Positions 1-64,000 of a stretch of DNA of 64,000 nt are shown in pieces. Within the stretch, counting starts at the first letter, position 1. The number at the start of each line of letters is the position of its first letter. A program made the position numbers and the translations under genes. A model generated the notes under the pieces. That model searched no databases. It was not told the origin of the DNA and worked only from the letters and a program-made list of their open reading frames with translations. Source of the stretch: Bosea sp. 124 (GTDB lineage Bacteria; Pseudomonadota; Alphaproteobacteria; Rhizobiales; Beijerinckiaceae); contig NZ_PZZM01000001.1 of NCBI RefSeq assembly GCF_003046175.1, positions 4,915,001 to 4,979,000 on the forward strand. The letters run 5' to 3'.

Positions 1-728
1 GCCCGCTCGCTGGCGAGGAAGGCGACAACATCGGCGAATTCCTGCGCCGTACCGTAGCGGCCGGCGGGGATCGTCGCCTGCGAGGCCTTGGCGGCCTGCT
101 CGGGCGTGGTGCCGGTACGATCGGCTGCCGCCTTGTCGAGCTGGTCGACCCGCTCGGTGTGGATGCGGCCCGGCAGCACGACATTGACCGTGACGCCCTG
201 GCCGGCGACTTCCGCAGCCAGCGTCTTCGACCAGCCGACCACGGCCGAACGGATGCCGTTCGACAGAGCAAGCCGCGGAATCGGCTGCTCGACGCCCGAG
301 GAGGCGATGGTGACGATGCGGCCGAAGCCGCGCTCGACCATGCCCGGCAGCATGCCCTGAGCGAGATGGAACAGGTTGGCGGCCATCGCCTCGAAATGCT
401 TGAGCCAGTCGTCGCGCCCGGCCTCGCGCGCCTCGGCCGGCGGCGGACCGCCCGAATTGCCGATCAGGATATCGATGCCGCCGGCATCCCTGAGCACGCC
501 GACGAGGGAATCAACCGAGGCAAGGTCGGAAAGATCGAGGCTCGCCGCGAAGATACGGCCGCGCACCTCCTCGGGGCACTGGCTGACCCAGGCATCGGTC
601 GCCGCGACGTTGCGGGCGGCGGCGATGACCGAGGCGCCTTCGCTGGCGAGCGTGCGAGCGATCGCCGCGCCAAGACCGCGGCTCGCGCCCAGCACCAGCG
701 CGCGCTTGTCGTGAAGGCCGAGATCCAT
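1..728 (-). CDS. SDR family oxidoreductase, C-terminus cut by window edge
   Basis: Rossmann-fold short-chain dehydrogenase/reductase, read from the ATG whose complement is at 726-728; the C-terminus runs off the window. The N-terminal dinucleotide-binding motif GASRGLG and the downstream NSGG (counterpart of NNAG) are visible. At the usual YxxxK position the sequence is instead LSNGIRS after TIASS, so the canonical catalytic Tyr and Lys appear to be replaced. Such an S...LSNxxR arrangement occurs in a subgroup annotated as 3-oxoacyl-ACP reductase-like, whose substrates are mostly unknown. It lies about 115 bases downstream of the ABC importer genes on the same strand and may be their last operon member. 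Confidence 0.85.
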   Translation of the reverse strand, partial: MDLGLHDKRALVLGASRGLGAAIARTLASEGASVIAAARNVAATDAWVSQCPEEVRGRIFAASLDLSDLASVDSLVGVLRDAGGIDILIGNSGGPPPAEAREAGRDDWLKHFEAMAANLFHLAQGMLPGMVERGFGRIVTIASSGVEQPIPRLALSNGIRSAVVGWSKTLAAEVAGQGVTVNVVLPGRIHTERVDQLDKAAADRTGTTPEQAAKASQATIPAGRYGTAQEFADVVAFLASER

Positions 729-842
729 GGTCTGCTCCGTCGGGTTGGCGCAGCAAGGTCGCGGCGCGTGGTCGACTTGCTGATAGCCGGTCGCTTCCGC
801 AGAGGGAATGGCTTGTGGCGCAGGGCAGGATTTGCAGCGATC

Positions 843-1856
843 TCAGGCCGCCGCGAGCGCCTGCTCGGCCAGGATGCAGCGCACCACCCGGCCCTCGCCG
901 AGCTGGACGACCGGCGGCAGGGCTGCCCGGCAGCGCTCCTGGGCAAATTTGCAGCGCGGAGCGAAGGAGCAGGAGGATGGCGGCTCGTTCAGGGCCGGCG
1001 GCGCGCCGGGGATCGCCTCCAGACGCTCGCCCTTCTTGGCGCCGTGCAGGTTCGCCGCGAGCAGGCCGCGCGTATAGGGGTGCTGCGGATCGCGAAGGAG
1101 TTCGCGCACGGTGCCGGTCTCGACGATCTGGCCGGCATACATCACCGCGAGCCGGTCCGAGACCTCGACCGCGACGCCGATGTCGTGGGTGACGAAAAGC
1201 ATGCCCATGTTGAGGTCGCGCTGGAGCTGGCGCAACAGCAGCAGGATCTGGATCTGCACGGTGGCGTCGAGCGCCGTCGTCGGCTCGTCGGCGAGCAGGA
1301 GCTTCGGCCGCGCCGCGAGCGCGAGCGCGATCATGGCGCGCTGGCGCATGCCGCCCGACATCTCATGCGGATACGCCTTGAGCCGGCGTGCCGGCGAGGG
1401 AATGCGGACGAGTTCGAGCAGTTCGAGCGCGCGCGCCATCGCCGCCTTATTCGAGAGCTTCTCGTGGCGGACGATCGCCTCGGCGATCTGCTCGCCGACC
1501 GTATAGACAGGGTCGAGCGCCAGCGCCGGGTCCTGGAAGATCATCGAGGTGACGGCGCCGCGGTAATCCGACAGGTCCTGCGGATTCAGCGCCAAGACGT
1601 CACGGCCATCGACCCGCACGCTGCCGCCGATATCGGTGCGGCTCTCGGGCAGAAGGCGCAGCAGCGTCTTCAGCGTGACGCTCTTGCCCGAGCCGGATTC
1701 GCCGAGGATGCCGAGGACCTTGCCCGGCTCCAGCGTCAGCGAGACGCCGTTGACGGCATGAACCGTCTGGGCGCCGCGAAAGCGCACCGTGAGATTCTCG
1801 ATGGCGACGAGGGGCGCCGTGCCCTGGGGCTTGCTCGTGACCTGGGGCTTGCTCAT
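843..1856 (-). CDS. peptide-type ABC importer ATPase, DppD/OppD-like
   Basis: First of two nucleotide-binding subunits of a dipeptide/oligopeptide/nickel-family (PepT) importer; it hydrolyses ATP on the cytoplasmic face of the membrane. Walker A GESGSGKS is at about residues 52-59, the signature MSGGMRQR near 166-173 and Walker B LLLADEPTTALDA near 187-199. The C-terminal Cys-containing segment (CSFAPRCKFAQERC) is the oligopeptide-transporter extension typical of this family. The start MSKPQV was chosen because its ATG overlaps the stop of the upstream ATPase gene by four bases (ATGA), indicating translational coupling. Length of 337 residues is normal. Confidence 0.93.
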   Translation of the reverse strand: MSKPQVTSKPQGTAPLVAIENLTVRFRGAQTVHAVNGVSLTLEPGKVLGILGESGSGKSVTLKTLLRLLPESRTDIGGSVRVDGRDVLALNPQDLSDYRGAVTSMIFQDPALALDPVYTVGEQIAEAIVRHEKLSNKAAMARALELLELVRIPSPARRLKAYPHEMSGGMRQRAMIALALAARPKLLLADEPTTALDATVQIQILLLLRQLQRDLNMGMLFVTHDIGVAVEVSDRLAVMYAGQIVETGTVRELLRDPQHPYTRGLLAANLHGAKKGERLEAIPGAPPALNEPPSSCSFAPRCKFAQERCRAALPPVVQLGEGRVVRCILAEQALAAA

Positions 1857-2881
1857 GCCGCATCCTCCAGGCGGGGCGCATGGCTGTGGCCGGAGCCCGC
1901 AACCTGCATGTGGCAGGCAACCTCGCGCGTGCCACCGCCCGTTGTCGCCAGCACGGGCTTGGTCTTCGCGCAAACGGTCTGGGCGTGCGGGCAGCGCGGA
2001 TGGAAGCGGCAGCCCTCGGGCGGGTTGATCGGGTTGGGCGGGTCGCCGGCGAGCGGCGCCTCCATCGTCCGGTTGTCCGGGTCCATCGACGGCATCGCCG
2101 AGAGCAGCGCGCGGGTATAGGGGTGGCGCGGATCGTCGTAGAGTTCCTCGACCGGGCCGATCTCCACCACCTCGCCGAGATACATCACCATGACGCGGTC
2201 GCTGATGAAGCGGACGACGTTGAGGTCGTGCGAAATGAAGATATAGGTCAGGCCGAACTCCTCGCGCAGATCGGCGAGCAGGTTCAAGACCTGCGCCTCC
2301 ACCGACTTGTCGAGTGCCGAGACCGCCTCGTCGAGGATGACGAGGCGCGGGCCCAAAGCGAGCGCGCGCGCGATGTTGACGCGCTGGCGCTGACCGCCGG
2401 AGAGTTCGTGGGGATAGCGCGCGGCGAAGCGGGCCGGATCGAGCCCGACGCGCTGGAGCAGGTCGCGCGCCTTCAGGATGGCAGCCGCCTTGGGGACACC
2501 GTGGACGGTCGGGCCGAAGGCGACCGAATCCTCGATGGTGAGACGCGGGTTGAGCGAGGCGTATGAATCCTGGAAGACCATCTGCGCCTGGCGGCGATAC
2601 TCCTTCAGCGTCAGGGCCGAACCGCCGACGATCTCGCCGTCGAACAGCATCTCGCCCTTGTCCTGCGGGATGAGCTGCATGACGACGCGGGCGGTCGTCG
2701 ACTTGCCGCAGCCGGATTCGCCGACGACGCCGAGCGTCTCGCCCTTCATCACCGCGAAGTCGACGCCGTCCACGGCGCGCACCACCGCGCCGCCACCGAG
2801 CGGGAAATGCTTGGTCAGGGTCTTTGCCTGCAGCAGCGGCGTGCCCGGGCCGCCACGGTCGGAATGGGTTTCCAGCATCAT
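1853..2881 (-). CDS. peptide-type ABC importer ATPase, DppF/OppF-like
   Basis: Second nucleotide-binding subunit of the same importer, 342 residues. Walker A GESGCGKS is at about 54-61, followed by the Q-loop, signature LSGGQRQR and Walker B LVILDEAVSALD. It ends in the oligopeptide-transporter C-terminal region with the CRFHPRCPHAQTVC cysteine cluster. The start is the first of two adjacent ATG codons two bases after the stop of the permease gene 2884-3777; a longer reading into that gene is an artefact. DppD and DppF type subunits form a heterodimer beneath the two permeases. Confidence 0.93.
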   Translation of the reverse strand: MMLETHSDRGGPGTPLLQAKTLTKHFPLGGGAVVRAVDGVDFAVMKGETLGVVGESGCGKSTTARVVMQLIPQDKGEMLFDGEIVGGSALTLKEYRRQAQMVFQDSYASLNPRLTIEDSVAFGPTVHGVPKAAAILKARDLLQRVGLDPARFAARYPHELSGGQRQRVNIARALALGPRLVILDEAVSALDKSVEAQVLNLLADLREEFGLTYIFISHDLNVVRFISDRVMVMYLGEVVEIGPVEELYDDPRHPYTRALLSAMPSMDPDNRTMEAPLAGDPPNPINPPEGCRFHPRCPHAQTVCAKTKPVLATTGGGTREVACHMQVAGSGHSHAPRLEDAA

Positions 2882-2883
2882 GG

Positions 2884-3777
2884 TCAGCCCTTCACGTCCA
2901 TCGCCGAACGCAGACCGTCGGAGAGCAGGTTGAACGAGATCGAGGTGATGAAGATCGCCGCGCCCGGCAGCGCCGCGACCCAGGGCTGCACATAGATCGC
3001 GGTGCGCAGCGTGTTCAGCATCAGGCCCCATTCCGGCGTCGGCGGCTTGGTGCCCAGGCCCAGGAAGGAGAGGCCAGAGGCCAGGATCATCGAGACCGAG
3101 ATCAGGCTGGTCGCGTAGACGAAGATCGGCCCGAGCACATTGCCGAGGACATGGACGCGGATGATCGTCAGGGCATTGGCGCCGCTGGCGCGGGCCGCCT
3201 CGACATAGTCCATGCCGCGCACCTGCGTCGTCACGCTTTCGGCGATGCGCGCGATCGGCGGGATGAAGACGATGGTCAGCGAGAGCAGCGAGTTGGCGAT
3301 GCCGGCCCCCATCGCGCCTGACAGCGCGATCGCCAGCAGGACCGAGGGGAAGGCGTAGAACACGTCGACCGTGCGCATGGTGATGGTGTTGAACTTGCCA
3401 CCGAAGAAGCCGGCGGCGACCCCGATGACAGAGCCGACCATAAAGGCGATGAACACCGGCACCACGCCCATGAAGAGCGAGAGGCGCGCGCCGAAAATCA
3501 GGCGCGAAAGCATGTCGCGGCCGAGCTCGTCGGCGCCCAGCGGATAGCCCGGCGTGCCGATCGGGCGCAGGCGGCGCAGCATCGAGGAGCGGGTCGGGTC
3601 GGCGGGGGCGATGTAGTCGGCGAAGACCGCCATCAGGATGATCGCCAGCACGACGAGACCGGCGCAGACCGCGACCTTGTCCTTCCTGAAGCGTTTGAAG
3701 ACGCCGGCCCAGTAGCCCGGCGACTTCGCCAGCGGCGGCACGACGAGGGGCGCCGAAGCTTCCGTGATCGCGGCCAT
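2884..3777 (-). CDS. ABC importer permease, DppC-like
   Basis: Inner-membrane permease of the peptide/nickel importer family, 297 residues. It has an N-terminal cytoplasmic segment, one hydrophobic helix (VCAGLVVLAIILMAVFADYI), the family motif ADPTRSS...HPLGADELGRDMLSRL region as LGADELGRDMLSRLIFG, and the BPD_transp_1 domain with the EAA loop (EAARASGANALTIIRVHVLGN). It pairs with the DppB-type permease whose stop lies one base upstream. The substrate cannot be told from the permease; the family carries peptides, opines, nickel and glutathione. Confidence 0.92.
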   Translation of the reverse strand: MAAITEASAPLVVPPLAKSPGYWAGVFKRFRKDKVAVCAGLVVLAIILMAVFADYIAPADPTRSSMLRRLRPIGTPGYPLGADELGRDMLSRLIFGARLSLFMGVVPVFIAFMVGSVIGVAAGFFGGKFNTITMRTVDVFYAFPSVLLAIALSGAMGAGIANSLLSLTIVFIPPIARIAESVTTQVRGMDYVEAARASGANALTIIRVHVLGNVLGPIFVYATSLISVSMILASGLSFLGLGTKPPTPEWGLMLNTLRTAIYVQPWVAALPGAAIFITSISFNLLSDGLRSAMDVKG

Positions 3778-3778
3778 C

Positions 3779-4732
3779 TCAGCGCCTCCTGACGCGGGGG
3801 TCGAGCAGACCCTGCAGGATGTCGACGAGCAGGTTCAGGCCCACGAAGAACATCGCCAGCACGAGGATCGTGCCCTGCAGCAGTGGAAGGTCACGCTGGA
3901 AGATCGCGTTTCCGAGCAGGAAGCCGGTGCCTGGCCAGGAAAATACCGTCTCGATCAGGATCGAGCCGCCGAGCAGATAGCCGAGCTGGAGGCCCATCAC
4001 GGCGAGAGCCGTCGGAGCAGCATTCTTCACGACATGCCTGAACACGCCGAAATCCATCAGCCCCTTGGCCCGCAGCGCCGGCACGAATTCCTGGTTGAGG
4101 ATGTCGGCGACAAGCGCGCGCACGGTGCGAGCGATGATGCCCATCGGGATCACCGACATCGTGATCGCGGGCAGGATCATGTAGCTGACATGCTCCCAGT
4201 TCCAGATCCAGGCGGCCGAGCCGCCCGGCCCCGCGCCACCCGGCGGCAGCCAGCCGAGCTGCACCGAGAACACGATCACCATCACCATGCCGAGCCAGTA
4301 ATGCGGCACGGAGACGCCGAGCACGGCCAGCATGGAGGCGAACTTGTCGAGGAACGAGCCGCGGAAATAACCGGCTACGAAGCCGAAGAACGAGCCGAGT
4401 AGGAAGCCGATGACGGTTGCCAGGATCGCGATCAGCAGGGTGTTGGCGACGGCCCGCCAGACCTCGGCCGCAACGGGGCGTCCCGTCGCGATCGAGGTGC
4501 CGAGATCGCCCTGCAACGCCTTGATCAGCCAAAGCCCAAATTGCACCGGCAGCGGCCTGTCGAAGCCGTAAATTTTGCGCAGTTCGTCCTGCATCGCCTG
4601 CGAGGCATCCGGCGGCAGCACAGAGGTCAGCGGATCGCCCGGGGCGATATGCACCAGCAGGAAACAGAACAGGCTGACGCCGAAGGCCACCGGCAGGACG
4701 TAGAGGATGCGCTTGGCGAGATAGCTCAGCAT
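3779..4732 (-). CDS. ABC importer permease, DppB-like
   Basis: Inner-membrane permease, 317 residues, beginning with the conserved MLSYLAKRILYVLPV helix and the motif HIAPGDPLTSVLP (family PGDPxxxxLG). The central BPD_transp_1 domain holds the EAA-like loop (RAKGLMDFGVFRHVVKNAAP) that docks onto the ATPases, and the C-terminus LLDILQGLLDPRVRRR type ending is standard for DppB. It is the first permease after the solute-binding protein gene, separated from it by about 210 bases that hold an intergenic palindromic repeat. Confidence 0.92.
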   Translation of the reverse strand: MLSYLAKRILYVLPVAFGVSLFCFLLVHIAPGDPLTSVLPPDASQAMQDELRKIYGFDRPLPVQFGLWLIKALQGDLGTSIATGRPVAAEVWRAVANTLLIAILATVIGFLLGSFFGFVAGYFRGSFLDKFASMLAVLGVSVPHYWLGMVMVIVFSVQLGWLPPGGAGPGGSAAWIWNWEHVSYMILPAITMSVIPMGIIARTVRALVADILNQEFVPALRAKGLMDFGVFRHVVKNAAPTALAVMGLQLGYLLGGSILIETVFSWPGTGFLLGNAIFQRDLPLLQGTILVLAMFFVGLNLLVDILQGLLDPRVRRR

Positions 4733-4762
4733 GGGCGCCTCGTCGGACGCGCCGTGACGCGT

Positions 4763-4893
4763 ACCCTTCCCCCCGCTTGCGGTGGGGAAGGGCTAGGGAT
4801 GAGGGGCCGGAAAGCCAGAGCCTTGTCCTTGAAGGTCGAGCCAAGCGGCGCTGCCCCCCACCCTAACCCTCCCCACAGCAAGCGGGGGGAGGG
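4763..4893. repeat. intergenic palindromic repeat pair (REP/BIME-like)
   Basis: Two arms in opposite orientation, about 4763-4808 and 4853-4893, are imperfect reverse complements (arm 1 begins CCCTTCCCCCCGCTTGCGG; arm 2 ends AAGCGGGGGGAGGG). Each arm also folds on itself, for example CCTTCCCC with GGGGAAGG. This is the arrangement of mosaic REP elements common between genes in Rhizobiales. It sits inside an operon, between a solute-binding protein gene and the DppB-type permease, where it could stabilise or attenuate the transcript. Confidence 0.8.
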
Positions 4894-4943
4894 AAACCCG
4901 GCGGCGCCCGTCGTCGGATGCGGTGCACAGGCCAAAGACAACC

Positions 4944-6542
4944 TCACTTCGCCATCGTGATCGGCGAGAAGTCCTGGAACCAGTTTTGCGCCTGGACGAA
5001 GCCCTTCACCTTGGGGCTGAGCGCACGCGGGTTGACGTCGTGCGTCACCATCAGGAACAGCGCCTCGTCGACATATTTCTCGTGGACCTTCTGCAGCACC
5101 TTGGTCTGCTCTGCGGGATCGAAGGTGTTGCGGATCTGGTCGAAGAGCTTGTCCATCTCCGGATCGCAATACATGCCCCAGTTCGTGCCGGCCGGCGGAA
5201 CGAGGTTGCACTGCAGGTGGCGGACGAAGCCGGTGAAGGGGTCCTGGATGAAGTAGGTGTAGTTCATGCCCGTCGCCTTGCGCGACGATTCATGGTTGGC
5301 GCCGGCCCGCCAGATGTTGATCAGCGTGTTCCACTCGACAACCTCGAACTCGATCTTGATGCCGACCTCGGCGAGGTTCTGCTGGACGAACTCGTTCATC
5401 GGCAGCGGCTGCATCTGGCCCGAGCCCGACGGCGCGATCAGGATCTTGGTGGTCACCGGCTTGGCGGGCGAGAAGCCGGCCTCGGCGAGGAGCTTCTTGG
5501 CCTCGGCCTGATCGAGCTTGAGCTTGAATGTCGGGTTGCCGAACCACTGGTGGCCGGGTGGGTAGAAGCCCTCGGCCGGGATCATCATGCCGCCGAGCAG
5601 CTCCTTCAGCCCCTGCCGGTCGACGGCGAGGTTGGCGGCCTTGCGGACGCGGATGTCGTTCCAGGGCGAGCCCTCGGCGCGCGAGAGATGCCAGGTCCAG
5701 TTGTGCGGATAGGCGTTGGTGATGATCTGGAAGCCGGCGCTCTTCAGCGAGGGCACGAGATCGGGCGACGGCGCCTCGATCCAGTCGACCTGCCCTGCCC
5801 TGAGCGCCGCGGCACGGGCATTGGCCTCCGGCAGCGGCAGCAGCACCATCTTGTCGAGCTTGGGCACGCGCGCCTTGTCCCAGTAACCGGGGAAGGGCGA
5901 GAGTTCGGCGCGCTCGCGCGGCTGGAAGGCGGTGAGCTGCCAGGGGCCGGTGCCGGACGGGGTCTTGGCAAAAGCCTCCCAGCTCTTGCCGAGCTTCTCC
6001 CACTGCGCCGGGGACGACATCATCACCCAGGCGATCTGGTAGGGCAGCGTCGCGTCGGGCGCCTTGGTGGTGATTTCGACCTTGTACTTGTCGACGACCT
6101 TGTAGGCCGCGACCGCCGGGATGCGCGAGCGGCCCTGTGCCGCCTGGCGCTGGTCGAATTGCGGCGCGTCGTTCTTCAGGAGCTTGTCGAGGTTCCAGAC
6201 CACGGCATCAGCGGTAAACTCCGAGCCATCATGGAACTTGACGCCCTCGCGCAGGACGAAGGTCCATTTGTTCTTGTCCGTGGCATCGACCGCCCAGCTC
6301 GTGGCGAGGCCCGGCGTCAGGTCGGAGGCCTTGTCGGCCTTGCTCAGGTCCCAGTTGATGAGGCCGTCATAGACCGTATAGCCCATGAAACGCATGCCCT
6401 CGCCGCCCTGGTCGGTCTGGCCGGTGGTCAGCGGGATGTCGGAGGCGGTCATGCCGATGCGCAGCGTGCCCTGGGCATGCGCCGAGGCCGCGAACAGGGA
6501 GATGCCGGCGGCGAGCGACAGGGCTAAGACGGAACGGATCAT
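4944..6542 (-). CDS. ABC importer solute-binding protein (SBP_bac_5), copy 1
   Basis: Periplasmic binding protein of the peptide/nickel/opine class, 532 residues. A signal peptide ends at AHAQG (about residue 23), followed by the family 5 extracellular binding domain: the conserved WTFVLREGVKFHDGSEFTA segment and the GTGPW and WIEAPSPDL motifs are present. It is a paralogue of the protein encoded at 6739-8391, sharing LRIGMTA-DIP, QTDQG/QPDQG, the PLPEANAR motif and GSGQMQPLPMNEF. The DppB permease follows about 210 bases downstream. Ligand unknown. Confidence 0.92.
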   Translation of the reverse strand: MIRSVLALSLAAGISLFAASAHAQGTLRIGMTASDIPLTTGQTDQGGEGMRFMGYTVYDGLINWDLSKADKASDLTPGLATSWAVDATDKNKWTFVLREGVKFHDGSEFTADAVVWNLDKLLKNDAPQFDQRQAAQGRSRIPAVAAYKVVDKYKVEITTKAPDATLPYQIAWVMMSSPAQWEKLGKSWEAFAKTPSGTGPWQLTAFQPRERAELSPFPGYWDKARVPKLDKMVLLPLPEANARAAALRAGQVDWIEAPSPDLVPSLKSAGFQIITNAYPHNWTWHLSRAEGSPWNDIRVRKAANLAVDRQGLKELLGGMMIPAEGFYPPGHQWFGNPTFKLKLDQAEAKKLLAEAGFSPAKPVTTKILIAPSGSGQMQPLPMNEFVQQNLAEVGIKIEFEVVEWNTLINIWRAGANHESSRKATGMNYTYFIQDPFTGFVRHLQCNLVPPAGTNWGMYCDPEMDKLFDQIRNTFDPAEQTKVLQKVHEKYVDEALFLMVTHDVNPRALSPKVKGFVQAQNWFQDFSPITMAK

Positions 6543-6612
6543 CGGGGAACTCCGAATTGGACGGTTTCAAAGCTGGCTTCGCAAGGGCTGTGCCAGCGGG
6601 CAGGCGTCCCCG

Positions 6613-6709
6613 CCGTCATGCCCGGGCTTTGTCCCGAGCATCCACGTCCTGAACACCGCACTCGACCAGTGAAGACGTGGATGGCCGGGACAAGCCCAAG
6701 CATGACGGA
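6613..6709. repeat. long imperfect palindrome, dispersed Rhizobiales-type repeat
   Basis: Arms at 6613-6650 and 6673-6709 are near-perfect inverted repeats with a 22-base loop. The arm sequence (CCGTCATGCCCGGGCTTTGT, then CCCGAGCATCCACGTC) matches the kind of dispersed intergenic repeat I know from Bradyrhizobium and relatives. It lies between the two solute-binding protein genes, different in sequence from the repeat at 4763-4893, so each junction of this operon carries its own hairpin element. Confidence 0.85.
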
Positions 6710-6738
6710 GGTGGCTGTTCAGTCGGAAGCTGGGCCCG

Positions 6739-8391
6739 TCACTCCATCGACATCGGGGCCAGATCGATGAACCAGCTCTTAGGCTGGACCACGCCCTTGA
6801 CCTTGGTGCTCATGGCGCGGGGACCGACGTCATGGGCCACCCAGACGAAGGGCGCTTCCTCGACGATCCGGGCATGGAGCTTGGCGAGCGCGGCGTCGCG
6901 GGCCGCCCCCTCGAAGGTGGTGCGGGCGTCGGCAATCAGCTTGTCGAACTCGTCATTGCCGAAATAGCCCCAGTTGTTGGAGACCGGCGGGAACGCCTTG
7001 GTCGAGGTGAAGCGCACCATCGCGAAGAACGGATCCATCGCCGCAAAGGTGACGTTGGTGGCATTGGCGCCGCGGGCATTGGCGTGCTTGGCGCCTTCGC
7101 GCCAGTTGGTGAAGACGGCGTTCCATTCGCCGACCTCGAGCGCGACGTCGAAGAAGCAGTCCTTCAGCGCCTGCTGCATGAACTCGTTCATCGGCAAGGG
7201 CTGCATCTGGCCGGAGCCCGAGGCCGAGGTCAGCACCTTGACCTTCGCCGGCTTGGAAGCGGAATAGCCGGCTTCGGTCATCAGCTTCCTGGCGGCGTCG
7301 AGATCGTATTTGATGTCGAATTTCGGATTGCCCCACCAGGGGTGGCCGGGGGGCACCGTGCCCTTCGGAATCTCCATCAGCCCGCCGAGCAGCGTCTTCA
7401 GCTCCTCGCGGTTGACGCAGAGATTGGCGGCGTGGCGGACCTTCCGGTCGATCCAGGGCGAGCCCTCGACGAAGGAGAGTTGCCACGGCCAGACATGCGG
7501 CTGGGCATTGGTATAGACGGTGAAGCCACGCTGCTTGATCTGCGGCACGGCATCCGGCGAGGGCGACTCGATCCAGTCGACCTGCCCCGACAGGAGGGCC
7601 GCGGTGCGGGCATTGGCTTCAGGCAGCGGCAGCAGCACGACGCGGTCGATCTTGGGCACGCGCCTGGGGTCCCAATAGGCCTTGTTGGCGACCATCTCGA
7701 AGCGCTCGCGCGGCGAGAGCTTGACGCCCTTGAACGGGCCGGTGCCGGACGGGTCGCCCGAGAAGGCCGTCCAGGCCTGCTTGGCGCGCTCGGCCGGGTC
7801 GGTGACGGACGCCGGGACCGCCGCGAGCTTGGCGGCCCAATGCGCCGGCGAGACGATGAACAGGTTTGTCAGGTTGATCGGCAGGAAGGCGTCGGGTTCG
7901 GTCGTGATCAGCTCAACCGTCATCGGGTCGACCGCCCTGGCGCTCTTCAGCGTCGGCATGCGCGAGACGGTGACGCCGATCTGGTCGGGCGCGAAATGGG
8001 CGGCTTCCTTGTTCAGGACCTTGTCGACATTCCAGACGACGGCCGCGGCGTCGAAGGCCGAACCGTCCTGGAACTTGACGCCCGGACGCAGCTTGAAGGT
8101 CCATTTGGTCTTGTCGGTGGCATCGACCGCCCATTCGGTGGCGAGGCCGGGAATGACGACGCTCGCCTTCTCCGCCGAGGAGAGGTCCCAATGGGTCAGC
8201 GCGTCGAACATCGGGATTCCGGTGAAGCGGTTACCCTCGAAGCCCTGGTCCGGCTGGCCATGGGTGCGCGGAATATCCGCCGCCGTCATGCCGATGCGCA
8301 GGACCTTCTCCTGGGCGAGCGCGGCGGTTGCCAGCGCCGTCGAAAGACCCAGACCGAGAAGGACGGAGCGGGTGAAATGGGATGCAGACAC
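6739..8391 (-). CDS. ABC importer solute-binding protein (SBP_bac_5), copy 2
   Basis: Second periplasmic binding protein of the peptide/opine class, 550 residues from a GTG start. The GTG was chosen because an AGGGGAG ribosome site lies about seven bases upstream and it opens directly into a signal peptide (SASHFTRSVLLGLGLS, cleavage near ALAQE). Upstream in-frame codons would add an implausible leader. The protein is a clear paralogue of copy 1. Having two binding proteins next to one set of permeases and ATPases suggests a shared translocator with widened ligand range; it is the first gene of the operon. Confidence 0.9.
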   Translation of the reverse strand: MSASHFTRSVLLGLGLSTALATAALAQEKVLRIGMTAADIPRTHGQPDQGFEGNRFTGIPMFDALTHWDLSSAEKASVVIPGLATEWAVDATDKTKWTFKLRPGVKFQDGSAFDAAAVVWNVDKVLNKEAAHFAPDQIGVTVSRMPTLKSARAVDPMTVELITTEPDAFLPINLTNLFIVSPAHWAAKLAAVPASVTDPAERAKQAWTAFSGDPSGTGPFKGVKLSPRERFEMVANKAYWDPRRVPKIDRVVLLPLPEANARTAALLSGQVDWIESPSPDAVPQIKQRGFTVYTNAQPHVWPWQLSFVEGSPWIDRKVRHAANLCVNREELKTLLGGLMEIPKGTVPPGHPWWGNPKFDIKYDLDAARKLMTEAGYSASKPAKVKVLTSASGSGQMQPLPMNEFMQQALKDCFFDVALEVGEWNAVFTNWREGAKHANARGANATNVTFAAMDPFFAMVRFTSTKAFPPVSNNWGYFGNDEFDKLIADARTTFEGAARDAALAKLHARIVEEAPFVWVAHDVGPRAMSTKVKGVVQPKSWFIDLAPMSME

Positions 8392-8599
8392 GGTTTTTCT
8401 CCCCTGTGATTGGCCGTCAGCTCCTGCGAGCTGCGGCAAGGGAAGGTTAGCAACGGCCATGCCAGACGAAGGTCGTACGACTAGCACTTTCGGATAAGCG
8501 GGCCGCGCTCCGCCCAACAGATGATCATCCAACACGACAGGTATGCGCGCAGGAATTTTATGCTCACTATTTAGGCGAATTGACTGAATCGGCGGCAGA

Positions 8600-11500
8600 T
8601 CAATGGAAGTCGCGCGATTTCGGCAGGATGCGGACATTGCGCGGATGGCGGCCGCGCGGAGGCGGCGGGTTGCGGATCTCATCCGCCCGCGTCAGCGCGA
8701 TCTCGACATGGTGGGTGTCGGAGAGGCCGGCCAGATCGGCCGTGCGATCCACGACGCGCTGTCCCATCAGATGCACCACGCCTTCCGGGCTCTTCTGCAC
8801 CCTGCCCTCGATCTGCAGCAACCGCCCGCTCATGACCTCACGCCGGAAGCGCTCGAACAGTCGCGCCCAGAGCAGGATATTGGCGATGCCGGTCTCGTCC
8901 TCCAGCGTGATGAAGATCGCCTTGCCGTTGCCGGGGCGCTGGCGCACCAGCACGACGCCGGCCGCCCTCGCCCAGCTTCCATCGAGCCGGGTGTCGAGTT
9001 CCGCGCAACTCAGCACGCCGTCGCGCCGGAACAGCGGCCGCAGCATGCCCATCGGGTGGCCTTTCAGGGAGAGCCGCACCGTCTGGTAATCGGCGACGAT
9101 CTGCTGCGGCAGCGGCATGACCGGCAGCGCCATGACCGGCTCCGCGCCGAGTTCGCGGGCCTGCGCGGCGGCAAACAGCGGCAGCGCCTCGTCATCCGGC
9201 AACCGGCGCACCGCCCAGAGCGCCTCGCGCCGGTCGAGCCCGATCGAGCGGAAGGCGTCAGCATCCGCCAGCAAACGCATGGCGCGGCCCGGCAGCACGG
9301 CACGGCGCATCAAATCCTCGACATCGCGATAACCGTCGGCGCGGGCCTTTGCGATGCGCAGCCCCCATTCCTCCTGAAAGCCGTCGATCTGGCGGAAGCC
9401 GAGACGCAATGCGAGGGGTAAGGCTTTGTCCTTCGCTTCACCCACCACATGTTCGATGTCAGCGCGGGGGGAACCCCTCTCCTGTAAGGAGAGGGGCAGG
9501 GGTGAGGTGTCGGCCCCTGGACCAGTTTTGTGTTCCGTTTCGGCGGCGCAGCGGTGAGGTTCGGCCAAAGCGTCCAACGGCCGACCCCTCACCCTGCCCT
9601 CTCCCTCCGGGAGAGGGTTCCCCGCGCCCTTTTCGGCAAGATCATTGAGATCAGAGTTGCCGAGTTCGACCCTTTCCAGCCCGTTGTCCCAGAAGCTGAA
9701 ATTCACATCGATCACGCGCGGTTCGACGCCGCCATATTCCTGCGCCTCGCGCACGATCTGGGCGGGGGCGTAGAAGCCCATGGGCTGGGAGTTCAGCAGC
9801 GCACAGGCGAAGGCGGCCGGATGGTGCTTCTTCAGGAAGGACGAGACATAGACCAGCTTGGCGAAGGAGGCGGCGTGGCTTTCGGGGAAGCCGTAGCTGC
9901 CGAATCCCTTGATCTGGTCGAAGCAGCGCTGGGCGAAGTCGCGCTCATAACCACGTTCGACCATGCGCCCGACCATCAGATCTTCGTAATTGCTGATGGT
10001 GCCGAGATTACGGAAGGTCGCCATGGCGCGGCGCAGGCCGTTCGCCTCGATATCAGAGAATTTGGCGGCGACCATGGCGAGGCGCATCGCCTGCTCCTGA
10101 AAGAGAGGCACGCCTTCCGTCTTATTCAGAACCTCGAAAAGCTCGTTCTCGTCACCGTGCTCCGGCGAGGGAGCCGGGTAGGTCACCTCTTCCAGCCCAG
10201 CACGCCGCTTCAGATAAGGGTGCACCATGTTGCCCTGGATCGGGCCGGGCCGGACGATCGCGACCTGGATGACGAGGTCGTAGAGTTTCCTCGGCTTCAG
10301 CCTCGGCAGCATGTTCATCTGCGCCCGGCTCTCGACCTGGAAGACGCCGAGCGACTTGCCCTCGCAGAGCATGTCGTAGGTCTCCTCGTCGCCATCCTTG
10401 ATGTCGAGCGTGAGCTCCTTGTTTTCGTACTGTTTCACCAACTCGAAGGCCTTGCGGATGCAGGTCAGCATGCCGAGCGCCAGCACATCGACCTTCATCA
10501 ATTTGAGTTCGTCGATGTCGTCCTTGTCCCATTCGATGAAGGTGCGGTCCGCCATCGCGGCGTTGCCGATCGGCACCATCTCGTCGAGGCGCCCGCGCGC
10601 CAGCACGAAGCCACCGACATGCTGGGAAAGATGGCGCGGGAAGCCGAGCAGCCGGACAGCGAAATCGACGGCACGGCGGACTGTCGGATTGGTCGGGTCG
10701 AGCCCGGCCTGGCGGACACGCTCATTGCCGATCTCAGTGCCCCAACTGCCCCATTGCGTATCGGCGATGCGGGCCGTGACGTCCTCGGTCAGCCCCAGCG
10801 CCTTGCCGACGTCGCGGATGGCGCTGCGCGGCCGATAGCGGATCACGGTCGCGGCGATGCCGGCGCGGTCGCGACCATAGGTCTTGTAGATCCACTGGAT
10901 CACCTCCTCGCGCCGCTCATGTTCGAAATCGACGTCGATGTCGGGCGGTTCCTTGCGTTCGGTCGAAAGGAAGCGCTCGAACAGGACGTCGCTCTCGGCC
11001 GGATCGACCGCGGTGATGCCGAGCACGTAGCAGACGGCGGAATTGGCAGCCGAGCCGCGGCCCTGGCAGAGGATGCCCCGGCTTTCGGCAAATTCGACGA
11101 TCTGGCGGATGGTAAGGAAATAACGGGCGTAGTTCAGATGCGCGATCAGATCGAACTCCTTGCGCAGCAACCCCTGGACTTTTGGCGGCACGCCGTCCGG
11201 ATAACGGATCTCACTGCAGCGGCGCACCAGTTCCTCGAGCCAGGCCTGGTCGTTCCAGCCTGGCGGGACGGGCTCATCGGGATACTCGTATTCGAGCTGG
11301 CCGAGATCGAATTCGATCCGGCTGATCAGATGCTGTGTCTCGGCGATGGCCTCAGGCGCGTCGCGAAACAGCCTCACCATTTCCTGCGCCGTCTTGAGAT
11401 GGCGCTCGGCATTGGCCTCGAGCAGGCGCCCTGCCCGCTCGATGGAAACGCCCTCGCGGATGCAGGTCAGCACGTCCTGCAGATCGCGTTGTTCCACTGC

Positions 11501-12202
11501 GTCGTAGAGCACGTCGTTTGTCGCCAGCAGCGGCGTGCGGGTCGCGGCCGCGAGCGCCTTCAGGCGTGCGAGACGGCGCCTGTCGTCGCCGCGCCGGGGC
11601 ATGGTGGCGCCGAGCCAGATCGCGCCGGGAGCGGCCTCGTCGAGCCGGGCGAGCAGCGCCGGAAGGCCATCGAGGCTGCGGCCCGGCATCAGGATCAGCA
11701 GGAGATCACGCGCATCGGCGAGCAGATCCCCGAGATGCAAGGTACAGTCGCCCTTGCCAGCGCGAAGATTGCCCTGGCTCAGCAGGCGGCAGAGCCGCCC
11801 CCAGCCCTGCCGGTTGGCCGGATAGACGACGATGTCGGGCGTGCCGTCAGCGAAGACGAGGCGGCTGCCGGTGGCCAGTTTGAAGCGGCCCGCCATCGCT
11901 TTCATCTGCTCCGGCGAGAAGGGCAGTTCGTCAAAGGCCGGGTTCTCGATCCAGATATATTCGCCGGGGCTGCCGCCTTCCCGGACCTTCTCACGCGAGG
12001 GCAAACCGTCCTCGCGCAAATCCCGCAGGGCGCTCCAGGCCCGCACCACGCCGGCCACCGTGTTGCGGTCGGCCAGCCCCAGGCCGGCATGGCCGAGCAG
12101 CAGCGCCGTCAGCACCAGATTGGGGCCGGGCGATGCGCCGCGCAGGAAGGAAAAATTCGTCGCGGCAACGAGTTCGGCGAAGAGGCTGGCATTCCGATTC
12201 AT
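8600..12202 (-). CDS. dnaE2: error-prone DNA polymerase DnaE2 (ImuC) with an inserted repeat
   Basis: C-family DNA polymerase of the SOS mutasome, 1200 residues, which does translesion synthesis with ImuA and ImuB. The PHP domain opens the protein (FAELVAATNFSFLRGAS), the catalytic aspartates lie in PDIDVDFEHERREEVI, and the OB-fold and C-terminus (HPRNVRILPKSRDFH) are intact. The start MNRNAS overlaps the imuB stop by four bases (ATGA). The family is usually about 1050-1100 residues; the excess is explained by a segment of about 80 residues near residue 870-960 that is the in-frame translation of a palindromic repeat (see 9467-9624). Whether that segment is tolerated is unknown. Confidence 0.95.
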   Translation of the reverse strand: MNRNASLFAELVAATNFSFLRGASPGPNLVLTALLLGHAGLGLADRNTVAGVVRAWSALRDLREDGLPSREKVREGGSPGEYIWIENPAFDELPFSPEQMKAMAGRFKLATGSRLVFADGTPDIVVYPANRQGWGRLCRLLSQGNLRAGKGDCTLHLGDLLADARDLLLILMPGRSLDGLPALLARLDEAAPGAIWLGATMPRRGDDRRRLARLKALAAATRTPLLATNDVLYDAVEQRDLQDVLTCIREGVSIERAGRLLEANAERHLKTAQEMVRLFRDAPEAIAETQHLISRIEFDLGQLEYEYPDEPVPPGWNDQAWLEELVRRCSEIRYPDGVPPKVQGLLRKEFDLIAHLNYARYFLTIRQIVEFAESRGILCQGRGSAANSAVCYVLGITAVDPAESDVLFERFLSTERKEPPDIDVDFEHERREEVIQWIYKTYGRDRAGIAATVIRYRPRSAIRDVGKALGLTEDVTARIADTQWGSWGTEIGNERVRQAGLDPTNPTVRRAVDFAVRLLGFPRHLSQHVGGFVLARGRLDEMVPIGNAAMADRTFIEWDKDDIDELKLMKVDVLALGMLTCIRKAFELVKQYENKELTLDIKDGDEETYDMLCEGKSLGVFQVESRAQMNMLPRLKPRKLYDLVIQVAIVRPGPIQGNMVHPYLKRRAGLEEVTYPAPSPEHGDENELFEVLNKTEGVPLFQEQAMRLAMVAAKFSDIEANGLRRAMATFRNLGTISNYEDLMVGRMVERGYERDFAQRCFDQIKGFGSYGFPESHAASFAKLVYVSSFLKKHHPAAFACALLNSQPMGFYAPAQIVREAQEYGGVEPRVIDVNFSFWDNGLERVELGNSDLNDLAEKGAGNPLPEGEGRVRGRPLDALAEPHRCAAETEHKTGPGADTSPLPLSLQERGSPRADIEHVVGEAKDKALPLALRLGFRQIDGFQEEWGLRIAKARADGYRDVEDLMRRAVLPGRAMRLLADADAFRSIGLDRREALWAVRRLPDDEALPLFAAAQARELGAEPVMALPVMPLPQQIVADYQTVRLSLKGHPMGMLRPLFRRDGVLSCAELDTRLDGSWARAAGVVLVRQRPGNGKAIFITLEDETGIANILLWARLFERFRREVMSGRLLQIEGRVQKSPEGVVHLMGQRVVDRTADLAGLSDTHHVEIALTRADEIRNPPPPRGRHPRNVRILPKSRDFH
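9467..9624. repeat. palindromic repeat element inserted in frame within dnaE2
   Basis: Two arms, about 9467-9515 and 9579-9624, are inverted copies of one another, and each arm has its own hairpin (CCCCTCTCC with GGAGAGGGG; CCCTCTCCC with GGGAGAGGG). The class is the familiar rhizobial intergenic REP pair, yet here it is inside the dnaE2 reading frame, which stays open: the minus strand reads NPLPEGEGRVRGRP in one arm and SPLPLSLQERGSP in the other. The insertion separates the conserved DVNFSFWDNGLERVE and LPLALRLGFRQIDGF segments of the polymerase. Confidence 0.9.
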
Positions 12203-13755
12203 GCGAAGAGCCCATGCAGGAACCAGCGCGGCGGAGCCCGTTCCGGCTCGTGGAAGCCGATGCGGAAGAGCCAGAAGCGGCGCCCCTGCGCATCTTCCAC
12301 GCGGTAATAATCGCGCATCGGCTCGGAGGAGCCGTCGCGCCACCATTCCGGCGCGATCCGCTCAGGCCCCTCGGCGCGAGCGACGTCATGGATCAGGCGG
12401 CGCCAGCGGAAGCGGATCGGCGGACCGTCCGGCACCTCGGCGATGGCCTCCACCGGCTGGGGCGGCTCGAACAACTGGAGCGGGCGCGTCGGCGGCTCAT
12501 GCGGCTCCGGCACCGGCCAGGCGGCGGCCGACGCCGGCAGCGCCGCCGAGAGCGCGGCCGACAGGGCCCTGGCCGCGCGCACCGGGTGATGCGTATCCTG
12601 CGCGACGAAACGCAGGACCCTGTCGCGGCCGAAGCGGGCGACCAGCCGGTCGACGAGATCCGCCACCGCCTCGTCCTCGACGGCGCGGCCGTCGAGGCTC
12701 GGTTGATGGGTGTCCAGCGGCTCGCAGACCGGGACGGCGAGCCGAACCGCATCGAAGCCGAAGCCGGGATCGAGCGGATCGGCCAGCGTGTCGATGCGCT
12801 CGCGCCAGAGCCGCAGGATGGCTTTCGCATCGCGCGAGGGTCGCCCGGTCTCGACCATGAGGCGCCTGACCGCTCCATCACTGCGAAAGAAGCTGATTTC
12901 GAAGGCGCGCCCGCCCTCGCCACGCTGCTCCAGTAGACGGGCCGCCTCCTCGATCAGGCGTGCCACCACCTCCTCCAGCCCGGCGCTGTCGAGCATGGGT
13001 TCGGCGAAATGGCGCTCGACGACGCAGGCCGGCGGCGGACGCAGCGGCGTGATGCGCGCATCCTCCCGCCCCAGCGTGCGCCGCAGCTTCACGACCAGGT
13101 CTTCGCCAAAGCGGGCAGACAGGGCGGCGGATGAGCGATCCGCAAGATCGGCCAACGTCTTCAACCCGGCTCGCGACAGGGCGATCACGGTCTCCGCCGA
13201 GAGCTCCAGCGCCGCGACCGGAAGCGGACGCAGCCTGGCTTCGTCATCCCCCACCGGCACGATGCCGCCGCTCCCGAAGCGCGACAGCGCATGTGCCGCT
13301 TCCGGCGTCCCTGCGATGGCGGCGCGGACCTCGAGGCCTCCTGCCCGCATCCACCGGCCGATCGCCTCATGCAGCGCCGCCTCGCCGCCGAAGAGATGGG
13401 CACAGCCGGTGATGTCGAGCATCAGCCCGTAAGGCAAATCGAGCGCGACCAGCGGCGTGAAACGGTCGCAGAAAGCCGCGAGCCGGCCAAGGAAGGCTTC
13501 GTCGGCCTCGGGCTCGGCCTCGATCGCCAGCAGGGACGGAATCCGGGCGCGCGCATCCGCCAGCGTCAAATCCCGCGTCAGGCCGAGCGCGACCGCGCGC
13601 TGGTCGCCATCGACGAGCCTCAGCGCGTTGCGCTGCGTGGCGAAGACGACCACTGGCGGCTCAGCCGGTGCGCCGGATATCGTGCTCCGCCCCTCCCGCC
13701 GCAGCCGGTCTGTCGGCAGGAAAGGGAACCAGAGTGCGAGATAGCGGCGCGGCAT
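12199..13755 (-). CDS. imuB: ImuB, catalytically inactive Y-family polymerase
   Basis: Y-family polymerase-like hub of the mutasome, about 518 residues from MPRRYLALWFP; an ATG five codons earlier (13770) is equally possible. In the palm, the positions that carry catalytic acidic residues in active DinB are replaced (LWFPFL at the N-terminus; LMLDITGCAHLFGGE instead of the SIDEA motif), as is usual for ImuB. The family binds the beta clamp, ImuA and DnaE2. The gene overlaps imuA upstream by about 95 bases and dnaE2 downstream by four, so the three are translationally coupled. Confidence 0.93.
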   Translation of the reverse strand: MPRRYLALWFPFLPTDRLRREGRSTISGAPAEPPVVVFATQRNALRLVDGDQRAVALGLTRDLTLADARARIPSLLAIEAEPEADEAFLGRLAAFCDRFTPLVALDLPYGLMLDITGCAHLFGGEAALHEAIGRWMRAGGLEVRAAIAGTPEAAHALSRFGSGGIVPVGDDEARLRPLPVAALELSAETVIALSRAGLKTLADLADRSSAALSARFGEDLVVKLRRTLGREDARITPLRPPPACVVERHFAEPMLDSAGLEEVVARLIEEAARLLEQRGEGGRAFEISFFRSDGAVRRLMVETGRPSRDAKAILRLWRERIDTLADPLDPGFGFDAVRLAVPVCEPLDTHQPSLDGRAVEDEAVADLVDRLVARFGRDRVLRFVAQDTHHPVRAARALSAALSAALPASAAAWPVPEPHEPPTRPLQLFEPPQPVEAIAEVPDGPPIRFRWRRLIHDVARAEGPERIAPEWWRDGSSEPMRDYYRVEDAQGRRFWLFRIGFHEPERAPPRWFLHGLFA

Positions 13756-14545
13756 CGCGGCTGGCCCCATCGTGAGCGGCCCTGTCCGGATCGGCTCTGC
13801 GGCGGCTGACTGCGGCCTGATGCTCAAGGACGGTTTCCTGGAATGATTGTCGGTCACGGCTCCACTCCACATGCCACTCACGCTCGCCCAGGCCGCCGCG
13901 ATGGCGCAGCAGCCTGAGACTGAAAGCCGGATCGCCCGGCGCATTCGCTTCCAGAGCCCGCGACGGCAAGGCCGCGACCTGCCAGCGGGTCGCGGCCGCG
14001 CTCGCCACGGGCGAGACCGCGGCGCGCAACAGCAAAGTCGTCGCCCCCGAGCTTTCCGCCGCCAGTGACAGGCGCCGGCTCGCGGTCAGGTCGAGACGTC
14101 GCGGCTCGCCCCAGGGCTCGATCAGCACGGCCCCCAGCGCCGGGCAGCGCGCGGCTTCCGACCCCGCCCGCAACACCCCTTCGGCATCGCGCGCCCGCAC
14201 CAGCAGGACACGCGCCGGATCGAGGCCGAGTTCGGTCAGGCCCGGCGGATGCAGCCGGCCGGTCTCGGCATCGACGACATCCTGCCGAACCCAGAGGATC
14301 GGGCGCATCCCGGCCGCCCGGATCGCCAGCCCGACCGCAAATCCCGTCGCCGCCGCGAGATCGGCCGTGGCGGGTGCATAGACCTCATGCAGCGCCGCCC
14401 GCGCGATGCCACCACCCAACACCCCGTCGAGACCGGGCGCGCCGAAGCTCACCTGCCCGATGGCTGCCGGCACGGAGCGCAGCGCCGCCTCCGCCAGTCG
14501 GCGGCGCAGATCGGCAAGGGCGAAAGGGTCCGGTTGGGTCCGCAT
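13661..14545 (-). CDS. imuA: ImuA, RecA-like mutasome protein
   Basis: RecA/SulA-related first gene of the imuA-imuB-dnaE2 cassette, 294 residues. Recognisable ImuA features are SFGAPGLDGVLGGGIARAALHEVYA near the N-terminus and the C-terminal LRLLRHRGGLGEREWHVEW. The last 55 or so residues are rich in Arg and Ala, overlap imuB, and do not resemble the family, so the true end of the conserved protein is earlier. An SOS box stands 11 bases upstream of the start codon, so LexA repression is direct. Confidence 0.9.
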   Translation of the reverse strand: MRTQPDPFALADLRRRLAEAALRSVPAAIGQVSFGAPGLDGVLGGGIARAALHEVYAPATADLAAATGFAVGLAIRAAGMRPILWVRQDVVDAETGRLHPPGLTELGLDPARVLLVRARDAEGVLRAGSEAARCPALGAVLIEPWGEPRRLDLTASRRLSLAAESSGATTLLLRAAVSPVASAAATRWQVAALPSRALEANAPGDPAFSLRLLRHRGGLGEREWHVEWSRDRQSFQETVLEHQAAVSRRRADPDRAAHDGASRDAAPLSRTLVPFPADRPAAAGGAEHDIRRTG

Positions 14546-14555
14546 GGAGGCTCGA

Positions 14556-14570
14556 GTTCTTTATTTGTTC
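14556..14570 (-). promoter_or_regulatory. LexA-binding SOS box of imuA-imuB-dnaE2
   Basis: The plus strand reads GTTC, seven bases, GTTC (minus strand GAAC-N7-GAAC), a perfect match to the alphaproteobacterial LexA site. It ends 11 bases before the imuA ATG at 14545, where a bound repressor would block transcription of the whole cassette. Confidence 0.93.
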
Positions 14571-14642
14571 TTTTATAGAACGAGCCTCGGCGGAAGGCGA
14601 GTCGTGGCTGTCATCGCAGGTCATCATGAGCTTTAGAAATTC

Positions 14643-14661
14643 AGATACACATCGTGTATCT
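14643..14661. promoter_or_regulatory. palindromic operator before the toxin-antitoxin genes
   Basis: A perfect inverted repeat, AGATACAC-ATC-GTGTATCT, lies 37 bases upstream of the antitoxin ATG. Ribbon-helix-helix antitoxins of the TacA/DUF1778 family autorepress at such palindromes, so this is the likely operator. The ATG is preceded by AAGGAG at about 14684. Confidence 0.75.
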
Positions 14662-14697
14662 TGGCTGCTATCCTCATGTGACAAAGGAGACCGTCTC

Positions 14698-14976
14698 ATG
14701 CCGCAAGCATTCAAAACAGTGACACGCGCCGTGAATCTCCGGATACGCGAGGATGTTCGCGACCTGATCGACCACGCGGCGCGCGCCCACAGCAAGACGC
14801 GCTCCGAGTTCATGATCGACGCCGCCCGCCGCGCCGCCGAGGACACGCTCCTCGGCCAAACGCTCGTCCGTGTCGATCCGGAGACCTATGCCGAGTTCCT
14901 GACGGTACTGGACCAGCCACCCGGAGGCGAGGGCTTCGAGCGGCTCATGGCGGCGCCGCGGCCATGGAAGGGCTGA
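14698..14976 (+). CDS. TacA-like DUF1778 antitoxin
   Basis: Antitoxin of 92 residues with an N-terminal ribbon-helix-helix DNA-binding domain (VNLRIREDVRDLIDHAARA, then SRSEFM-like TRSEFMIDAARRAAED) and a C-terminal toxin-neutralising tail ending in PRPWKG, typical of DUF1778. The start is set by the AAGGAG site eight bases upstream; the longer open frame extending to 14065 only shadows imuA. The gene overlaps the GNAT toxin gene by 13 bases. By analogy it binds the toxin and represses the pair through the palindrome at 14643-14661. Confidence 0.93.
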   Translation: MPQAFKTVTRAVNLRIREDVRDLIDHAARAHSKTRSEFMIDAARRAAEDTLLGQTLVRVDPETYAEFLTVLDQPPGGEGFERLMAAPRPWKG

Positions 14977-15458
14977 CGCTACGCGCACCCGCCCCGCTGG
15001 CGGACAGACATCTGCTGGATGCCTTCGATTCGGGCGCTCCGGCTCTCGACGACTGGCTGAAGCGGCGCGCGCGGGCCAATCAGGCCGGCGGTGCCTCCCG
15101 GATTTATGTCGTCGCCGAGGAGACAGGCCGGGTCGTAGCCTATTATGCCCTCGCCTCCGGAGCCCTCGCATCTGCCGTGGCGACCGGGCGGCTGAGGCGG
15201 AACATGCCCGATCCCATCCCCATGGCCATCATCGGACGGCTGGCCGTTGATCGCGGCTTCCAGGGGCAGGGACTTGGCGTCGCGATCCTGAGGGATGCAG
15301 TGCTCCGCACCCGTCAGGCCGCAGCGATCCTTGGAATCAGGGGCATCCTCGTTCATGCCTTGTCCGAGGATGCCAAGCGCTTCTATGAGTGCCACGGCTT
15401 CAGGGCCGGATCAGCGAGCCCGATGACACTGGTCATGAGCACCGCCGACCGGCCATGA
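14964..15458 (+). CDS. TacT-like GNAT-fold toxin
   Basis: GNAT acetyltransferase of 164 residues. The acetyl-CoA pyrophosphate-binding loop is QGQGLG (after IGRLAVDRGF), and the C-terminal RFYECHGFR carries the conserved catalytic-region Tyr. Known TacT/AtaT family toxins acetylate the aminoacyl group of charged tRNA and so block translation; which tRNA this one would target cannot be told. Its start lies within the antitoxin gene in another frame, as usual in these pairs. Confidence 0.92.
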   Translation: MEGLTLRAPAPLADRHLLDAFDSGAPALDDWLKRRARANQAGGASRIYVVAEETGRVVAYYALASGALASAVATGRLRRNMPDPIPMAIIGRLAVDRGFQGQGLGVAILRDAVLRTRQAAAILGIRGILVHALSEDAKRFYECHGFRAGSASPMTLVMSTADRP

Positions 15459-15471
15459 GCATCGTCCGTTC

Positions 15472-16497
15472 TCAGTTCGCCGTATAGACCAGCTCGCGCT
15501 CGGCCTTGGGCGGCAGGAAGGCGCGGGAGAAGATCTCCTCGGGCTTCGGCGTGCGGGCGAGCTGATAGCCCTCGACGATGATGCCGATGGCGTTGGCCAT
15601 GCGAGCGTCCTTGGTGTCGCCGACGCCGATCTCCTTCAGCTCGGGCGAGACCATCAGCTCGGTGAAGGAGTATTGCAGGCGTCGCTTCTCGATCTTCTCG
15701 TCGACGAGATTGTCGAAGTTCATCACGCCCTTCATGCCGATGGACTGATCCTTGGCGATCTCCATCATCGCCTTGTTGGTCGCGCGCACGAGGCCAGCGA
15801 CGGCCTTCGGGTTCTCCCTGATCAGCTTCTGCGAGACCATCAGGCCATTCGAATAGAGATCGAGGCCATAATCGCCGAAGCTGAGGAAGTTGAAGTCCTT
15901 GTCCGGGTCCTGGCGGTTGAGCAGCAGGTTGAAATAGCCGGTGATGTTGAAGATCAGCGCGCCGTCGATGTCGCCCTTGATCAGCAGCGGCTCCTGCAGG
16001 TTCGGCGCCATGTTGGAGAGCTTGACCTTGCTCATATCGACACCGTTCTTGCGGGCGAAGACCTCGAGCAGGCGGGTGGTCGGGGTGCCCTGGGCGCCGC
16101 CCAGCGTCTTGCCCTCGAGATCCTTGGGTTTGGCGATGCCGGCCGTCTTCTTGCTGGAGATGGCGAAGGGCGGGCGGTTCCAGATCATGTAGACCATCAC
16201 CGGCGCCTCGCCCGGCTTGGCGGCGGCGTTCTGGATGATCGCGTTGACGTCGCCGAAGCCGGCGTCATAGGCGCCGCCCATGATGCGGGTGACGGTCGCA
16301 CCGGAGCCCTCGCCCTGGTCGATGACGACATTCAGCCCCTCGGCCTTGTAGTAACCCTTGTCCCTGGCGACGAAGAAGGCGGCGTCCGACCCTTGCGTCT
16401 TCCAGCCCAACGTGAACTTGACCGTGGTCTCCTGGGCCTGGGCGAGGCTCGTGAAAGCAAGGCCGGCGATGAACGTGCCTACGAATCTTTTCAGCAT
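15472..16497 (-). CDS. NitT/TauT-type ABC importer solute-binding protein
   Basis: Periplasmic binding protein of the NMT1/SsuA class, 341 residues, with a signal peptide ending at AQAQE. It contains the family motifs GWKTQGSDAAFFVARDKGYYKAEGL and DQGEGSGATVTRIMGGAYDAGFGD (shown here as separate short segments of the mature N-terminus), near relatives of pyrimidine-precursor (ThiY) and riboflavin/nitrate binding proteins. It ends the transporter operon whose permease starts 34 bases upstream. Given the amidohydrolase next door, a pyrimidine-, hydantoin- or amide-like ligand is a reasonable inference. Confidence 0.9.
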   Translation of the reverse strand: MLKRFVGTFIAGLAFTSLAQAQETTVKFTLGWKTQGSDAAFFVARDKGYYKAEGLNVVIDQGEGSGATVTRIMGGAYDAGFGDVNAIIQNAAAKPGEAPVMVYMIWNRPPFAISSKKTAGIAKPKDLEGKTLGGAQGTPTTRLLEVFARKNGVDMSKVKLSNMAPNLQEPLLIKGDIDGALIFNITGYFNLLLNRQDPDKDFNFLSFGDYGLDLYSNGLMVSQKLIRENPKAVAGLVRATNKAMMEIAKDQSIGMKGVMNFDNLVDEKIEKRRLQYSFTELMVSPELKEIGVGDTKDARMANAIGIIVEGYQLARTPKPEEIFSRAFLPPKAERELVYTAN

Positions 16498-16530
16498 CTT
16501 GGTCCCCTCTGTTGAGATTTTGAGTCAGGT

Positions 16531-17307
16531 TCAGGCGGCGATGAGATCGTTCTTGCGGGTGGCCCAGCCGGTGACGCGGCCCTCGATCAGCGAGAAGGCG
16601 GCGTAGAGCGCGACGCCGAGGCCGGCGAGGATGAAGAGCCCGGCGAAGACCAGCGGCACGTTGAAGTTGGACGAGGCCGACATCATCACATTGCCGATGC
16701 CGCGGTTGGAGGCGACAGTCTCGGCCAGCACCGTGCCGACGAAGGCATAGGTGATCGCGACCTTCAGCGAGGCGAAGAAGAACGGCATGGTCCGCGGCAG
16801 GCCGACATTCCAGAGGATGTCGAGCTTCGAGGCGCCGAGCGCCTTGAGCACGTCCTCCATCTCGGGCTCGGTCGTCGCAAGCCCCGTCGCGATGTTCACG
16901 ACAATGGGGAAGAAGCAGATCGAAAGCGAGGTCAGCACCGCCGGCACCGTGCCGGAGCCGAACCAGAGCACGAAGATCGGCACCACCGCGACCTTGGGGA
17001 TCGAGGAGAAGCCGATCAGCAGCGGATAGACCGTGTCATAAGCCGTCCGCGAGACGCCGATCATCGCGCCGAGCAGGACGCCGAGCGCGACGCCGAGCAC
17101 GAAGCCGGTCATCGTCGTCGCCAGCGTCTGCAGGATATGCGGCCAGAGGATCGGCATGCGCTGCCAGAGCGTGACGAAGATCTGACTCGGGCGTGGCAGG
17201 ATCAAATCCGACATGCCCGACACGAGGCAGAACGCCTCCCAGCCGACGAAGAACAGCAGGATCAGCCCGGCCGACCAGAACTTCTGCCTGTAGGCGAGAT
17301 GGGTCAT
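16531..17307 (-). CDS. NitT/TauT-type ABC importer permease
   Basis: Inner-membrane permease of 258 residues with about six hydrophobic helices and a BPD_transp_1 domain. The EAA loop reads LKALGASKLDILWNVGLPRTMP. The family motif VVNIATGLATTEPEMEDV precedes it. The start overlaps the stop-side of the ATPase gene by four bases (17304-17307), consistent with coupled translation. It is equivalent to SsuC/TauC/ThiX. Confidence 0.92.
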   Translation of the reverse strand: MTHLAYRQKFWSAGLILLFFVGWEAFCLVSGMSDLILPRPSQIFVTLWQRMPILWPHILQTLATTMTGFVLGVALGVLLGAMIGVSRTAYDTVYPLLIGFSSIPKVAVVPIFVLWFGSGTVPAVLTSLSICFFPIVVNIATGLATTEPEMEDVLKALGASKLDILWNVGLPRTMPFFFASLKVAITYAFVGTVLAETVASNRGIGNVMMSASSNFNVPLVFAGLFILAGLGVALYAAFSLIEGRVTGWATRKNDLIAA

Positions 17308-18194
17308 GGGGTGCTCCCCTCGGCAGCAGGCACGGAGCGGGCATCGACGATGAGGCCGCGCAGGCGCTGGTTCAGCGCGACGAAGTCAGGCTCGAAGGTC
17401 ATGGCGATGCTGCGCGGGCGGGCGAAGGCGACGGCGCTGTCGTCGACGATGCGGCCGGGACGCGCGCTCATCACGCAGATGCGGCTGGCCAGATAGCCGG
17501 CCTCGCGCAGATCATGCGTGACCAGCAGCACGGTCGGGCGATGCGCCAGCCAGAGCTCCTGCATGATCGCCCAGAGTTCCTCGCGGGTGAACTGGTCAAG
17601 CGCGCCGAAAGGCTCGTCGAGCAGCAGCAGTCGCGGCTCGTGGATCAACGCCCGGCAGAGATTGGCGCGCTGGAGCATGCCGCCGGAAAGCTGCCAGGGA
17701 TATTTGCCGGCGAAGCCCTTGAGGCCGACCTGTGCCAGCAGCGCATGCGCCTTGTCGCGGAAGGCGCCCTTGCGCTCCTGCCAGAAGCGCGAGCGGAACG
17801 GCTCGACGATCTTCAGCGGCAGCATGATGTTCCGCTCGATGGTCAGCCAGGGCAGCATGGTCGGGTTCTGGAAGGCCATGCCGACGCGCAGGGCCCGCGC
17901 CGCGACCTCGCGCCCGCCGACGATCACCACCCCGGAGGTCGGCTGCACCAGACCGCTGACGAGACGCAGGATGGTCGACTTGCCGCAGCCGGACGGGCCG
18001 ACCAGCGCGACGAAGTCGCCATCGGCGATCCGCAGCGTGGTCTGCGCCAAGGCCGGCACCGAATTTGCTCCGCGTCCGAAGGTGACGCAGGCCTGCGACA
18101 GCTCGATCGCCAGGGCAGATGGCGCAGCCCCGGCCGAGGCATGCGGGGCCGGCGGGCGAGAGGGGACGGCGGGCTGCGGATGCATGCTGGTCAT
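17304..18194 (-). CDS. NitT/TauT-type ABC importer ATPase
   Basis: Nucleotide-binding subunit, about 296 residues. Walker A GPSGCGKS, the Q-loop (GMAFQNPTMLPWLT), signature LSGGMLQRA and Walker B LLLLDEPFGALD are all present; the Leu after SGGM is a slight departure from the usual SGGMRQR. Start choice is uncertain: MTSMHPQ (18194) and MHPQ (18185) are possible, and a longer reading to 18230 would run through the TGCATGCA motifs. It is the first gene of the operon and lies divergent from the GntR gene. Confidence 0.9.
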   Translation of the reverse strand: MTSMHPQPAVPSRPPAPHASAGAAPSALAIELSQACVTFGRGANSVPALAQTTLRIADGDFVALVGPSGCGKSTILRLVSGLVQPTSGVVIVGGREVAARALRVGMAFQNPTMLPWLTIERNIMLPLKIVEPFRSRFWQERKGAFRDKAHALLAQVGLKGFAGKYPWQLSGGMLQRANLCRALIHEPRLLLLDEPFGALDQFTREELWAIMQELWLAHRPTVLLVTHDLREAGYLASRICVMSARPGRIVDDSAVAFARPRSIAMTFEPDFVALNQRLRGLIVDARSVPAAEGSTP

Positions 18195-18198
18195 CGCA

Positions 18199-18210
18199 AA
18201 AGTGCATGCA
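18199..18210. promoter_or_regulatory. putative GntR operator, transporter side
   Basis: AAAGTGCATGCA immediately upstream of the ATPase start. The inner TGCATGCA is a palindrome of the kind bound by FCD-type GntR regulators. The identical 12 bases occur at 19198-19209 before the amidohydrolase gene, and a second TGCATGC is at 18181-18187. Confidence 0.6.
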
Positions 18211-18339
18211 AGCTCGATGCCAGACTGCATTCGATCGGCCGGCCCGCGCCTTTTGCGCCGGCTGGCAGCCGGCCCGCCGGGCGCCGGATTGCGAGGTTAC
18301 CCATGAAGACGCTAAGACGAGGCTTCAGCAGTTCGGAAT

Positions 18340-19134
18340 TTGACGATGGCGCGTGAGGAGAACCGGGGCCGCAATGCGACGGACCGGGTCGGGACGATCT
18401 GCCGCGCTCTGCGCCGGGCGATCATCGAGCAGGCGCTCGAGCCGGGCGCCAAGCTGCCGGAGGATGCGCTGGGCGAGCGCTTCGGCGTCAGCCGCACGAT
18501 CGCGCGCCACGCGCTCGGGCAACTCGCGGCCGAGGGCCTGGTGGAGCTTCGCCGCAACCGCATCGCCGTCGTCGCGACGCCGAGCTGGCAGGAGGCGCGC
18601 GACGCCTTCGACATCCGCATCGAACTGGAACGGCTGGTCGTGCGGCAACTCGCCGGCCGCCTGAGCAAAAGCCAGGTCGCGCAGCTCCACGCCCATGTCG
18701 ACGCCGAGGACGGGGCCCGCAACGGGCCCGATGCCGTCTCGATCCGGCTGGCGACCGAATTTCACATCCTGCTCGCGAACATGACCGAGAGCCCGATCCT
18801 GATCCGCTATGTCAGCGAGATCGCCTATCGCTGCTGCCTGACGCTGTCGCTGTTCACCCGTCCGCATTCGTCGGAATGCGCCATCAACGAGCACCGGCTG
18901 CTGATCGACGCGCTGGCGGGCGGCGACGCCGAGACCGTAATGTCGCTGATGCACCACCATCTCGATTCCGTCGCGAACCGCGCGCTCGTGGCCCAGTCGC
19001 GGCCGCGCGGGCGCGACATCATGGATATCCTCGCTCCCTATGCCGAACCGCCGCGGCCTGTGCTCTTGGCCGTGCCGGCTCCGGCCGCAGTCGTGAGAGG
19101 GACCCGCCGGAAGGCAGCCGCCGGCAGCGCCTGA
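18340..19134 (+). CDS. GntR family transcriptional regulator with FCD domain
   Basis: Regulator of 264 residues: an N-terminal winged helix (GTICRALRRAIIEQALEPGAKLPEDAL then FGVSRTIARHALGQL, given as short family motifs) and a C-terminal all-helical FCD ligand domain with histidines in the NEHRLLIDAL and MHHHLDS segments that commonly hold a metal. ATG codons at 18340 and 18346 are both possible. It lies between the importer operon (divergent) and the amidohydrolase gene (downstream, same strand), and the same AAAGTGCATGCA motif stands before both, so it probably represses both until the substrate is present. Confidence 0.92.
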   Translation: MTMAREENRGRNATDRVGTICRALRRAIIEQALEPGAKLPEDALGERFGVSRTIARHALGQLAAEGLVELRRNRIAVVATPSWQEARDAFDIRIELERLVVRQLAGRLSKSQVAQLHAHVDAEDGARNGPDAVSIRLATEFHILLANMTESPILIRYVSEIAYRCCLTLSLFTRPHSSECAINEHRLLIDALAGGDAETVMSLMHHHLDSVANRALVAQSRPRGRDIMDILAPYAEPPRPVLLAVPAPAAVVRGTRRKAAAGSA

Positions 19135-19197
19135 CCGCGCCAGGCAGCAGGCGGCGGTGTGCCCATGGCAACCGTTCCACACGGCATGACGGCATGT

Positions 19198-19209
19198 AAA
19201 GTGCATGCA
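19198..19209. promoter_or_regulatory. putative GntR operator, amidohydrolase side
   Basis: AAAGTGCATGCA, identical to 18199-18210, 40 bases before the chosen amidohydrolase start at 19250. The ATG at 19205 lies inside this motif, which is one reason for preferring the later start. Confidence 0.6.
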
Positions 19210-19249
19210 GTTTAATCACGAACCGCAAGCCAATGATCACCTCACGCCG

Positions 19250-20521
19250 ATGCCAGACGACAACATCTTCGACCTGATCTTTCGCCAGGCCCGCCTCGCC
19301 GGCCATGAGCGCCCGGTCGATATCGGCGTCCGGCGCGGGCGTTTCGCGGCGATCGCGCCGGCTCTCACGGTGGATGCGCCGGAGATCGTCGTCGGTGGCC
19401 GCGCCGTGCTGCCGGGCTTCGTCGATACCCACGTCCATCTCGACAAGGCCTGCCTGCTCGGGCGCTGCGGCCATCTGCATGGCGGCCTGCGGGAGGCGAT
19501 CGCCGCCGTCTCGGCGATGAAGCGCGATTTCACCGTAGCCGATGTCTATGCGCGCGGCGCACAGGTGCTGGAGCTCGCCATCGGCAAGGGCACCACCCGG
19601 ATGCGCAGCCATGTCGAGGTCGATCCGCGCGCGGGCCTGCGCAGTTTCGAGGCGCTGAAGGCGCTGAAACGCGACTATGCCTGGGCGATGGATCTCACGA
19701 TCTGCGCCTTCCCGCAGGAGGGGCTGACCAATGATCCGGGCACGGAAGACCTGCTGGTGCGGGCAATGCGCGACGGCGCCGACGCGCTCGGCGGCTGCCC
19801 CTATACCGATACCGACCCGCATGCACAGATCGAGCGGCTGTTCGCCCTGGCCGAGCGTTTCGACGTCGATCTCGACTTCCATCTCGATTTCGACCTCGAC
19901 GCGAGCTGGATGCATCTCGACGAGGTCTGCCGGCAGACCCGGATGCGCGGCTATGGCGGGCGCGTCGCGATCGGCCATGTCACCAAGCTGTCGGCGCTCC
20001 CGCCCGAAGCCTTTGCGCGGGCGGCCGAGCGCCTGGCCGAGGCCGGTGTCGCGGTGACCGTGCTGCCTGCGACCGATCTCTATCTGATGGGCCGCGAGGC
20101 GAGCCATGACGTGCCGCGCGGCCTGACCCCGGCACATCGGCTGATGGCGCATGGCGTCACCTGCTCGGTCGCGACCAACAATGTGCTGAATCCGTTCACG
20201 CCCTTCGGCGATGCGTCGCTGCTGCGGATGGCCAATTTCTACGCCAATGTCGCCCAGGTCGGACCGGAGGGGTTCGACGGCTGCATCGATCTGGTGACGA
20301 CGCTGCCGGCGCGGCTGATGAACCTGAAGGATTACGGCATCGCGGTCGGCAATCCGGCCGACCTGATCGTGCTGGACGCCGCGACGGCCAGCGAGGCGCT
20401 GGCCGGAATCGCCGAGCCGGTGCTCGGCTTCAAAGGTGGGCGGCAGAGCTTTTCACGCCCGGCGGCAGCGCTGCATGCGCCGGAGCGCGAGGCGGCGCTG
20501 ACGCGCGCCGCTTCGCTGTAG
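19250..20521 (+). CDS. cytosine-deaminase-like amidohydrolase
   Basis: Metal-dependent hydrolase of about 423 residues in the cytosine deaminase/N-isopropylammelide hydrolase group. The metal-binding motif VDTHVHLDKACLLGRCG is near the N-terminus, IGHVTKLSALP supplies the next His, and HGVTCSVATNNVLNPF followed by GDASLLRMAN is typical of CodA relatives. It probably hydrolyses a ring C-N or exocyclic amino group of a pyrimidine-, triazine- or hydantoin-like compound. The start MPDDNIF was chosen over 19205, whose ATG is part of the presumed operator. Neighbouring genes suggest a catabolic locus: importer, regulator, and a racemase of the hydantoin family 2 kb away. Confidence 0.85.
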   Translation: MPDDNIFDLIFRQARLAGHERPVDIGVRRGRFAAIAPALTVDAPEIVVGGRAVLPGFVDTHVHLDKACLLGRCGHLHGGLREAIAAVSAMKRDFTVADVYARGAQVLELAIGKGTTRMRSHVEVDPRAGLRSFEALKALKRDYAWAMDLTICAFPQEGLTNDPGTEDLLVRAMRDGADALGGCPYTDTDPHAQIERLFALAERFDVDLDFHLDFDLDASWMHLDEVCRQTRMRGYGGRVAIGHVTKLSALPPEAFARAAERLAEAGVAVTVLPATDLYLMGREASHDVPRGLTPAHRLMAHGVTCSVATNNVLNPFTPFGDASLLRMANFYANVAQVGPEGFDGCIDLVTTLPARLMNLKDYGIAVGNPADLIVLDAATASEALAGIAEPVLGFKGGRQSFSRPAAALHAPEREAALTRAASL

Positions 20522-20533
20522 CCAGCGGCCGGA

Positions 20534-22279
<1,746 letters not shown>

Positions 22280-22364
22280 GGCGGGTTCATAGCAGATCGC
22301 CGGCCGTGGGCATCAGCCCGCCGACGCGAGCCCGCCATGCCGGCGCCGGCCCGGTCCGGACGTA

Positions 22365-23024
22365 TCACCTGACCGCGATGGTGCCGATCGCCATCGCCAC
22401 GGCGGCCTGGGTCGGGTCGATGACGGGAATGCCGAGCTCCTGCTCCAACGGCCGGCGATGGCGCGCCATCCCGGCGCAACCCATGACGATGGCACCGGCA
22501 CCGTCGATCTCCTTCAGTTCGCGGCCGATCGCGATCATGCGCTCCAGCGTGCGGTCGCCCGAGGCGGTCTCGGCGACGGACATCTCGAGCGGCCGCTCGC
22601 CGGCGAGCCGGTCCATCAGGCCCATCTGGCGCAGATAGCGGATATGACGCGGGATCGAGCGGCTCTTGATCGCGATGACGCCGAAGCGGTCGGCGCGGGC
22701 CAGTGCCGTCAGCACGCCGCTCTCGGCGATGCCGAAGACGGGGCTCGTCGTGCCTTCGCGCGCAACGTGAATGCCGGGGTCGGAATAACAGGCGATGACG
22801 AAGGCATCGACATCGTTGGCCGCCTCGATCTTGCGCCGCAAGGGAATCGTGACACTGTCGGCATGCTCCTGCGTCTCGACGCCGAATGGGCCCTCGGCAA
22901 GCGTCTCGCAGACGATCTCCGGCCCTTCCGCATAGCAGAGCGGCAGCACGGCCTGGCGCAGCCCCTCCGTCACGACCTCGTTGGAGTTGGGATTGATCAC
23001 GAGGATACGGGCGCGGCGGGTCAT
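22365..23024 (-). CDS. Asp/Glu/hydantoin racemase family protein
   Basis: Racemase of about 219 residues in the Asp/Glu/hydantoin group. The N-terminus RILVINPNSNEVVTEG is diagnostic, and the two catalytic cysteines are in FVIACYSDPG and VMGCAGMARH. In the family it interconverts enantiomers of hydantoins or amino acid derivatives, or acts on allantoin. MTRRAR (23024) is chosen with a weak GGATGAG upstream; MDETLM (23039) is the alternative. The open frame extends much further upstream but that part has no similarity to the family. Confidence 0.88.
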   Translation of the reverse strand: MTRRARILVINPNSNEVVTEGLRQAVLPLCYAEGPEIVCETLAEGPFGVETQEHADSVTIPLRRKIEAANDVDAFVIACYSDPGIHVAREGTTSPVFGIAESGVLTALARADRFGVIAIKSRSIPRHIRYLRQMGLMDRLAGERPLEMSVAETASGDRTLERMIAIGRELKEIDGAGAIVMGCAGMARHRRPLEQELGIPVIDPTQAAVAMAIGTIAVR

Positions 23025-23216
23025 GAGGGTCTCATCCATTCTGGGCCGGCAGGTCTCGGTTCGGCCGTGTGGCGGCATCATCGGGCGGCGCGCGGCGCAG
23101 GTCCACCCTCGGCAGCGGATGACAGCCCTCCTCCCGGATCGTGGCGGCGGCTTGCCGCGCCATGAGGCTTCGCGCAGATTGCCGGGCAATCGGGTCCGGA
23201 CCGGGGGAGAACGACC

Positions 23217-23501
23217 ATGCGGCGCGCACTGACGATGAGCATGGCAGCGCTTGGGCTGCTGGCGGGCAGCGCCGCTATGCCGGCCCCAGCGCGGGCCGAG
23301 AGCTGCGAAGATCTCTGGTATGCCCGCAACGAAATCTACAAGGCGCAGGGCTACTGCTTCCGAACCCGCCGCGGCATCGAGGCCTTCGGCAATGCCGGCT
23401 GCCAGTACGACAATGCGGAGGACCTGCCGCTGTCGAACAGCCAGCGCCGGACCATCGCGGAAATCCAGCGCGAGGAGCGCGCCCGCCGCTGCCCGCGTTG
23501 A
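23217..23501 (+). CDS. small secreted YARHG-domain protein
   Basis: Protein of 94 residues with a signal peptide (ending at ARAES) and a YARHG domain: CEDLWYARNEIYKAQGYCF followed by RRGIEAFGNAGC. Four cysteines in the mature part could form two disulfides. YARHG proteins are thought to be extracellular or periplasmic; their function is unknown. A GGGGGAG ribosome site precedes the ATG by about eight bases. Confidence 0.85.
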   Translation: MRRALTMSMAALGLLAGSAAMPAPARAESCEDLWYARNEIYKAQGYCFRTRRGIEAFGNAGCQYDNAEDLPLSNSQRRTIAEIQREERARRCPR

Positions 23502-23678
23502 GAGAACGGCCACGCTGAAACTCCGCCCCGATTATTGTGGACGCCGGCCCCCGACTCGGACGCAACTGCGAAAGGCCGTGCTAGAAGCGCCGGTCGCGAG
23601 CCCTCCGGTCATCCACCTGACGGCGGCCCAGAGCCTCGCGAGCAAGACTGAATATCGGCGGAGCGGCGCGATCACGGC

Positions 23679-25190
23679 ATGACGACGGCCATCGACATGG
23701 GCTTGGGCCAAGGCGGTCAACCCGCCCTGCTCGATCTCGCTGAATTGCTGGCGACGCGGCTTCTGGTCCAGGGTAATTCCGGCTCCGGCAAGTCGCATCT
23801 GCTGCGGCGCCTGCTCGAACAGAGCGCGCCACTGGTGCAGCAGGCGGTGATCGACCCGGAGGGCGACTTCGTTTCGCTGGCCGACCAGTTCGGCCATGTC
23901 GTCGTCGATGCCCAGTGCGGCGAGGCCGAGCTGCAGCGTGTCGCCTTGCGGGTGCGCCAGCATCGCGTCTCGGTCGTGCTCAATCTGGAAAACCTCGAAG
24001 CCGACGAGCAGTTGCGCGCGACCGCCGCCTTCCTCGGTGGGCTGTTCGACGTCGACCGCTCGCTCTGGTTCCCGATGCTGATCGTGGTCGACGAGGCGCA
24101 GCTCTTCGCGCCAGTGATGGCGGGCGAGGTCTCCGACGAGGCGCGCCGGCTCTCGCTCGGCGCCATGACCAACCTGATGTGCCGGGGCCGCAAGCGCGGG
24201 CTCGCCGGCGTGATCGCGACGCAACGCCTCGCCAAGCTGGCCAAGAACGTCGCGGCCGAGGCCTCGAACTTCCTGATGGGGCGCACCTTCCTCGACATCG
24301 ACATGGCGCGAGCCGCCGACCTGCTCGGCATGGACCGCAAGCAGGCCGAGATGTTCCGCGATCTCGAGCGCGGGCAGTTCGTGGCGCTGGGCCCCGCCCT
24401 GTCGAAGCGGCCGCTGCCCTTGCGGATCGGGCCCGCCACCTCCGTCGACCGTGGCGGCGCGCCGGGGCTGATGCCGCTGCCCGAGCAGGCGCCGGAAGAA
24501 GCCGGCAAGCTGATCTTCACGGCCGGTGCCGACGAACCCCTCCCGATCAGCCGGATGCCACGCCCGGCGCCGCGCCCGCGGCCGGCCGTCCATGAGACGA
24601 TGCGACAGATCGAGAGCTATCGTCCGACGGCGGCGCCCGATCCCGAGCCGGAAATCCCGATGGAGCCGGCCGAGCGCGAGGCGATCATGACCGAGATCCT
24701 GCGCGAGCTGATGGCCGACCCCGAGGCGCGCTCGCGCCAGGTCGCGGTGCTCTATCAGGATTTCACGGTGCGCTGCCGGATGCGCCGGCTCGGCCGCACC
24801 AATCCCGGCCTCGACGAGTTCCGCCGGCGGCTGGCCGTCGCGCGGGCCGGAGCCAGCGACGAGATCGTCGGGTCCGACATCTGGCGGGCCGCGGTCGAGG
24901 CCTCGCTGGCCTTGCCGGACGACCTGCACGGACTGTTCCTGTTCATCGCGCGGGCCGCGATGGAAGGGGCGCCCTGCCCCAGCGACGCCGAACTCGCCAG
25001 CGTCTATGGCAGCCATTCGCCCAGCCGGGCGCGGCGCCTGATTACCTATATCGAGGAGCGCGGGCTGCTGGTCTGCCATGTCGATTTCCGCGGCCAGCGC
25101 ACGCTCGCCCTGCCGACGCTGGGGATCGAGACCGCACCGGGCCAGGGCACGATCCGGACGGCCGGCGTGCCGCGCGGCGCGCGCGCCTGA
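23679..25190 (+). CDS. HerA-like/DUF87 P-loop ATPase of unknown role
   Basis: Protein of 503 residues. Residues about 15-230 resemble the HerA/DUF87 ATPase core: Walker A GNSGSGKSH near residue 32, the DPEGDF motif, Walker B MLIVVDEAQLF, and the MCRGRKRGLAGVIATQRLAKL segment containing an arginine-finger-like stretch. A Pro-rich linker (about 270-310) is followed by a helical C-terminal half with a winged-helix-like end (SPSRARRLITYIEERGLLV). HerA relatives pump DNA, often beside a NurA nuclease, but none is encoded nearby. It lies between the YARHG gene and trpG, all on the same strand. Confidence 0.85.
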   Translation: MTTAIDMGLGQGGQPALLDLAELLATRLLVQGNSGSGKSHLLRRLLEQSAPLVQQAVIDPEGDFVSLADQFGHVVVDAQCGEAELQRVALRVRQHRVSVVLNLENLEADEQLRATAAFLGGLFDVDRSLWFPMLIVVDEAQLFAPVMAGEVSDEARRLSLGAMTNLMCRGRKRGLAGVIATQRLAKLAKNVAAEASNFLMGRTFLDIDMARAADLLGMDRKQAEMFRDLERGQFVALGPALSKRPLPLRIGPATSVDRGGAPGLMPLPEQAPEEAGKLIFTAGADEPLPISRMPRPAPRPRPAVHETMRQIESYRPTAAPDPEPEIPMEPAEREAIMTEILRELMADPEARSRQVAVLYQDFTVRCRMRRLGRTNPGLDEFRRRLAVARAGASDEIVGSDIWRAAVEASLALPDDLHGLFLFIARAAMEGAPCPSDAELASVYGSHSPSRARRLITYIEERGLLVCHVDFRGQRTLALPTLGIETAPGQGTIRTAGVPRGARA

Positions 25191-25306
25191 CGGGCCGCGG
25201 CGGCGCTCCACGCGTTGCGCCGCACAACATCCCGAGGCGCCCGCGAACTTGACCAGCCGGCCCATGACCGTGCATGACCGGAGCCCGAAATCCACGGTCC
25301 CTGCCG

Positions 25307-25924
25307 ATGCGCATCCTGCTGATCGACAACTACGACAGCTTCACCTGGAACCTGGTCCACCTGATCGGCGGACTGGGCGCGCAGGTCGACGTGCGCCGGA
25401 ACGACGCGTTGACGGTCGACGAGGCGCTCGGTGGCGATCACGACGCGATCGTGCTGTCGCCCGGTCCGTGCACGCCCAACGAAGCAGGCATCTGCCTCGA
25501 TCTCGTGCGCGAGGGCGCGGTCAGCAAGCCGATCTTCGGCGTCTGCCTCGGGCTGCAGGCGATCGGCCAGGCCTTCGGCGGCGATGTGGTGCGCGCGCCA
25601 CTGCCGATGCATGGCAAGGTCTCGGCGATCCAGCACAGGGCGCGCGGGCTGTTTCGTGGCATCAACGGACCGCTGCAGGCGACGCGCTATCATTCTCTGG
25701 TCGTCGCGCGCGAAACCTGCCCGACCGATCTCGAGATCGAGGCGGAGACGAGCGACGGGCTGATCATGGCGCTGTCGCATCGCAGCCTGCCGGTGCATGG
25801 CGTGCAGTTCCATCCCGAGAGCATCGCTTCCGAACACGGTGCGACGATCCTGCGGAATTTCCTCGACCTCGCCGAGCGATGGCAGCGCGACCATGAGAGC
25901 GCCGCGCTGGCCGGCGCGGTCTGA
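25307..25924 (+). CDS. trpG: anthranilate synthase component II
   Basis: Glutamine amidotransferase subunit of 205 residues that supplies ammonia to TrpE for anthranilate. The class I GATase triad is visible: Cys in FGVCLGLQAIGQ, His and Glu in GVQFHPESI. MRILLIDNYDSFTWN is the canonical start; an in-frame ATG at 25274 would add eleven atypical residues. It may also serve folate synthesis (PabA). trpD follows after 72 bases; trpE is not in this window. Confidence 0.95.
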   Translation: MRILLIDNYDSFTWNLVHLIGGLGAQVDVRRNDALTVDEALGGDHDAIVLSPGPCTPNEAGICLDLVREGAVSKPIFGVCLGLQAIGQAFGGDVVRAPLPMHGKVSAIQHRARGLFRGINGPLQATRYHSLVVARETCPTDLEIEAETSDGLIMALSHRSLPVHGVQFHPESIASEHGATILRNFLDLAERWQRDHESAALAGAV

Positions 25925-25996
25925 GCCCGGAACGCCCGTTCGAGCCGCCCTTTTCCAGATCGACTGCTTCCAGGTCGCCCTCTACACAGAGTTCCC

Positions 25997-27010
25997 ATGG
26001 ACGATTTCAAACCCTTCATCGCCAAGGTCGCGACCGGCGCCTCACTGTCCCGCGACGAGGCCCGCGACGCCTTCGACACCATCCTTTCGGGCGGTGTGAC
26101 CAATGCACAGGCGGCCGCCTTCCTGATGGCGCTGCGCGTGCGCGGCGAAACCACGGAGGAGATCACCGGCGCGGTCGGGGCGATGCGCGGCAAGATGCTG
26201 ACGGTGAAGGCGCCGGTCGACGCCATCGACATCGTCGGCACCGGCGGCGATTCGTCGGGCTCCTACAATGTCTCGACATTGGCCTCGATCATCACCGCTG
26301 CCTGCGGCGTGCCCGTCGCCAAGCATGGCAACCGTGCCGCCTCGTCCAAGACCGGCACGGCGGATGTTCTGATGGCGCTCGGGGTCAAGGTCGGGCTCGA
26401 TCCGGCGGCGACCGAACGCTGCCTTGCGGAAGCGGGCCTCTGCTTCATGTTCGCGCCGACGCACCATGCCTCGATGCGCCATGTCGCGCCGGTGCGCGTC
26501 GAACTCGGCACCCGCACGATCTTCAATCTGCTGGGCCCGCTCTCCAACCCCGCCGGGGTGAAGAAGCAGCTTATCGGCGCCTTCTCGGAGACCTGGCTAG
26601 AGCCGATGGTGCGCGTGCTGGCGACGCTGGGCTCGACCCGAATCTGGGCCGCGCATGGCTCCGACGGCCTAGACGAGATCACCACCACCGGGCCAAGCCG
26701 CATCGTCTCGCTCGACAACGGCAAGGTCGAGAGCTTCACGATCAGCCCCGACGATGTCGGGCTTCCCCGCGCAAAGCCCGAGGATCTGCGCGGCGGCGAA
26801 CCGGCGCAGAACGCGGCGGCGCTGCGCGCCGTGCTCGATGGCGAGAAGACCGCCTTCCGCGACATCGCCGCCTTCAATGCGGCGGCAGCGCTGCTTGTCG
26901 CGGGCAAGGCGGGCGATCTGCGCGACGGACTGGCACAGGCCACCGCCGCGCTCGATTCCGGCAAGGCGAAGGCGACGCTGGCTGCGCTCGTCGCCAGCTC
27001 CAACGCGTGA
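25997..27010 (+). CDS. trpD: anthranilate phosphoribosyltransferase
   Basis: Enzyme of 337 residues joining anthranilate and PRPP in tryptophan synthesis. The PRPP-binding [16 protein letters not shown] segment, [17 protein letters not shown] and the anthranilate-site region ending [14 protein letters not shown] are all present. Length is normal. It lies seven bases before trpC, so the two are co-transcribed. Confidence 0.97.
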
Positions 27011-27017
27011 GGCGGCG

Positions 27018-27830
27018 ATGACCGACATCCTCGCGAAGATCGAAGCCTACAAGCGCAGGGAGATCGCCGCCGCGAAGGAGGCCGTGCCACCGGCCGAGAT
27101 CGAGCGGCGCGCACGGGCGGCGGACCCGGTCCGCGGTTTCGCCGCCGCCATCGCGGCGAAGCATGCCCAGGGCAAGCCGGCGCTGATCGCCGAGATCAAG
27201 AAGGCCAGCCCGTCCAAGGGCCTGATCCGCGCCGATTTCGACCCGCCGGCGCTGGCGCGCGCCTATGCGCAGGGCGGCGCCGCCTGCCTCTCGGTCCTGA
27301 CCGACGCGCCCTCCTTCCAGGGCAAGCCCGAATTCCTGACGCAGGCGCGCGAGGCCTCCGGCCTGCCGGCGCTGCGCAAGGATTTCCTTTACGAGCCCTA
27401 TCAGGTCCATGAGGCGCGTGCCTGGGGCGCCGACTGCATCCTGATCATCATGGCCGGCGTCGACGACGCCACGGCCGGCAGCCTCAACGCGACGGCGCGC
27501 GAACTCGGCATGGACGTCCTCGTCGAAGTCCACAACGAGGCCGAGCTCGAGCGCGGGCTCTCGCTCGGAAGCCGCCTGCTCGGTATCAACAACCGCGACC
27601 TGCGCAGCTTCCATGTCGATCTCGCCGTGACCGAGCGCCTCGCGCCGCGCATCCCCTCCGACCGGATCATCGTCGGCGAGAGCGGCATCTTCAGCCATGC
27701 CGAGACGCTCCGGCTGAAACGCTGCGGCGTCGAGACCTTCCTCGTCGGCGAGAGCCTGATGCGGCAAGCCGATGTGGCGCAGGCGACGCGCGATCTGCTC
27801 GAAGGCCCGGGCCGCGAGGTCGCCGCGTGA
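27018..27830 (+). CDS. trpC: indole-3-glycerol phosphate synthase
   Basis: TIM-barrel enzyme of 270 residues that cyclises CdRP to indole-3-glycerol phosphate. The motifs [37 protein letters not shown] and VGESGIFSH match the family. It is monofunctional (no TrpF domain fused). The stop overlaps the moaC GTG start (GTGA), so translation is coupled. Confidence 0.97.
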
Positions 27831-28324
27831 GCCGGCTCAGCCATCTCGACGCCCGCGGCCAGGCCCATATGGTCGATGTCGGGGACAAGGCCGAGACGTC
27901 GCGCATGGCCATCGCCGAGGGCTGCGTCGTGATGCAGCCGCAGACGCTGGCGATCGTGCGCGACGGCGACGCCAAGAAGGGCGACGTGCTCGGCACCGCA
28001 CGGCTCGCCGGCATCATGGCCGCCAAGCGGACGCATGAGCTGATCCCGCTGTGCCACCCGCTGCTGATCAGCAAGGTTGCCGTCGATCTCGTCCTGGACG
28101 AGGCCCTGCCCGGCGTGCGCGTCCGCGCCGAGGTCAAGATGAAGGGCCAGACCGGCGTCGAGATGGAGGCCCTGACCGCGGTCAGCGTCGCCTGCCTGAC
28201 GGTCTACGACATGGTCAAGGCGGCCGACCGCGCCATGCGGATCGAAGGTATCCGGCTCGTCCACAAATCGGGCGGCAAGTCCGGCAGCTTCGACGCCGGC
28301 GATTCTGCGGCGGAGACGGCCTGA
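27827..28324 (+). CDS. moaC: cyclic pyranopterin monophosphate synthase
   Basis: Molybdenum cofactor enzyme of 165 residues that converts the MoaA product to cyclic pyranopterin. Conserved segments [13 protein letters not shown] and [15 protein letters not shown] are present. It uses a GTG start overlapping the trpC stop and overlaps moeA by one base at its own stop (TGATG), giving a tight trpC-moaC-moeA coupling of tryptophan and molybdopterin genes that is conserved in Rhizobiales. Confidence 0.97.
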
Positions 28325-29535
28325 TGGCGCTGACCCCGGTCCCCGTCGCGCTCAGGGCCCTGCTCGACAGCGTTCCGGCGGCGACGCCGGCCGAGACCCT
28401 GCCGCTGGCGCAATGCGCCTGGCGCGTGCTGGCGGGCGATATCGCGGCGCTGCGCACGCAGCCCCCCTTCGCCAATTCCGCGATGGACGGCTATGCGGCG
28501 CGGGCCGACGATCTCTTGCCCGGACGCGACCTGCGCGTGACCGGCGAATCCGCCGCGGGACGCTCCTTCGCCGGTTCGCTCGCACCGGGCGAGGCCGTGC
28601 GCATCTTCACCGGCGCACCGATCCCCGACGGCGCCGACACCATCCTGATCCAGGAGAATGCCGACGGGGTCGGCTCCGCCACGATCCGCGTGCGCGAGGG
28701 GGCCCCCAGAGGCAAGTTCATCCGCGCGGCCGGGCTCGACTTCGGCACGGGCGATGTGCTGCTGCAGGCCGGCCGCAAGCTCGACAGCGCCGCACTCGGC
28801 CTTGCCGCCGCGGCGGGCCATCCGACGCTTTCGGTGCGCCGCAAGCCGCTTGTCGCGATCCTCGCCACCGGCGACGAACTCGTTTCGCCGGGCGATCCGG
28901 TCGGGCCCGACCAGATCGTCGCCTCGAACAGCTTCTCGCTCGCCGCGCTGGTCGAGCAGGCAGGTGCGACGGCGCTCGATCTCGGCATCGCGCGCGACAA
29001 CCATCCCGACCTCGCCGCGCGGATCGAGCAAGCCCGGGCCGCCGGCGCGGATGTGCTGATCACGCTCGGCGGTGCGTCGGTCGGCGCGCATGATCTGGTG
29101 CAGGAGGCGCTGACGCGAGCCGGCATGGCGCTCGGTTTCTGGAAGATCGCGATGCGCCCGGGCAAGCCGATGATGACCGGCCGGCTCGGCCGCATGGTCG
29201 CGGTAGGGCTGCCGGGCAACCCGGTCTCGTCGATCGTCTGCGGCCATCTCTTCGTCGTGCCGCTGATCGAGGCGCTGCTCGGCATGCCGGCGCCCGAGCG
29301 AGACCGCAGCGAGCCCGGCATCCTCGGGCGCGACATGCCGGCCAATGACGAACGCGAGGATTATCTGCGCTCCGACCTTGCCTTGACCGAAGCTGGCTGG
29401 CAGGCGACGCCGTTCGAGCGGCAGGATTCCTCCATGCTCGGCCTGCTGTCACGCGCACAGGCGCTGGCGATCCGCCCCGCCTTCGCGGCGCCCGCCAGGA
29501 CAGGCGATCCCTGCCGCATCATCAGGCTGCGCTGA
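28324..29535 (+). CDS. moeA: molybdopterin molybdenumtransferase
   Basis: Enzyme of 403 residues that inserts molybdate into adenylylated molybdopterin. The MoeA N-terminal domain includes PPFANSAMDGYAARADD and the central MoCF domain has LGGASVGAHDLVQEAL and MRPGKPMMTG, then LPGNPVSS. The start ATG shares a base with the moaC stop. A lexA SOS box follows 22 bases after its stop. Confidence 0.97.
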   Translation: MALTPVPVALRALLDSVPAATPAETLPLAQCAWRVLAGDIAALRTQPPFANSAMDGYAARADDLLPGRDLRVTGESAAGRSFAGSLAPGEAVRIFTGAPIPDGADTILIQENADGVGSATIRVREGAPRGKFIRAAGLDFGTGDVLLQAGRKLDSAALGLAAAAGHPTLSVRRKPLVAILATGDELVSPGDPVGPDQIVASNSFSLAALVEQAGATALDLGIARDNHPDLAARIEQARAAGADVLITLGGASVGAHDLVQEALTRAGMALGFWKIAMRPGKPMMTGRLGRMVAVGLPGNPVSSIVCGHLFVVPLIEALLGMPAPERDRSEPGILGRDMPANDEREDYLRSDLALTEAGWQATPFERQDSSMLGLLSRAQALAIRPAFAAPARTGDPCRIIRLR

Positions 29536-29557
29536 CGCAAGGCGAGGCGCGCTTGCG

Positions 29558-29572
29558 GAACACAACGCGAAC
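29558..29572 (+). promoter_or_regulatory. LexA-binding SOS box of lexA
   Basis: GAAC-ACAACGC-GAAC, a perfect GAAC-N7-GAAC site, 68 bases before the lexA ATG. A second, imperfect site GTTC-N7-GTTT lies at 29582-29596. Autoregulation of lexA through such boxes is general in alphaproteobacteria. Confidence 0.9.
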
Positions 29573-29640
29573 GGGTATGGTGTTCGTGATTTGTTTCGAA
29601 TCTGCGCCCACTTACATCTATCATCGCGCCGGCGGGGACC

Positions 29641-30366
29641 ATGCTGACACGCAAACAGTTCGAACTGCTTCGCTTCATCCAGGAACGCCTGCGCGAAAGC
29701 GGCGTCCCCCCTTCCTTCGACGAGATGAAGGATGCGCTCGACCTGCGCTCCAAATCCGGCATCCATCGCCTGATCATGGCGCTGGAGGAGCGCGGCTTCA
29801 TCCGCCGGCTGCCGAACCGGGCGCGCGCGCTCGAGATCATCAAGCTGCCCGAGGGCGTCGGTGCCGGCGGCCAGCCGACCGCGCGGGGCCGTTTCAGCCC
29901 GTCGATCGTCCAGGGCGGTCTCGGTAAGGACAGCGGGCTCGGCAAGGTCAGGCCGGTCGAGACGGCCTCCGACGACATCCGCACGACCATCGCGATTCCG
30001 GTGATGGGCCGCATCGCGGCCGGCACGCCGATCTCGGCGATCCAGAGCCGCAGCCACAGCGTCGCGCTGCCGGCCGACATGCTGGGCGCGGGCGAGCATT
30101 TCGCGCTCGAAGTCCGCGGCGACTCGATGGTCGACGCCGGCATCCTCGACGGCGACACGGTGGTGATCCGCAAGCAGGACAGCGCCAATACCGGCGACAT
30201 CATCGTCGCCCTGATCGACGACGAGGAGGCGACGCTGAAGCGGCTGCGCAAGCGTGGCTCCTCGATCGCGCTGGAGGCGGCGAACCCGGCCTATGAGACG
30301 CGCGTGCTCGGCCCGGACCGGGTCAAGATCCAGGGCCGGCTCGTCAACCTGATGCGGCGCTACTGA
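29641..30366 (+). CDS. lexA: LexA SOS repressor
   Basis: Repressor of 241 residues with an N-terminal winged helix ([16 protein letters not shown]) and an S24 self-cleavage domain. The cleavage site Ala127-Gly128 is in GRIAAGTP, catalytic Ser162 in RGDSMVDAG and catalytic Lys200 in EATLKRL. A long linker between domains (about 70-115) is characteristic of alphaproteobacterial LexA. It regulates itself and, within this window, the imuA cassette. It converges with and overlaps the comEC 3' end by seven bases. Confidence 0.97.
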
Positions 30367-31725
30367 AGCCGTTCCGGATTGGCCGGATCGTCCACCGGCT
30401 GGGCGGCGGCCGGCCTGGCCGGCGCTGATGCTGGAGCCTCGACCCGGCGGCTCCAGGGCCGCTCGCCGGAGCCCTGTTCCGACGTGTGGCTGCGCCATGC
30501 CCCTCCCCGGCGGATGAGCGCTGTCGCGCCATCGCGGGCCAGCGCCGTGCGGTCGACGAGTTTCGTGGCGCAAGGCGCGGTCCAGGGGATCGGCGTGACG
30601 ACGAGATCGGCGCGGCGACAGTCCTCGATGATGGCGAGCCGGTCGCGCGCATAAGCGATGCTGCGGCCGTCCCTGGTCGCGATGACGCAGCCGGCATCAT
30701 CGCAGGCAGCCGCCTGTCGCAAGCTGGCGTCGTCGGGGTTGCGGCCATCGCCGTCGGCGGTGAGCCATTGCTGCAGGACGAAGCGGCTGGGCTTGCCGGC
30801 GACGACCAGCAGGCCGTCCTTGCCGCGCACGGCAATGCCCGAGCCGTCACGCTCGATCAGGACGTCGGGTCGCTCGGGCTTGGCCGCGACCGCGACGCCG
30901 ACGACGAGCGGCAGGAGCGCGAGCAGGCGCAGTCTGGTGGTCCAGAGGGTGAGCCAGAGCAGCGTCGCGGCGAAGCAGGCGAGCGCGGCCGGGCCGAAGG
31001 CCGCGATGACGAGCGTCGAATGGTCGATGGTCGCGACCCAGTGCGCCAGCTTCAGGACCACGTCCGAAGCGAACCCCATCAGCCACCAGGCCGGAGCATC
31101 GAGCCCGAACGGATAGGCGAGCACGCCAAAGACCGCCGCCGGCATCACGCAAAGCGACACGAAGGGCAGTGCCAGCGCGTTGCCGAGCAGACCGAATGGA
31201 TTGAAGGTCTGGAAGTGATAGGCGCCGAAGGGCGCTGTCGCGGCGGTCGCCAGCAGGGTCGTGACGATGACGCCGACCGAGGCGATCCAGAGTGGGCCCA
31301 GCGGCCAGGGCAGCAATGATGGCGGGTGCGGACGGGTGCGGTTCTCCCAACGCTCAGCGAAGGCGATCAGGGCCGCCACCGCGCCGAAGGACATCTGGAA
31401 GCTCGGCCCGAGCAGCGCGTCGGGCTCGCGCAGCAGCACGATCATCGCCGCCAGCGCCAGATTACGCATGCTCAGAGCCGGCCGGTCGACCAGGATCGCC
31501 CCGAGTATGACCAGCGTCATGATCAGCGAGCGCACGGTCGCGACCTCGGCGCCGGAGAAGACGCAATAGCCGATGGCGCCGACCATGGCGGCGACGGCGG
31601 CGATCTTCTTGACCTGCCAGTGCAGGGCGAGCGTCTGCGAGAGGGCGAGCAGCGCCCGCACCAGCCAGAAGATCGTGCCGGCGGCGAGCACCATGTGCAG
31701 GCCCGAGATCGAGACGATGTGGTAG
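30360..31725 (-). pseudogene. comEC: comEC, 3' part (C-terminal competence domain), split by island
   Basis: About 455 codons of the DNA-uptake channel ComEC/Rec2, beginning in the middle of the conserved motif TAYHIVSISGLHM, where the island joins, and continuing through the Competence domain (ATVRSLIMTLVILGAIL, FQMSFGAVAALIAFA) with many transmembrane helices to the C-terminal soluble tail. Upstream of YHIV the frame runs into island sequence and a stop after nine codons. The missing N-terminal part is at 44851-45753 on the same strand. Translation could restart at the Met of GLHM (31694), but the protein would lack the OB-fold domain and first helices, so DNA uptake through this ComEC should be lost. 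Confidence 0.93.
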
Positions 31726-31737
31726 GCGGTTAATCCG
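31714..31737. other. left island junction (attL-like site)
   Basis: The core ACGATGTGGTAG (31714-31725) belongs to comEC (codons for YHIV on the minus strand). To its left is comEC sequence; to its right begins the island, with GCGG then TTAATCCG at 31730-31737. TTAATCCG stands four bases after the core at all three module left ends. Confidence 0.85.
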
Positions 31738-31740
31738 GCT

Positions 31741-32330
31741 TCAGGATACCGTCAGCACGTATGCGATCGCGCTAGATGCGGTCTGAGGCTGGCGAAAGTC
31801 TCCGCCATCAGCGTGGACAGCCGCTGCGCGGAGTACTGATCGCGCCTTCTCGATGTCGCTGGCGTCCGTAAGGGCTATCCACAGCAGGATCTGCTGAACC
31901 CGCAACGCAAAGGCCTCGCCGGAGCGGACGTCACCGGCATCCATGCGAGCGAAGGCAGCCTGTCTCTCCTAGAAAGCGGTCCGGACGACGTCGACGATCT
32001 GCTCCCGGTCGCCGCCTTCCTGCTCGATGATGTAGTCCACCGTGCGGAACAGTGCCTGGTTCGAAACCGCCAGGAAATTCCGGTCCTCGCCGTTCTCACG
32101 ATCGTTCCACCAAGCGTAGATGAAGAAGGCATAGGCGGCGCTGGCCAGCGAGACGCGGCCGCGCTCCAACGGTCCGGCCCTATGGACGCCTCGCTCAGCC
32201 TCTCCTGCAGCAGCAAGGCGATATCCGTCGCCGTCCGCTTGAACTTCCGCTGTACGATCTCGACAGGTGTACCGCTGACGTCCTTTTCCTTGCCGCCGAA
32301 CATGCGGCCGATCAGATTGCCGATGCCCAA
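31741..32330 (-). pseudogene. broken hypothetical gene at the left end of module A
   Basis: Three consecutive minus-strand reading frames together look like one former protein of about 195 residues: MGIGNLIGRMFGGKEKDVSG..., then SLASAAYAFFIYAWWNDREN... ending VDVVRTAF, then AFARMDAGDVRSGEAF... ending in AIAYVLTVS. A frameshift near 32165 separates the first two parts, and a TAG plus frame change near 31970 separates the last two. No family is recognised. The gene stops only 16 bases from the island boundary, showing how closely cargo is packed against the end. Confidence 0.55.
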
Positions 32331-32381
32331 GTTAGCCCCTCGCCTCGCCAGGTTTCATACTAGGCCGTAATCCATGGCAGG

Positions 32382-32648
32382 CTAATTCGAGGCCGTTGGC
32401 CCAGGGTAAACCACTCGCACTTTTCTCTGATTGGTCGGCGCGGCTTCGGTGCCGGAGGAAATGGGTGTCGCGAGCGTCTCCGGCGGTTTCGGAGCCGCGA
32501 GCTCCAGTTTGGCAGAAGGACGCGCTCGACTGGTTAGATCCAGTCCAGGTGAACCGTGGCTTTTGCCTTGGTGCTCCGCGCCGGCTGATGTTGCCATCAG
32601 GATGCCCAGGACCGCCGAGCCAACCGGTACCGACAAGATGCGTCGCAT
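32382..32648 (-). CDS. small secreted protein of unknown function
   Basis: A protein of 88 residues from MRRILSVPVGS, with GGGGA five bases upstream of the ATG; an ATG four codons earlier (32660) is possible. A signal peptide ends about GAEHQ. The mature part is Pro-, Ser- and Lys-rich, without a recognised domain. The signal peptide and ribosome site are the only positive evidence that it is a gene. Confidence 0.5.
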   Translation of the reverse strand: MRRILSVPVGSAVLGILMATSAGAEHQGKSHGSPGLDLTSRARPSAKLELAAPKPPETLATPISSGTEAAPTNQRKVRVVYPGPTASN

Positions 32649-32682
32649 CAGAATCCCCATTTAACCGAGCCTGAGATGAGCG

Positions 32683-32712
32683 AGGGGCCGGTCCTTTCGG
32701 AGCCGGCCCCTT
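32683..32712 (-). terminator. hairpin after the first DUF1236 gene
   Basis: GGGGCCGG-TCC-TTTC-GGA-(G)CCGGCCCC forms a strong stem-loop 12-40 bases past the stop of the minus-strand gene 32724-33140. There is no long T run on the minus strand, so termination strength is uncertain. Confidence 0.5.
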
Positions 32713-32723
32713 GCGACGCGAAA

Positions 32724-33140
32724 TCAGTCGATGACCTGCACGATGCGTCCAGTGTCGGGATCGACGAGCACGGTGCGGTTGTTGACTACTGTGTAACGAT
32801 AGGTGGTCGCGCCGTATTCACGCGGGACTTCGTAATAGGTCACGCCCTGGCGCGGCAGGGTCGAGCCGACCACGACCGGCTCGGCATAGGTATAGGACGG
32901 ACGGCGCTGCTCGGTGACATAGCTCTGGAAGCGCGGGGTGTTGTCGCCGATGATCCCGCCGACCACGGCGCCGCCGACACCGCCCACTACCGCACCAACC
33001 GGGCCGCCGACGATGGCACCGCCCACGGCACCGGTGAGTGCGCCGCTCGCTGCACCACCCTGTGCGCCCGGAGGATTCTGCGCGATCGCGACGGCGGGGA
33101 CTGCAGCCAGAGCGAGAACCAAAGCAAACTGCTTGATCAT
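32724..33140 (-). CDS. DUF1236 secreted protein, paralogue 1
   Basis: Protein of 138 residues: signal peptide (MIKQFALVLALAAVPAVAIA), a Gly-rich hydrophobic stretch of repeated GGAVVGG units (about 28-68) resembling glycine-zipper segments, then a DUF1236-type C-terminal domain (SYVTEQRRPSYTYAEPVVVG, GVTYYEVPREYG, YRYTVVNNRTVLVDPDTGRI). It is probably periplasmic or envelope-associated; the function of DUF1236 is unknown. GAGGAG lies eight bases upstream of the ATG and an EcfG-type promoter about 58 bases upstream. A close paralogue is at 34342-34767 on the other strand. Confidence 0.88.
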   Translation of the reverse strand: MIKQFALVLALAAVPAVAIAQNPPGAQGGAASGALTGAVGGAIVGGPVGAVVGGVGGAVVGGIIGDNTPRFQSYVTEQRRPSYTYAEPVVVGSTLPRQGVTYYEVPREYGATTYRYTVVNNRTVLVDPDTGRIVQVID

Positions 33141-33198
33141 AATGAAGTCTCCTCGCCGCCATACGTCGGGACGATCCCTGGTTGGCAGCCGGGGCGAT

Positions 33199-33223
33199 AA
33201 CTCGGCTAAATTACTAAGGTTCC
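33199..33223 (-). promoter_or_regulatory. EcfG-type stress promoter before DUF1236 paralogue 1
   Basis: Minus strand reads GGAAC-N16-AGTT, one base from the EcfG consensus GGAAC-N16/17-CGTT, ending 58 bases before the ATG. An inverted repeat CCAAACT-GCGT-AGTTTGG (33222-33239) overlaps its -35 end and could be an operator. Confidence 0.6.
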
Positions 33224-33239
33224 AAACTGCGTAGTTTGG

Positions 33240-33771
33240 CAAACAATAAAAGTCATTCATGTGGTGTTCATTTTGCAAGCAAATTTTTTCGACCATGAAG
33301 AACTAACAACGCTAGTTGAATTTATGTTCATCTGGCGTTCGGGAGCGCGCTTGCCTGAGTGAAATCAATAAAAATGCCATCGCGTCTGCAACGTCATGTC
33401 GTGCGCGCTATTGGGAGCCATGCCCTAATAGACTGAAATTGGGACGGCGGCGGGCCCGGAAGTGGGCACCCCGTGGCCGCCTGCTACGCTAGCGCGAAGC
33501 ACGTGGCCAGTCGTTGGTTTGGTCCTATGCTGGCCGAGCGCAGTCCGCCCCTGCCGCCCTCATCGTGCTCGTCGGCCTCTATCCCGGATAGATCGGTTGG
33601 CAGAGACTTCAGCACGCCGTCGCGTGAGCCCTAGATCTGTTTCGTCACGGGCGGCTGTCCGGCATACGGAACGCCGCCATCGCGACGAGGTGCATGACCC
33701 GGATACGGCCGCCAAGCGCGACAGAGGCCGTGGCCAGCGAGCGATGCGCGGGATGGGCCGCCTCGTGATTT
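33240..33771. other. gene-free stretch, AT-richer
   Basis: About 530 bases between two minus-strand genes. The first 150 are noticeably AT-rich compared with the window. Open frames here (for example plus strand 33462-33785) have no start context or protein-like composition. I see no recognisable RNA, repeat or gene remnant. Confidence 0.5.
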
Positions 33772-34101
33772 TCAGCCCGTCTTAAGTGATGGCTTCTCGG
33801 TGCATACGGTGCTCTCGATCGGCTCGCCTTGTTCATTCAGCCACTGCCACTGCTTCAGGTCAGGCTGGAAGAGCAGTGTTGGTAGACCTTGATCGCGTGG
33901 AACCAGTTTACGTTCTTGGAGAGCGTACTGGCGAGCCTTCCCATCAACTTCGACCGTCACTTCGCCCGCCGCATTGGCCTGCTCGATTACGATCCGCCCC
34001 GCCTTGAACTGACACGTGAAGACTGGGTTTGCCACCGGGTCCGTTTCAGCCGCCAAGGCCAGACTGATAGGCATGAGCAGAAGCGCGACGTGCAAAATCA
34101 T
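33772..34101 (-). CDS. small secreted protein of unknown function
   Basis: A protein of 109 residues from MILHVALLLMPIS, with GGGAGA seven bases upstream of the ATG. A signal peptide ends near LAAET. The mature part has two Cys (FTCQFKAG and STVCTEKP) near its ends, likely forming a disulfide, and a beta-rich pattern (GRIVIEQANAAGEVTVEVDG). No family recognised. Codons upstream of 34101 in the same frame are not protein-like. Confidence 0.7.
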   Translation of the reverse strand: MILHVALLLMPISLALAAETDPVANPVFTCQFKAGRIVIEQANAAGEVTVEVDGKARQYALQERKLVPRDQGLPTLLFQPDLKQWQWLNEQGEPIESTVCTEKPSLKTG

Positions 34102-34271
34102 GTTGTTCTCCCAAGGTACCGGACAGGGCGGAAAGCCTTGTCCGGGAAAAAGGTTCCTTTGGGGAACAACCCATCGATCGGGAGCAGTCGTGACAGGGTC
34201 GCGTCCTCGAACAGGGTACGCCGAGAGCAGCTCAAATAGCTCTAACCCCCTCATTATGAACGGTTATTCAT

Positions 34272-34296
34272 GGAACGGACGCTTTCGGCCGCAGTT
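34272..34296 (+). promoter_or_regulatory. EcfG-type stress promoter before DUF1236 paralogue 2
   Basis: GGAAC-N16-AGTT on the plus strand, 45 bases before the ATG at 34342. Same elements and spacing as the site before the paralogue (33199-33223). Confidence 0.6.
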
Positions 34297-34341
34297 TAGA
34301 TTGCGACTGAGGGGCAACATGTCCTCGAAAGGGAGAAGACC

Positions 34342-34767
34342 ATGATCAAGAACATCGCACTCATCGCCGCCCTCGCTCTCGTCCCCGCGACTGCCTTCGC
34401 GCAATCCAACTCCGGCGCGGCTGGTGGCGCAGCCAGCGGCGCGGCTACTGGTGCTGTCGGCGGTGCCATCGTCGGTGGCCCTGTCGGAGCCGTGGTGGGT
34501 GGCGTCGGTGGTGCGGCTGCTGGCGCGATCGTCGGCGGCATCGCAACCGAGAACCGCACCGAGTTCCGCACCTATGTGACGCAGCAGAAGGTGCCTTCGG
34601 TGGCGTACCGCGAGAAGGTCGTTGTCGGCGCGACGTTGCCCGACACGGTCACTTATCGCGAGGTTCCGGCTCGCTATGGCAAGACCGAGTATCGCTACAC
34701 GGTGGTCAACGACCAGACCGTGCTGGTCGAGCCGAAAACGCGCAAGATCGTTCAGATCATCGAGTGA
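34342..34767 (+). CDS. DUF1236 secreted protein, paralogue 2
   Basis: Protein of 141 residues: signal peptide ending at AFAQS, Gly/Ala-rich stretch with repeated GGAIVGG and AVVGGVGG units, and a DUF1236-type C-terminal domain (TYREVPARYGKTEYRYTVVN, TVLVEPKTRKIVQII). It is strongly similar to the protein at 32724-33140 over its full length, so the pair arose by duplication. AAAGGGAGAAG precedes the ATG. A textbook terminator follows within nine bases of the stop. Confidence 0.88.
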   Translation: MIKNIALIAALALVPATAFAQSNSGAAGGAASGAATGAVGGAIVGGPVGAVVGGVGGAAAGAIVGGIATENRTEFRTYVTQQKVPSVAYREKVVVGATLPDTVTYREVPARYGKTEYRYTVVNDQTVLVEPKTRKIVQIIE

Positions 34768-34775
34768 TCAAATCG

Positions 34776-34807
34776 GAGCCCGCCCTTTTCAAGGGCGGGC
34801 TCTTTTT
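34776..34807 (+). terminator. Rho-independent terminator
   Basis: Perfect 12-base stem GAGCCCGCCCTT / AAGGGCGGGCTC with a TTC loop followed by TTTTT, directly after the DUF1236 paralogue 2 stop. Confidence 0.95.
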
Positions 34808-34831
34808 CCGCGAAATCAGGAGCGACAAGCT

Positions 34832-35104
34832 ATGTTCAAGACCCTCTTGCTGGCTGCGGGCGTTGCCGCAACAGCGCTTATTACGGCTCCCGCACAGTCT
34901 CAGGTGCGGGTCGAGACGCGCATCGAGCGATCTGACGACGACGGACCGCGCTATCGGGAACGGCGTGGGTACGAGGAACGTCGAGGCGGGTATGAGCGTC
35001 GGATCGTGCGCAGCCGCTTCGGCGATGACTGTCGAATGGTGGAAAAGCGTCGCGTCAACCGGTTCGGCGAAGTTGTCATACGGCGTACGCGTATCTGCGG
35101 GTGA
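34832..35104 (+). CDS. small secreted Arg-rich protein
   Basis: A protein of 90 residues from MFKTLLLAAG, with AGGAG nine bases upstream. Signal peptide ends near AQSQV. The mature part is very rich in Arg and Glu with RYRERRGYEERRGGYERR repeats and ends in two Cys (DDCRMVEKRR, RTRICG). This composition is seen in small periplasmic proteins of Rhizobiales, without known function. It begins 25 bases after the terminator, so it depends on readthrough or an unrecognised promoter. Confidence 0.75.
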   Translation: MFKTLLLAAGVAATALITAPAQSQVRVETRIERSDDDGPRYRERRGYEERRGGYERRIVRSRFGDDCRMVEKRRVNRFGEVVIRRTRICG

Positions 35105-35180
35105 CACCATGAGGCGGTGGGCAGTTGTAGCGCCCGCCGCTTCTCTGCTTTTCCAGCAATGGTTTCGACAGGAGAGTCCT

Positions 35181-35465
35181 ATGCGAACGCTCGTTCTCGT
35201 TGCGGTGGCCATGTTGGGCTTCGGCTCGATCACGCCATCGACTTCACAGGCCGCCCCGGTGGCGGGCCCAACAGCGATCGAGACGCCAGACCACGTCGAG
35301 CAGATCAAGAAGGGTGGACACGGGTACAAGGGCCATAAGGGTTGGGGCGGGTCCCGCAATTGGAACCGTGGACGTGGCTATGGTCATCATTATGGCAGCC
35401 CACCTGCGCATGCTCGCGCCTATGGTCGGCGGGCTCGTGACTTCGGATACTACCGTTATCGGTAA
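35181..35465 (+). CDS. small secreted Gly/His/Tyr-rich protein
   Basis: A protein of 94 residues from MRTLVLVAVAML, preceded by AGGAGAG. Signal peptide ends near SQAAP. The mature part has a GGHGYKGHKGWGG stretch and a Tyr/Arg/His-rich tail (RGYGHHYG, DFGYYRYR), low-complexity and probably disordered; metal binding through His is conceivable but not shown. It follows the Arg-rich gene by 76 bases on the same strand. Confidence 0.72.
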   Translation: MRTLVLVAVAMLGFGSITPSTSQAAPVAGPTAIETPDHVEQIKKGGHGYKGHKGWGGSRNWNRGRGYGHHYGSPPAHARAYGRRARDFGYYRYR

Positions 35466-35472
35466 GTGAGAT

Positions 35473-35503
35473 GGCGACGGTGGGTGAAATAGCGACCGTC
35501 GCC
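35473..35503. terminator. stem-loop after the Gly/His-rich gene
   Basis: Perfect nine-base arms GGCGACGGT / ACCGTCGCC with a 13-base loop, starting eight bases past the stop at 35465. No T run follows, so it could be a weak terminator or an mRNA-stabilising hairpin. Confidence 0.45.
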
Positions 35504-35542
35504 AGTATTGTCGCGCGCTGGCTTTAACGGAAGAATGGTACA

Positions 35543-35851
35543 ATGCGCCAAGGGCAACAGGCTTTACGACAGGCCTTCAGGCGCTTCGAGCAGGAGGTAC
35601 CTCTCTGGCTCGGTTCTTGGATGCGTTGGCTTCGGCACCCAGCATCTCGCTGGCTTCGCATTCCTGTAGGCGTGCTGCTCATGCTCGGCGGGGTGTTCTC
35701 AATCCTGCCAGGGCTTGGCATCTGGATGCTGCCGCTCGGTCTCCTCCTGCTCGCCACCGATGTTGCGCTTCTTCGAAAGCCCGTCGCGAGGTTTACCGTC
35801 GCGAGTGCAGATCAATGGGCCCGTATTCGACAATGGCTCGGGCAGAAGTGA
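35543..35851 (+). CDS. small membrane protein of unknown function
   Basis: A protein of 102 residues: an amphipathic N-terminal stretch rich in Arg/Trp/Gln, then one or two membrane segments (PVGVLLMLGGVFSILPGLGI, MLPLGLLLLATDVALL) and a basic C-terminus (DQWARIRQWLGQK). Similar short proteins with the LPGLGxWMLPLGLLLLA pattern occur in other alphaproteobacteria as hypotheticals. A weak GGAAGA precedes the ATG. Confidence 0.7.
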   Translation: MRQGQQALRQAFRRFEQEVPLWLGSWMRWLRHPASRWLRIPVGVLLMLGGVFSILPGLGIWMLPLGLLLLATDVALLRKPVARFTVASADQWARIRQWLGQK

Positions 35852-35962
35852 CTGCTCCGCTGCTCACAGGCAACGCTGCGGATCCTACAACTTGGTCGCA
35901 TATGCGACCCAAGAGCGCACGATTTCTCAAAAAATGTGTCAAATTGGCGCGGAACTGGGCGG

Positions 35963-36139
35963 GATCTCGGCGACATCACGACCGAAGTCGTCACGCTCTC
36001 CTGCTGGACGTCGATTGAGGCGATCAAGGCGTTCGCCGGCGACGACCATGAGCGCGCCCGCTGCTATCCGGAGGACGACCGTTACCTGCTGAAGAAACCC
36101 GATGAGGTGGAGCACTCCGACGACGTGATCGAGGGCTGA
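35963..36139 (+). pseudogene. C-terminal remnant of an antibiotic-biosynthesis-monooxygenase-like protein
   Basis: The frame DLGDITTEVVTLSCWTSIEAIKAF, then HERARCYPEDDRYLLKKPDEVEH, resembles the C-terminal half of small ABM-fold proteins in Rhizobiales. The N-terminal half is absent: upstream sequence is not protein-like and no good start exists, though ATG 35936 could open the frame. Treated as a truncated gene. Confidence 0.55.
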
Positions 36140-36169
36140 TTGGCCCCGACGAAATGGCAGCGATTGTCA

Positions 36170-36194
36170 GGAACCCGTCTCCGGCATTTTCGTT
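36170..36194 (+). promoter_or_regulatory. EcfG-type stress promoter before DUF6894 gene and HWE kinase
   Basis: GGAAC-N16-CGTT, an exact match to the EcfG consensus, 33 bases before the ATG at 36227. The kinase gene starts 61 bases after that gene ends, so both may be transcribed from it. Confidence 0.75.
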
Positions 36195-36226
36195 TGAGGA
36201 TCGGGGACCATGGGACTTGTAGACGC

Positions 36227-36523
36227 ATGCCTCATTTCAGGATCGCGACCGACGCCGGCAACGGCTTGGAGCCCTTCGATGAGCCGCTGGAATTCCCGGA
36301 CCGGGACGCGGCCACCTTAGATGCCCAGGTGGCGCTGACGGACATGTGCCGCGAGAACCTGCCGCATGCCGGGAAAGCCGACTACCGCGTCCAGGTCGAG
36401 GACGAGACCGGCAAACCCGTTTATAAGGCATCGCTCAAGTTCGATGCCGAAACCGAGACCGACGACAAGGCTGACAGCGGCGCTGCCGCGTCTAACATGC
36501 GACCGGCGAGATACGTGATTTGA
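36227..36523 (+). CDS. DUF6894-like small protein
   Basis: Cytosolic protein of 98 residues starting MPHFRIATDAGNG, with the DUF6894-type pattern of an acidic N-terminal half (EPLEFPDRDAATLDAQ) and a C-terminal VQVEDETGKPVYKASLKFDA. The family is abundant in stress-induced loci of Rhizobiales; its function is unknown. A perfect EcfG-type promoter stands upstream and the HWE kinase gene follows. Confidence 0.75.
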   Translation: MPHFRIATDAGNGLEPFDEPLEFPDRDAATLDAQVALTDMCRENLPHAGKADYRVQVEDETGKPVYKASLKFDAETETDDKADSGAAASNMRPARYVI

Positions 36524-36584
36524 CAGGCGCAGCTCATAAATCCCGTGCTAGCCCGGACGTGGGCTAATCACGAGAAGAGACTTG

Positions 36585-37598
36585 GTGCCGATCGCGACGA
36601 GAATTTTTGACAACCCGCAGATGCTTCGGGTCCTCACCGACGCCATGCCGCAGATGGTCTGGTCCACCCAACCGGACGGGTTCCACGATTACTACAACGC
36701 CCGCTGGTACGAGTTCACTGGCGTGCCAAAGGGCTCGACCGATGGCGAGGGCTGGAGCGGCATGTTCCATCCCGAGGACCAGGACCGGGCTTGGGGACGC
36801 TGGCGGCATGCGCTGGAAACCGGTGAGCCGTACGAGGTCGAGTATCGCCTGAAGCACCACTCCGGCGAATACCGATGGACGTTGGGCAGGGCGCTGCCGG
36901 TGCGCGACGGCGACGGTAAGATCGTGCGCTGGATCGGCACATGCACCGACATCGACGAGGCCAAGCGCGCAGCCGAACAGAACCAGCTTCTCAGCCAGGA
37001 ACTCGCCCACCGCATCAAGAACATCTTCGCCGTGATAAGCGGTCTCATCGGCCTGTCCGTCCGGCAGGCACCCGAATGCAAGGACTTCGCGACCTCGCTG
37101 CGCGAACGGATCGCGGCCTTGGGCCGGGCCCATGAGTTCGTCCGACCGCACAGCGTGGAATCCCGTCCAACCATTGGTCGCACAACACTGGGTGGGATGC
37201 TCCGCGAGCTGTTCGAGCCCTATCCCGCCCTCGACACCGGCAACATCACGATCGTCGGCGACGATGTCCCGGTCGACGACAGGGGCGCGACGCCCTTCGC
37301 CCTGCTGTTCCACGAACTGGCCACCAATGCGGTCAAATATGGCGCGCTGTCGACAGACGACGGCAAGGTGGCCATCTCGATCTCTATCGCAGGCGACGAT
37401 GTCGTCGTCATCTGGAAGGAGATTGGCGGCCCCGCAGTGTCAGGTGCGCCCGAACGGACAGGCTTCGGGTCACGGCTTTCCGAGGTCGCAGTTCGCAACC
37501 AGCTCGCCGGCGATTTGCAGCGGTCCTGGGAGCCAGACGGCCTGCGGCTAACCGTGCGCGTGCCGGCCGCCAACCTGGCGAGAGGCGACATCGCCTGA
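36585..37598 (+). CDS. PAS-domain sensor histidine kinase, HWE family
   Basis: Soluble sensor kinase of 337 residues with no membrane helix. A PAS/PAC fold occupies about 10-127 (TDAMPQMVWSTQPDGF, YEVEYRLKHHSGEYRW); the phosphorylation His is near 142 in ELAHRIKNIFAVISGL, followed by the catalytic domain with N-box HELATNAVKYGAL and the W-x-E of the HWE group (IWKEIG). HWE/HisKA_2 kinases commonly feed the PhyR-NepR-EcfG stress switch. GTG at 36585 was chosen with AGAAGAGA upstream; a TTG one codon earlier is possible. Its 3' end overlaps the response regulator gene by 51 bases, tail to tail. Confidence 0.9.
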   Translation: MPIATRIFDNPQMLRVLTDAMPQMVWSTQPDGFHDYYNARWYEFTGVPKGSTDGEGWSGMFHPEDQDRAWGRWRHALETGEPYEVEYRLKHHSGEYRWTLGRALPVRDGDGKIVRWIGTCTDIDEAKRAAEQNQLLSQELAHRIKNIFAVISGLIGLSVRQAPECKDFATSLRERIAALGRAHEFVRPHSVESRPTIGRTTLGGMLRELFEPYPALDTGNITIVGDDVPVDDRGATPFALLFHELATNAVKYGALSTDDGKVAISISIAGDDVVVIWKEIGGPAVSGAPERTGFGSRLSEVAVRNQLAGDLQRSWEPDGLRLTVRVPAANLARGDIA

Positions 37599-37991
37599 GA
37601 AAGGCAGAAAGCATGCAGGAGGCACGACGTCCCTGCCTTCTCGCTTGGCGATGGCGAACGAGATGATCGAGGCGATCAAGCCGTCATCTAAGGGCTTCTC
37701 GACCACCCCCAGGGCGCCGGGAATACCGTCGGCCAGTAGGCGGGGGTTCGCGGTCACGAAGACGACCACGATGCCGCGCTTGGCCAACTCTCGTCCTACG
37801 TCTGGCCCGGTCAGGCCATCGCGCAGGTTTAGGTCGACGAGGGCCACGTCAGGCTTGTCCTCGGCAAGCTTCAAGGCCTCAAGGCTGTCGGCGGCGATGC
37901 CGACCGGCTGGAAGCCGGATTCCTCGATGATGGCTTCCATTTCCATGGCTACCAGCACCTCATCTTCGACGATTAGGATGCGGGCTGTCAT
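37548..37991 (-). CDS. single-domain response regulator
   Basis: Receiver-only protein of 147 residues with the acidic pocket (VEDE), phosphoacceptor Asp53 in ALVDLNLRDG, Thr80 in VTANP and Lys99 in VEKPL. There is no output domain; the last 30 residues (after AKREGRD) are unlike the family and overlap the kinase gene antisense. Such stand-alone receivers in Rhizobiales often act as phosphate sinks or partners of HWE kinases, so pairing with the convergent kinase is the natural inference. Confidence 0.9.
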   Translation of the reverse strand: MTARILIVEDEVLVAMEMEAIIEESGFQPVGIAADSLEALKLAEDKPDVALVDLNLRDGLTGPDVGRELAKRGIVVVFVTANPRLLADGIPGALGVVEKPLDDGLIASIISFAIAKREGRDVVPPACFLPFSGDVASRQVGGRHAHG

Positions 37992-38026
37992 GACTTCTAC
38001 CGGAATTCCTGATTGATGACGTTCTT

Positions 38027-38052
38027 AACCACCCTACCTAGCGGGTTGTTCC
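38027..38052 (-). promoter_or_regulatory. possible EcfG-type promoter before the response regulator
   Basis: Minus strand GGAAC-N17-GGTT, one base off the consensus, 36 bases before the ATG at 37991. Weaker than the sites at 36170 and 38604. Confidence 0.35.
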
Positions 38053-38136
38053 TGATCCAATAACGCTTTGTCGCCTTTGCCCAACGAAACACGGGCCGCC
38101 TCTCGGCAGCCCGCTCATCATTCCGTGATCGCGTCG

Positions 38137-38310
38137 TTAGACCTTGTCGACGACCTTCTTGATGGTCTCCTGGCCATCGTCAGAGCCTGTTGGCCCTCGC
38201 CCTTGGCTTCCTCGGCCTCAAGCTCGGCTTGTCCAGCGCCTTGCCGGCGACCTGCTTGACGTTGCCGACCGCCTCGCAGAGTGCCGGAAAGCAGACGCTC
38301 CAGAAGTCTG
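38137..38310 (-). pseudogene. csbD-like stress protein remnant
   Basis: Minus-strand pieces AVGNVKQVAGKALDK, then AELEAEEAKGEGQQAL, then ETIKKVVDKV and a stop at 38137 together match the C-terminal part of a CsbD-family stress protein, but they lie in different frames (at least two frameshifts) and the N-terminal half is missing. CsbD genes are typical general stress targets, in keeping with the rest of module A. Confidence 0.65.
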
Positions 38311-38327
38311 CTGGGAGCCATTTAGGG

Positions 38328-38397
38328 AAGCGTAAGCTGAACTCACCTCGTCACGCAGGGATCCAAAATTCGACGATGTGGTAGGTGTTTAATCCGT
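38328..38397. other. internal att-like junction between modules A and B
   Basis: Right end of A (AAGCGTAAG at 38328, GCAGGGATCCAAAATTCG at 38356-38373), exact core ACGATGTGGTAG (38374-38385), then left end of B (GTGT, TTAATCCG at 38390-38397). All landmarks keep the order and near-identical spacing of the other copies. Confidence 0.85.
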
Positions 38398-38603
38398 ACT
38401 CTTGGTGGGGGCCCGGTTGCTCCTGGTTCGAGGTAGCACCCGTCTTAGCGGGTCTCAAAGCGCGCCCGCAGCCCGCCCTCCCCGCCCGGAACAACCGCAC
38501 CAAACTAGCCAACAGTTCGCCATACGAAATGCGCCAATGGAAGATGAGGCGAGTTCAGGAACCCGCCATCAATCTGTCGAGTCCCCGGTTGTGGCTCAGC
38601 TCA

Positions 38604-38629
38604 GGAACTAGTGCCAGGCAATCAGCGTT
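38604..38629 (+). promoter_or_regulatory. EcfG-type stress promoter before DUF1206 gene
   Basis: GGAAC-N17-CGTT, an exact consensus match. The ATG at 38638 lies only eight bases past the -10 element, so the mRNA would be leaderless or nearly so; this also argues against the upstream GTG at 38611. Confidence 0.55.
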
Positions 38630-38637
38630 GCGGCGTC

Positions 38638-39462
38638 ATGGCCAAGTTACGCTCGCAAAACATAGATCCCGTCGAGGTTCTCGCTCGCATCGGTTATGCG
38701 GCACGAGGGCTGGTCTACACAATCGTCGGGTGGCTCGCTGTTCTAGCAGCCCTTGGCGGCGCGGCACGCGCGCCGGACAGTAAGACGGCGCTATCTGCCA
38801 TCCTGACACAGCCGTTCGGCGCGGTGCTGCTCGGCTTGGTTGCGGCCGGCCTGGTCTGCTTTGCCATCTGGCGCATCGCGCAAGCTGCTTTAGATGCGGA
38901 TCGTCTTGGTACCACAACAAAAGGATTAGTTCGTCGCGTAGGCTTTGCTGTGAGTGCAATCATCAACGCCGGTCTCGCATTCTCAGCCGTGCAGATGATC
39001 ATGCGGACTTCTGCCGTGGGAGGCGGAGACAGCGCAGCCCGCGACTGGACCGCATATTTGCTGTCATTCCAATTCGGCCAAATTCTGGTTGGCGTCGTCG
39101 GGGTTGTTGTCTTCGCCGCAGGGGGAGCTAACGCATGGAAAGGCTACAAGGGCCGTGTCATGGATCGAGTTACTGCCGACGGTCAGGTTGAACCTTGGCT
39201 GGTGAGGCTAGGACGGGCTGGCTACCTCGCCCGTGGCCTCGTATTCGCGCTTATAGGCGGCTTTTTCATCAGCGCGGCTTACCAAGCCAGGGCCAGCGAG
39301 GTTCAGGGCCTGGCGGGTGCGCTTCGGACATTGCAGGAGCAGCCTTATGGCTGGGCGTTGCTGTTGGTGACCGCGCTTGGCCTATTCGCGTTTGGTGCCT
39401 TCCAAATTGCTCTTGCGCGCTACCGCCGGATAAATCCAACTGGGTTCACTGCTTCAGTTTAG
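38638..39462 (+). CDS. DUF1206 membrane protein
   Basis: Integral membrane protein of 274 residues with six predicted helices arranged as three repeats of the DUF1206 unit. Each repeat opens with the R-x-GYxARG signature: ARIGYAARGLVYTIVGW, RRVGFAVSAIINAGLAF (degenerate) and GRAGYLARGLVFALIGG. Function unknown; the family is common in Actinobacteria and Rhizobiales and often stress-linked. It is the only cargo gene of module B apart from the IS element. ATG 38638 rather than GTG 38611 is preferred. Confidence 0.88.
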   Translation: MAKLRSQNIDPVEVLARIGYAARGLVYTIVGWLAVLAALGGAARAPDSKTALSAILTQPFGAVLLGLVAAGLVCFAIWRIAQAALDADRLGTTTKGLVRRVGFAVSAIINAGLAFSAVQMIMRTSAVGGGDSAARDWTAYLLSFQFGQILVGVVGVVVFAAGGANAWKGYKGRVMDRVTADGQVEPWLVRLGRAGYLARGLVFALIGGFFISAAYQARASEVQGLAGALRTLQEQPYGWALLLVTALGLFAFGAFQIALARYRRINPTGFTASV

Positions 39463-39770
39463 CTTTGGATCAAGTTCGCCGCGAGGAGTCTCGTGGCGGA
39501 CTAAACAGGCCGCTGCAAAAAAATTCTCATCAGTGTCGACCTTTTCGCGTTTCTGGCTACGGGTTTGTGGCCTGCATAGTTGAAAACCAGAACCGAAGAT
39601 GCGCCATCGGATTATGACATCTCTCATTCTTGTTGCGGCGCGTTTATCGCTAAAACTGCGCAGGTCGTTTCCCCTGATCTGTCACGTCCGGATGTAATGC
39701 GCCAATAGCTGCCGTTCGGGCCTTGCCAGGAACCGAACGTGCGAGGCGAAGGTGAGTCGGGACTGCTTTC
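39463..39770. other. gene-free stretch before the IS element
   Basis: About 310 bases with no convincing reading frame. The sequence at the IS insertion point (CTTTCGACC joined to CATAGCGGAC) is continuous once the IS and one target copy are removed. I see nothing else recognisable. Confidence 0.45.
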
Positions 39771-39774
39771 GACC

Positions 39775-41346
39775 GAGGCTGTGTAAAAACGCGCTGCCTG
39801 CCTTTGATCAACTGGGGCGGCGAGCCCGCGATGAGGGGCAGTGTCAGGCCCGGATCGCTTCCATCAGCGGCTTGGCGCCGATGATGGCGATGACGCGCTT
39901 GAGGTTATAGGCGAGGATGTGGAGGCCGATTTCGGTCTTCACGTTGGGCAGGCGCCTCGTCAGGAAGTGCGTCGCCCCCATCCAGGCCTTGATCGTGCCG
40001 AAGGGGTGTTCGACGAGCCGCCTTCGTTGGCGCATGGCGCCAGGCGTCAGATCCATCCGCCGTTGAAGGGCGTCGATGATCGCCTCGTGTTCCCAGCGGG
40101 TGACCCGCCGTTCGACGCTGGGCGTGCACTGAGCCTTGAGGGCGCAGGCCTGGCAACTAGCGCGATCCCAGTAGCGGTGGAGCGTCATTCCCCGCTCGAC
40201 CGTGGTCATATGGCGCGGCAGCAGCGCGCCGGATGGGCAGCGATAGACATCCTGCTCGGGCAGGTAGACGAAGTCCTGCTTGCCGAACCGGCCCTCGGCC
40301 TTGGCGCCCGAGGTCAGCGGCTTGGGCAGATAGGGCGTCACGCCCAGGGCCTCGCAGGAGCGGATCTCCTCGCCGGAGAAGTAGCCGCGGTCGGCCAGCG
40401 CATCGAGCTTTTCCGCGCCCATGGCGTTCTTTGCCTTGGCGGCCATGGCTGCGAGCTGCTCGCGGTCGCTGCCGGTCATGACCACGTCGTGGGCGACGAT
40501 CAGGTGATGCTTGGCCTCGACAGCGGACTGGACGTTGTAGCCGACAATCCCACTGCCGCGTCCGCTGGTGGCCATCGAGCGAGCGTCCGGATCGGTCAGC
40601 GAGATCTGGCCTTCAGGTGAGGCAGCGACTTGCGCCTCCATGGCCTTGAGCATCTTCATCTGCTCGCGCAGCCGCTCGACCTTCTCCTGCAGCCGTCCCG
40701 AGCGCGCCTCGGCGGCCTCGTCTTCCTGACGATCGGCCGTGTCGAGGTCACGCAGATAGCCCGCGATGTGTTCAGCCACCTGCTGCAGGCGCCTCGTGAG
40801 CTTGTGGGCCGTGAAGTTCTTGTCGCGGCTGTTCACTGCTTTGAACTTGCTGCCGTCGATGGCGACCAGGGTGCTCCCGAACAGGCCGATCTGACGGCAC
40901 AGCACCACGAACTGAGCGCAGGCGCCCTGGATCGCGGGCCCATTCTCCTTCCGGAAGTCGGCGATGGTCTTGTGGTCGGGCGCAAGCCTCCCCGTCAGCC
41001 ACATCAACTCGACATTGCGCCCCGCCTCGCGTTCCAGCCGGCGGCTGGACTGCACCTTGTTCAGGTAGCCGTAGATGTAGAGCTTGAGCAGCGTGGCCGG
41101 GTGGTAGGCCGGGCGTCCTGTCGCTGCCGGCGTCACGCCCTCAAAACCCAGGACCTCCAGATCCAGGTCATCGACGAACACGTCGACCACCCGCACCGGG
41201 TTCTCATCCGCCACATAGTCGTCCAGGCAATCGGGAAGCAGCGTCGGCTGCCGGCGGTCGCAACCCTCAACGAAGCGGCTCAAATCCGACCTCCCGACTG
41301 CAACGTCAGGAGTCTACCCGAACCAGCACGGTTTTCACACAGCCTC
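39775..41346. mobile_element. IS1182-family insertion sequence, complete
   Basis: A 1572-base element with terminal inverted repeats starting GAGGCTGTGTAAAAACG (left) and GAGGCTGTGTGAAAACCG (right, reverse complement), flanked by a 4-base direct repeat GACC at 39771-39774 and 41347-41350. It contains a single intact transposase gene. Both ends and target copies are intact, so the insertion is recent compared with the decay around it. Confidence 0.9.
39844..41283 (-). CDS. IS1182-family transposase
   Basis: DDE transposase of 479 residues. N-terminal DUF772-type domain (GRPAYHPATLLKLYIYGYLN), catalytic region beginning at VAIDGSKFKAVNSRDKN (first Asp) with the second Asp in ADRGYFSGEEI, a zinc-like Cys cluster (CPSGALLPRH, CQACALKAQC) and the C-terminal Glu in VEHPFGTIKAWMG. 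A coiled-coil-like insertion spans about 190-235 (LQEKVERLREQMKMLKAMEAQ-type segment). The frame is uninterrupted, so it is probably active. Confidence 0.93.
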   Translation of the reverse strand: MSRFVEGCDRRQPTLLPDCLDDYVADENPVRVVDVFVDDLDLEVLGFEGVTPAATGRPAYHPATLLKLYIYGYLNKVQSSRRLEREAGRNVELMWLTGRLAPDHKTIADFRKENGPAIQGACAQFVVLCRQIGLFGSTLVAIDGSKFKAVNSRDKNFTAHKLTRRLQQVAEHIAGYLRDLDTADRQEDEAAEARSGRLQEKVERLREQMKMLKAMEAQVAASPEGQISLTDPDARSMATSGRGSGIVGYNVQSAVEAKHHLIVAHDVVMTGSDREQLAAMAAKAKNAMGAEKLDALADRGYFSGEEIRSCEALGVTPYLPKPLTSGAKAEGRFGKQDFVYLPEQDVYRCPSGALLPRHMTTVERGMTLHRYWDRASCQACALKAQCTPSVERRVTRWEHEAIIDALQRRMDLTPGAMRQRRRLVEHPFGTIKAWMGATHFLTRRLPNVKTEIGLHILAYNLKRVIAIIGAKPLMEAIRA

Positions 41347-41439
41347 GACCCATAGCGGACGCGGTGTTCCAATGCCGATTGCCAGTCCGCCATTCTATAG
41401 GGCTCGCCCGGAAGCAGACGTTCTATACGTCGGCTATGG

Positions 41440-41509
41440 CCAAAAGCGTCAGCTGCCCCCTCCCGGCGCAGGAATCCATAATTCAACAATGTGGTAGGTG
41501 GTTAATCCG
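41440..41509. other. internal att-like junction between modules B and C
   Basis: Right end of B (AAAAGCGTCAGCTG, then GCAGGAATCCATAATTCA), core ACAATGTGGTAG (41486-41497, one base different from the others), then left end of C (GTGG, TTAATCCG at 41502-41509). Confidence 0.85.
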
Positions 41510-41598
41510 AGTTCGAGGTCTCCCCCCGACAACGAGGTGTCCGCTACCAGTGCCAGGCACTTGGGGGTGCAGTGAACGCGGTGGTCACGGCTTCAAGG

Positions 41599-41940
41599 TC
41601 AGCGCGGATTTTCCGGGAAAGTCAGATAAAGCTCTCGAACTGCTTCGATGTAGCTGGCCAATGGGCGCTTATCGCAGAATGACCGCAAGAACTGCTTTTT
41701 TGTCGGATTTGGGACGACCCGGAGATCGCGCGTTGGTTCGCCGCGAGAACGAACCGCCTCATTGATCGCGCTCCAATAGCCCTGAGCCCAGGCGAACGAC
41801 TGCACTTCTGCGACTGCCGGGTTTCGCCTGTAGAATTCTGCGAACTCAGCGCATGGAACGATCCCAAGCCCTGCGGTCACCGGCATCTGAGCATTGGCTG
41901 AGCCGGTCAAGATTATCAGGGCAATCATAACGCGACGCAT
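41599..41940 (-). CDS. small secreted protein of unknown function
   Basis: A protein of 113 residues with a signal peptide (MRRVMIALIILTGSANA). The mature domain includes CAEFAEFYRRNPAVAEVQSF, AQGYWSAINEA and FLRSFCDKRPLASYIEAV; the two Cys probably pair. The GYxSAxN pattern followed by a helical C-terminus recalls small periplasmic Rap1a/Tai-like immunity folds, but the resemblance is weak. AGGAG lies about five bases upstream of the ATG. Confidence 0.7.
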   Translation of the reverse strand: MRRVMIALIILTGSANAQMPVTAGLGIVPCAEFAEFYRRNPAVAEVQSFAWAQGYWSAINEAVRSRGEPTRDLRVVPNPTKKQFLRSFCDKRPLASYIEAVRELYLTFPENPR

Positions 41941-41955
41941 CTCAACTCCTGCCTG

Positions 41956-42234
41956 CTAACATCGCGGCCGATGGTATCCGCCTTTCGGCACGGCGTCTCG
42001 GATTAGGACCGCGTCCACGATCGCATCAGCAAGCTCGTAAACCGGCTTGCCAGCGTGGCGGGTCAGGGTCTGGACGATGGTGGCGTGGAGATCGTCGCGG
42101 TCTGACTTTTCGGCTGCGAGCTTTTCGCGCTCAAGTTTGCGGCGGAACGCTTCCATATTGCGGTGCGCCTCAGCGTGCGTCCTGCCGCATAAGATTAGAT
42201 GCGCGAGCTTCCTGCGAAACCGGCAGCAGGCCAT
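41956..42234 (-). CDS. hypothetical protein
   Basis: Frame of 92 codons with an Arg/Lys-rich, helical N-terminal half (NMEAFRRKLEREKLAAEKSD) and a C-terminal half ETIVQTLTRHAGKPVYEL-like (ATIVQTLTRHAGKPVYELAD). No family recognised. The start touches the recombinase remnant on the opposite strand, and an internal Met at about residue 27 could be the true start. Placement is tentative. Confidence 0.4.
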   Translation of the reverse strand: MACCRFRRKLAHLILCGRTHAEAHRNMEAFRRKLEREKLAAEKSDRDDLHATIVQTLTRHAGKPVYELADAIVDAVLIRDAVPKGGYHRPRC

Positions 42235-42449
42235 TTGAGCGATCTCTCATTCTGGATCGTGCTAGCTCTGGTCGGACCGCTGCCAAGGCTAGGGGCGTGA
42301 AGTTCGGGCGAACGCCCGCGATGACCCCGCAGAAGTTAGCTGTTGCGCGTGAGTTGCTAGCTCAGCCTGACAACACTATGAGCCAGGTCGCCGCAGCAAT
42401 CGGTGTTCACCGGGCGACGCTTTACCGAGCATTGGGCGCGCGCAACTGA
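42234..42449 (+). pseudogene. C-terminal remnant of a serine recombinase (resolvase/invertase)
   Basis: The plus-strand frame reads FERSLILDRASSGRTAAKAR, then GVKFGRTPAMTPQKLAVARE, and ends with MSQVAAAIGVHRATLYRALG before a TGA. This is the end of a small serine recombinase: the FER helix, the KARGVKFGR hinge and the Hin-type HTH_7 domain. The catalytic N-terminal domain is absent upstream. It is the only trace of a recombinase in the island. Confidence 0.8.
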
Positions 42450-42461
42450 GTGGCGCAACTC

Positions 42462-43772
42462 TCAATGGTCGGGATATCGAGTTTGGTATCGCTCGTCAGG
42501 CGCGAGCCAATCAGCGAGATAGCTGAGGGGATCTTGCTCGCCCAGCATCGCTCGCGCCAGCGCCAGGCGGCTTTGAATGTGCTCCCGGCGATCCTCACCG
42601 AGGTGCTCCAGCCGCTTCTCCGCCTCCACGAAGAAGCGCTCAACAGCGGTAGCCGCCGCCCACTGCTCCATGATTTCGGCCAACTGCTTCTTGCTATGCG
42701 ACAGCGCCTGCTCGACGGCTCTCCGATCCTCTTGCCGGCGATACCGCTCTTGCGCCTCGGCCCATTCTTTGCGGCGCTTGGCGGCAGCCTTTTCCTCAGC
42801 GTCGATCAGCGCCTGTAGTTCAGCCTCGGAACCGTGAAGCCGTGCGACGATCGAGGGAACGAGCGACTTCAGGCCAGCTGCATCTGTTTCCTGCCAGCTT
42901 GCTGACCATTCGATGTTCGCCAGCGGGCAATAGGCCACAAACCGAAACCGGCCGCAGGGTAGGTCTTGCTCGGTCGTCCATGAGTGCGTGAGCTGCCAGG
43001 GTCTGGCGGAGCGAACCAGCTTGCTGTCTTCCCGAACATAAGAGCCGTCGAGATATCGCATCGTCACGCGCTCGGTCATCTCGGTCAGCACCAGGCCGAC
43101 TGGGATAGAGCCGACGTAGGTGACCGTGGGACGGCGCGGAGACCAGATGCTGCCTGTCTGATACCGCCCGTACTTTCGATCCTTGCGCGGGACCTCCTGC
43201 TCGTCCACGTGCCTGCGCCGCATCTCCTGATCTGCAGGCGCAAACATGACGCGATGTCCCTTCAGGTCGAGCGCGTTGTAGATCTCGTTTGCGATGTCGA
43301 GTGCGGTAGATAGGTGGTCGGCCGACGCCACAATGTCGGGCAAGAGATATTTGTACGGCCGCAAAAACTCGTTCTTCTCGTCGGTGCGCGTTTTGCGGAA
43401 GGACTCGTCGACGCCGATCAGCATCGGGTGGCGTGCCGGTCTTTGTGGGCGATCGGCCGCTTTCCGCTCCACGCGACGGTACACACGCTTTGGCAGGGGC
43501 GCTAAAAGCCGAGTGCCTTTACTCCAACGGGCATGGTCTCCAGGCAGTGCAGCGGGCAGCTCGGGCCGAGGCGCCTCCTTCCCAACCGCCTTCTTCTGCC
43601 AGTACCCGGCGGGCGGTCTGGGCACGTTGAGCGCTTCGCAGATGCGAGCGAACTGGTAGTGGTTCATGCCGAGTTTTTCGGCCAGGTGGTTGATCGGCGT
43701 GGTCCAGACCCGCTCGAATAGGTCTTCACGCGTGATGCCAGCGGGCGGTGATGCTGCGTTCTCCGGGTCCAT
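42462..43772 (-). CDS. large protein of unknown function with N-terminal HTH-like region
   Basis: A protein of 436 residues from MDPENA; a Met 14 codons earlier is possible. The first 65 residues (ITREDLFERVWTTPINHLAE, then GMNHYQFARICEALNVPRPP and GYWQKKAVGK) match a helix-turn-helix-like module common at the start of hypothetical proteins in bacterial islands. The middle has no known fold; about 345-400 is a charged coiled coil (EEKAAAKRRKEWAEAQERYR). It converges with the recombinase remnant. A role in DNA binding is plausible from the N-terminus only; a defence role would be speculation based on DUF3883 next door. Confidence 0.75.
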   Translation of the reverse strand: MDPENAASPPAGITREDLFERVWTTPINHLAEKLGMNHYQFARICEALNVPRPPAGYWQKKAVGKEAPRPELPAALPGDHARWSKGTRLLAPLPKRVYRRVERKAADRPQRPARHPMLIGVDESFRKTRTDEKNEFLRPYKYLLPDIVASADHLSTALDIANEIYNALDLKGHRVMFAPADQEMRRRHVDEQEVPRKDRKYGRYQTGSIWSPRRPTVTYVGSIPVGLVLTEMTERVTMRYLDGSYVREDSKLVRSARPWQLTHSWTTEQDLPCGRFRFVAYCPLANIEWSASWQETDAAGLKSLVPSIVARLHGSEAELQALIDAEEKAAAKRRKEWAEAQERYRRQEDRRAVEQALSHSKKQLAEIMEQWAAATAVERFFVEAEKRLEHLGEDRREHIQSRLALARAMLGEQDPLSYLADWLAPDERYQTRYPDH

Positions 43773-43928
43773 TTGGTGCTCACGGTCGACGTGGTTTCGG
43801 CCTCGCAATCTCAAGCAGGAGCGCGATGGCGTGAAGTCCGAATGACAGCACGGAGCGTGCGTCGCCGGGGCAGGCGCCCTTCAGATAGCTTCTCGATTTC
43901 CGAGGCGATCGTCGCTACGAAGTGAGCT

Positions 43929-44770
43929 GTGCCAACCCTACCGGATACCCAAACTCGCGCTGCAGGAACCGACTGGGAACCCGTCGAGGTCGCAGCCGTG
44001 GTCGCCGAATACTTCGCGATGATGGCCAATGAGGTGGCCGGCCGACCGTACACCAAGCGCGAGCATAATCGGGCGCTACAGGCTTTGACCGGCCGCTCTG
44101 CGGGCTCCATCGAGTTCAAGCACAGAACATCAGCGCCGTATTGTCCGAACTGGGGCTGCCATGGCTGCGCGGATACAAGCCTCGCGCAAACTACCAGGAT
44201 GCACTCGTCGCCGAGGTCAGCGGGCATCTACCATCCGCGGCCTGGTTGCAATCCGTACCCGTAGAGCGCCCGGTTCCAGCAATTCCAGTTGGCGACCTAT
44301 TTGTGCCACCGCCAGAGCGCCGCCGGAATAGGATCACTCAGCCCCTGGAGCGCCTGGTGCGCACATTCGATCCGGCCGAGCGGGACGAGCGCAATAGGAG
44401 CTTGGGCAGGGCCGGTGAAGAGTTTGTCGTAGAGGTCGAGGAGCGGCGCCTGCTCGGCGCTGGTCGGCGTGATCTGATGGGCAAGGTTCGATGGGTCGCC
44501 AGGGACGATGGCGATGGTGCGGGCTACGACATCCGCTCGTTCGAGGATGACGGGCGCGAGACGCTGATCGAAGTGAAGACTACTCGCGGCGCGAGGACCA
44601 CGCCCTTCTATCTGACCCGCAACGAGCTGGCTGTAGCCGGTGAAAGGCCAGACGCCTGGCGGATCTACCGCGTCTTCGAGTTCGGCGAGGCTTCCCGGAT
44701 ATTCACGCTCAAGCCGCCGCTGGAGGAGACCGTCAGTCTGAGTCCGGCGACCTGGTCAGCGTCATTCTAG
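43929..44770 (+). pseudogene. DUF3883 protein with a one-base frameshift
   Basis: Two overlapping plus-strand frames form one protein. The first (43929 on) reads PVEVAAVVAEYFAMMANEVA and SAGSIEFKH; the second continues NISAVLSELGLPWLRGYKPR and ends in a DUF3883 domain (GRAGEEFVVEVEERRLLGAG, ETLIEVKTTRGARTTPF, YRVFEF). At 44121-44127 CACAGAACATC stands where CACCAGAACATC would keep the frame. DUF3883 has a PD-(D/E)xK-like fold and is found in restriction and defence proteins. Either the gene is dead or the base is a sequencing error. Confidence 0.82.
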
Positions 44771-44795
44771 ATGACCGCTCTGGCCGGTTTCGGAA

Positions 44796-44850
44796 GCGTC
44801 AGTTACACCCCCCTCCCCGCGCAGGGATCCAGAATTCAACGATGTGGTAG
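44796..44850. other. right island junction (attR-like site)
   Basis: Module C ends with AAGCGTCAGTTAC (44796), GCAGGGATCCAGAATTCA (44821-44838) and the core ACGATGTGGTAG (44839-44850), after which comEC resumes. Reading from comEC the N-terminal protein would run YHIV then EFWIPARGGGCN and stop. Confidence 0.85.
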
Positions 44851-45753
44851 ATGCCGGCCGCGCGCAAATCGGTGTTGGTGGTCTCGGTGATCAGACCGCG
44901 CTTGCCCGTCACGAGCGCGGCCGCCATCGCGCCGGCCTGCCCCCCCGCCGATCTCGGCGATGCGCCGGGTCAGGGCGTTGCGCGCCCGGTCGATCGTCGC
45001 AGCCAGCACCAACTCGGTCGGCGGAGGCCGTGGCGGCGGGGTCAGCGCGATCTTGCCGGGAATGCTGCCGACGGCACCCAGCCCGCGAAAGAAGGCGTCC
45101 CGGCCGAAATCATACCCGCCGGGCCGTGCCGGCCCCGGTGGCGGCAGCAACCGGGCCATGGCCGCGATATGGTCCCCCGGCGAAACACTGCCGCTGCGAA
45201 TATTGACGCGGACGCGCCTGGGCCAACGCTCGGGCTCGAGCCCGGCCAGGCTCGTCACCAGGATGACGAGGCGTGCGCCGGCATCGCGGGCCTCGACCGA
45301 TTCCACGAAGCCGCTGACCTGGCCAATACGGGGCCGGTCGAGCATCGGCGCCGCTACCGTGGCGGTGCGCCAGGTCGCCGCCGCGAAACCGGCGAAGGCG
45401 GCGGCACAGCCGAGAGCGATCAGCGGCGCGAGGCGCCGCCGCCGCAGGGCAAATGCGGCCCCGGCGGCGAGCCCGAGGCCGGTCAGCGGTGCCCAGAGCG
45501 CAGGCTCGCGATCGGCGAGGAAGTAGAGCAGGATGCCGGCGCCCATCATCACCGGCAGCCAGAGGAAGAGCCGCCGGCGTTCGGCTTCGAGCGCAAGCGC
45601 CCGGAAGAACCCGCCGCGCCAGGCGGTGAGCGTTACGCCGAGCCCCGGGCCGCCAAGTACGAAGGTGGGCAGGCGCGAGGGCAGCACGTCGGCCCGGGCG
45701 CCGCGCGCGGGCCCCGGTGCCGGCATCCCCTGCCCTGGTCGCGCCGGCTGCAT
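44851..45753 (-). pseudogene. comEC: comEC, 5' part (N-terminal domain), split by island and frameshifted
   Basis: About 300 codons encoding the ComEC N-terminus: membrane helices (LFLWLPVMMGAGILLYFL), the DUF4131/OB-fold region (PRIGQVSGFVESVEARDAGA, VRVNIRSGSVSPGD) and ARNALTRRIAEIGGG. There a run of seven C (44940-44946, G on the coding strand) puts the frame out by one; with six, it reads QAGAMAAALVTGKRGLITET then DLRAAGIYHIV up to the island junction. Starts at 45753 (MQPARPG) or 45726 are possible. The continuation is 13 kb away at 31725. gltX lies divergent upstream. Confidence 0.9.
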
Positions 45754-45932
45754 GCACCGCTCCTGCCCCAGCCGGCTGCATCTTGCGCTTAACGCAGGCG
45801 GCAAGGGCATGTTACAGGGGCGGCGCCGGATGTCATGTCGCCTCCGGCGCGAGCCCGCGTCCGGCTCGCCGTTTCGTCCTCCCATCTCGTTCTGGGCCCG
45901 CGATCATCCGCCCAGCCGGAGCTTTGCCTTTC

Positions 45933-47351
45933 ATGAGCGACGCCGTCGTCACGCGCTTTGCGCCCTCGCCCACCGGCTTCCTGCATATCGGCGGCGCGCG
46001 CACAGCCCTGTTCAACTGGCTCTATGCCCGCCGGCATGGCGGCAAGATGCTGCTGCGCATCGAGGACACCGACCGGGAACGCTCGACGGACGCCGCGATC
46101 ACCGCGATCCTCGACGGCCTGTCCTGGCTCGGGCTCGATTGGGACGGCGACACGGTCTACCAGTTCGCCCGGGCGGAGCGGCATCGCGAGGTCACCCGGC
46201 AGATGCTCGCCGCCGGCACCGCCTATTATTGCTATGCGACACCGGCCGAGCTCGACGAGATGCGCGAGAAGGCGAAGGCCGAAGGCCGCCCGCTGCGCTA
46301 TGATGGGCGCTGGCGCGACCGCGACCCTGCGACGGCCCCGGCCGGCGTCAAGCCGGTGATCCGGCTGCGCGCAGCCCAGACCGGCGAGACCGTGGTCGAG
46401 GACGAGGTCCAGGGTCGTGTCGTCTGGCAGAACGAGAACCTCGACGATCTCGTGCTGCTGCGCTCCGACGGCAACCCGACCTATATGCTCGCGGTGGTGG
46501 TCGACGACCACGACATGGGGGTCACCCACGTCATCCGCGGCGACGACCACCTGACCAACGCCGCGCGCCAGACGCAGATCTACCAGGCGATGGGCTGGAC
46601 AGTGCCGAGCATGTCGCACATCCCGCTGATCCATGGGCCCGACGGCGCCAAGCTGTCGAAGCGCCATGGCGCGCTCGGCGTCGATGCCTATCGTTCGATG
46701 GGCTATCTGCCGGTGGCGCTGCGCAACTATCTGCTGCGGCTCGGCTGGAGCCATGGCGACCAGGAGATCTTCTCGACCGACGAGATGATCGCGCTGTTCA
46801 ATCTGTCCTCGATCGGGCGTTCGCCGGCGCGCTTTGACTACGCCAAGCTGGAGAGCCTGAACGGGCTCTATATGCGCCAGTCGGACGACCGCGACCTGCT
46901 CGAGGCGCTGAAGGTGATCCTGCCCGAGATCGGCCCGGCACGCGGAGCGCCGGCCGCGCTGTCGCCGGAGCTGGAGGCGAAGTTCCTCGCCGCCATGCCG
47001 GGGCTTAAGGAGCGGGCGAAGACCCTGGTCGAACTGCTCGAGAGCGCCTACTACCTCTATGCGGCACGCCCGCTCCAGCTCGACGCCAAAGCCGCGACCC
47101 TGCTCGACGATGCCGGCAAGCAGCGCCTGCCGGGATTGGCCCAGACGCTGTCAGCCGTGAACGACTGGTCCGTCGCGGCGCTGGAAGCCGCGGTGCGGGC
47201 CTATGCGGAGGAGCACGGGCTTAAGCTCGGCCAGGCTGCGCAGCCTCTGCGCGCGGCACTGACGGGCCGGGCGATGTCGCCCGGGCTGTTCGACGTGATG
47301 GCGGTGCTCGGACGCGAGGAAACCCTCGCGCGCCTGGCCGACCAGGCATGA
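45933..47351 (+). CDS. gltX: glutamate--tRNA ligase
   Basis: Class I aminoacyl-tRNA synthetase of 472 residues that charges tRNA-Glu (and in many alphaproteobacteria tRNA-Gln). [20 protein letters not shown] contains the HIGH-type motif, and [14 protein letters not shown] the KMSKS-type motif. ATG 45933 gives the conserved [15 protein letters not shown] start; the longer open frame is an antisense shadow of comEC. It is divergent from the comEC 5' part. Confidence 0.97.
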
Positions 47352-47629
47352 GCCCGAGGCAGTGTCGACAGTCTTTCGGCTCGGTTGAACAGCTCCCGCA
47401 AATGGTCTAGTGACGCGACGTGTAGCCCGCTTCGGCTCCCGCCGGGTCGGGCACAAATATTGCTTGAAAATCAGTCGGATGAACCGCTCTTCCAACCTGT
47501 CCACCCGGGAACCGACACGACGCTGTCATGTCGGTTCGATCTGACGACGGAAAAGGCCTCATGGACAACCGTGGCCGGATCGAGCGCGACGACGACTGAC
47601 CAGCAGCGAGCCTGAAAGGATCGGTATCG
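47352..47629. other. gltX-gltA intergenic region
   Basis: 278 bases that must carry the gltA promoter. AAAGGAT (47616) is the gltA ribosome site. An open frame of 76 codons at 47385 has no ribosome site and atypical composition, so I do not count it. Confidence 0.5.
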
Positions 47630-48919
47630 ATGAGCGGAACCACCAGCCAGCTTCAGGTCGACGGCAAAACCGTCGACATGGCGATCAAGACGGGTTCGAT
47701 CGGCCCGTCCGTCATCGACATCGCCAAGCTCTACGCCCAGACGGGCATGTTCACCTTTGATCCGGGCTTCACCTCGACGGCGAGCTGCGAGTCCCAGATC
47801 ACCTATATCGACGGCGACGAGGGCGTGCTGCTCCATCGCGGCTACCCGATCGAGCAGCTTGCCGAGCATGGCGACTTTCTCGAGACCTGCTTCCTGCTGC
47901 TGGAAGGCGAACTGCCGACGGCCGCCCAGAAGGCCGATTTCGACTATCGCGTGACGCGCCACACCATGGTGCACGAACAGATGGCCCGCTTCTTCCAGGG
48001 CTTCCGCCGCGATGCGCATCCGATGGCGGTGATGGTCGGCTCGATCGGCGCGTTGTCGGCCTTCTATCACGACTCGACCGACATCTCCGACCCGCACCAG
48101 CGCATGATCGCCTCGATGCGGATGATCGCGAAAGTGCCGACGCTGGCGGCGATGGCCTACAAATACACGGTCGGCCAGCCCTTCGTGTATCCGCTGAACT
48201 CGCTCGACTACACCTCGAACTTCCTGCGGATGTGCTTTGCCGTCCCCGCCGAGGAGTACAAGGTCAACCCGGTGCTGTCGCGCGCGCTCGACCGGATCTT
48301 CATCCTGCACGCCGACCATGAGCAGAACGCCTCGACCTCGACGGTCCGGCTGGCCGGCTCGTCCGGCGCCAACCCCTTCGCCTGCATCGCGGCCGGCGCG
48401 GCCTGCCTGTGGGGGCCTGCCCATGGCGGCGCCAACGAAGCGGCCCTGAAGATGCTCGAGGAGATCGGGACGGTCGAGAACATCCCGAAATACATCGCCA
48501 AGGCCAAGGACAAGAACGACCCGTTCCGTCTGATGGGCTTCGGCCATCGCGTCTACAAGAACTACGATCCGCGCGCCAAGATCATGCAGAAGACCACGCA
48601 TGAGGTGCTGAACGAGCTCGGGATCAAGGACGATCCGCTGCTCGACGTCGCCATCGAACTGGAGCGGATCGCGCTGTCGGACCCCTACTTCATCGAGAAG
48701 AAGCTCTATCCGAACATCGACTTCTATTCGGGCATCACCCTGAAGGCGATGGGCTTCCCGACCTCGATGTTCACGGTGCTGTTCACGCTGGCACGCACCG
48801 TCGGCTGGATCGCGCAGTGGAAGGAGATGATCGAGGATCCGTCCCAGCGCATCGGCCGGCCGCGCCAGCTCTATACCGGCGCTGCGCAGCGCGAGTACAA
48901 CCCGATCGGCCGCCGCTGA
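47630..48919 (+). CDS. gltA: citrate synthase (type II)
   Basis: Entry enzyme of the TCA cycle, 429 residues, hexameric type allosterically inhibited by NADH in many proteobacteria. Active-site regions are [20 protein letters not shown] and [15 protein letters not shown], and the C-terminus [20 protein letters not shown] is standard. AAAGGA precedes the ATG. A strong terminator follows 25 bases after the stop. Confidence 0.97.
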
Positions 48920-48944
48920 GGCCTTTGTCTCGCGGTTGAAACAA

Positions 48945-48974
48945 AAAGGGGCGCCCCGGTCGGGGGGCCCCTTT
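48945..48974. terminator. terminator between gltA and lpxB
   Basis: AAAGGGG-CGCCCCG-GT-CGGGG-GG-CCCCTTT: a GC-rich stem with A and T tracts on both sides, so it can act in both directions, ending gltA (plus) and the lpx cluster (minus, lpxB stops at 49009). Confidence 0.85.
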
Positions 48975-49008
48975 CGCATTCCTGGTCTTTGGCCGTCGCG
49001 GCCTGCCT

Positions 49009-50178
49009 TCAGGATCGCATTTCGAGCAAGGCCAGCGCGGCCTCGACCGCGTTGGCGGCCGGGCTCGCTCCGGCGGATTTCATGATCGCCTCGACCTCGG
49101 CGAAGCCATCGAGCTGCCCCGCGCGGTCCGGCCCTTCAGCCAGGACTGCGAGCAGATGTCCGCTCAGCGCCTCCGCCGTCGCATCGTCCTGAAGAAATTC
49201 CGGCACGACACTGCGGCCGAGGATCAGATTGGGCAGAATGACACTCGGCAGCTTGATCAGGCGGCGTGCGATGGCGGCTTCCCAGCCGGCACCACGATAG
49301 GCCGCCACGGTCGGCACCTGGGCCAGCGCCAGTTCGAGTGTCACGGTACCCGAGGCCGCCAGCGCCGCCCGCGCCTTGCGGAAAGCCGCGAGCTTCCCGT
49401 CGGCGCCGACGACGATCTCGGGCCGGACTGGCCAGCGCGACGCCGCCTGCGCGATCTCCGCCTGGAGATGCGGGACCGCCGGCAGCACGAAGCGTGTGCC
49501 GGGCTTCGCCGCTGCAATGCGCGCGACCGCCTCGCCGAAGACGGGCATGAGGTGGCGGACTTCCGAGCCGCGACTGCCGGGGAGGATCAGCACCCGCGGA
49601 GCCGTGGTGTCCGCGCGGATCGCCGCCTCCTCTGCGTCAGGCCTGAGGTCGGACAAGCGCTCTATCAGCGGGTGGCCGACATAGACGGTCCTGGGCCCCT
49701 GCAGGCGCTCCAGCGCCGCCGGCTCGAAAGGCAGCAGCGCCAGGATGCGATCGACATGCGGCGCCATCCGGCGGGCGCGGCCGGAGCGCCAGGCCCAGAC
49801 GCTCGGGCAGACCCAGTGGGCGATCGGAATCGAGGGGGCGCGGGCGCGGACCTTCTTCGCGACGCGCAGGTTGAAATCCGGCGCATCGATCGTCAGCAGC
49901 AGATCGGGCGCGAAGGCCGCAATGCCGCGCGCCGCATCCTCCATCCGGCGCAGCAGAAGCGGCAGGCGCGCGACCACAGGGCCGAAGCCCATCACGGCGA
50001 TATCGGCCTGCGGGAAAAGCGGAACCAGCCCCGCCGCGATCAGGCTTTCGCCGCCGACGCCGGTGATGACGAGCTCGCGGTCGCCCAGACGCGCGCGGAG
50101 GCTCTCCAGGAAGCGCAGCGCCAGCGCGTCGCCCGATGCCTCGCCCGCGACCAGAGCGAGGCGGAAGGGCGGGCTCAC
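49009..50178 (-). CDS. lpxB: lipid-A-disaccharide synthase
   Basis: GT-B type (GT19) glycosyltransferase of 389 residues that joins UDP-2,3-diacylglucosamine and lipid X. N-terminal LVAGEASGDALALRFLESLR and the central LPGSRGSEVRHLMPVF are diagnostic; the C-terminal ILPNLILGRSVVPEFLQDD is the usual acceptor-side segment. The start overlaps the lpxI stop by four bases. Last gene of the cluster that starts with rpsB. Confidence 0.97.
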   Translation of the reverse strand: MSPPFRLALVAGEASGDALALRFLESLRARLGDRELVITGVGGESLIAAGLVPLFPQADIAVMGFGPVVARLPLLLRRMEDAARGIAAFAPDLLLTIDAPDFNLRVAKKVRARAPSIPIAHWVCPSVWAWRSGRARRMAPHVDRILALLPFEPAALERLQGPRTVYVGHPLIERLSDLRPDAEEAAIRADTTAPRVLILPGSRGSEVRHLMPVFGEAVARIAAAKPGTRFVLPAVPHLQAEIAQAASRWPVRPEIVVGADGKLAAFRKARAALAASGTVTLELALAQVPTVAAYRGAGWEAAIARRLIKLPSVILPNLILGRSVVPEFLQDDATAEALSGHLLAVLAEGPDRAGQLDGFAEVEAIMKSAGASPAANAVEAALALLEMRS

Positions 50179-51038
50179 GCCACGCCCTCGACGAACAGTC
50201 CGGACTGGTCCGCCAGCTTCGCAAGGCCTGCGGCATTGCCGACCAGGACGCGCCCGGCCCGAAGGCCGATGCCGGCGAGGCCCGCTGCCGCGACGTGGCG
50301 CAGGGTCTCGGAGCCGATGGCGGGCATGTCGACCCTAAGGTCCTGGCCATCCTTCGGCGCCTTCACCAGCACGCCGTCGCCCTTGGCGATGCGGAGCCGT
50401 CCGGACGCGATCATGTCTCCGACGCGGCGGATCATCGCGTCCGTGCCTTCGGCAGCCTCGATCGCGATGACGCGATGATCGGCCAGGATCGCGGCCTGCC
50501 CGACATCGAAGGGCGAGAGTGCCGCCAAGAGCTCGAAGCCCCGCGCGACAAGCGCCCTCTGCTCCGGCGAGGCCTGCCTGCGGCCAAGCGGGCCGGGCTG
50601 CGCGGTCATCTGCGGCGCGATGTCGGCAGGGCCGTGGACAGCGAAGCCCTGGCCCTCGAAGAAGCTGACGACGCCGCGCAGCAGGTGATCGTCGCCGCCG
50701 CGGAAGGCGCGCGCGAAATGAGGCAGGTATTTCAGCGTAGAAGCCTCGGGCCGCAGCGCGGCGAAGCTCGGCCGCGGCAGGCCGCCGATCAGGACGAGAT
50801 CGACGATCTCGCGCCGGCGCAGTTCCTCGAGCAGGCGGCCGAGCTGGCCGAGGCGATAGCTCCGGAGTTCGGCACTGCCGAAGGCGGAGGGGTCGGCCGC
50901 GCCTTCGAGCGCCGCGATGAAGACGGGCCGGCCGCTCGTCACGGCCAAACTGGCGAGATGGGGCGGAAAATCGCCGGCGCCCGCGATGATCGCGAGCGGC
51001 CTGTCGTTCACGGCCGCGGCTGACGGTTCAGCGCTCAC
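50175..51038 (-). CDS. lpxI: UDP-2,3-diacylglucosamine diphosphatase LpxI
   Basis: DUF1009 enzyme of 287 residues that hydrolyses UDP-2,3-diacylglucosamine to lipid X, replacing LpxH in alphaproteobacteria. N-terminal PLAIIAGAGDFPPHLA and C-terminal VDMPAIGSETLRHVAAAGLA are conserved; the catalytic Asp lies in this C-terminal domain. Overlaps both lpxA and lpxB by four bases, so the three are coupled. Confidence 0.96.
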   Translation of the reverse strand: MSAEPSAAAVNDRPLAIIAGAGDFPPHLASLAVTSGRPVFIAALEGAADPSAFGSAELRSYRLGQLGRLLEELRRREIVDLVLIGGLPRPSFAALRPEASTLKYLPHFARAFRGGDDHLLRGVVSFFEGQGFAVHGPADIAPQMTAQPGPLGRRQASPEQRALVARGFELLAALSPFDVGQAAILADHRVIAIEAAEGTDAMIRRVGDMIASGRLRIAKGDGVLVKAPKDGQDLRVDMPAIGSETLRHVAAAGLAGIGLRAGRVLVGNAAGLAKLADQSGLFVEGVA

Positions 51039-51844
51039 CGATCCGGCGCGTTGACGTCATGGGGCACGCAGATCGCGCGCTCGCCGCCGAGCCGGATGAA
51101 ATCGAGGATCTCGTGGACCAGCGGATGCGAGGCGAACTCGCTGGCGACGTCCTCGACGCGCTCCGACAAGGTGCCCTCATCGGCGAAGAGCAGGCGATAG
51201 GCGCGGCGCAGCTCGTGGATCTGCTCGCGCGAAAATTCCCGGCGGCGCAGGCCGACGAGATTGAGCCCCGCCAAATGCGCCGGGTTGTCCCGGACGAGGC
51301 CGAAGGGAATGACGTCGTTCAGCACACCGGCGCCGCCGCCGATGAAGGCATGATCGCCGACGCGGATGAATTGCTGCAGGCCCGTGCCACCACCGACAAT
51401 CACGAAATTGCCGACAGTGACGTGGCCCGCGCACATGACGTTATTGGAGAAAATGACGTTGTTGCCGATATGGCTGTCATGCCCGACATGCGAATTCGCC
51501 AAAAAGAAGCAGCTATCGCCGACGGTGGTTTTCATGCCCCCGCCTTCGGTGCCGGGATTCATGGTCACGCCTTCGCGAATCTTGCAATCGGCGCCGATCG
51601 TCAGCGTCGACGGCTCGCCACGGTACTTCACGTCCTGGGGCGGATGGCCGATCGAAGCGAAGGGATAGATGCTCGTCCTCGCGCCGACCGTGGTGCGCCC
51701 GGCGACCGCGACATGGCTGATGAGCTCGACGCCATCGGCCAGCACGACGTCGGGGCCGACCGTGCAGAACGGGCCAATCGTGACGCCCTCGCCGATGCGC
51801 GCGGCGGGATCGACGACCGACATGGGATGGATGCTGGAAGTCAT
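51035..51844 (-). CDS. lpxA: UDP-N-acetylglucosamine acyltransferase
   Basis: First enzyme of lipid A synthesis, 269 residues, a trimer with a left-handed beta-helix built of hexapeptide repeats from about 5-190 and a helical C-terminus. The catalytic-region MNPGTEGGGMKTTVGDSCFF and SHVGHDSHIGNNVIFSNN segments are present. It follows fabZ by 51 bases. Confidence 0.97.
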   Translation of the reverse strand: MTSSIHPMSVVDPAARIGEGVTIGPFCTVGPDVVLADGVELISHVAVAGRTTVGARTSIYPFASIGHPPQDVKYRGEPSTLTIGADCKIREGVTMNPGTEGGGMKTTVGDSCFFLANSHVGHDSHIGNNVIFSNNVMCAGHVTVGNFVIVGGGTGLQQFIRVGDHAFIGGGAGVLNDVIPFGLVRDNPAHLAGLNLVGLRRREFSREQIHELRRAYRLLFADEGTLSERVEDVASEFASHPLVHEILDFIRLGGERAICVPHDVNAPDR

Positions 51845-51895
51845 GACCGGACACTCATGGAAAGGGCCGTGCTGATCGTGCGGAGTGTCATCAGT

Positions 51896-52357
51896 TCAGA
51901 CGACCATGGCCGACAGATCGGCTTCGGCGACGAGCATGCCGTCGACGCGGGCCTCGCCCCGGTAGAACCAGATGTTGCGCTTGCGTGCCACCTTGGTCAG
52001 GTGGAAGCGCAGCGTGTCGCCGGGCCCCACGGGCTTGCGGAATTTGGCCTTGTCGATCGTCGTGAACAGCACGCTGCTGACCGCCGGGTCGGCCTCGCCG
52101 CGCGAGCTGACGACGAGCACACCGGCCGTCTGGGCCATCGCCTCGATCATCAGCACACCCGGAAACACCGGCCGTCCCGGAAAATGGCCGGTGAACTGCG
52201 GCTCGTTGATGGTGACGTTCTTGATGCCGATCCCGGACTCATCGCCATTGATCTCGACGACGCGGTCGACGAGCAGAAAGGGATAGCGGTGCGGAATGCA
52301 GGCCATGATCTTCTGGATGTCGGCCACACCCAGCGCCGCCGTCGTCGCATCGGTCAT
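51896..52357 (-). CDS. fabZ: (3R)-hydroxyacyl-ACP dehydratase
   Basis: Hot-dog fold dehydratase of 153 residues in fatty acid synthesis. Catalytic His is in [15 protein letters not shown] and catalytic Glu in [14 protein letters not shown]. Between lpxD and lpxA, as in most Gram-negatives, so that hydroxyacyl-ACP is partitioned between lipid A and phospholipid. Confidence 0.97.
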
Positions 52358-52532
52358 CGTTTCGTCTCTCCCGTGCGGGCCGTCCGTGCGGCCGCATCAT
52401 CAATCCGTTCCAGCCCGTGCCGTTCTAGCCCGTGTCCCGGCTCGTGGCCAAGCGTTCGGCCGGCCGGCGGCCGCGCCCCCGGCCGACAGACGGCACAAGG
52501 AAGGTCGGCCCAGCGAGCACAGCGCCGGGGCA

Positions 52533-53588
52533 TCAGCCCTCCGGCTGCCCCTTGCCGCGCTTGGCCACCAGCGATTTCAGCAGCGCAATCTCGCGCGCCC
52601 AGGTCAGTGCCGGTTGAGCCGGCGTACCACCGTAGCGCGCACCGCGCGGAATATCGCCGGCGACGCCACTCTGCGCCGCGACCTGCGCCCCCATGCCGAC
52701 GGTCAGATGGCCGGCGAGGCCGACCTGGCCTCCCAGCACGACGAAATCCTCGAGCGTCGTCGAGCCGGCGATGCCGACCTGCGAGACGATGACGCAATGA
52801 CGCCCGACGACGACATTGTGGCCGATCTGGACGAGGTTATCGATCTTGGTACCTTCGCCGATCACGGTGTCGCGGCTGGCGCCGCGGTCGATGCAGGTGT
52901 TGGCGCCGATCTCGACATCGTCCTGCACGATGACGCGGCCGATCTGCGGCACCTTCATATGGCCACGCGGGCTCATGGCGAAACCGAAACCGTCCTGCCC
53001 GATGCGAACGCCGGGATGGATGATGACACGGTTGCCGATCAGCGCGGCCTGCAGCGTGCAGCCCGCCCCGATCGAGCAGTTGCGGCCGATGCGGACCTGC
53101 GGACCGACGACCGCATGCGAGGCGACGACGGTTCCCGAGCCGATCTCGGCGCCGGGACCGATGACGGCGCCCGGATCGACCGTAACGCCCGCCTCGAGCA
53201 CCGCCGTGGCGTGGACGAAGGCGCCCGGTGCCACGCCCTGCGAACCGAAAACCGAGCCGGGCCTCAACGCCGAGGGGAAGAAGCGGGCGAGCACCTTGGC
53301 AAAGGCGTGATAGGGCGTCGGCGAGACCAGCGCGATCGTGCCCGAAGGCACTCGTTCGGCGAAGCGCGGCGAGACCAGGCACAGGCCCGCCGCCGTCGCG
53401 GCGAGCGCGTCGGTGTATTTCGGGTTGTCCATATAGGCGATGTCGGCCGGGCCGGCGTTCTCCAGCGCCGCGGCGCCGGTGATCGCGCGCGCCGGATCGA
53501 CGCCTTCAGGCAGCGTGGCGCCCGAAATGGCAGCGACCTCGCCGAATTCGAGCGAGGTCGCGACCGGGAAGAATTGGGGTTCTGACAT
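52533..53588 (-). CDS. lpxD: UDP-3-O-acylglucosamine N-acyltransferase
   Basis: Third lipid A acyltransferase, 351 residues: N-terminal uridine-binding domain ([20 protein letters not shown]) and a hexapeptide-repeat helix with the catalytic His in the [12 protein letters not shown] segment. A 175-base gap follows before fabZ with no gene. It lies 42 bases after bamA. Confidence 0.97.
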
Positions 53589-53630
53589 CGAGAGGTGTCC
53601 GGAGCGGGGCGCTGGAGGCGCCCCGCTTCG

Positions 53631-56141
53631 TCAGAAGCGGGTGCCGCCGGAGAAGCGGAAGGCCTGGGTCCGGTCGCCGCCGTATTTGCCAGAGATGCCG
53701 GTGGTGGGATTCGTGCCCCACTGGCCGTCATCCTTCGACAGGGCATAGGCATAGTCGAAGCGGATCGGGCCGAGCGGCGACTGCCAGAGCAGGCTGACGC
53801 CGACGGACGAGCGGATGATGTTCTTGTCACGCACGCAGGCGACGTTGGTCTGATAGATCGACGTCGTCGCGACGTTGAACTGGCGCGCCGATGCACCCGC
53901 GGGGCAGCCCGCAAACGCCGAGGCATTGCCACCGTCGTAATTGAACAGCGTACCGGCGTCGGCGAAGACCGCGCCGCGCAGGCCGAGATCGCGCGGCAAG
54001 CCCCAGATCGGGAACTGCACTTCGAGCGAACCGCCAAAATAGGTGGTGCCGCCGAGCGCGTTGGCCGTGGGATCGTTCAGCACGTCGCGCGGGCCGATGC
54101 CGGACGGGGCGAAACCGCGCACCAGGGTCGGTCCGAGGAAGTAGTGGTCGATCATGCGGAGATCGCCGCTGGTGGCCTGGACGTGACCGCCCTGGACCCG
54201 TGCGAAGCCGACGACGTCGTCGAAGATCTCTTTGTAATAGCGCGCATCGGCCGAGACACGCAGGAACTTCGAGTCACCGCCTACGCCAGCGAACTCAGGC
54301 TTGATCTCGGCGATGAAGCCGTTGCGCGGGGTCTGGTTGCTGTCGAGCGAGTTGTAATTGAAGCTCAGGCCGACGAGCGAGGTCAGCGTCGTGCCCTGAG
54401 CTTCCTTGACCGCGATCGTCGCCTCGCCATTGGTCAGGCAGTTGATCGAGTTGCTCGCGCCGATCGCGCCGATCGTTCCGGGGGTGATGCCGGTCAGCGG
54501 CAAGCTACAATCGTTGTAGGGCCTACTCGATGTGTTCGGGATCTCGATCTCGGTGCTGTAGATCGAGTAACGCGGCGTGATCGAGAGCTCTTCCGTGATC
54601 GGGAAGGTCAGGCGGACGGTGCCGCCGGTGACGCGGCTCTCGAAGCGGCCGGTGTTGTAGTTGTCGCTGAACTTCGAGAACAGGTCGAAGCCTGCCGCGA
54701 TGCGGCGACCGAGGAAATAGGGCTCGGTGAAGGAGAAATCGACACCCTGGGTGCGCTGGCCGAGCGTACCCGCGATGCGGACGAACTGGCCACGGCCGAG
54801 GAAGTTCGATTCCGACAGCGAGATTTCGCCGATGATGCCGTCCGAGGTCGAATAGCCGCCGGCGATCGAGAAGGAGCCGGTCGCCTTGTCCTCGACATCG
54901 ATGTTGACCACCACGCGATCGGGCGCGGAGCCCGGCTCGTTGGTGATACGGACCTTGTTGAAGAAGCCGAGATTGTTCAGGCGACGTTCGGCGCGATCGA
55001 CGAACACCTTGTTGTAGGCGTCGCCTTCACCGAGATCGAGCTCGCGACGCACGACATAGTCGCGCGTGCGGGTGTTGCCGCGCACGTTGATGCGCTCGAC
55101 ATAGACCCGCGGGCCCTCGTCGACGACATAGGTGATGCCGATCAGGCGGCCGGCCGAATCCCGGTCGCCGCGCGGGCGGACCTGGGCGAAGGGATGGCCG
55201 CGACGCGAGACCTCGGTCGTCAGATTGACGAGCGACTTCTCCACGGCTTCGGCGTTGTAGGTGTCGCCGGCCGAGGTGACGACATAGTTCTGCAGCACGG
55301 TGGAATCGAGTTCGCGCAGGGTCGAATCGACCGCGACATTGCCGACCTTGTACTGCGGGCCTTCGGCGACGGTGACATCGATCACCCAGCCGCCGGCGCT
55401 TTCGTCGAAGCGAGCCGTGTTGCCGACGATCTGGAAGTCGGCATAGCCGTTCTTCAGATAAAAGCGGCGGACCAGTTCGAGGTCAGCGGTGATCCGCTCC
55501 GGATCGTAGACGTCGGAGGTCTTGATCCAGCTCAGGAAATTCGACTCGGTCGAGCTCATCAGGCCGCGCAGGCGGCCATCCGAGTAAACCTCGTTGCCTT
55601 CGAAATTGATCGACTTGATGCCGGTCTTGCCGCTCTCGTTGATCGTGAAGACCACGTCCGAACGGCCGTTCGGGAGAGGTGCGATGCGGCCGCTGACCGA
55701 GGACAGGCCATAGCCGGACCGGCGATAGATTTCCTTCAGGCGACCGACGTCGGCGTCGATCAGGGCCTGGCTCATCGGGCCGCCAGCCTTGGACTGGACC
55801 TGCTGAAGCAGCATGTCGCTCTTCAGGCGGCGATTGCCCTCGAACGCGACGCGGTTGATCGTGTCGTTCTCCTGCACGGAGATGACGGTCTGGGAGCCGC
55901 GACGGTTCACCTGGACATTCGTGAACAGGCCGGTGGCGAGAAGATTCTGACGAATCTCCTGCGGGCCGCCCTGCCCTGCGGCGTAGGAGCGGATCGTCTC
56001 CGCATCGACACGCCTGTTGCCCTGGACAATCACGGCCTGCGCGAACACCACGCCACCGCTAACGGCCAACATGAAGGCCGAAAGTCCGACTGATCGAGAG
56101 AGCCGCATTCTGAAAGACCGGCTCTTTTGGGTCGACGTCAT
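53631..56141 (-). CDS. bamA: outer membrane assembly factor BamA
   Basis: Omp85 insertase of 836 residues: signal sequence, five POTRA domains (about 45-430, e.g. VQGNRRVDAETIRSYAAG and INRVAFEGNRRLKSDM) and a 16-strand beta barrel with the VRGF-type lid motif as LVRGFAPSGIGPRD. The C-terminus ends in Phe (FRFSGGTRF), the beta-signal. Start MTSTQKSRSF is preferred over the ORF start at 56231; MRLSRSVG (56108) is a further option. Confidence 0.96.
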   Translation of the reverse strand: MTSTQKSRSFRMRLSRSVGLSAFMLAVSGGVVFAQAVIVQGNRRVDAETIRSYAAGQGGPQEIRQNLLATGLFTNVQVNRRGSQTVISVQENDTINRVAFEGNRRLKSDMLLQQVQSKAGGPMSQALIDADVGRLKEIYRRSGYGLSSVSGRIAPLPNGRSDVVFTINESGKTGIKSINFEGNEVYSDGRLRGLMSSTESNFLSWIKTSDVYDPERITADLELVRRFYLKNGYADFQIVGNTARFDESAGGWVIDVTVAEGPQYKVGNVAVDSTLRELDSTVLQNYVVTSAGDTYNAEAVEKSLVNLTTEVSRRGHPFAQVRPRGDRDSAGRLIGITYVVDEGPRVYVERINVRGNTRTRDYVVRRELDLGEGDAYNKVFVDRAERRLNNLGFFNKVRITNEPGSAPDRVVVNIDVEDKATGSFSIAGGYSTSDGIIGEISLSESNFLGRGQFVRIAGTLGQRTQGVDFSFTEPYFLGRRIAAGFDLFSKFSDNYNTGRFESRVTGGTVRLTFPITEELSITPRYSIYSTEIEIPNTSSRPYNDCSLPLTGITPGTIGAIGASNSINCLTNGEATIAVKEAQGTTLTSLVGLSFNYNSLDSNQTPRNGFIAEIKPEFAGVGGDSKFLRVSADARYYKEIFDDVVGFARVQGGHVQATSGDLRMIDHYFLGPTLVRGFAPSGIGPRDVLNDPTANALGGTTYFGGSLEVQFPIWGLPRDLGLRGAVFADAGTLFNYDGGNASAFAGCPAGASARQFNVATTSIYQTNVACVRDKNIIRSSVGVSLLWQSPLGPIRFDYAYALSKDDGQWGTNPTTGISGKYGGDRTQAFRFSGGTRF

Positions 56142-56581
56142 CGGGTCGCCTATTCCATTTCTCAGGTCACCACCCCAACGCAGGGGACCGCCACCCGACA
56201 GAGGCAGCAGCATGGGGACATTGCAGTCCATTCGCTTCTACAAAGTTTCCTGCGGGGTGCAAACCGGCATTGTCGTTAACAAATTATTTTTAGCCCCCTC
56301 GTTGCCATGAGGCCACGCGTCACGCCGCGATTTTGCCGCAAAGTCGCACGATTGGCCTCCGAAATCGTATTCCGGCCCCTGGCCGGAAATCTCGATCCGG
56401 GCGCCACGCGGCAGCGCGAAACCTAAAAAAGCCGGGAATCCATTAACACTGCCTCGCTGCGAGGCGCATGGCGGCACCGGCTCAAGGCTGCGCCTCCGGC
56501 CCGGCGGATTCCGGGGAAATCCTTGGACGGACCTGCCCGGCGGGATCCCTCGCAGCCTGTCGCGTGGGACCCGACGCTCTC
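56142..56581. other. rseP-bamA intergenic region
   Basis: 440 bases without a convincing gene. It probably holds the bamA promoter; a short stretch near 56280 (AACAAATTATTTTTAG on the plus strand) is AT-rich compared with its surroundings. A GGCCAGGGGCCGG-type palindrome lies near 56375-56390. No other structure recognised. Confidence 0.5.
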
Positions 56582-57733
56582 CTAGAGCAGGGAGCGGACG
56601 TGGGTGATGTCGTTCCAGGTGACGAACAGCATCAGCATCAGCACGAGGCCGAGGCCGACCCGGAAGCCGATCTCCTGCGCGCGCTCGCTCAGCGGCCGGC
56701 CGCGCAGCGCCTCGACGGCGTAAAACAGCAGATGTCCGCCATCCAGCATCGGCACCGGGAACAGGTTCATCAAGCCGATCGAGACCGACAGGATGGCGGC
56801 GAGGTTGATCAGGCCGAGCAGGCCGCCATTCGACGCGACCAGCCCGGAGACCTGCGCGATTCGGATCGGACCGGAGAGCTGGTCGGCCGATTCCCGGCCA
56901 CTGACCAGTTTCGCCAGATAGTCATAGGTGCGCTCGACGACGAACCAGGTCTCGGTGACGCCGACCCTGGCCGATTCGAGCAGGCTGAAATGCTGGGTCT
57001 TCCAGTCGCCGGCCAGATTCGAGGCCTGGACACCGAGGACGCCGATGCGCTGCTTGCCGAGCGGCGAACTCTGCTCGACGAGGGCGGGCGTGACCGGCAG
57101 CGTCACCGTGCCGCTCGCGCGCTCGACCACCATCGAGAGGGTCTCGTTCGGCCGCACCGAGATGACGCGCTGCATGTCGGCGAAGCTGCCGATCGGGCGC
57201 CCGTCGATCGAGATGACGAGATCGCCCGGAAGCAGCCCGCCGCGCTCGGCGGCGCTGCCGGCGACGACCTGGTCGACGCGCGGGGCCAGCACCGGCTTGC
57301 CGAAGAAATAGACCGTCGAGGCGAAGATCACGATGGCGAGCAGGAAATTCGCGATCGGGCCGGCAGCGACGATGGCCGCGCGCTCGCCGATCGACTGCGC
57401 CGGGAAGGAGCGCTCGCGCTGACGCGCGGTCATGCCGGAAAGCTCGGCGGAATCGCCGACGCTGGAGGTGGCGTCGCCGTCACCGGAGAATTTGACATAG
57501 CCGCCGAGCGGGATCGCGGCGAAACGCCAGCGCGTGCCGTGCCTGTCGTTGAAGCCGAAGAGCTCGCGGCCGAACCCGATCGAGAACACCTTCACATCGA
57601 CGCCGCACCAGCGGCCGACGAGGAAATGACCGAGTTCATGGACGAACACGACCACGGTCAGGACGAAGAGGAAGGGAACGAGATAGCCGAGCAGGAACGA
57701 GCCGGCGTTCCAGATTGTTGCCACGAAATCCAT
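56582..57733 (-). CDS. rseP: RIP metalloprotease RseP
   Basis: Site-2 protease of 383 residues in the inner membrane, which cleaves anti-sigma factors or signal peptide remnants. Zinc motif HELGH is at about 32-36 in the first helix; a PDZ domain is in the middle (LLPGDLVISIDGRPIGSFAD) and the third metal ligand Asp is in NLFPVPMLDGGH. MDFVATIWNAG is the preferred start; the 139-base gap to dxr holds nothing recognisable. Confidence 0.96.
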   Translation of the reverse strand: MDFVATIWNAGSFLLGYLVPFLFVLTVVVFVHELGHFLVGRWCGVDVKVFSIGFGRELFGFNDRHGTRWRFAAIPLGGYVKFSGDGDATSSVGDSAELSGMTARQRERSFPAQSIGERAAIVAAGPIANFLLAIVIFASTVYFFGKPVLAPRVDQVVAGSAAERGGLLPGDLVISIDGRPIGSFADMQRVISVRPNETLSMVVERASGTVTLPVTPALVEQSSPLGKQRIGVLGVQASNLAGDWKTQHFSLLESARVGVTETWFVVERTYDYLAKLVSGRESADQLSGPIRIAQVSGLVASNGGLLGLINLAAILSVSIGLMNLFPVPMLDGGHLLFYAVEALRGRPLSERAQEIGFRVGLGLVLMLMLFVTWNDITHVRSLL

Positions 57734-57872
57734 CAAAATCTCCCGATCCGTCCCCCTCTGGAGCATGGCGCGAAAAAGCACGAACCGGCTTTTCGCTAAC
57801 GCCCTGCGCCAACCCCAGGTCGACGATCATGTTCTTCGCGTTCGCGACGATACCGCCCGAATGCGACGTGAT

Positions 57873-59051
57873 CTAGGTGACAGCGAAGGGCGCCCGCGAC
57901 AAGAGCGCGCCGGCGCGGTTTCTCGCCTCATGGTCAATGGCAAGCGCGGCGGCGACATCGGCGGGTGCGGCGAGACCCGGCGCGGCTGCGGCGCAAACCG
58001 CTTCGACCAGCGCCGCGATGCCGGGAAAGGCGATGCGTCCCTCGAGATAGGCCGCGACGGCGACCTCGTTCGCCGCGTTCAGGATGGCGGGCATCGCACC
58101 GCCTGCCGCCAGCGCCGCAATGGCGAGACCGAGCGCCGGGAAGCGCGCGAGATCCGGCCGCTCGAAGGTCAGCGGCATGGTCGTCGCGAGATCGAGGAAA
58201 CGCGCCGCCGGTGCGTCGAGCCGGCCATCGACGCCGAGGCAATGGGCGGCAGCGACACGCATGTCGGGCAGGGCCATGCCGGCGCTGACCGAGCCGTCGC
58301 GGAAGGTGACGAGGCCATGGACGAGTTGCTGCGGGTGCACCAGCACCTCAAGCTGCCCGGGAGCCAGACCGAACAGGAAGCAGGCTTCGATCAGCTCCAG
58401 CCCCTTGTTCATCATGCTGGCCGAATCGATCGAGATCTTCGTGCCCATCGCGTAGTTCGGGTGAGCCAGCGCCTGCTCCGGTCGAGCGGCCGCGATCTCG
58501 GCCGCGCTCCAGGTCCGGAATGGGCCACCGGAAGCCGTCAGCGTCATACTGCGGATCGCCGAGATCGGTTCAGAACCCAGCACCTGGAACAGCGCGTTGT
58601 GCTCGGAATCGAGCGGCAGGATGCGCGCACCGACCGCACTTGCGCGCGCCATCACGGCCGCACCGGCACAGACGAGGCTCTCCTTGTTGGCGAGCGCGAC
58701 GACACGGCCGGGCACGAGCGCTGCGAAGGTCGCCTCCAGCCCGGCAGCGCCCGCTATCGCGCTGACGACGATGTCGCTCTCCATCGCGACGGCGTCGAGC
58801 ACGGCTTGGCGACCTGCCCCGCAGGCAATGCCGCTGCCGGCCAGGGCCTCAGCCAGCGCCGGCCCCGCCCCAGCATCGGCGAGAGCAGCGAAGGAGGCCC
58901 CCGTCTCGATCGCGACCCGCGCCAGCGCCACGGCATCCCGGCCCGCAACGACGGCCCCTATCCGCAGGCGCTCGGGATTCTCGGCCACGACCTCGCGCGT
59001 CGATCTGCCGATGGAGCCGGTGGCTCCCAGAAGCGTGACGGTACGGAGCAT
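57873..59051 (-). CDS. dxr: 1-deoxy-D-xylulose 5-phosphate reductoisomerase
   Basis: Second enzyme of the MEP isoprenoid pathway, 392 residues. NADPH-binding TLLGATGSIGRSTREVV, the metal/substrate-binding LPLDSEHNALFQ, and SIDSASMMNKGLELIEA are conserved. The start MLRTVTLLG overlaps nothing and lies nine bases after cdsA; a longer frame extends antisense-like into cdsA and is not used. Confidence 0.97.
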   Translation of the reverse strand: MLRTVTLLGATGSIGRSTREVVAENPERLRIGAVVAGRDAVALARVAIETGASFAALADAGAGPALAEALAGSGIACGAGRQAVLDAVAMESDIVVSAIAGAAGLEATFAALVPGRVVALANKESLVCAGAAVMARASAVGARILPLDSEHNALFQVLGSEPISAIRSMTLTASGGPFRTWSAAEIAAARPEQALAHPNYAMGTKISIDSASMMNKGLELIEACFLFGLAPGQLEVLVHPQQLVHGLVTFRDGSVSAGMALPDMRVAAAHCLGVDGRLDAPAARFLDLATTMPLTFERPDLARFPALGLAIAALAAGGAMPAILNAANEVAVAAYLEGRIAFPGIAALVEAVCAAAAPGLAAPADVAAALAIDHEARNRAGALLSRAPFAVT

Positions 59052-59059
59052 GGCGGCTT

Positions 59060-59893
59060 TTAGAGTTTGAGATGCGTCAGGAACAGCACCATGCCGGCGA
59101 AGACGAGCACCGCCCAGTAGCCGTCGAGGCGATCGAGGAAACCGCCATGGCCCGGGATGAGACGGCTCGAATCCTTGGCGCCGAAACGGCGCTTCAGCGC
59201 GGATTCGAACAGATCGCCCATCTGGCTGAACACGGAGGCCGCGAACGAGCCCGCGATGACGAGCACCGGCCCGACGATCTGCGTCGCTGCCGGCGTCAGC
59301 GCCCAGACGGCATAACCGCCGAGCGTGCCGGCGATGGTTCCGCCGAGCGCGCCGGACCAAGTCTTGCCCGGACTGACGCTCGGCATCAACTTGGGGCCGC
59401 CGAACCTGCGGCCGGTGAAATAGGCCGCGATATCGGTGAACCAGACGACCGCGAAGCTCCAGATGACGAGAGCCAGCCCGAGTTCGGGCAGCGACCGCAG
59501 CGCCGGGGCGACCAGCGCGAAGGCGAGCGCATAGGCGACGCCGCAGAGCTCGAGGGCGAGCCGGCTCTCCACCCGGGGCGTCAGCACGGCGCCGGTCAGG
59601 GCTGCGACAGCCGCGACACCCGCCAGAGCCGGCTGGCTCGCCGAGGAGAAGCCAAGGAGGGTCCCGGCGAGGACCACGCCAATCGCGGCGGCGATCGCGT
59701 GGTCGCGGTTGGCCATGGAGAGCCACTCATAGGCGACGAGTCCGGCCACCAGAACCCAGACGATGCGGAAGGGCCAGCCGCCCCAGGCGGTGGCGATCAG
59801 GATCACGGCCGCGAGCACCAGCGCCGAGACGATCCTGAGGCGCAGTTCGCCCGAAACGGCCTTCGTCCCGCCGCCGGGAGGCGCCTCGCTCAC
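59060..59893 (-). CDS. cdsA: phosphatidate cytidylyltransferase
   Basis: Integral membrane enzyme of 277 residues making CDP-diacylglycerol. Several hydrophobic helices and the C-terminal family signature [21 protein letters not shown], followed by [12 protein letters not shown], are present. Overlaps the uppS stop by four bases. Confidence 0.96.
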
Positions 59894-60678
59894 GCCGCGC
59901 CTGCAGCGCGGCCGGAGGGTTCCGCCAGGCCGCCGAAGCGCCGCTCGCGGCGGCCATACTCGGCCAATGCGGCCTCGAAGGCGGCACGGTCGAAATCCGG
60001 CCAGAGGACCGGCGTGAAGACGAACTCGGCATAGGCCGCCTGCCAGAGCAGGAAGTTCGAGATGCGTGTCTCGCCGGAGGTGCGGATCACCAGTTCGGGG
60101 TCCGGAAGACCGGCGGTGTCGAGGCGCAATGCCAGCATCGCCTCGTCGATCGCGGTCGCTTCGATCCGCCCGGCGGCGGCATCGGTCGCGAGTTGCCGCG
60201 CCACCCGGACGATCTCGTCGCGCGAGCCATAGTTGAAGGCGACGACGAGCGTCATCCCGTCATTGTCGCGGGTCACCGCCTCGGCATGCTCGACCATGCG
60301 GCGCAGATCGGGCGCGAGGTCATCGCGGCCGCCGATGACGCGGACGCGGACGCCCGCGGCATGGAGCTCGCCCAGATCCTTCTCGACGAAGCGCTTGAGC
60401 AGGCCGAGCAGGAAGGAGACCTCGGTCGCGGGCCTGCGCCAGTTCTCGGTCGAGAAGCTGTAGAGGGTCAGGACACGGATGCCGAGCTCGCCCGCATTCC
60501 TGACGGTGCCGCGCAGCGCTTCCAGCCCCCGCCGATGACCTTCCTGCCGCGGCAGGCCGCGAAGCTGCGCCCAGCGGCCATTTCCATCCATGATGATGGC
60601 AACATGCGCGGGAGCGACTTGGGCGGGAGCGACTTGGGCCGGATGGGCGGCTTGCCCCGGGCGCTGGCCTGCTGACAT
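59890..60678 (-). CDS. uppS: undecaprenyl diphosphate synthase
   Basis: Cis-prenyltransferase of 262 residues providing the lipid carrier for peptidoglycan. The catalytic [20 protein letters not shown] (Asp in MDGNGRWA), [11 protein letters not shown] and [18 protein letters not shown] are conserved. The N-terminus before them contains a repeated AQVAP unit encoded by two tandem 15-base copies (60609-60638). Start MSAGQRPG is preferred over the distal ATG at 60741. Confidence 0.96.
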
Positions 60679-60768
60679 TCTCGATATGCCTCGTTCGGCC
60701 TCGTGCCGGATGATCTCGCCGGGTGATCCGGCCCGCCGCAAGCTGGCGCGGAACCCGCGCCAACGACG

Positions 60769-61332
60769 TCAGACGCTCAGGATTTCCTTTTCCTTTGTCG
60801 CAAGCGCCTGGTCGATCTCGGCGATGTGCTGGTCGGTCGCCTTCTGGACGAGGTCGGACTGGCGGGTGACGTCGTCCTTGGTGAAGGCGCCGTCCTTCTC
60901 GACCTTCTTGATGATGTCGATGGCATCGCGGCGGACATGGCGCACGGCGATCTTCGACTCCTCGGCATATTTATGCGCGACCTTGACCATCTCCTTGCGG
61001 CGCTGCTCGTTCAGCTCCGGGATGCGGATGCGCAGCACCTGGCCTTCGGTCTGCGGGTTGAGGCCGAGATCGGATTCGCGGATCGCCTTCTCGACGGCAT
61101 TGACCATGCTGCGGTCCCAGACCTGCACGCTGAGCAGGCGGGCCTCGGGGACGCTGACGGTCGCGAGTTGGGCCAGCGGCTGGCGCGCGCCATAGGCCTC
61201 GACCTGGATCGGGTCGAGCATGTTGGCGGAGGCGCGGCCGCTGCGCAGCGAGGCGAGATCGCCCTTGAAGGAGGTCAGCGCGCCCTGCATGCGGCGCTTC
61301 ACATCGTCGAGATCGAATGTCGTCTGGGCCAT
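60769..61332 (-). CDS. frr: ribosome recycling factor
   Basis: Splits post-termination ribosomes with EF-G. 187 residues, of standard length, starting MAQTTFDLDDVKRRM; SLRSGRASANMLDPIQVEAY and IRIPELNEQRRKEMVKVAHK are diagnostic. The ATG 61332 was chosen by family length; the ORF extends to 61479. Confidence 0.97.
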   Translation of the reverse strand: MAQTTFDLDDVKRRMQGALTSFKGDLASLRSGRASANMLDPIQVEAYGARQPLAQLATVSVPEARLLSVQVWDRSMVNAVEKAIRESDLGLNPQTEGQVLRIRIPELNEQRRKEMVKVAHKYAEESKIAVRHVRRDAIDIIKKVEKDGAFTKDDVTRQSDLVQKATDQHIAEIDQALATKEKEILSV

Positions 61333-61494
61333 CGTCTTCAAGACCTTGAACTGGTGCATCGCGCGAAAAGCGGAAACCCGGCTTTCCTCCAGCGACGATG
61401 CGAGATCGGTGTTGCATGCCGGGGTGTTTCTAAAACCCGGCGCGACCATGGCGGGGGGGCCGGCCAGGGTCAAGAACATCGTATCGCGAGGCGC

Positions 61495-62202
61495 TTACGG
61501 CGTCACATAGGTCGCCCTGCCCTCGCCGCGCAGCACGGCCGCAAGCATGCCCGCCTCCGCGATCGAGAACACCACGATGGTCAGCCCGGCATCGCGAGCC
61601 AGCGCAAAGGCCGCCGTATCCATCACCTTCAGATCGCGCGTGATCGCCTCGGCATGGGTCAGCGTGTCGTAGCGGGTGGCGCGCGGGTCCTTCTTCGGGT
61701 CGGCGGAATAGACGCCATCGACCTGCGTCGCCTTGAGCAGATGGCTGCAGCCGAGCTCGGCCGCCCGCAGGGCCGCACCCGTATCGGTGGTGAAATAGGG
61801 ATTGCCGGTGCCGCCGCCGAGCACCACGACCTTGCCGTTGGTCAGGTGGTCGAGTGCGCGCTTGCGGGCGTAGCTCTCGCAGAGCGAGGGCATCGGCACC
61901 GCCGACATGGCGCGCGCAGGCGCACCCGCGCTCTCGATTGCATGCTCCAGCGCGAGCGCGTTCATCACGGTGCCGAGCATGCCGATCGAATCGGCGCTGG
62001 TGCGGTCGAGCCCCTTGTTAAGCCCCTGGACGCCGCGGAAGAAATTGCCGCCACCGACGACGATGGCGATCTCCACACCCTCTCGCGAGGCATTCGAAAT
62101 ATCGCTTGCAAGCGCCGTCAGCGTCGCGCCGTCAAGGCCGGATCCCGCTTGTCCGGCAAGGGCTTCGCCGGAGAGCTTAACGAGAACGCGATTGGGTCTC
62201 AT
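61495..62202 (-). CDS. pyrH: UMP kinase
   Basis: Amino-acid-kinase fold enzyme of 235 residues phosphorylating UMP. VLVKLSGEALAG at the N-terminus, VVGGGNFFRGVQ, and TGNPYFTTDTGAALRAAEL are conserved. GGAGA lies before the ATG. It is separated from tsf by a terminator, so it is likely to have its own promoter in 62203-62316. Confidence 0.97.
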   Translation of the reverse strand: MRPNRVLVKLSGEALAGQAGSGLDGATLTALASDISNASREGVEIAIVVGGGNFFRGVQGLNKGLDRTSADSIGMLGTVMNALALEHAIESAGAPARAMSAVPMPSLCESYARKRALDHLTNGKVVVLGGGTGNPYFTTDTGAALRAAELGCSHLLKATQVDGVYSADPKKDPRATRYDTLTHAEAITRDLKVMDTAAFALARDAGLTIVVFSIAEAGMLAAVLRGEGRATYVTP

Positions 62203-62316
62203 CAGATCGTCTCCGTAATGCCGTTCATGATCGCATCATCCTGCCGGGACGAGCGAATCCGCAAGTCCGGCCGATGCCCAAGGGGTCCGCCGCGATTCGC
62301 GACGACCTCCCTTCTA

Positions 62317-62347
62317 CAAAAAAGGCCGCGCTGGGCGCGGCCTTTTT
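62317..62347 (-). terminator. Rho-independent terminator after tsf
   Basis: AAAAAAGGCCGCGC-TGG-GCGCGGCCTTTTT, a 12-base perfect stem with A and T tracts, 20-50 bases past the tsf stop. Confidence 0.93.
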
Positions 62348-62368
62348 CCGTCTCGCTGAGAGGCCCGA

Positions 62369-63292
62369 TCAGCCCGTCGTGCCGCCGGCGGCCGCAACCT
62401 CGGCGGCGAAATCGGTCTCTTCCTTCTCGATGCCCTCGCCCAGCGCATAGCGCGCGAAGCCGGTGAGCGCGACCGGAGCGCCGACCTTGCCCTCGATCTC
62501 CTTCAGCACCTGGCCGACCGACTTCGAGCCGTCATGGATGTAGGCCTGCTCGAGCAGGCAGAACTCCTTGGCGTAGCTCTTCATGCCGCTCTCGGTGATC
62601 TTCTCGAGCACATGAGCGGGCTTGCCGGCGTTCTTCTCGGCCAGGATCGCCTTCTCGCGGGCCAGCAACTCGGGATCGATCGAAGCGAGATCGAGCGAGA
62701 CCGGATTCGTCGCGGCGACATGCATGGCGAGCTGGCGGCCGAGGGCTGCCAGTTCATCGGCCTTGCCGGTCGATTCCAGCGCGACGATGACGCCGATCTT
62801 GCCGAGGCCATCGGCGACCGAACCATGAACGTAGGAGCCGATCAGGCCGGCAGAGACCTTGAGCTGCGCGACGCGGCGCAGCGTCATGTTCTCGCCGATC
62901 GTGGAGATGGCGTTGGCGATCGCATCCTGCACGGTGCCGCCGCCCGGATAGTGGTGGGCGAGCACGGCTTCGGCGTCGCCGCCGCGCTCCAGCGCGACAT
63001 TGGCAATGCCGTGGGCGAGGCCCTGGAATTCGAGGTTGCGGGCGACGAAGTCGGTCTCGGAGTTGAGCTCGACCACGACGCCGCTGTGGCCGGACACGGC
63101 CACGGCGACGAGACCCTCGGCGGCGACGCGGCCAGCCTTCTTGGCGGCCTTGGCGAGCCCCTTGGTGCGCAGCCAGTCGATCGCGGCCTCGATGTCGCCG
63201 TCGACGGCCGTCAGCGCGGTCTTGCAGTCCATCATGCCCGCGCCGGTCTTGTCGCGGAGTTCCTTCACCATGCCGGCGGTGATCGCAGCCAT
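62369..63292 (-). CDS. tsf: elongation factor Ts
   Basis: Guanine nucleotide exchange factor for EF-Tu, 307 residues. [19 protein letters not shown] is the N-terminal UBA-like domain and [12 protein letters not shown] the core motif with the TDFV residues that insert into EF-Tu. Follows rpsB by 187 bases, as in nearly all bacteria. Confidence 0.97.
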
Positions 63293-63479
63293 CTTTGTCG
63301 TCCTTGTCTGTCGTGCGGCGCCGGATAGAGGCCGGCCGCGGAATCAGGCCGGCCAGCCCCTATGGGGAAACGCCGACGCTCCGTTTCCGGTCGTCGGCGC
63401 TGGTCGGCGTCAATCAGAGTTCAATGCAGCAACCGGATTGCGACGCGTCGATGACGCGCCGCCTCCCGTCTCGAAAGCG

Positions 63480-64000
63480 TCAGGCGTCGGCGAGCTCGCG
63501 CGACTGGGCGACCCAGCCCTCGCGCTCGATGCGGCCGGCGAGCTTCAGGTCCTGATCGACCTTGGCGAGGTCGGCGGGCGACATCGCAGCGAACTGCCAG
63601 AAGTGGAATAGGCCGCCATCATTGAGCTTCTGAACCAGCTCGGGACCCATGCCCGAGAGCTTCATCAGATCGTCCGGCGCGCCGCGCGGCGCGGTCAGCA
63701 ATTCGAAGGCCACGCCGAGATCGGCGGCGGCGGGCTCGGCGAGAGCCTCCTCGACGACCGGAGCCTCGGCGGCGCCGAGATCGATGCCATGGTCGCCCGA
63801 AGCGCGCGAGATGCCGTCGATGGCCGAGCGCGCGACGAGGTCGCAATAAAGCTGGATTGCGCGGCCGGCGTCGTCATTGGCGGGAACCGGGAAGGTGATG
63901 CCATCCGGATCCGAGTTCGAGTCGATGATCGCGGCGACCGGGATGCCGAGGCGCTGGGCCTCCTTGATCGCAAGCGCTTCCTTGTTGGTGTCGATCACGA
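63480..64000 (-). CDS. rpsB: ribosomal protein S2, partial, with C-terminal extension
   Basis: C-terminal 170 or so residues of S2; the 5' part is beyond the window. [20 protein letters not shown] and [18 protein letters not shown] are the conserved end of the S2 fold. Beyond it is an extension of about 110 residues: an acidic Ala/Glu-rich linker ([13 protein letters not shown]) and a helix-hairpin-helix-like domain ([20 protein letters not shown], then [20 protein letters not shown]). Such extended S2 is known in Rhizobiales. Confidence 0.95.

Follow-up and report, generated by a model that had tools for sequence, protein, structure and literature searches.

The window, that is, the whole stretch of 64,000 nucleotides of Bosea sp. 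124 analysed here, carries a comEC gene interrupted by 13,125 bp (31726-44850) at codons YHIV|SISGLHM:

30360..31725, reverse strand: comEC 3' part, YHIVSISGLHM through stop codon (PF03772, E 2.1e-46)
44851..45753, reverse strand: comEC 5' part (PF13567, E 3.2e-17)
44940..44946: C7 run, one-base comEC frameshift relative to congeners

Both halves match comEC of congeners: the 3' part aligns with residues 298-755 of an intact 756-aa congener ComEC (89%) and the 5' part with residues 1-270 of the same congener's ComEC (83%). With Pfam domains in each half as well, the split is real, and it lies in a conserved motif, at the N-terminal edge of SISGLHM, where the first-pass annotation had placed it. 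When joined across the island, the DNA aligns with the intact comEC of genome G014 (2,228 columns, 84%). The annotation had also read the 5' part in frame up to DLRAAGIYHIV, and had held that removal of the island rejoins the two halves. The DNA is indeed restored in this way but the reading frame is not: the similarity of the 5'-part translation ends at residue 273 of 301 in the best congener matches because of the one-base frameshift in the C7 run, and exact excision alone would therefore not restore the gene. This frameshift may be a sequencing error; otherwise it would add to the loss of DNA uptake, which was soundly deduced before and presumably follows from the severing of comEC.

The interruption had been described as a single 13.1-kb island between two copies of a shared 12-base sequence. 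This 12-mer, ACGATGTGGTAG, is present at both junctions, but the copies are not merely a pair: the window contains three exact ones (starting at 31714, 38373, and 44839; chance expectation 0.00) and a fourth at 41486, ACAATGTGGTAG, that differs by one change. These four cores divide 31726-44850 into three head-to-tail segments, which share a left end (GYGKTTAATCCG) and a right end conserved over about 48 bp (48-70 bp), and the two internal junctions, J2 and J3, are joins of a right end with a left end:

31714..31725, forward strand: junction J1, comEC 3' part / segment A, core ACGATGTGGTAG
31726..38384: segment A, 6659 bp, with two DUF1236, DUF6894, PAS/HWE histidine kinase, and response regulator genes
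31726..31743, forward strand: left end of A, GCGGTTAATCCG... (PWM 21.2 bits)
38325..38372, forward strand: right end of A, AAGCGTAAG...CGCAGGGATCCAAAATTCG (PWM 53.1 bits)
38373..38384, forward strand: junction J2, A / B, core ACGATGTGGTAG
38385..41497: segment B, 3113 bp, with a DUF1206 gene and an IS1182-family insertion
38385..38402, forward strand: left end of B, GTGTTTAATCCG... (PWM 23.5 bits)
41438..41485, forward strand: right end of B (PWM 47.8 bits)
41486..41497, forward strand: junction J3, B / C, core ACAATGTGGTAG
41498..44850: segment C, 3353 bp, with a gene for a 450-aa protein and a frameshifted NOV_C / PDC-S36 gene
41498..41515, forward strand: left end of C, GTGGTTAATCCG... (PWM 24.5 bits)
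44791..44838, forward strand: right end of C (PWM 54.7 bits)
44839..44850, forward strand: junction J4, C / comEC 5' part, core ACGATGTGGTAG

Internal cores and repeated ends led us to reject one 13.1-kb island in favour of three stacked segments. We likewise rejected a 12-bp target duplication made by a transposon, since the internal copies lie exactly between conserved ends. The best non-member sites in the window score 12.4 bits with the right-end matrix and 13.3 bits with the left-end matrix; as the scored sites themselves went into the matrices (together with G020, a MAG of the genus, in the case of the left-end matrix), these values indicate distinctness and are not independent proof. 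The GC content of the island outside the insertion sequence is 0.56-0.62, against 0.68-0.69 in the flanks.

Each segment carries its own cargo:

32724..33296, reverse strand: DUF1236 protein, segment A (PF06823)
34342..34767, forward strand: second DUF1236 protein, segment A (PF06823)
36582..37598, forward strand: PAS/HWE histidine kinase, segment A (PF08447, PF07536)
37548..37991, reverse strand: response regulator, segment A (PF00072, E 1.5e-12)
38611..39462, forward strand: DUF1206 protein, segment B (PF06724, E 6.3e-49)
39844..41283, reverse strand: IS1182-family transposase, in segment B (PF05598, PF01609; IS1182 name from plasmid records)
42462..43814, reverse strand: 450-aa protein, segment C (no family found)
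43929..44770, forward strand: NOV_C gene, segment C (PF13020, E 8.2e-23; PDC-S36, E 2.4e-77)

PDC-S36, matched by the NOV_C gene, is a PADLOC candidate defence family. The pair formed by this gene and that of the 450-aa protein also occurs in genome G070, relative to which the NOV_C gene is frameshifted between about 44099 and 44159. The insertion sequence in B (about 39773-41360) is identical (100%, rounded) to stretches at two other places in the genome; its position inside B and these two other copies made us reject an IS1182-driven origin of the array.

No tyrosine or serine recombinase, intact or decayed, was found in the island. The genome has 11 matches to PF00589 and four to PF00239, none of them in the island even with stops read through (region G000:C1:4946726-4959850 for PF00239). 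Five recombinases of congeners gave a best E of 0.015 against the island, and the three large serine recombinases (LSRs) found in comEC of congeners (see below) gave nothing below E 0.6; an LSR of the type present in one of these congeners, G029, has 0 matches at 1e-40 in this genome. A Pfam scan of 18 of the island's ORFs, a set outside which many small ones lie, gave no transposase other than that of IS1182 and no phage family.

The YHIV|SI site of comEC is cut in four of 67 genomes of the genus, namely this one, G084, G029, and G020, and the last three carry an LSR at the junction (536 aa in the 8.2-kb element of G084, 533 aa in G029, and at least 420 aa in G020). Site-specific insertion into this conserved motif, as originally proposed, is thus supported, and the site of the array is the attB used by LSR elements, with the same core in the three congeners. 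The left end of the array was also found by pattern search at the comEC core of G020, its only other place in the genome-contig collection, and the right ends seen in the LSR elements of G084, G029, and G020 differ from that of the array. In a tree of 22 LSRs, the three from comEC form a supported group of four with one long-branched other; for the 19 loci other than these three the analysis covered short flanks, so that "not in comEC" means for them no comEC match beside the LSR. A second comEC site, with core CAGACCTTCAATC, is cut in G017 and G088 by tyrosine-integrase elements. In total, comEC is cut at one or the other exact site in 6/67 species genomes, and in five of these six a recombinase, either an LSR or a tyrosine integrase, lies beside the insertion. 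The sample holds one genome per species, a level at which strain-level empty sites are invisible; G073 and G079, without a comEC match, are kept in the 67, and partial or frameshifted comEC genes (G028, G030, G034, G065, and G080) stand outside the insertion count. In G029 and G020 the comEC locus is distributed over different contigs, the G020 assembly breaking inside the insertion, which may comprise one element or two, and the comEC 5' part of G088 is broken over contigs. No intact comEC with island sequence at the same place was seen in the loci examined. Five comEC islands were compared in part with defence families (with four proteins of G029 and none of G020 covered), and four of them have PADLOC-positive genes, some of the matches being to broad families such as kinases and AAA ATPases.

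The attP of G084 is a dyad centred on AC with 17/24 matches, a score that in 2,000 random pairs was the maximum (99th percentile, 15). The LSR-side half-site of G020 pairs at 10/12 with the left ends of G020 and J3, in their best stretch and with the AC centre (at least 10/12 has a frequency of 5e-5 in random 40-mers and of 8e-4 when the left ends are shuffled), and at 9/12 with those of J1 and J2 (at least 9 at a frequency of 9.5e-4); the 12-base block was chosen after seeing the alignment, which makes this test post hoc, and the pairings are not independent because the left ends are alike. The half-site of the G029 LSR pairs with the array left ends at only 6-7/12, and the whole-site dyad score of G020 (11/24) is at background, leaving the block test alone to stand out. 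The array's own right and left ends do not pair in the manner of an LSR attP: they reach at best 4-5/12, and the best-of-22 dyad scores (10, 8, and 11) are at background (mean 11.1).

The expectation that such an element would meet its target in numerous hosts gained no support from the sample. A comEC match at 1e-15 was present in 129 of 140 order genomes, and the two-part insertion pattern appears in this genome only; the sole other genome with two comEC matches (G183) has them overlapping, as in a frameshift. This survey would miss insertions with halves on different contigs or below 1e-15. A search of 397 order genomes, only four of them of this genus, gave the exact right-end pattern nowhere else, and the one other right-end-like match among 61 genomes (G047, 3 mismatches), at the start of a gene identified by eye as rpsG, was taken as chance. 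With up to 3 mismatches the left-end pattern matched five of the 67 genus genomes, and a reversed control pattern matched once; the matches in G064, G076, and G090 (four places, 3 mismatches each) were also considered fortuitous. Viral contigs contained neither array end and no match for the G029 LSR, and 50,697 phage records gave no near match to the island. Fourteen plasmid records match it, and the 8 listed of these 14 match the IS1182 stretch only. No Rfam family reached its gathering score in the window.

We moderately favour the reading that the island is a tandem array of recombinase-less elements accreted in comEC at the attB of LSR elements. The codons YHIV|SI (window-strand core G-AC-GATGT) would serve mobile elements as chromosomal attB, and A, B, and C would be recombinase-less elements of one end-family, each core-bounded, that accreted head to tail. 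The enzyme is most likely an LSR like those of the three congeners at this site, which either worked in trans or has been lost. Against an LSR count the poor pairing between the array's own ends and that of its left ends with the G029 half-site, as does the lack of a match to the G029-type LSR in this genome. At its start, each left half-site has 9-10 of the 10 bases of comEC itself, so that much of attB survives every integration at J1, the outer junction; still attB-like, J1 would accept the next element, and the array would grow. Beyond the LSR as catalyst, we infer mobilisation in trans and the order of arrival, and accretion, by severing comEC, would presumably have cost the cell its DNA uptake.

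A tyrosine integrase, with the 12 bp as its core and its gene lost or carried by a departed helper element, could also have built the stack, which seems to us possible but rather unlikely. An identity block such as the 12-bp core at the junctions is equally normal for this type of enzyme, for which tandem accretion is ordinary; the conserved right end (48-70 bp) could hold its arm sites, and the LSR-type dyad is absent between the array's own two ends. However, the tyrosine-integrase elements found in comEC of the genus (G017 and G088) use the other site, all three other elements seen at the site of the array have an LSR, and the left end of the array pairs with an LSR half-site. With either enzyme, the island might have entered once as a pre-formed composite instead of in three landings. 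The right-end plus left-end junctions J2 and J3 are what a multimeric circle would leave, although the different cargo in each segment shows that the array is no simple multimer, and we hold a single entry to be unlikely. An assembly artefact, suggested by two single-base frameshifts within the region, is very improbable, considering that the genome was assembled as one contig, that the independently assembled G020 MAG shows the same join of left end and comEC, exact to the base, and that congeners are cut at that same base.

Under the preferred reading of accretion at an LSR attB, comEC seems to serve as a landing site for elements which at the same time turn DNA uptake off. MGEs in comEC are already known from streptococci; what is new is the two-site hotspot in the genus and the stacked array. 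The comEC cuts in 6/67 species genomes extend to a further genus the idea that mobile elements disable transformation for self-protection (PMC4774983, PMC11472951). The comEC LSRs, with their natural attB and attP halves, are directly testable recombinases. Much more tentatively, comEC of the genus might be a growing cassette platform, where insertions largely rebuild the landing site and LSR-less elements accumulate in trans. If so, candidate defence and signalling cargo would pile up while transformation, able to delete elements, is off, and the platform would be a kind of SCC system docked in the DNA-uptake channel.

Among known systems, integron cassettes comprise about one gene each and lie next to intI, and Tn7-like transposons have TnsABC-type transposase genes and a 5-bp duplication. 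The segments described here measure 3.1-6.7 kb, and no tyrosine recombinase was found in the island, which sets them apart from an integron cassette array. The array differs from autonomous LSR elements, defined by their own LSR gene, in that no LSR was found in it, and, with no phage family among its 18 ORFs compared with Pfam and no near match in the phage records, from Phi1207.3-type prophages, defined by phage genes and serine recombinases. With att copies on its outer flanks as well as between its segments, and no recombinase of its own found (PF00589, PF00239, and five congener recombinases), it corresponds in these two respects to recombinase-less, att-bounded tandem elements of the CIME / pseudo-SCC kind, which would be mobilised in trans by a helper. 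The ccr enzymes of SCC are serine recombinases; none was found inside the array, whose location is comEC and not orfX/rlmH, so that it is not SCC proper. Composite SCC and pseudo-SCC at staphylococcal orfX are tandem and bounded by direct repeats, some without the ccr complex (PMC6243372). The likeness, tandem elements at one attachment site, is formal only and no sequence relation is claimed: SCC targets the orfX 3' end, whereas the array, in which no ccr was found, destroys an internal comEC motif.

Phi1207.3 (Tn1207.3), Phi10394.4, and Tn1207.1 insert site-specifically in streptococcal comEC/celB at a GA dinucleotide, interrupting comEC, and Phi1207.3 carries serine recombinases (PMC4260502). 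They resemble the array in this site-specific interruption, but they carry macrolide-efflux genes and are of another kind, Phi1207.3 and Phi10394.4 being prophages of 52-59 kb and Tn1207.1 a transposon, defective and 7.2 kb long (PMC4260502), whereas the array of Bosea (Hyphomicrobiales) consists of small, stacked segments without a recombinase. AbaR and defence-bearing MGEs occupy comM of Acinetobacter baumannii (PMC11472951), and MGEs occur in comYC, comFA, comK, and comM (PMC4774983). There too a competence gene is repeatedly targeted by unrelated MGEs, some with defence systems, and the comEC array differs from them in gene and enzymes. The elements of G084, G029, and G020 share with the array its genus and core, and that of G020 also its left end, but, unlike the array, they carry their own LSR.

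In Bosea sp. 124, comEC is flanked by lexA-like and gltX-like genes, named from reading of the translations and by the first-pass annotation, and is found in two pieces:

30360-31725, minus strand, comEC 3′ part, Competence domain
44851-45753, minus strand, comEC 5′ part, DUF4131

The first-pass annotation had described a comEC split between lexA and gltX by one island at 12 shared bases, and had proposed aligning the rejoined gene with that of a relative. The split is real, as both parts are present and the DNA left after removal of the island (31726-44850, 13,125 bp) aligns with the intact gene of the congener G014 (756 aa) at 84% identity over 2,228 aligned columns. The insertion therefore stands, but not as an ordinary single island, since it consists of three units and the core occurs in three exact copies plus one variant. 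In addition, one base in a run of seven C (44940-44946) shifts the reading frame of the 5′ part, so that similarity of its translation to the best congener hits ends at residue 273 of 301. comEC is thus broken twice, by the island and by a frameshift, the latter being possibly a sequencing error.

The exact core ACGATGTGGTAG lies at 31714, 38373, and 44839 (expected by chance in the window, 0.00) and the variant ACAATGTGGTAG at 41486. Directly left of the last three cores is a conserved right end (AAGCGTMAGYT, 12-15 bases, CGCAGGRATCCANAATTCR) and directly right of the first three a conserved left end (GYGKTTAATCCG). Matrices built from the array's own sites, and for the left end also from the congener G020, score 47.8-54.7 bits at the right ends and 21.2-24.5 bits at the left ends, against 12.4 and 13.3 bits, respectively, at the highest-scoring sites elsewhere in the window. 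These cores and the conserved ends between them show that the island is made of three units, all oriented alike: A of 6659 bp, B of 3113 bp, and C of 3353 bp. Their GC contents are 0.615, 0.586 (IS and tail of B excluded), and 0.618, against 0.68-0.69 in the flanks. An inverted repeat, AGCAGAC...GTCTGCT, is also found near the right ends of A (38283-38312) and B (41406-41435); by eye, stem bases differ between the two copies while pairing is kept.

Among 67 genomes of the genus, 65 of which match each half of comEC, three others have comEC interrupted at the core used here. G084 carries there an 8.2-kb element with a large serine recombinase (LSR) of 536 aa; an AAA ATPase and DUF4435 gene pair, AriA/AriB-like (PARIS), lies on this element (L007:7516-9761). 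In G029, an element with a 533-aa LSR adjoins the 5′ part and the contig of the 3′ part stops at the core. In G020, an LSR that is 420 aa or longer adjoins the 5′ part and the left end of the array adjoins the 3′ part, with an assembly break between them. Further downstream, comEC of G017 and G088 is cut by elements with tyrosine integrases (78% identical) at a common 13-bp core, CAGACCTTCAATC; TIR, NsnA-like, and PD-T7-3-like candidate defence genes occur at these loci (L008 and L009). Five more congeners (G028, G030, G034, G065, and G080) have comEC matches in pieces, frameshifted or stop-bearing, and comEC loss may be commoner in the genus than insertions indicate.

No recombinase was found in A, B, or C (PF00589 and PF00239 have 11 and 4 matches genome-wide, none in the island), and comparison with five congener recombinases revealed no clear remnant (best E 0.015). 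The ends of the G084 element form a dyad centred on the AC of G-AC-GATGT with 17 of 24 matches (2,000 random pairs: 99th percentile 15, maximum 17), which places the LSR crossover there. With this AC centre fixed, a 12-base block of the LSR-side half-site of G020 pairs at 10, 9, 9, and 10 of 12 positions with the left ends of G020 and of units A, B, and C. Random 40-mers reach at least 10 in 5e-5 and at least 9 in 9.5e-4 of cases, and shuffled left ends at least 10 in 8e-4. The left ends of the array thus look like LSR half-sites, to be taken with caution as this block was picked after the alignment had been seen; over all 24 positions the G020 dyad score equals background, and the G029 half-site pairs at only 6-7 of 12. 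The main gap in the LSR account concerns the right ends of the array, which pair at 4-5 of 12 and do not fit an LSR half-site, so that a tyrosine integrase is a live rival as builder of the array, set against the pairing of the left ends. The first 10 bases after the AC match those of comEC itself at 10, 10, and 9 of 10 positions at the starts of A, B, and C, and at 8 of 10 in G020 (manual count). If an LSR acts, a large part of the landing site would survive at the junction between the comEC 3′ part and A; this would account for the stacking, with A as the last unit to arrive.

A tree of LSRs sampled across the genus and class (22 sequences) puts the three found in comEC into one supported group with that of G016, although the G016 and G084 sequences are long branches whose join is flagged as possibly false. 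A single origin of the comEC LSRs is not demonstrated, as the comEC label needs two changes on the tree and 41 of 500 shuffles need no more; 8% of bootstrap trees need one change. The short flanks of the other 19 LSRs gave no comEC match. Across the order, 129 of 140 genomes match comEC and only this one has a two-part insertion, which makes the hotspot appear restricted to the genus in this sample, where insertions with halves on separate contigs could escape. In genome_contigs, a collection possibly lacking records very close to this genome, the exact left end has one other place, on contig SEEM01000062.1 of a Hyphomicrobiales MAG. The exact right-end pattern is confined to this genome among 397 of the order and, with up to 3 mismatches, to this genome and one chance place among 61 relatives.

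Unit A, part of which is 83% similar to another stretch of the same chromosome, encodes two DUF1236 proteins, a DUF6894 protein, a PAS/HWE histidine kinase, and a response regulator. B carries a gene for a DUF1206 protein along with an IS1182 copy matching two other places in the genome at 100% (rounded). C encodes a 450-aa protein with no family above cut-off in Pfam, NCBIfam, or PADLOC and a NOV_C gene assigned by PADLOC to the candidate defence family PDC-S36; the same pair occurs in G070 (79% DNA identity), relative to which the NOV_C gene is frameshifted. A 292-bp stretch of C (42360-42651) is 99% identical to L039 (G090:C9, 2553-2844), whose neighbours include a gene for a CBASS-type cyclase and one that is MzaC-like; this identity we read as a recent exchange of a piece of C. 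Elsewhere in the window, an ARAGORN tRNA-like call (7049-7141) lacks a complete anticodon, matches nothing in Rfam at the gathering score, and is probably spurious.

No published comEC insertion in Bosea was found in the literature covered, which lacks most subscription papers. In the parts available of the sources cited here, Phi1207.3 and related elements insert by serine recombinases at a GA dinucleotide in comEC of Streptococcus (PMC4260502), and an insertion in comEC inhibiting transformation is cited (PMC4774983). In Acinetobacter, the competence gene comM is a target of mobile elements with defence systems, and a comEC deletion strain is non-transformable (PMC11472951). Elements in tandem and without recombinases at one site are described for the staphylococcal SCC (PMC6243372).
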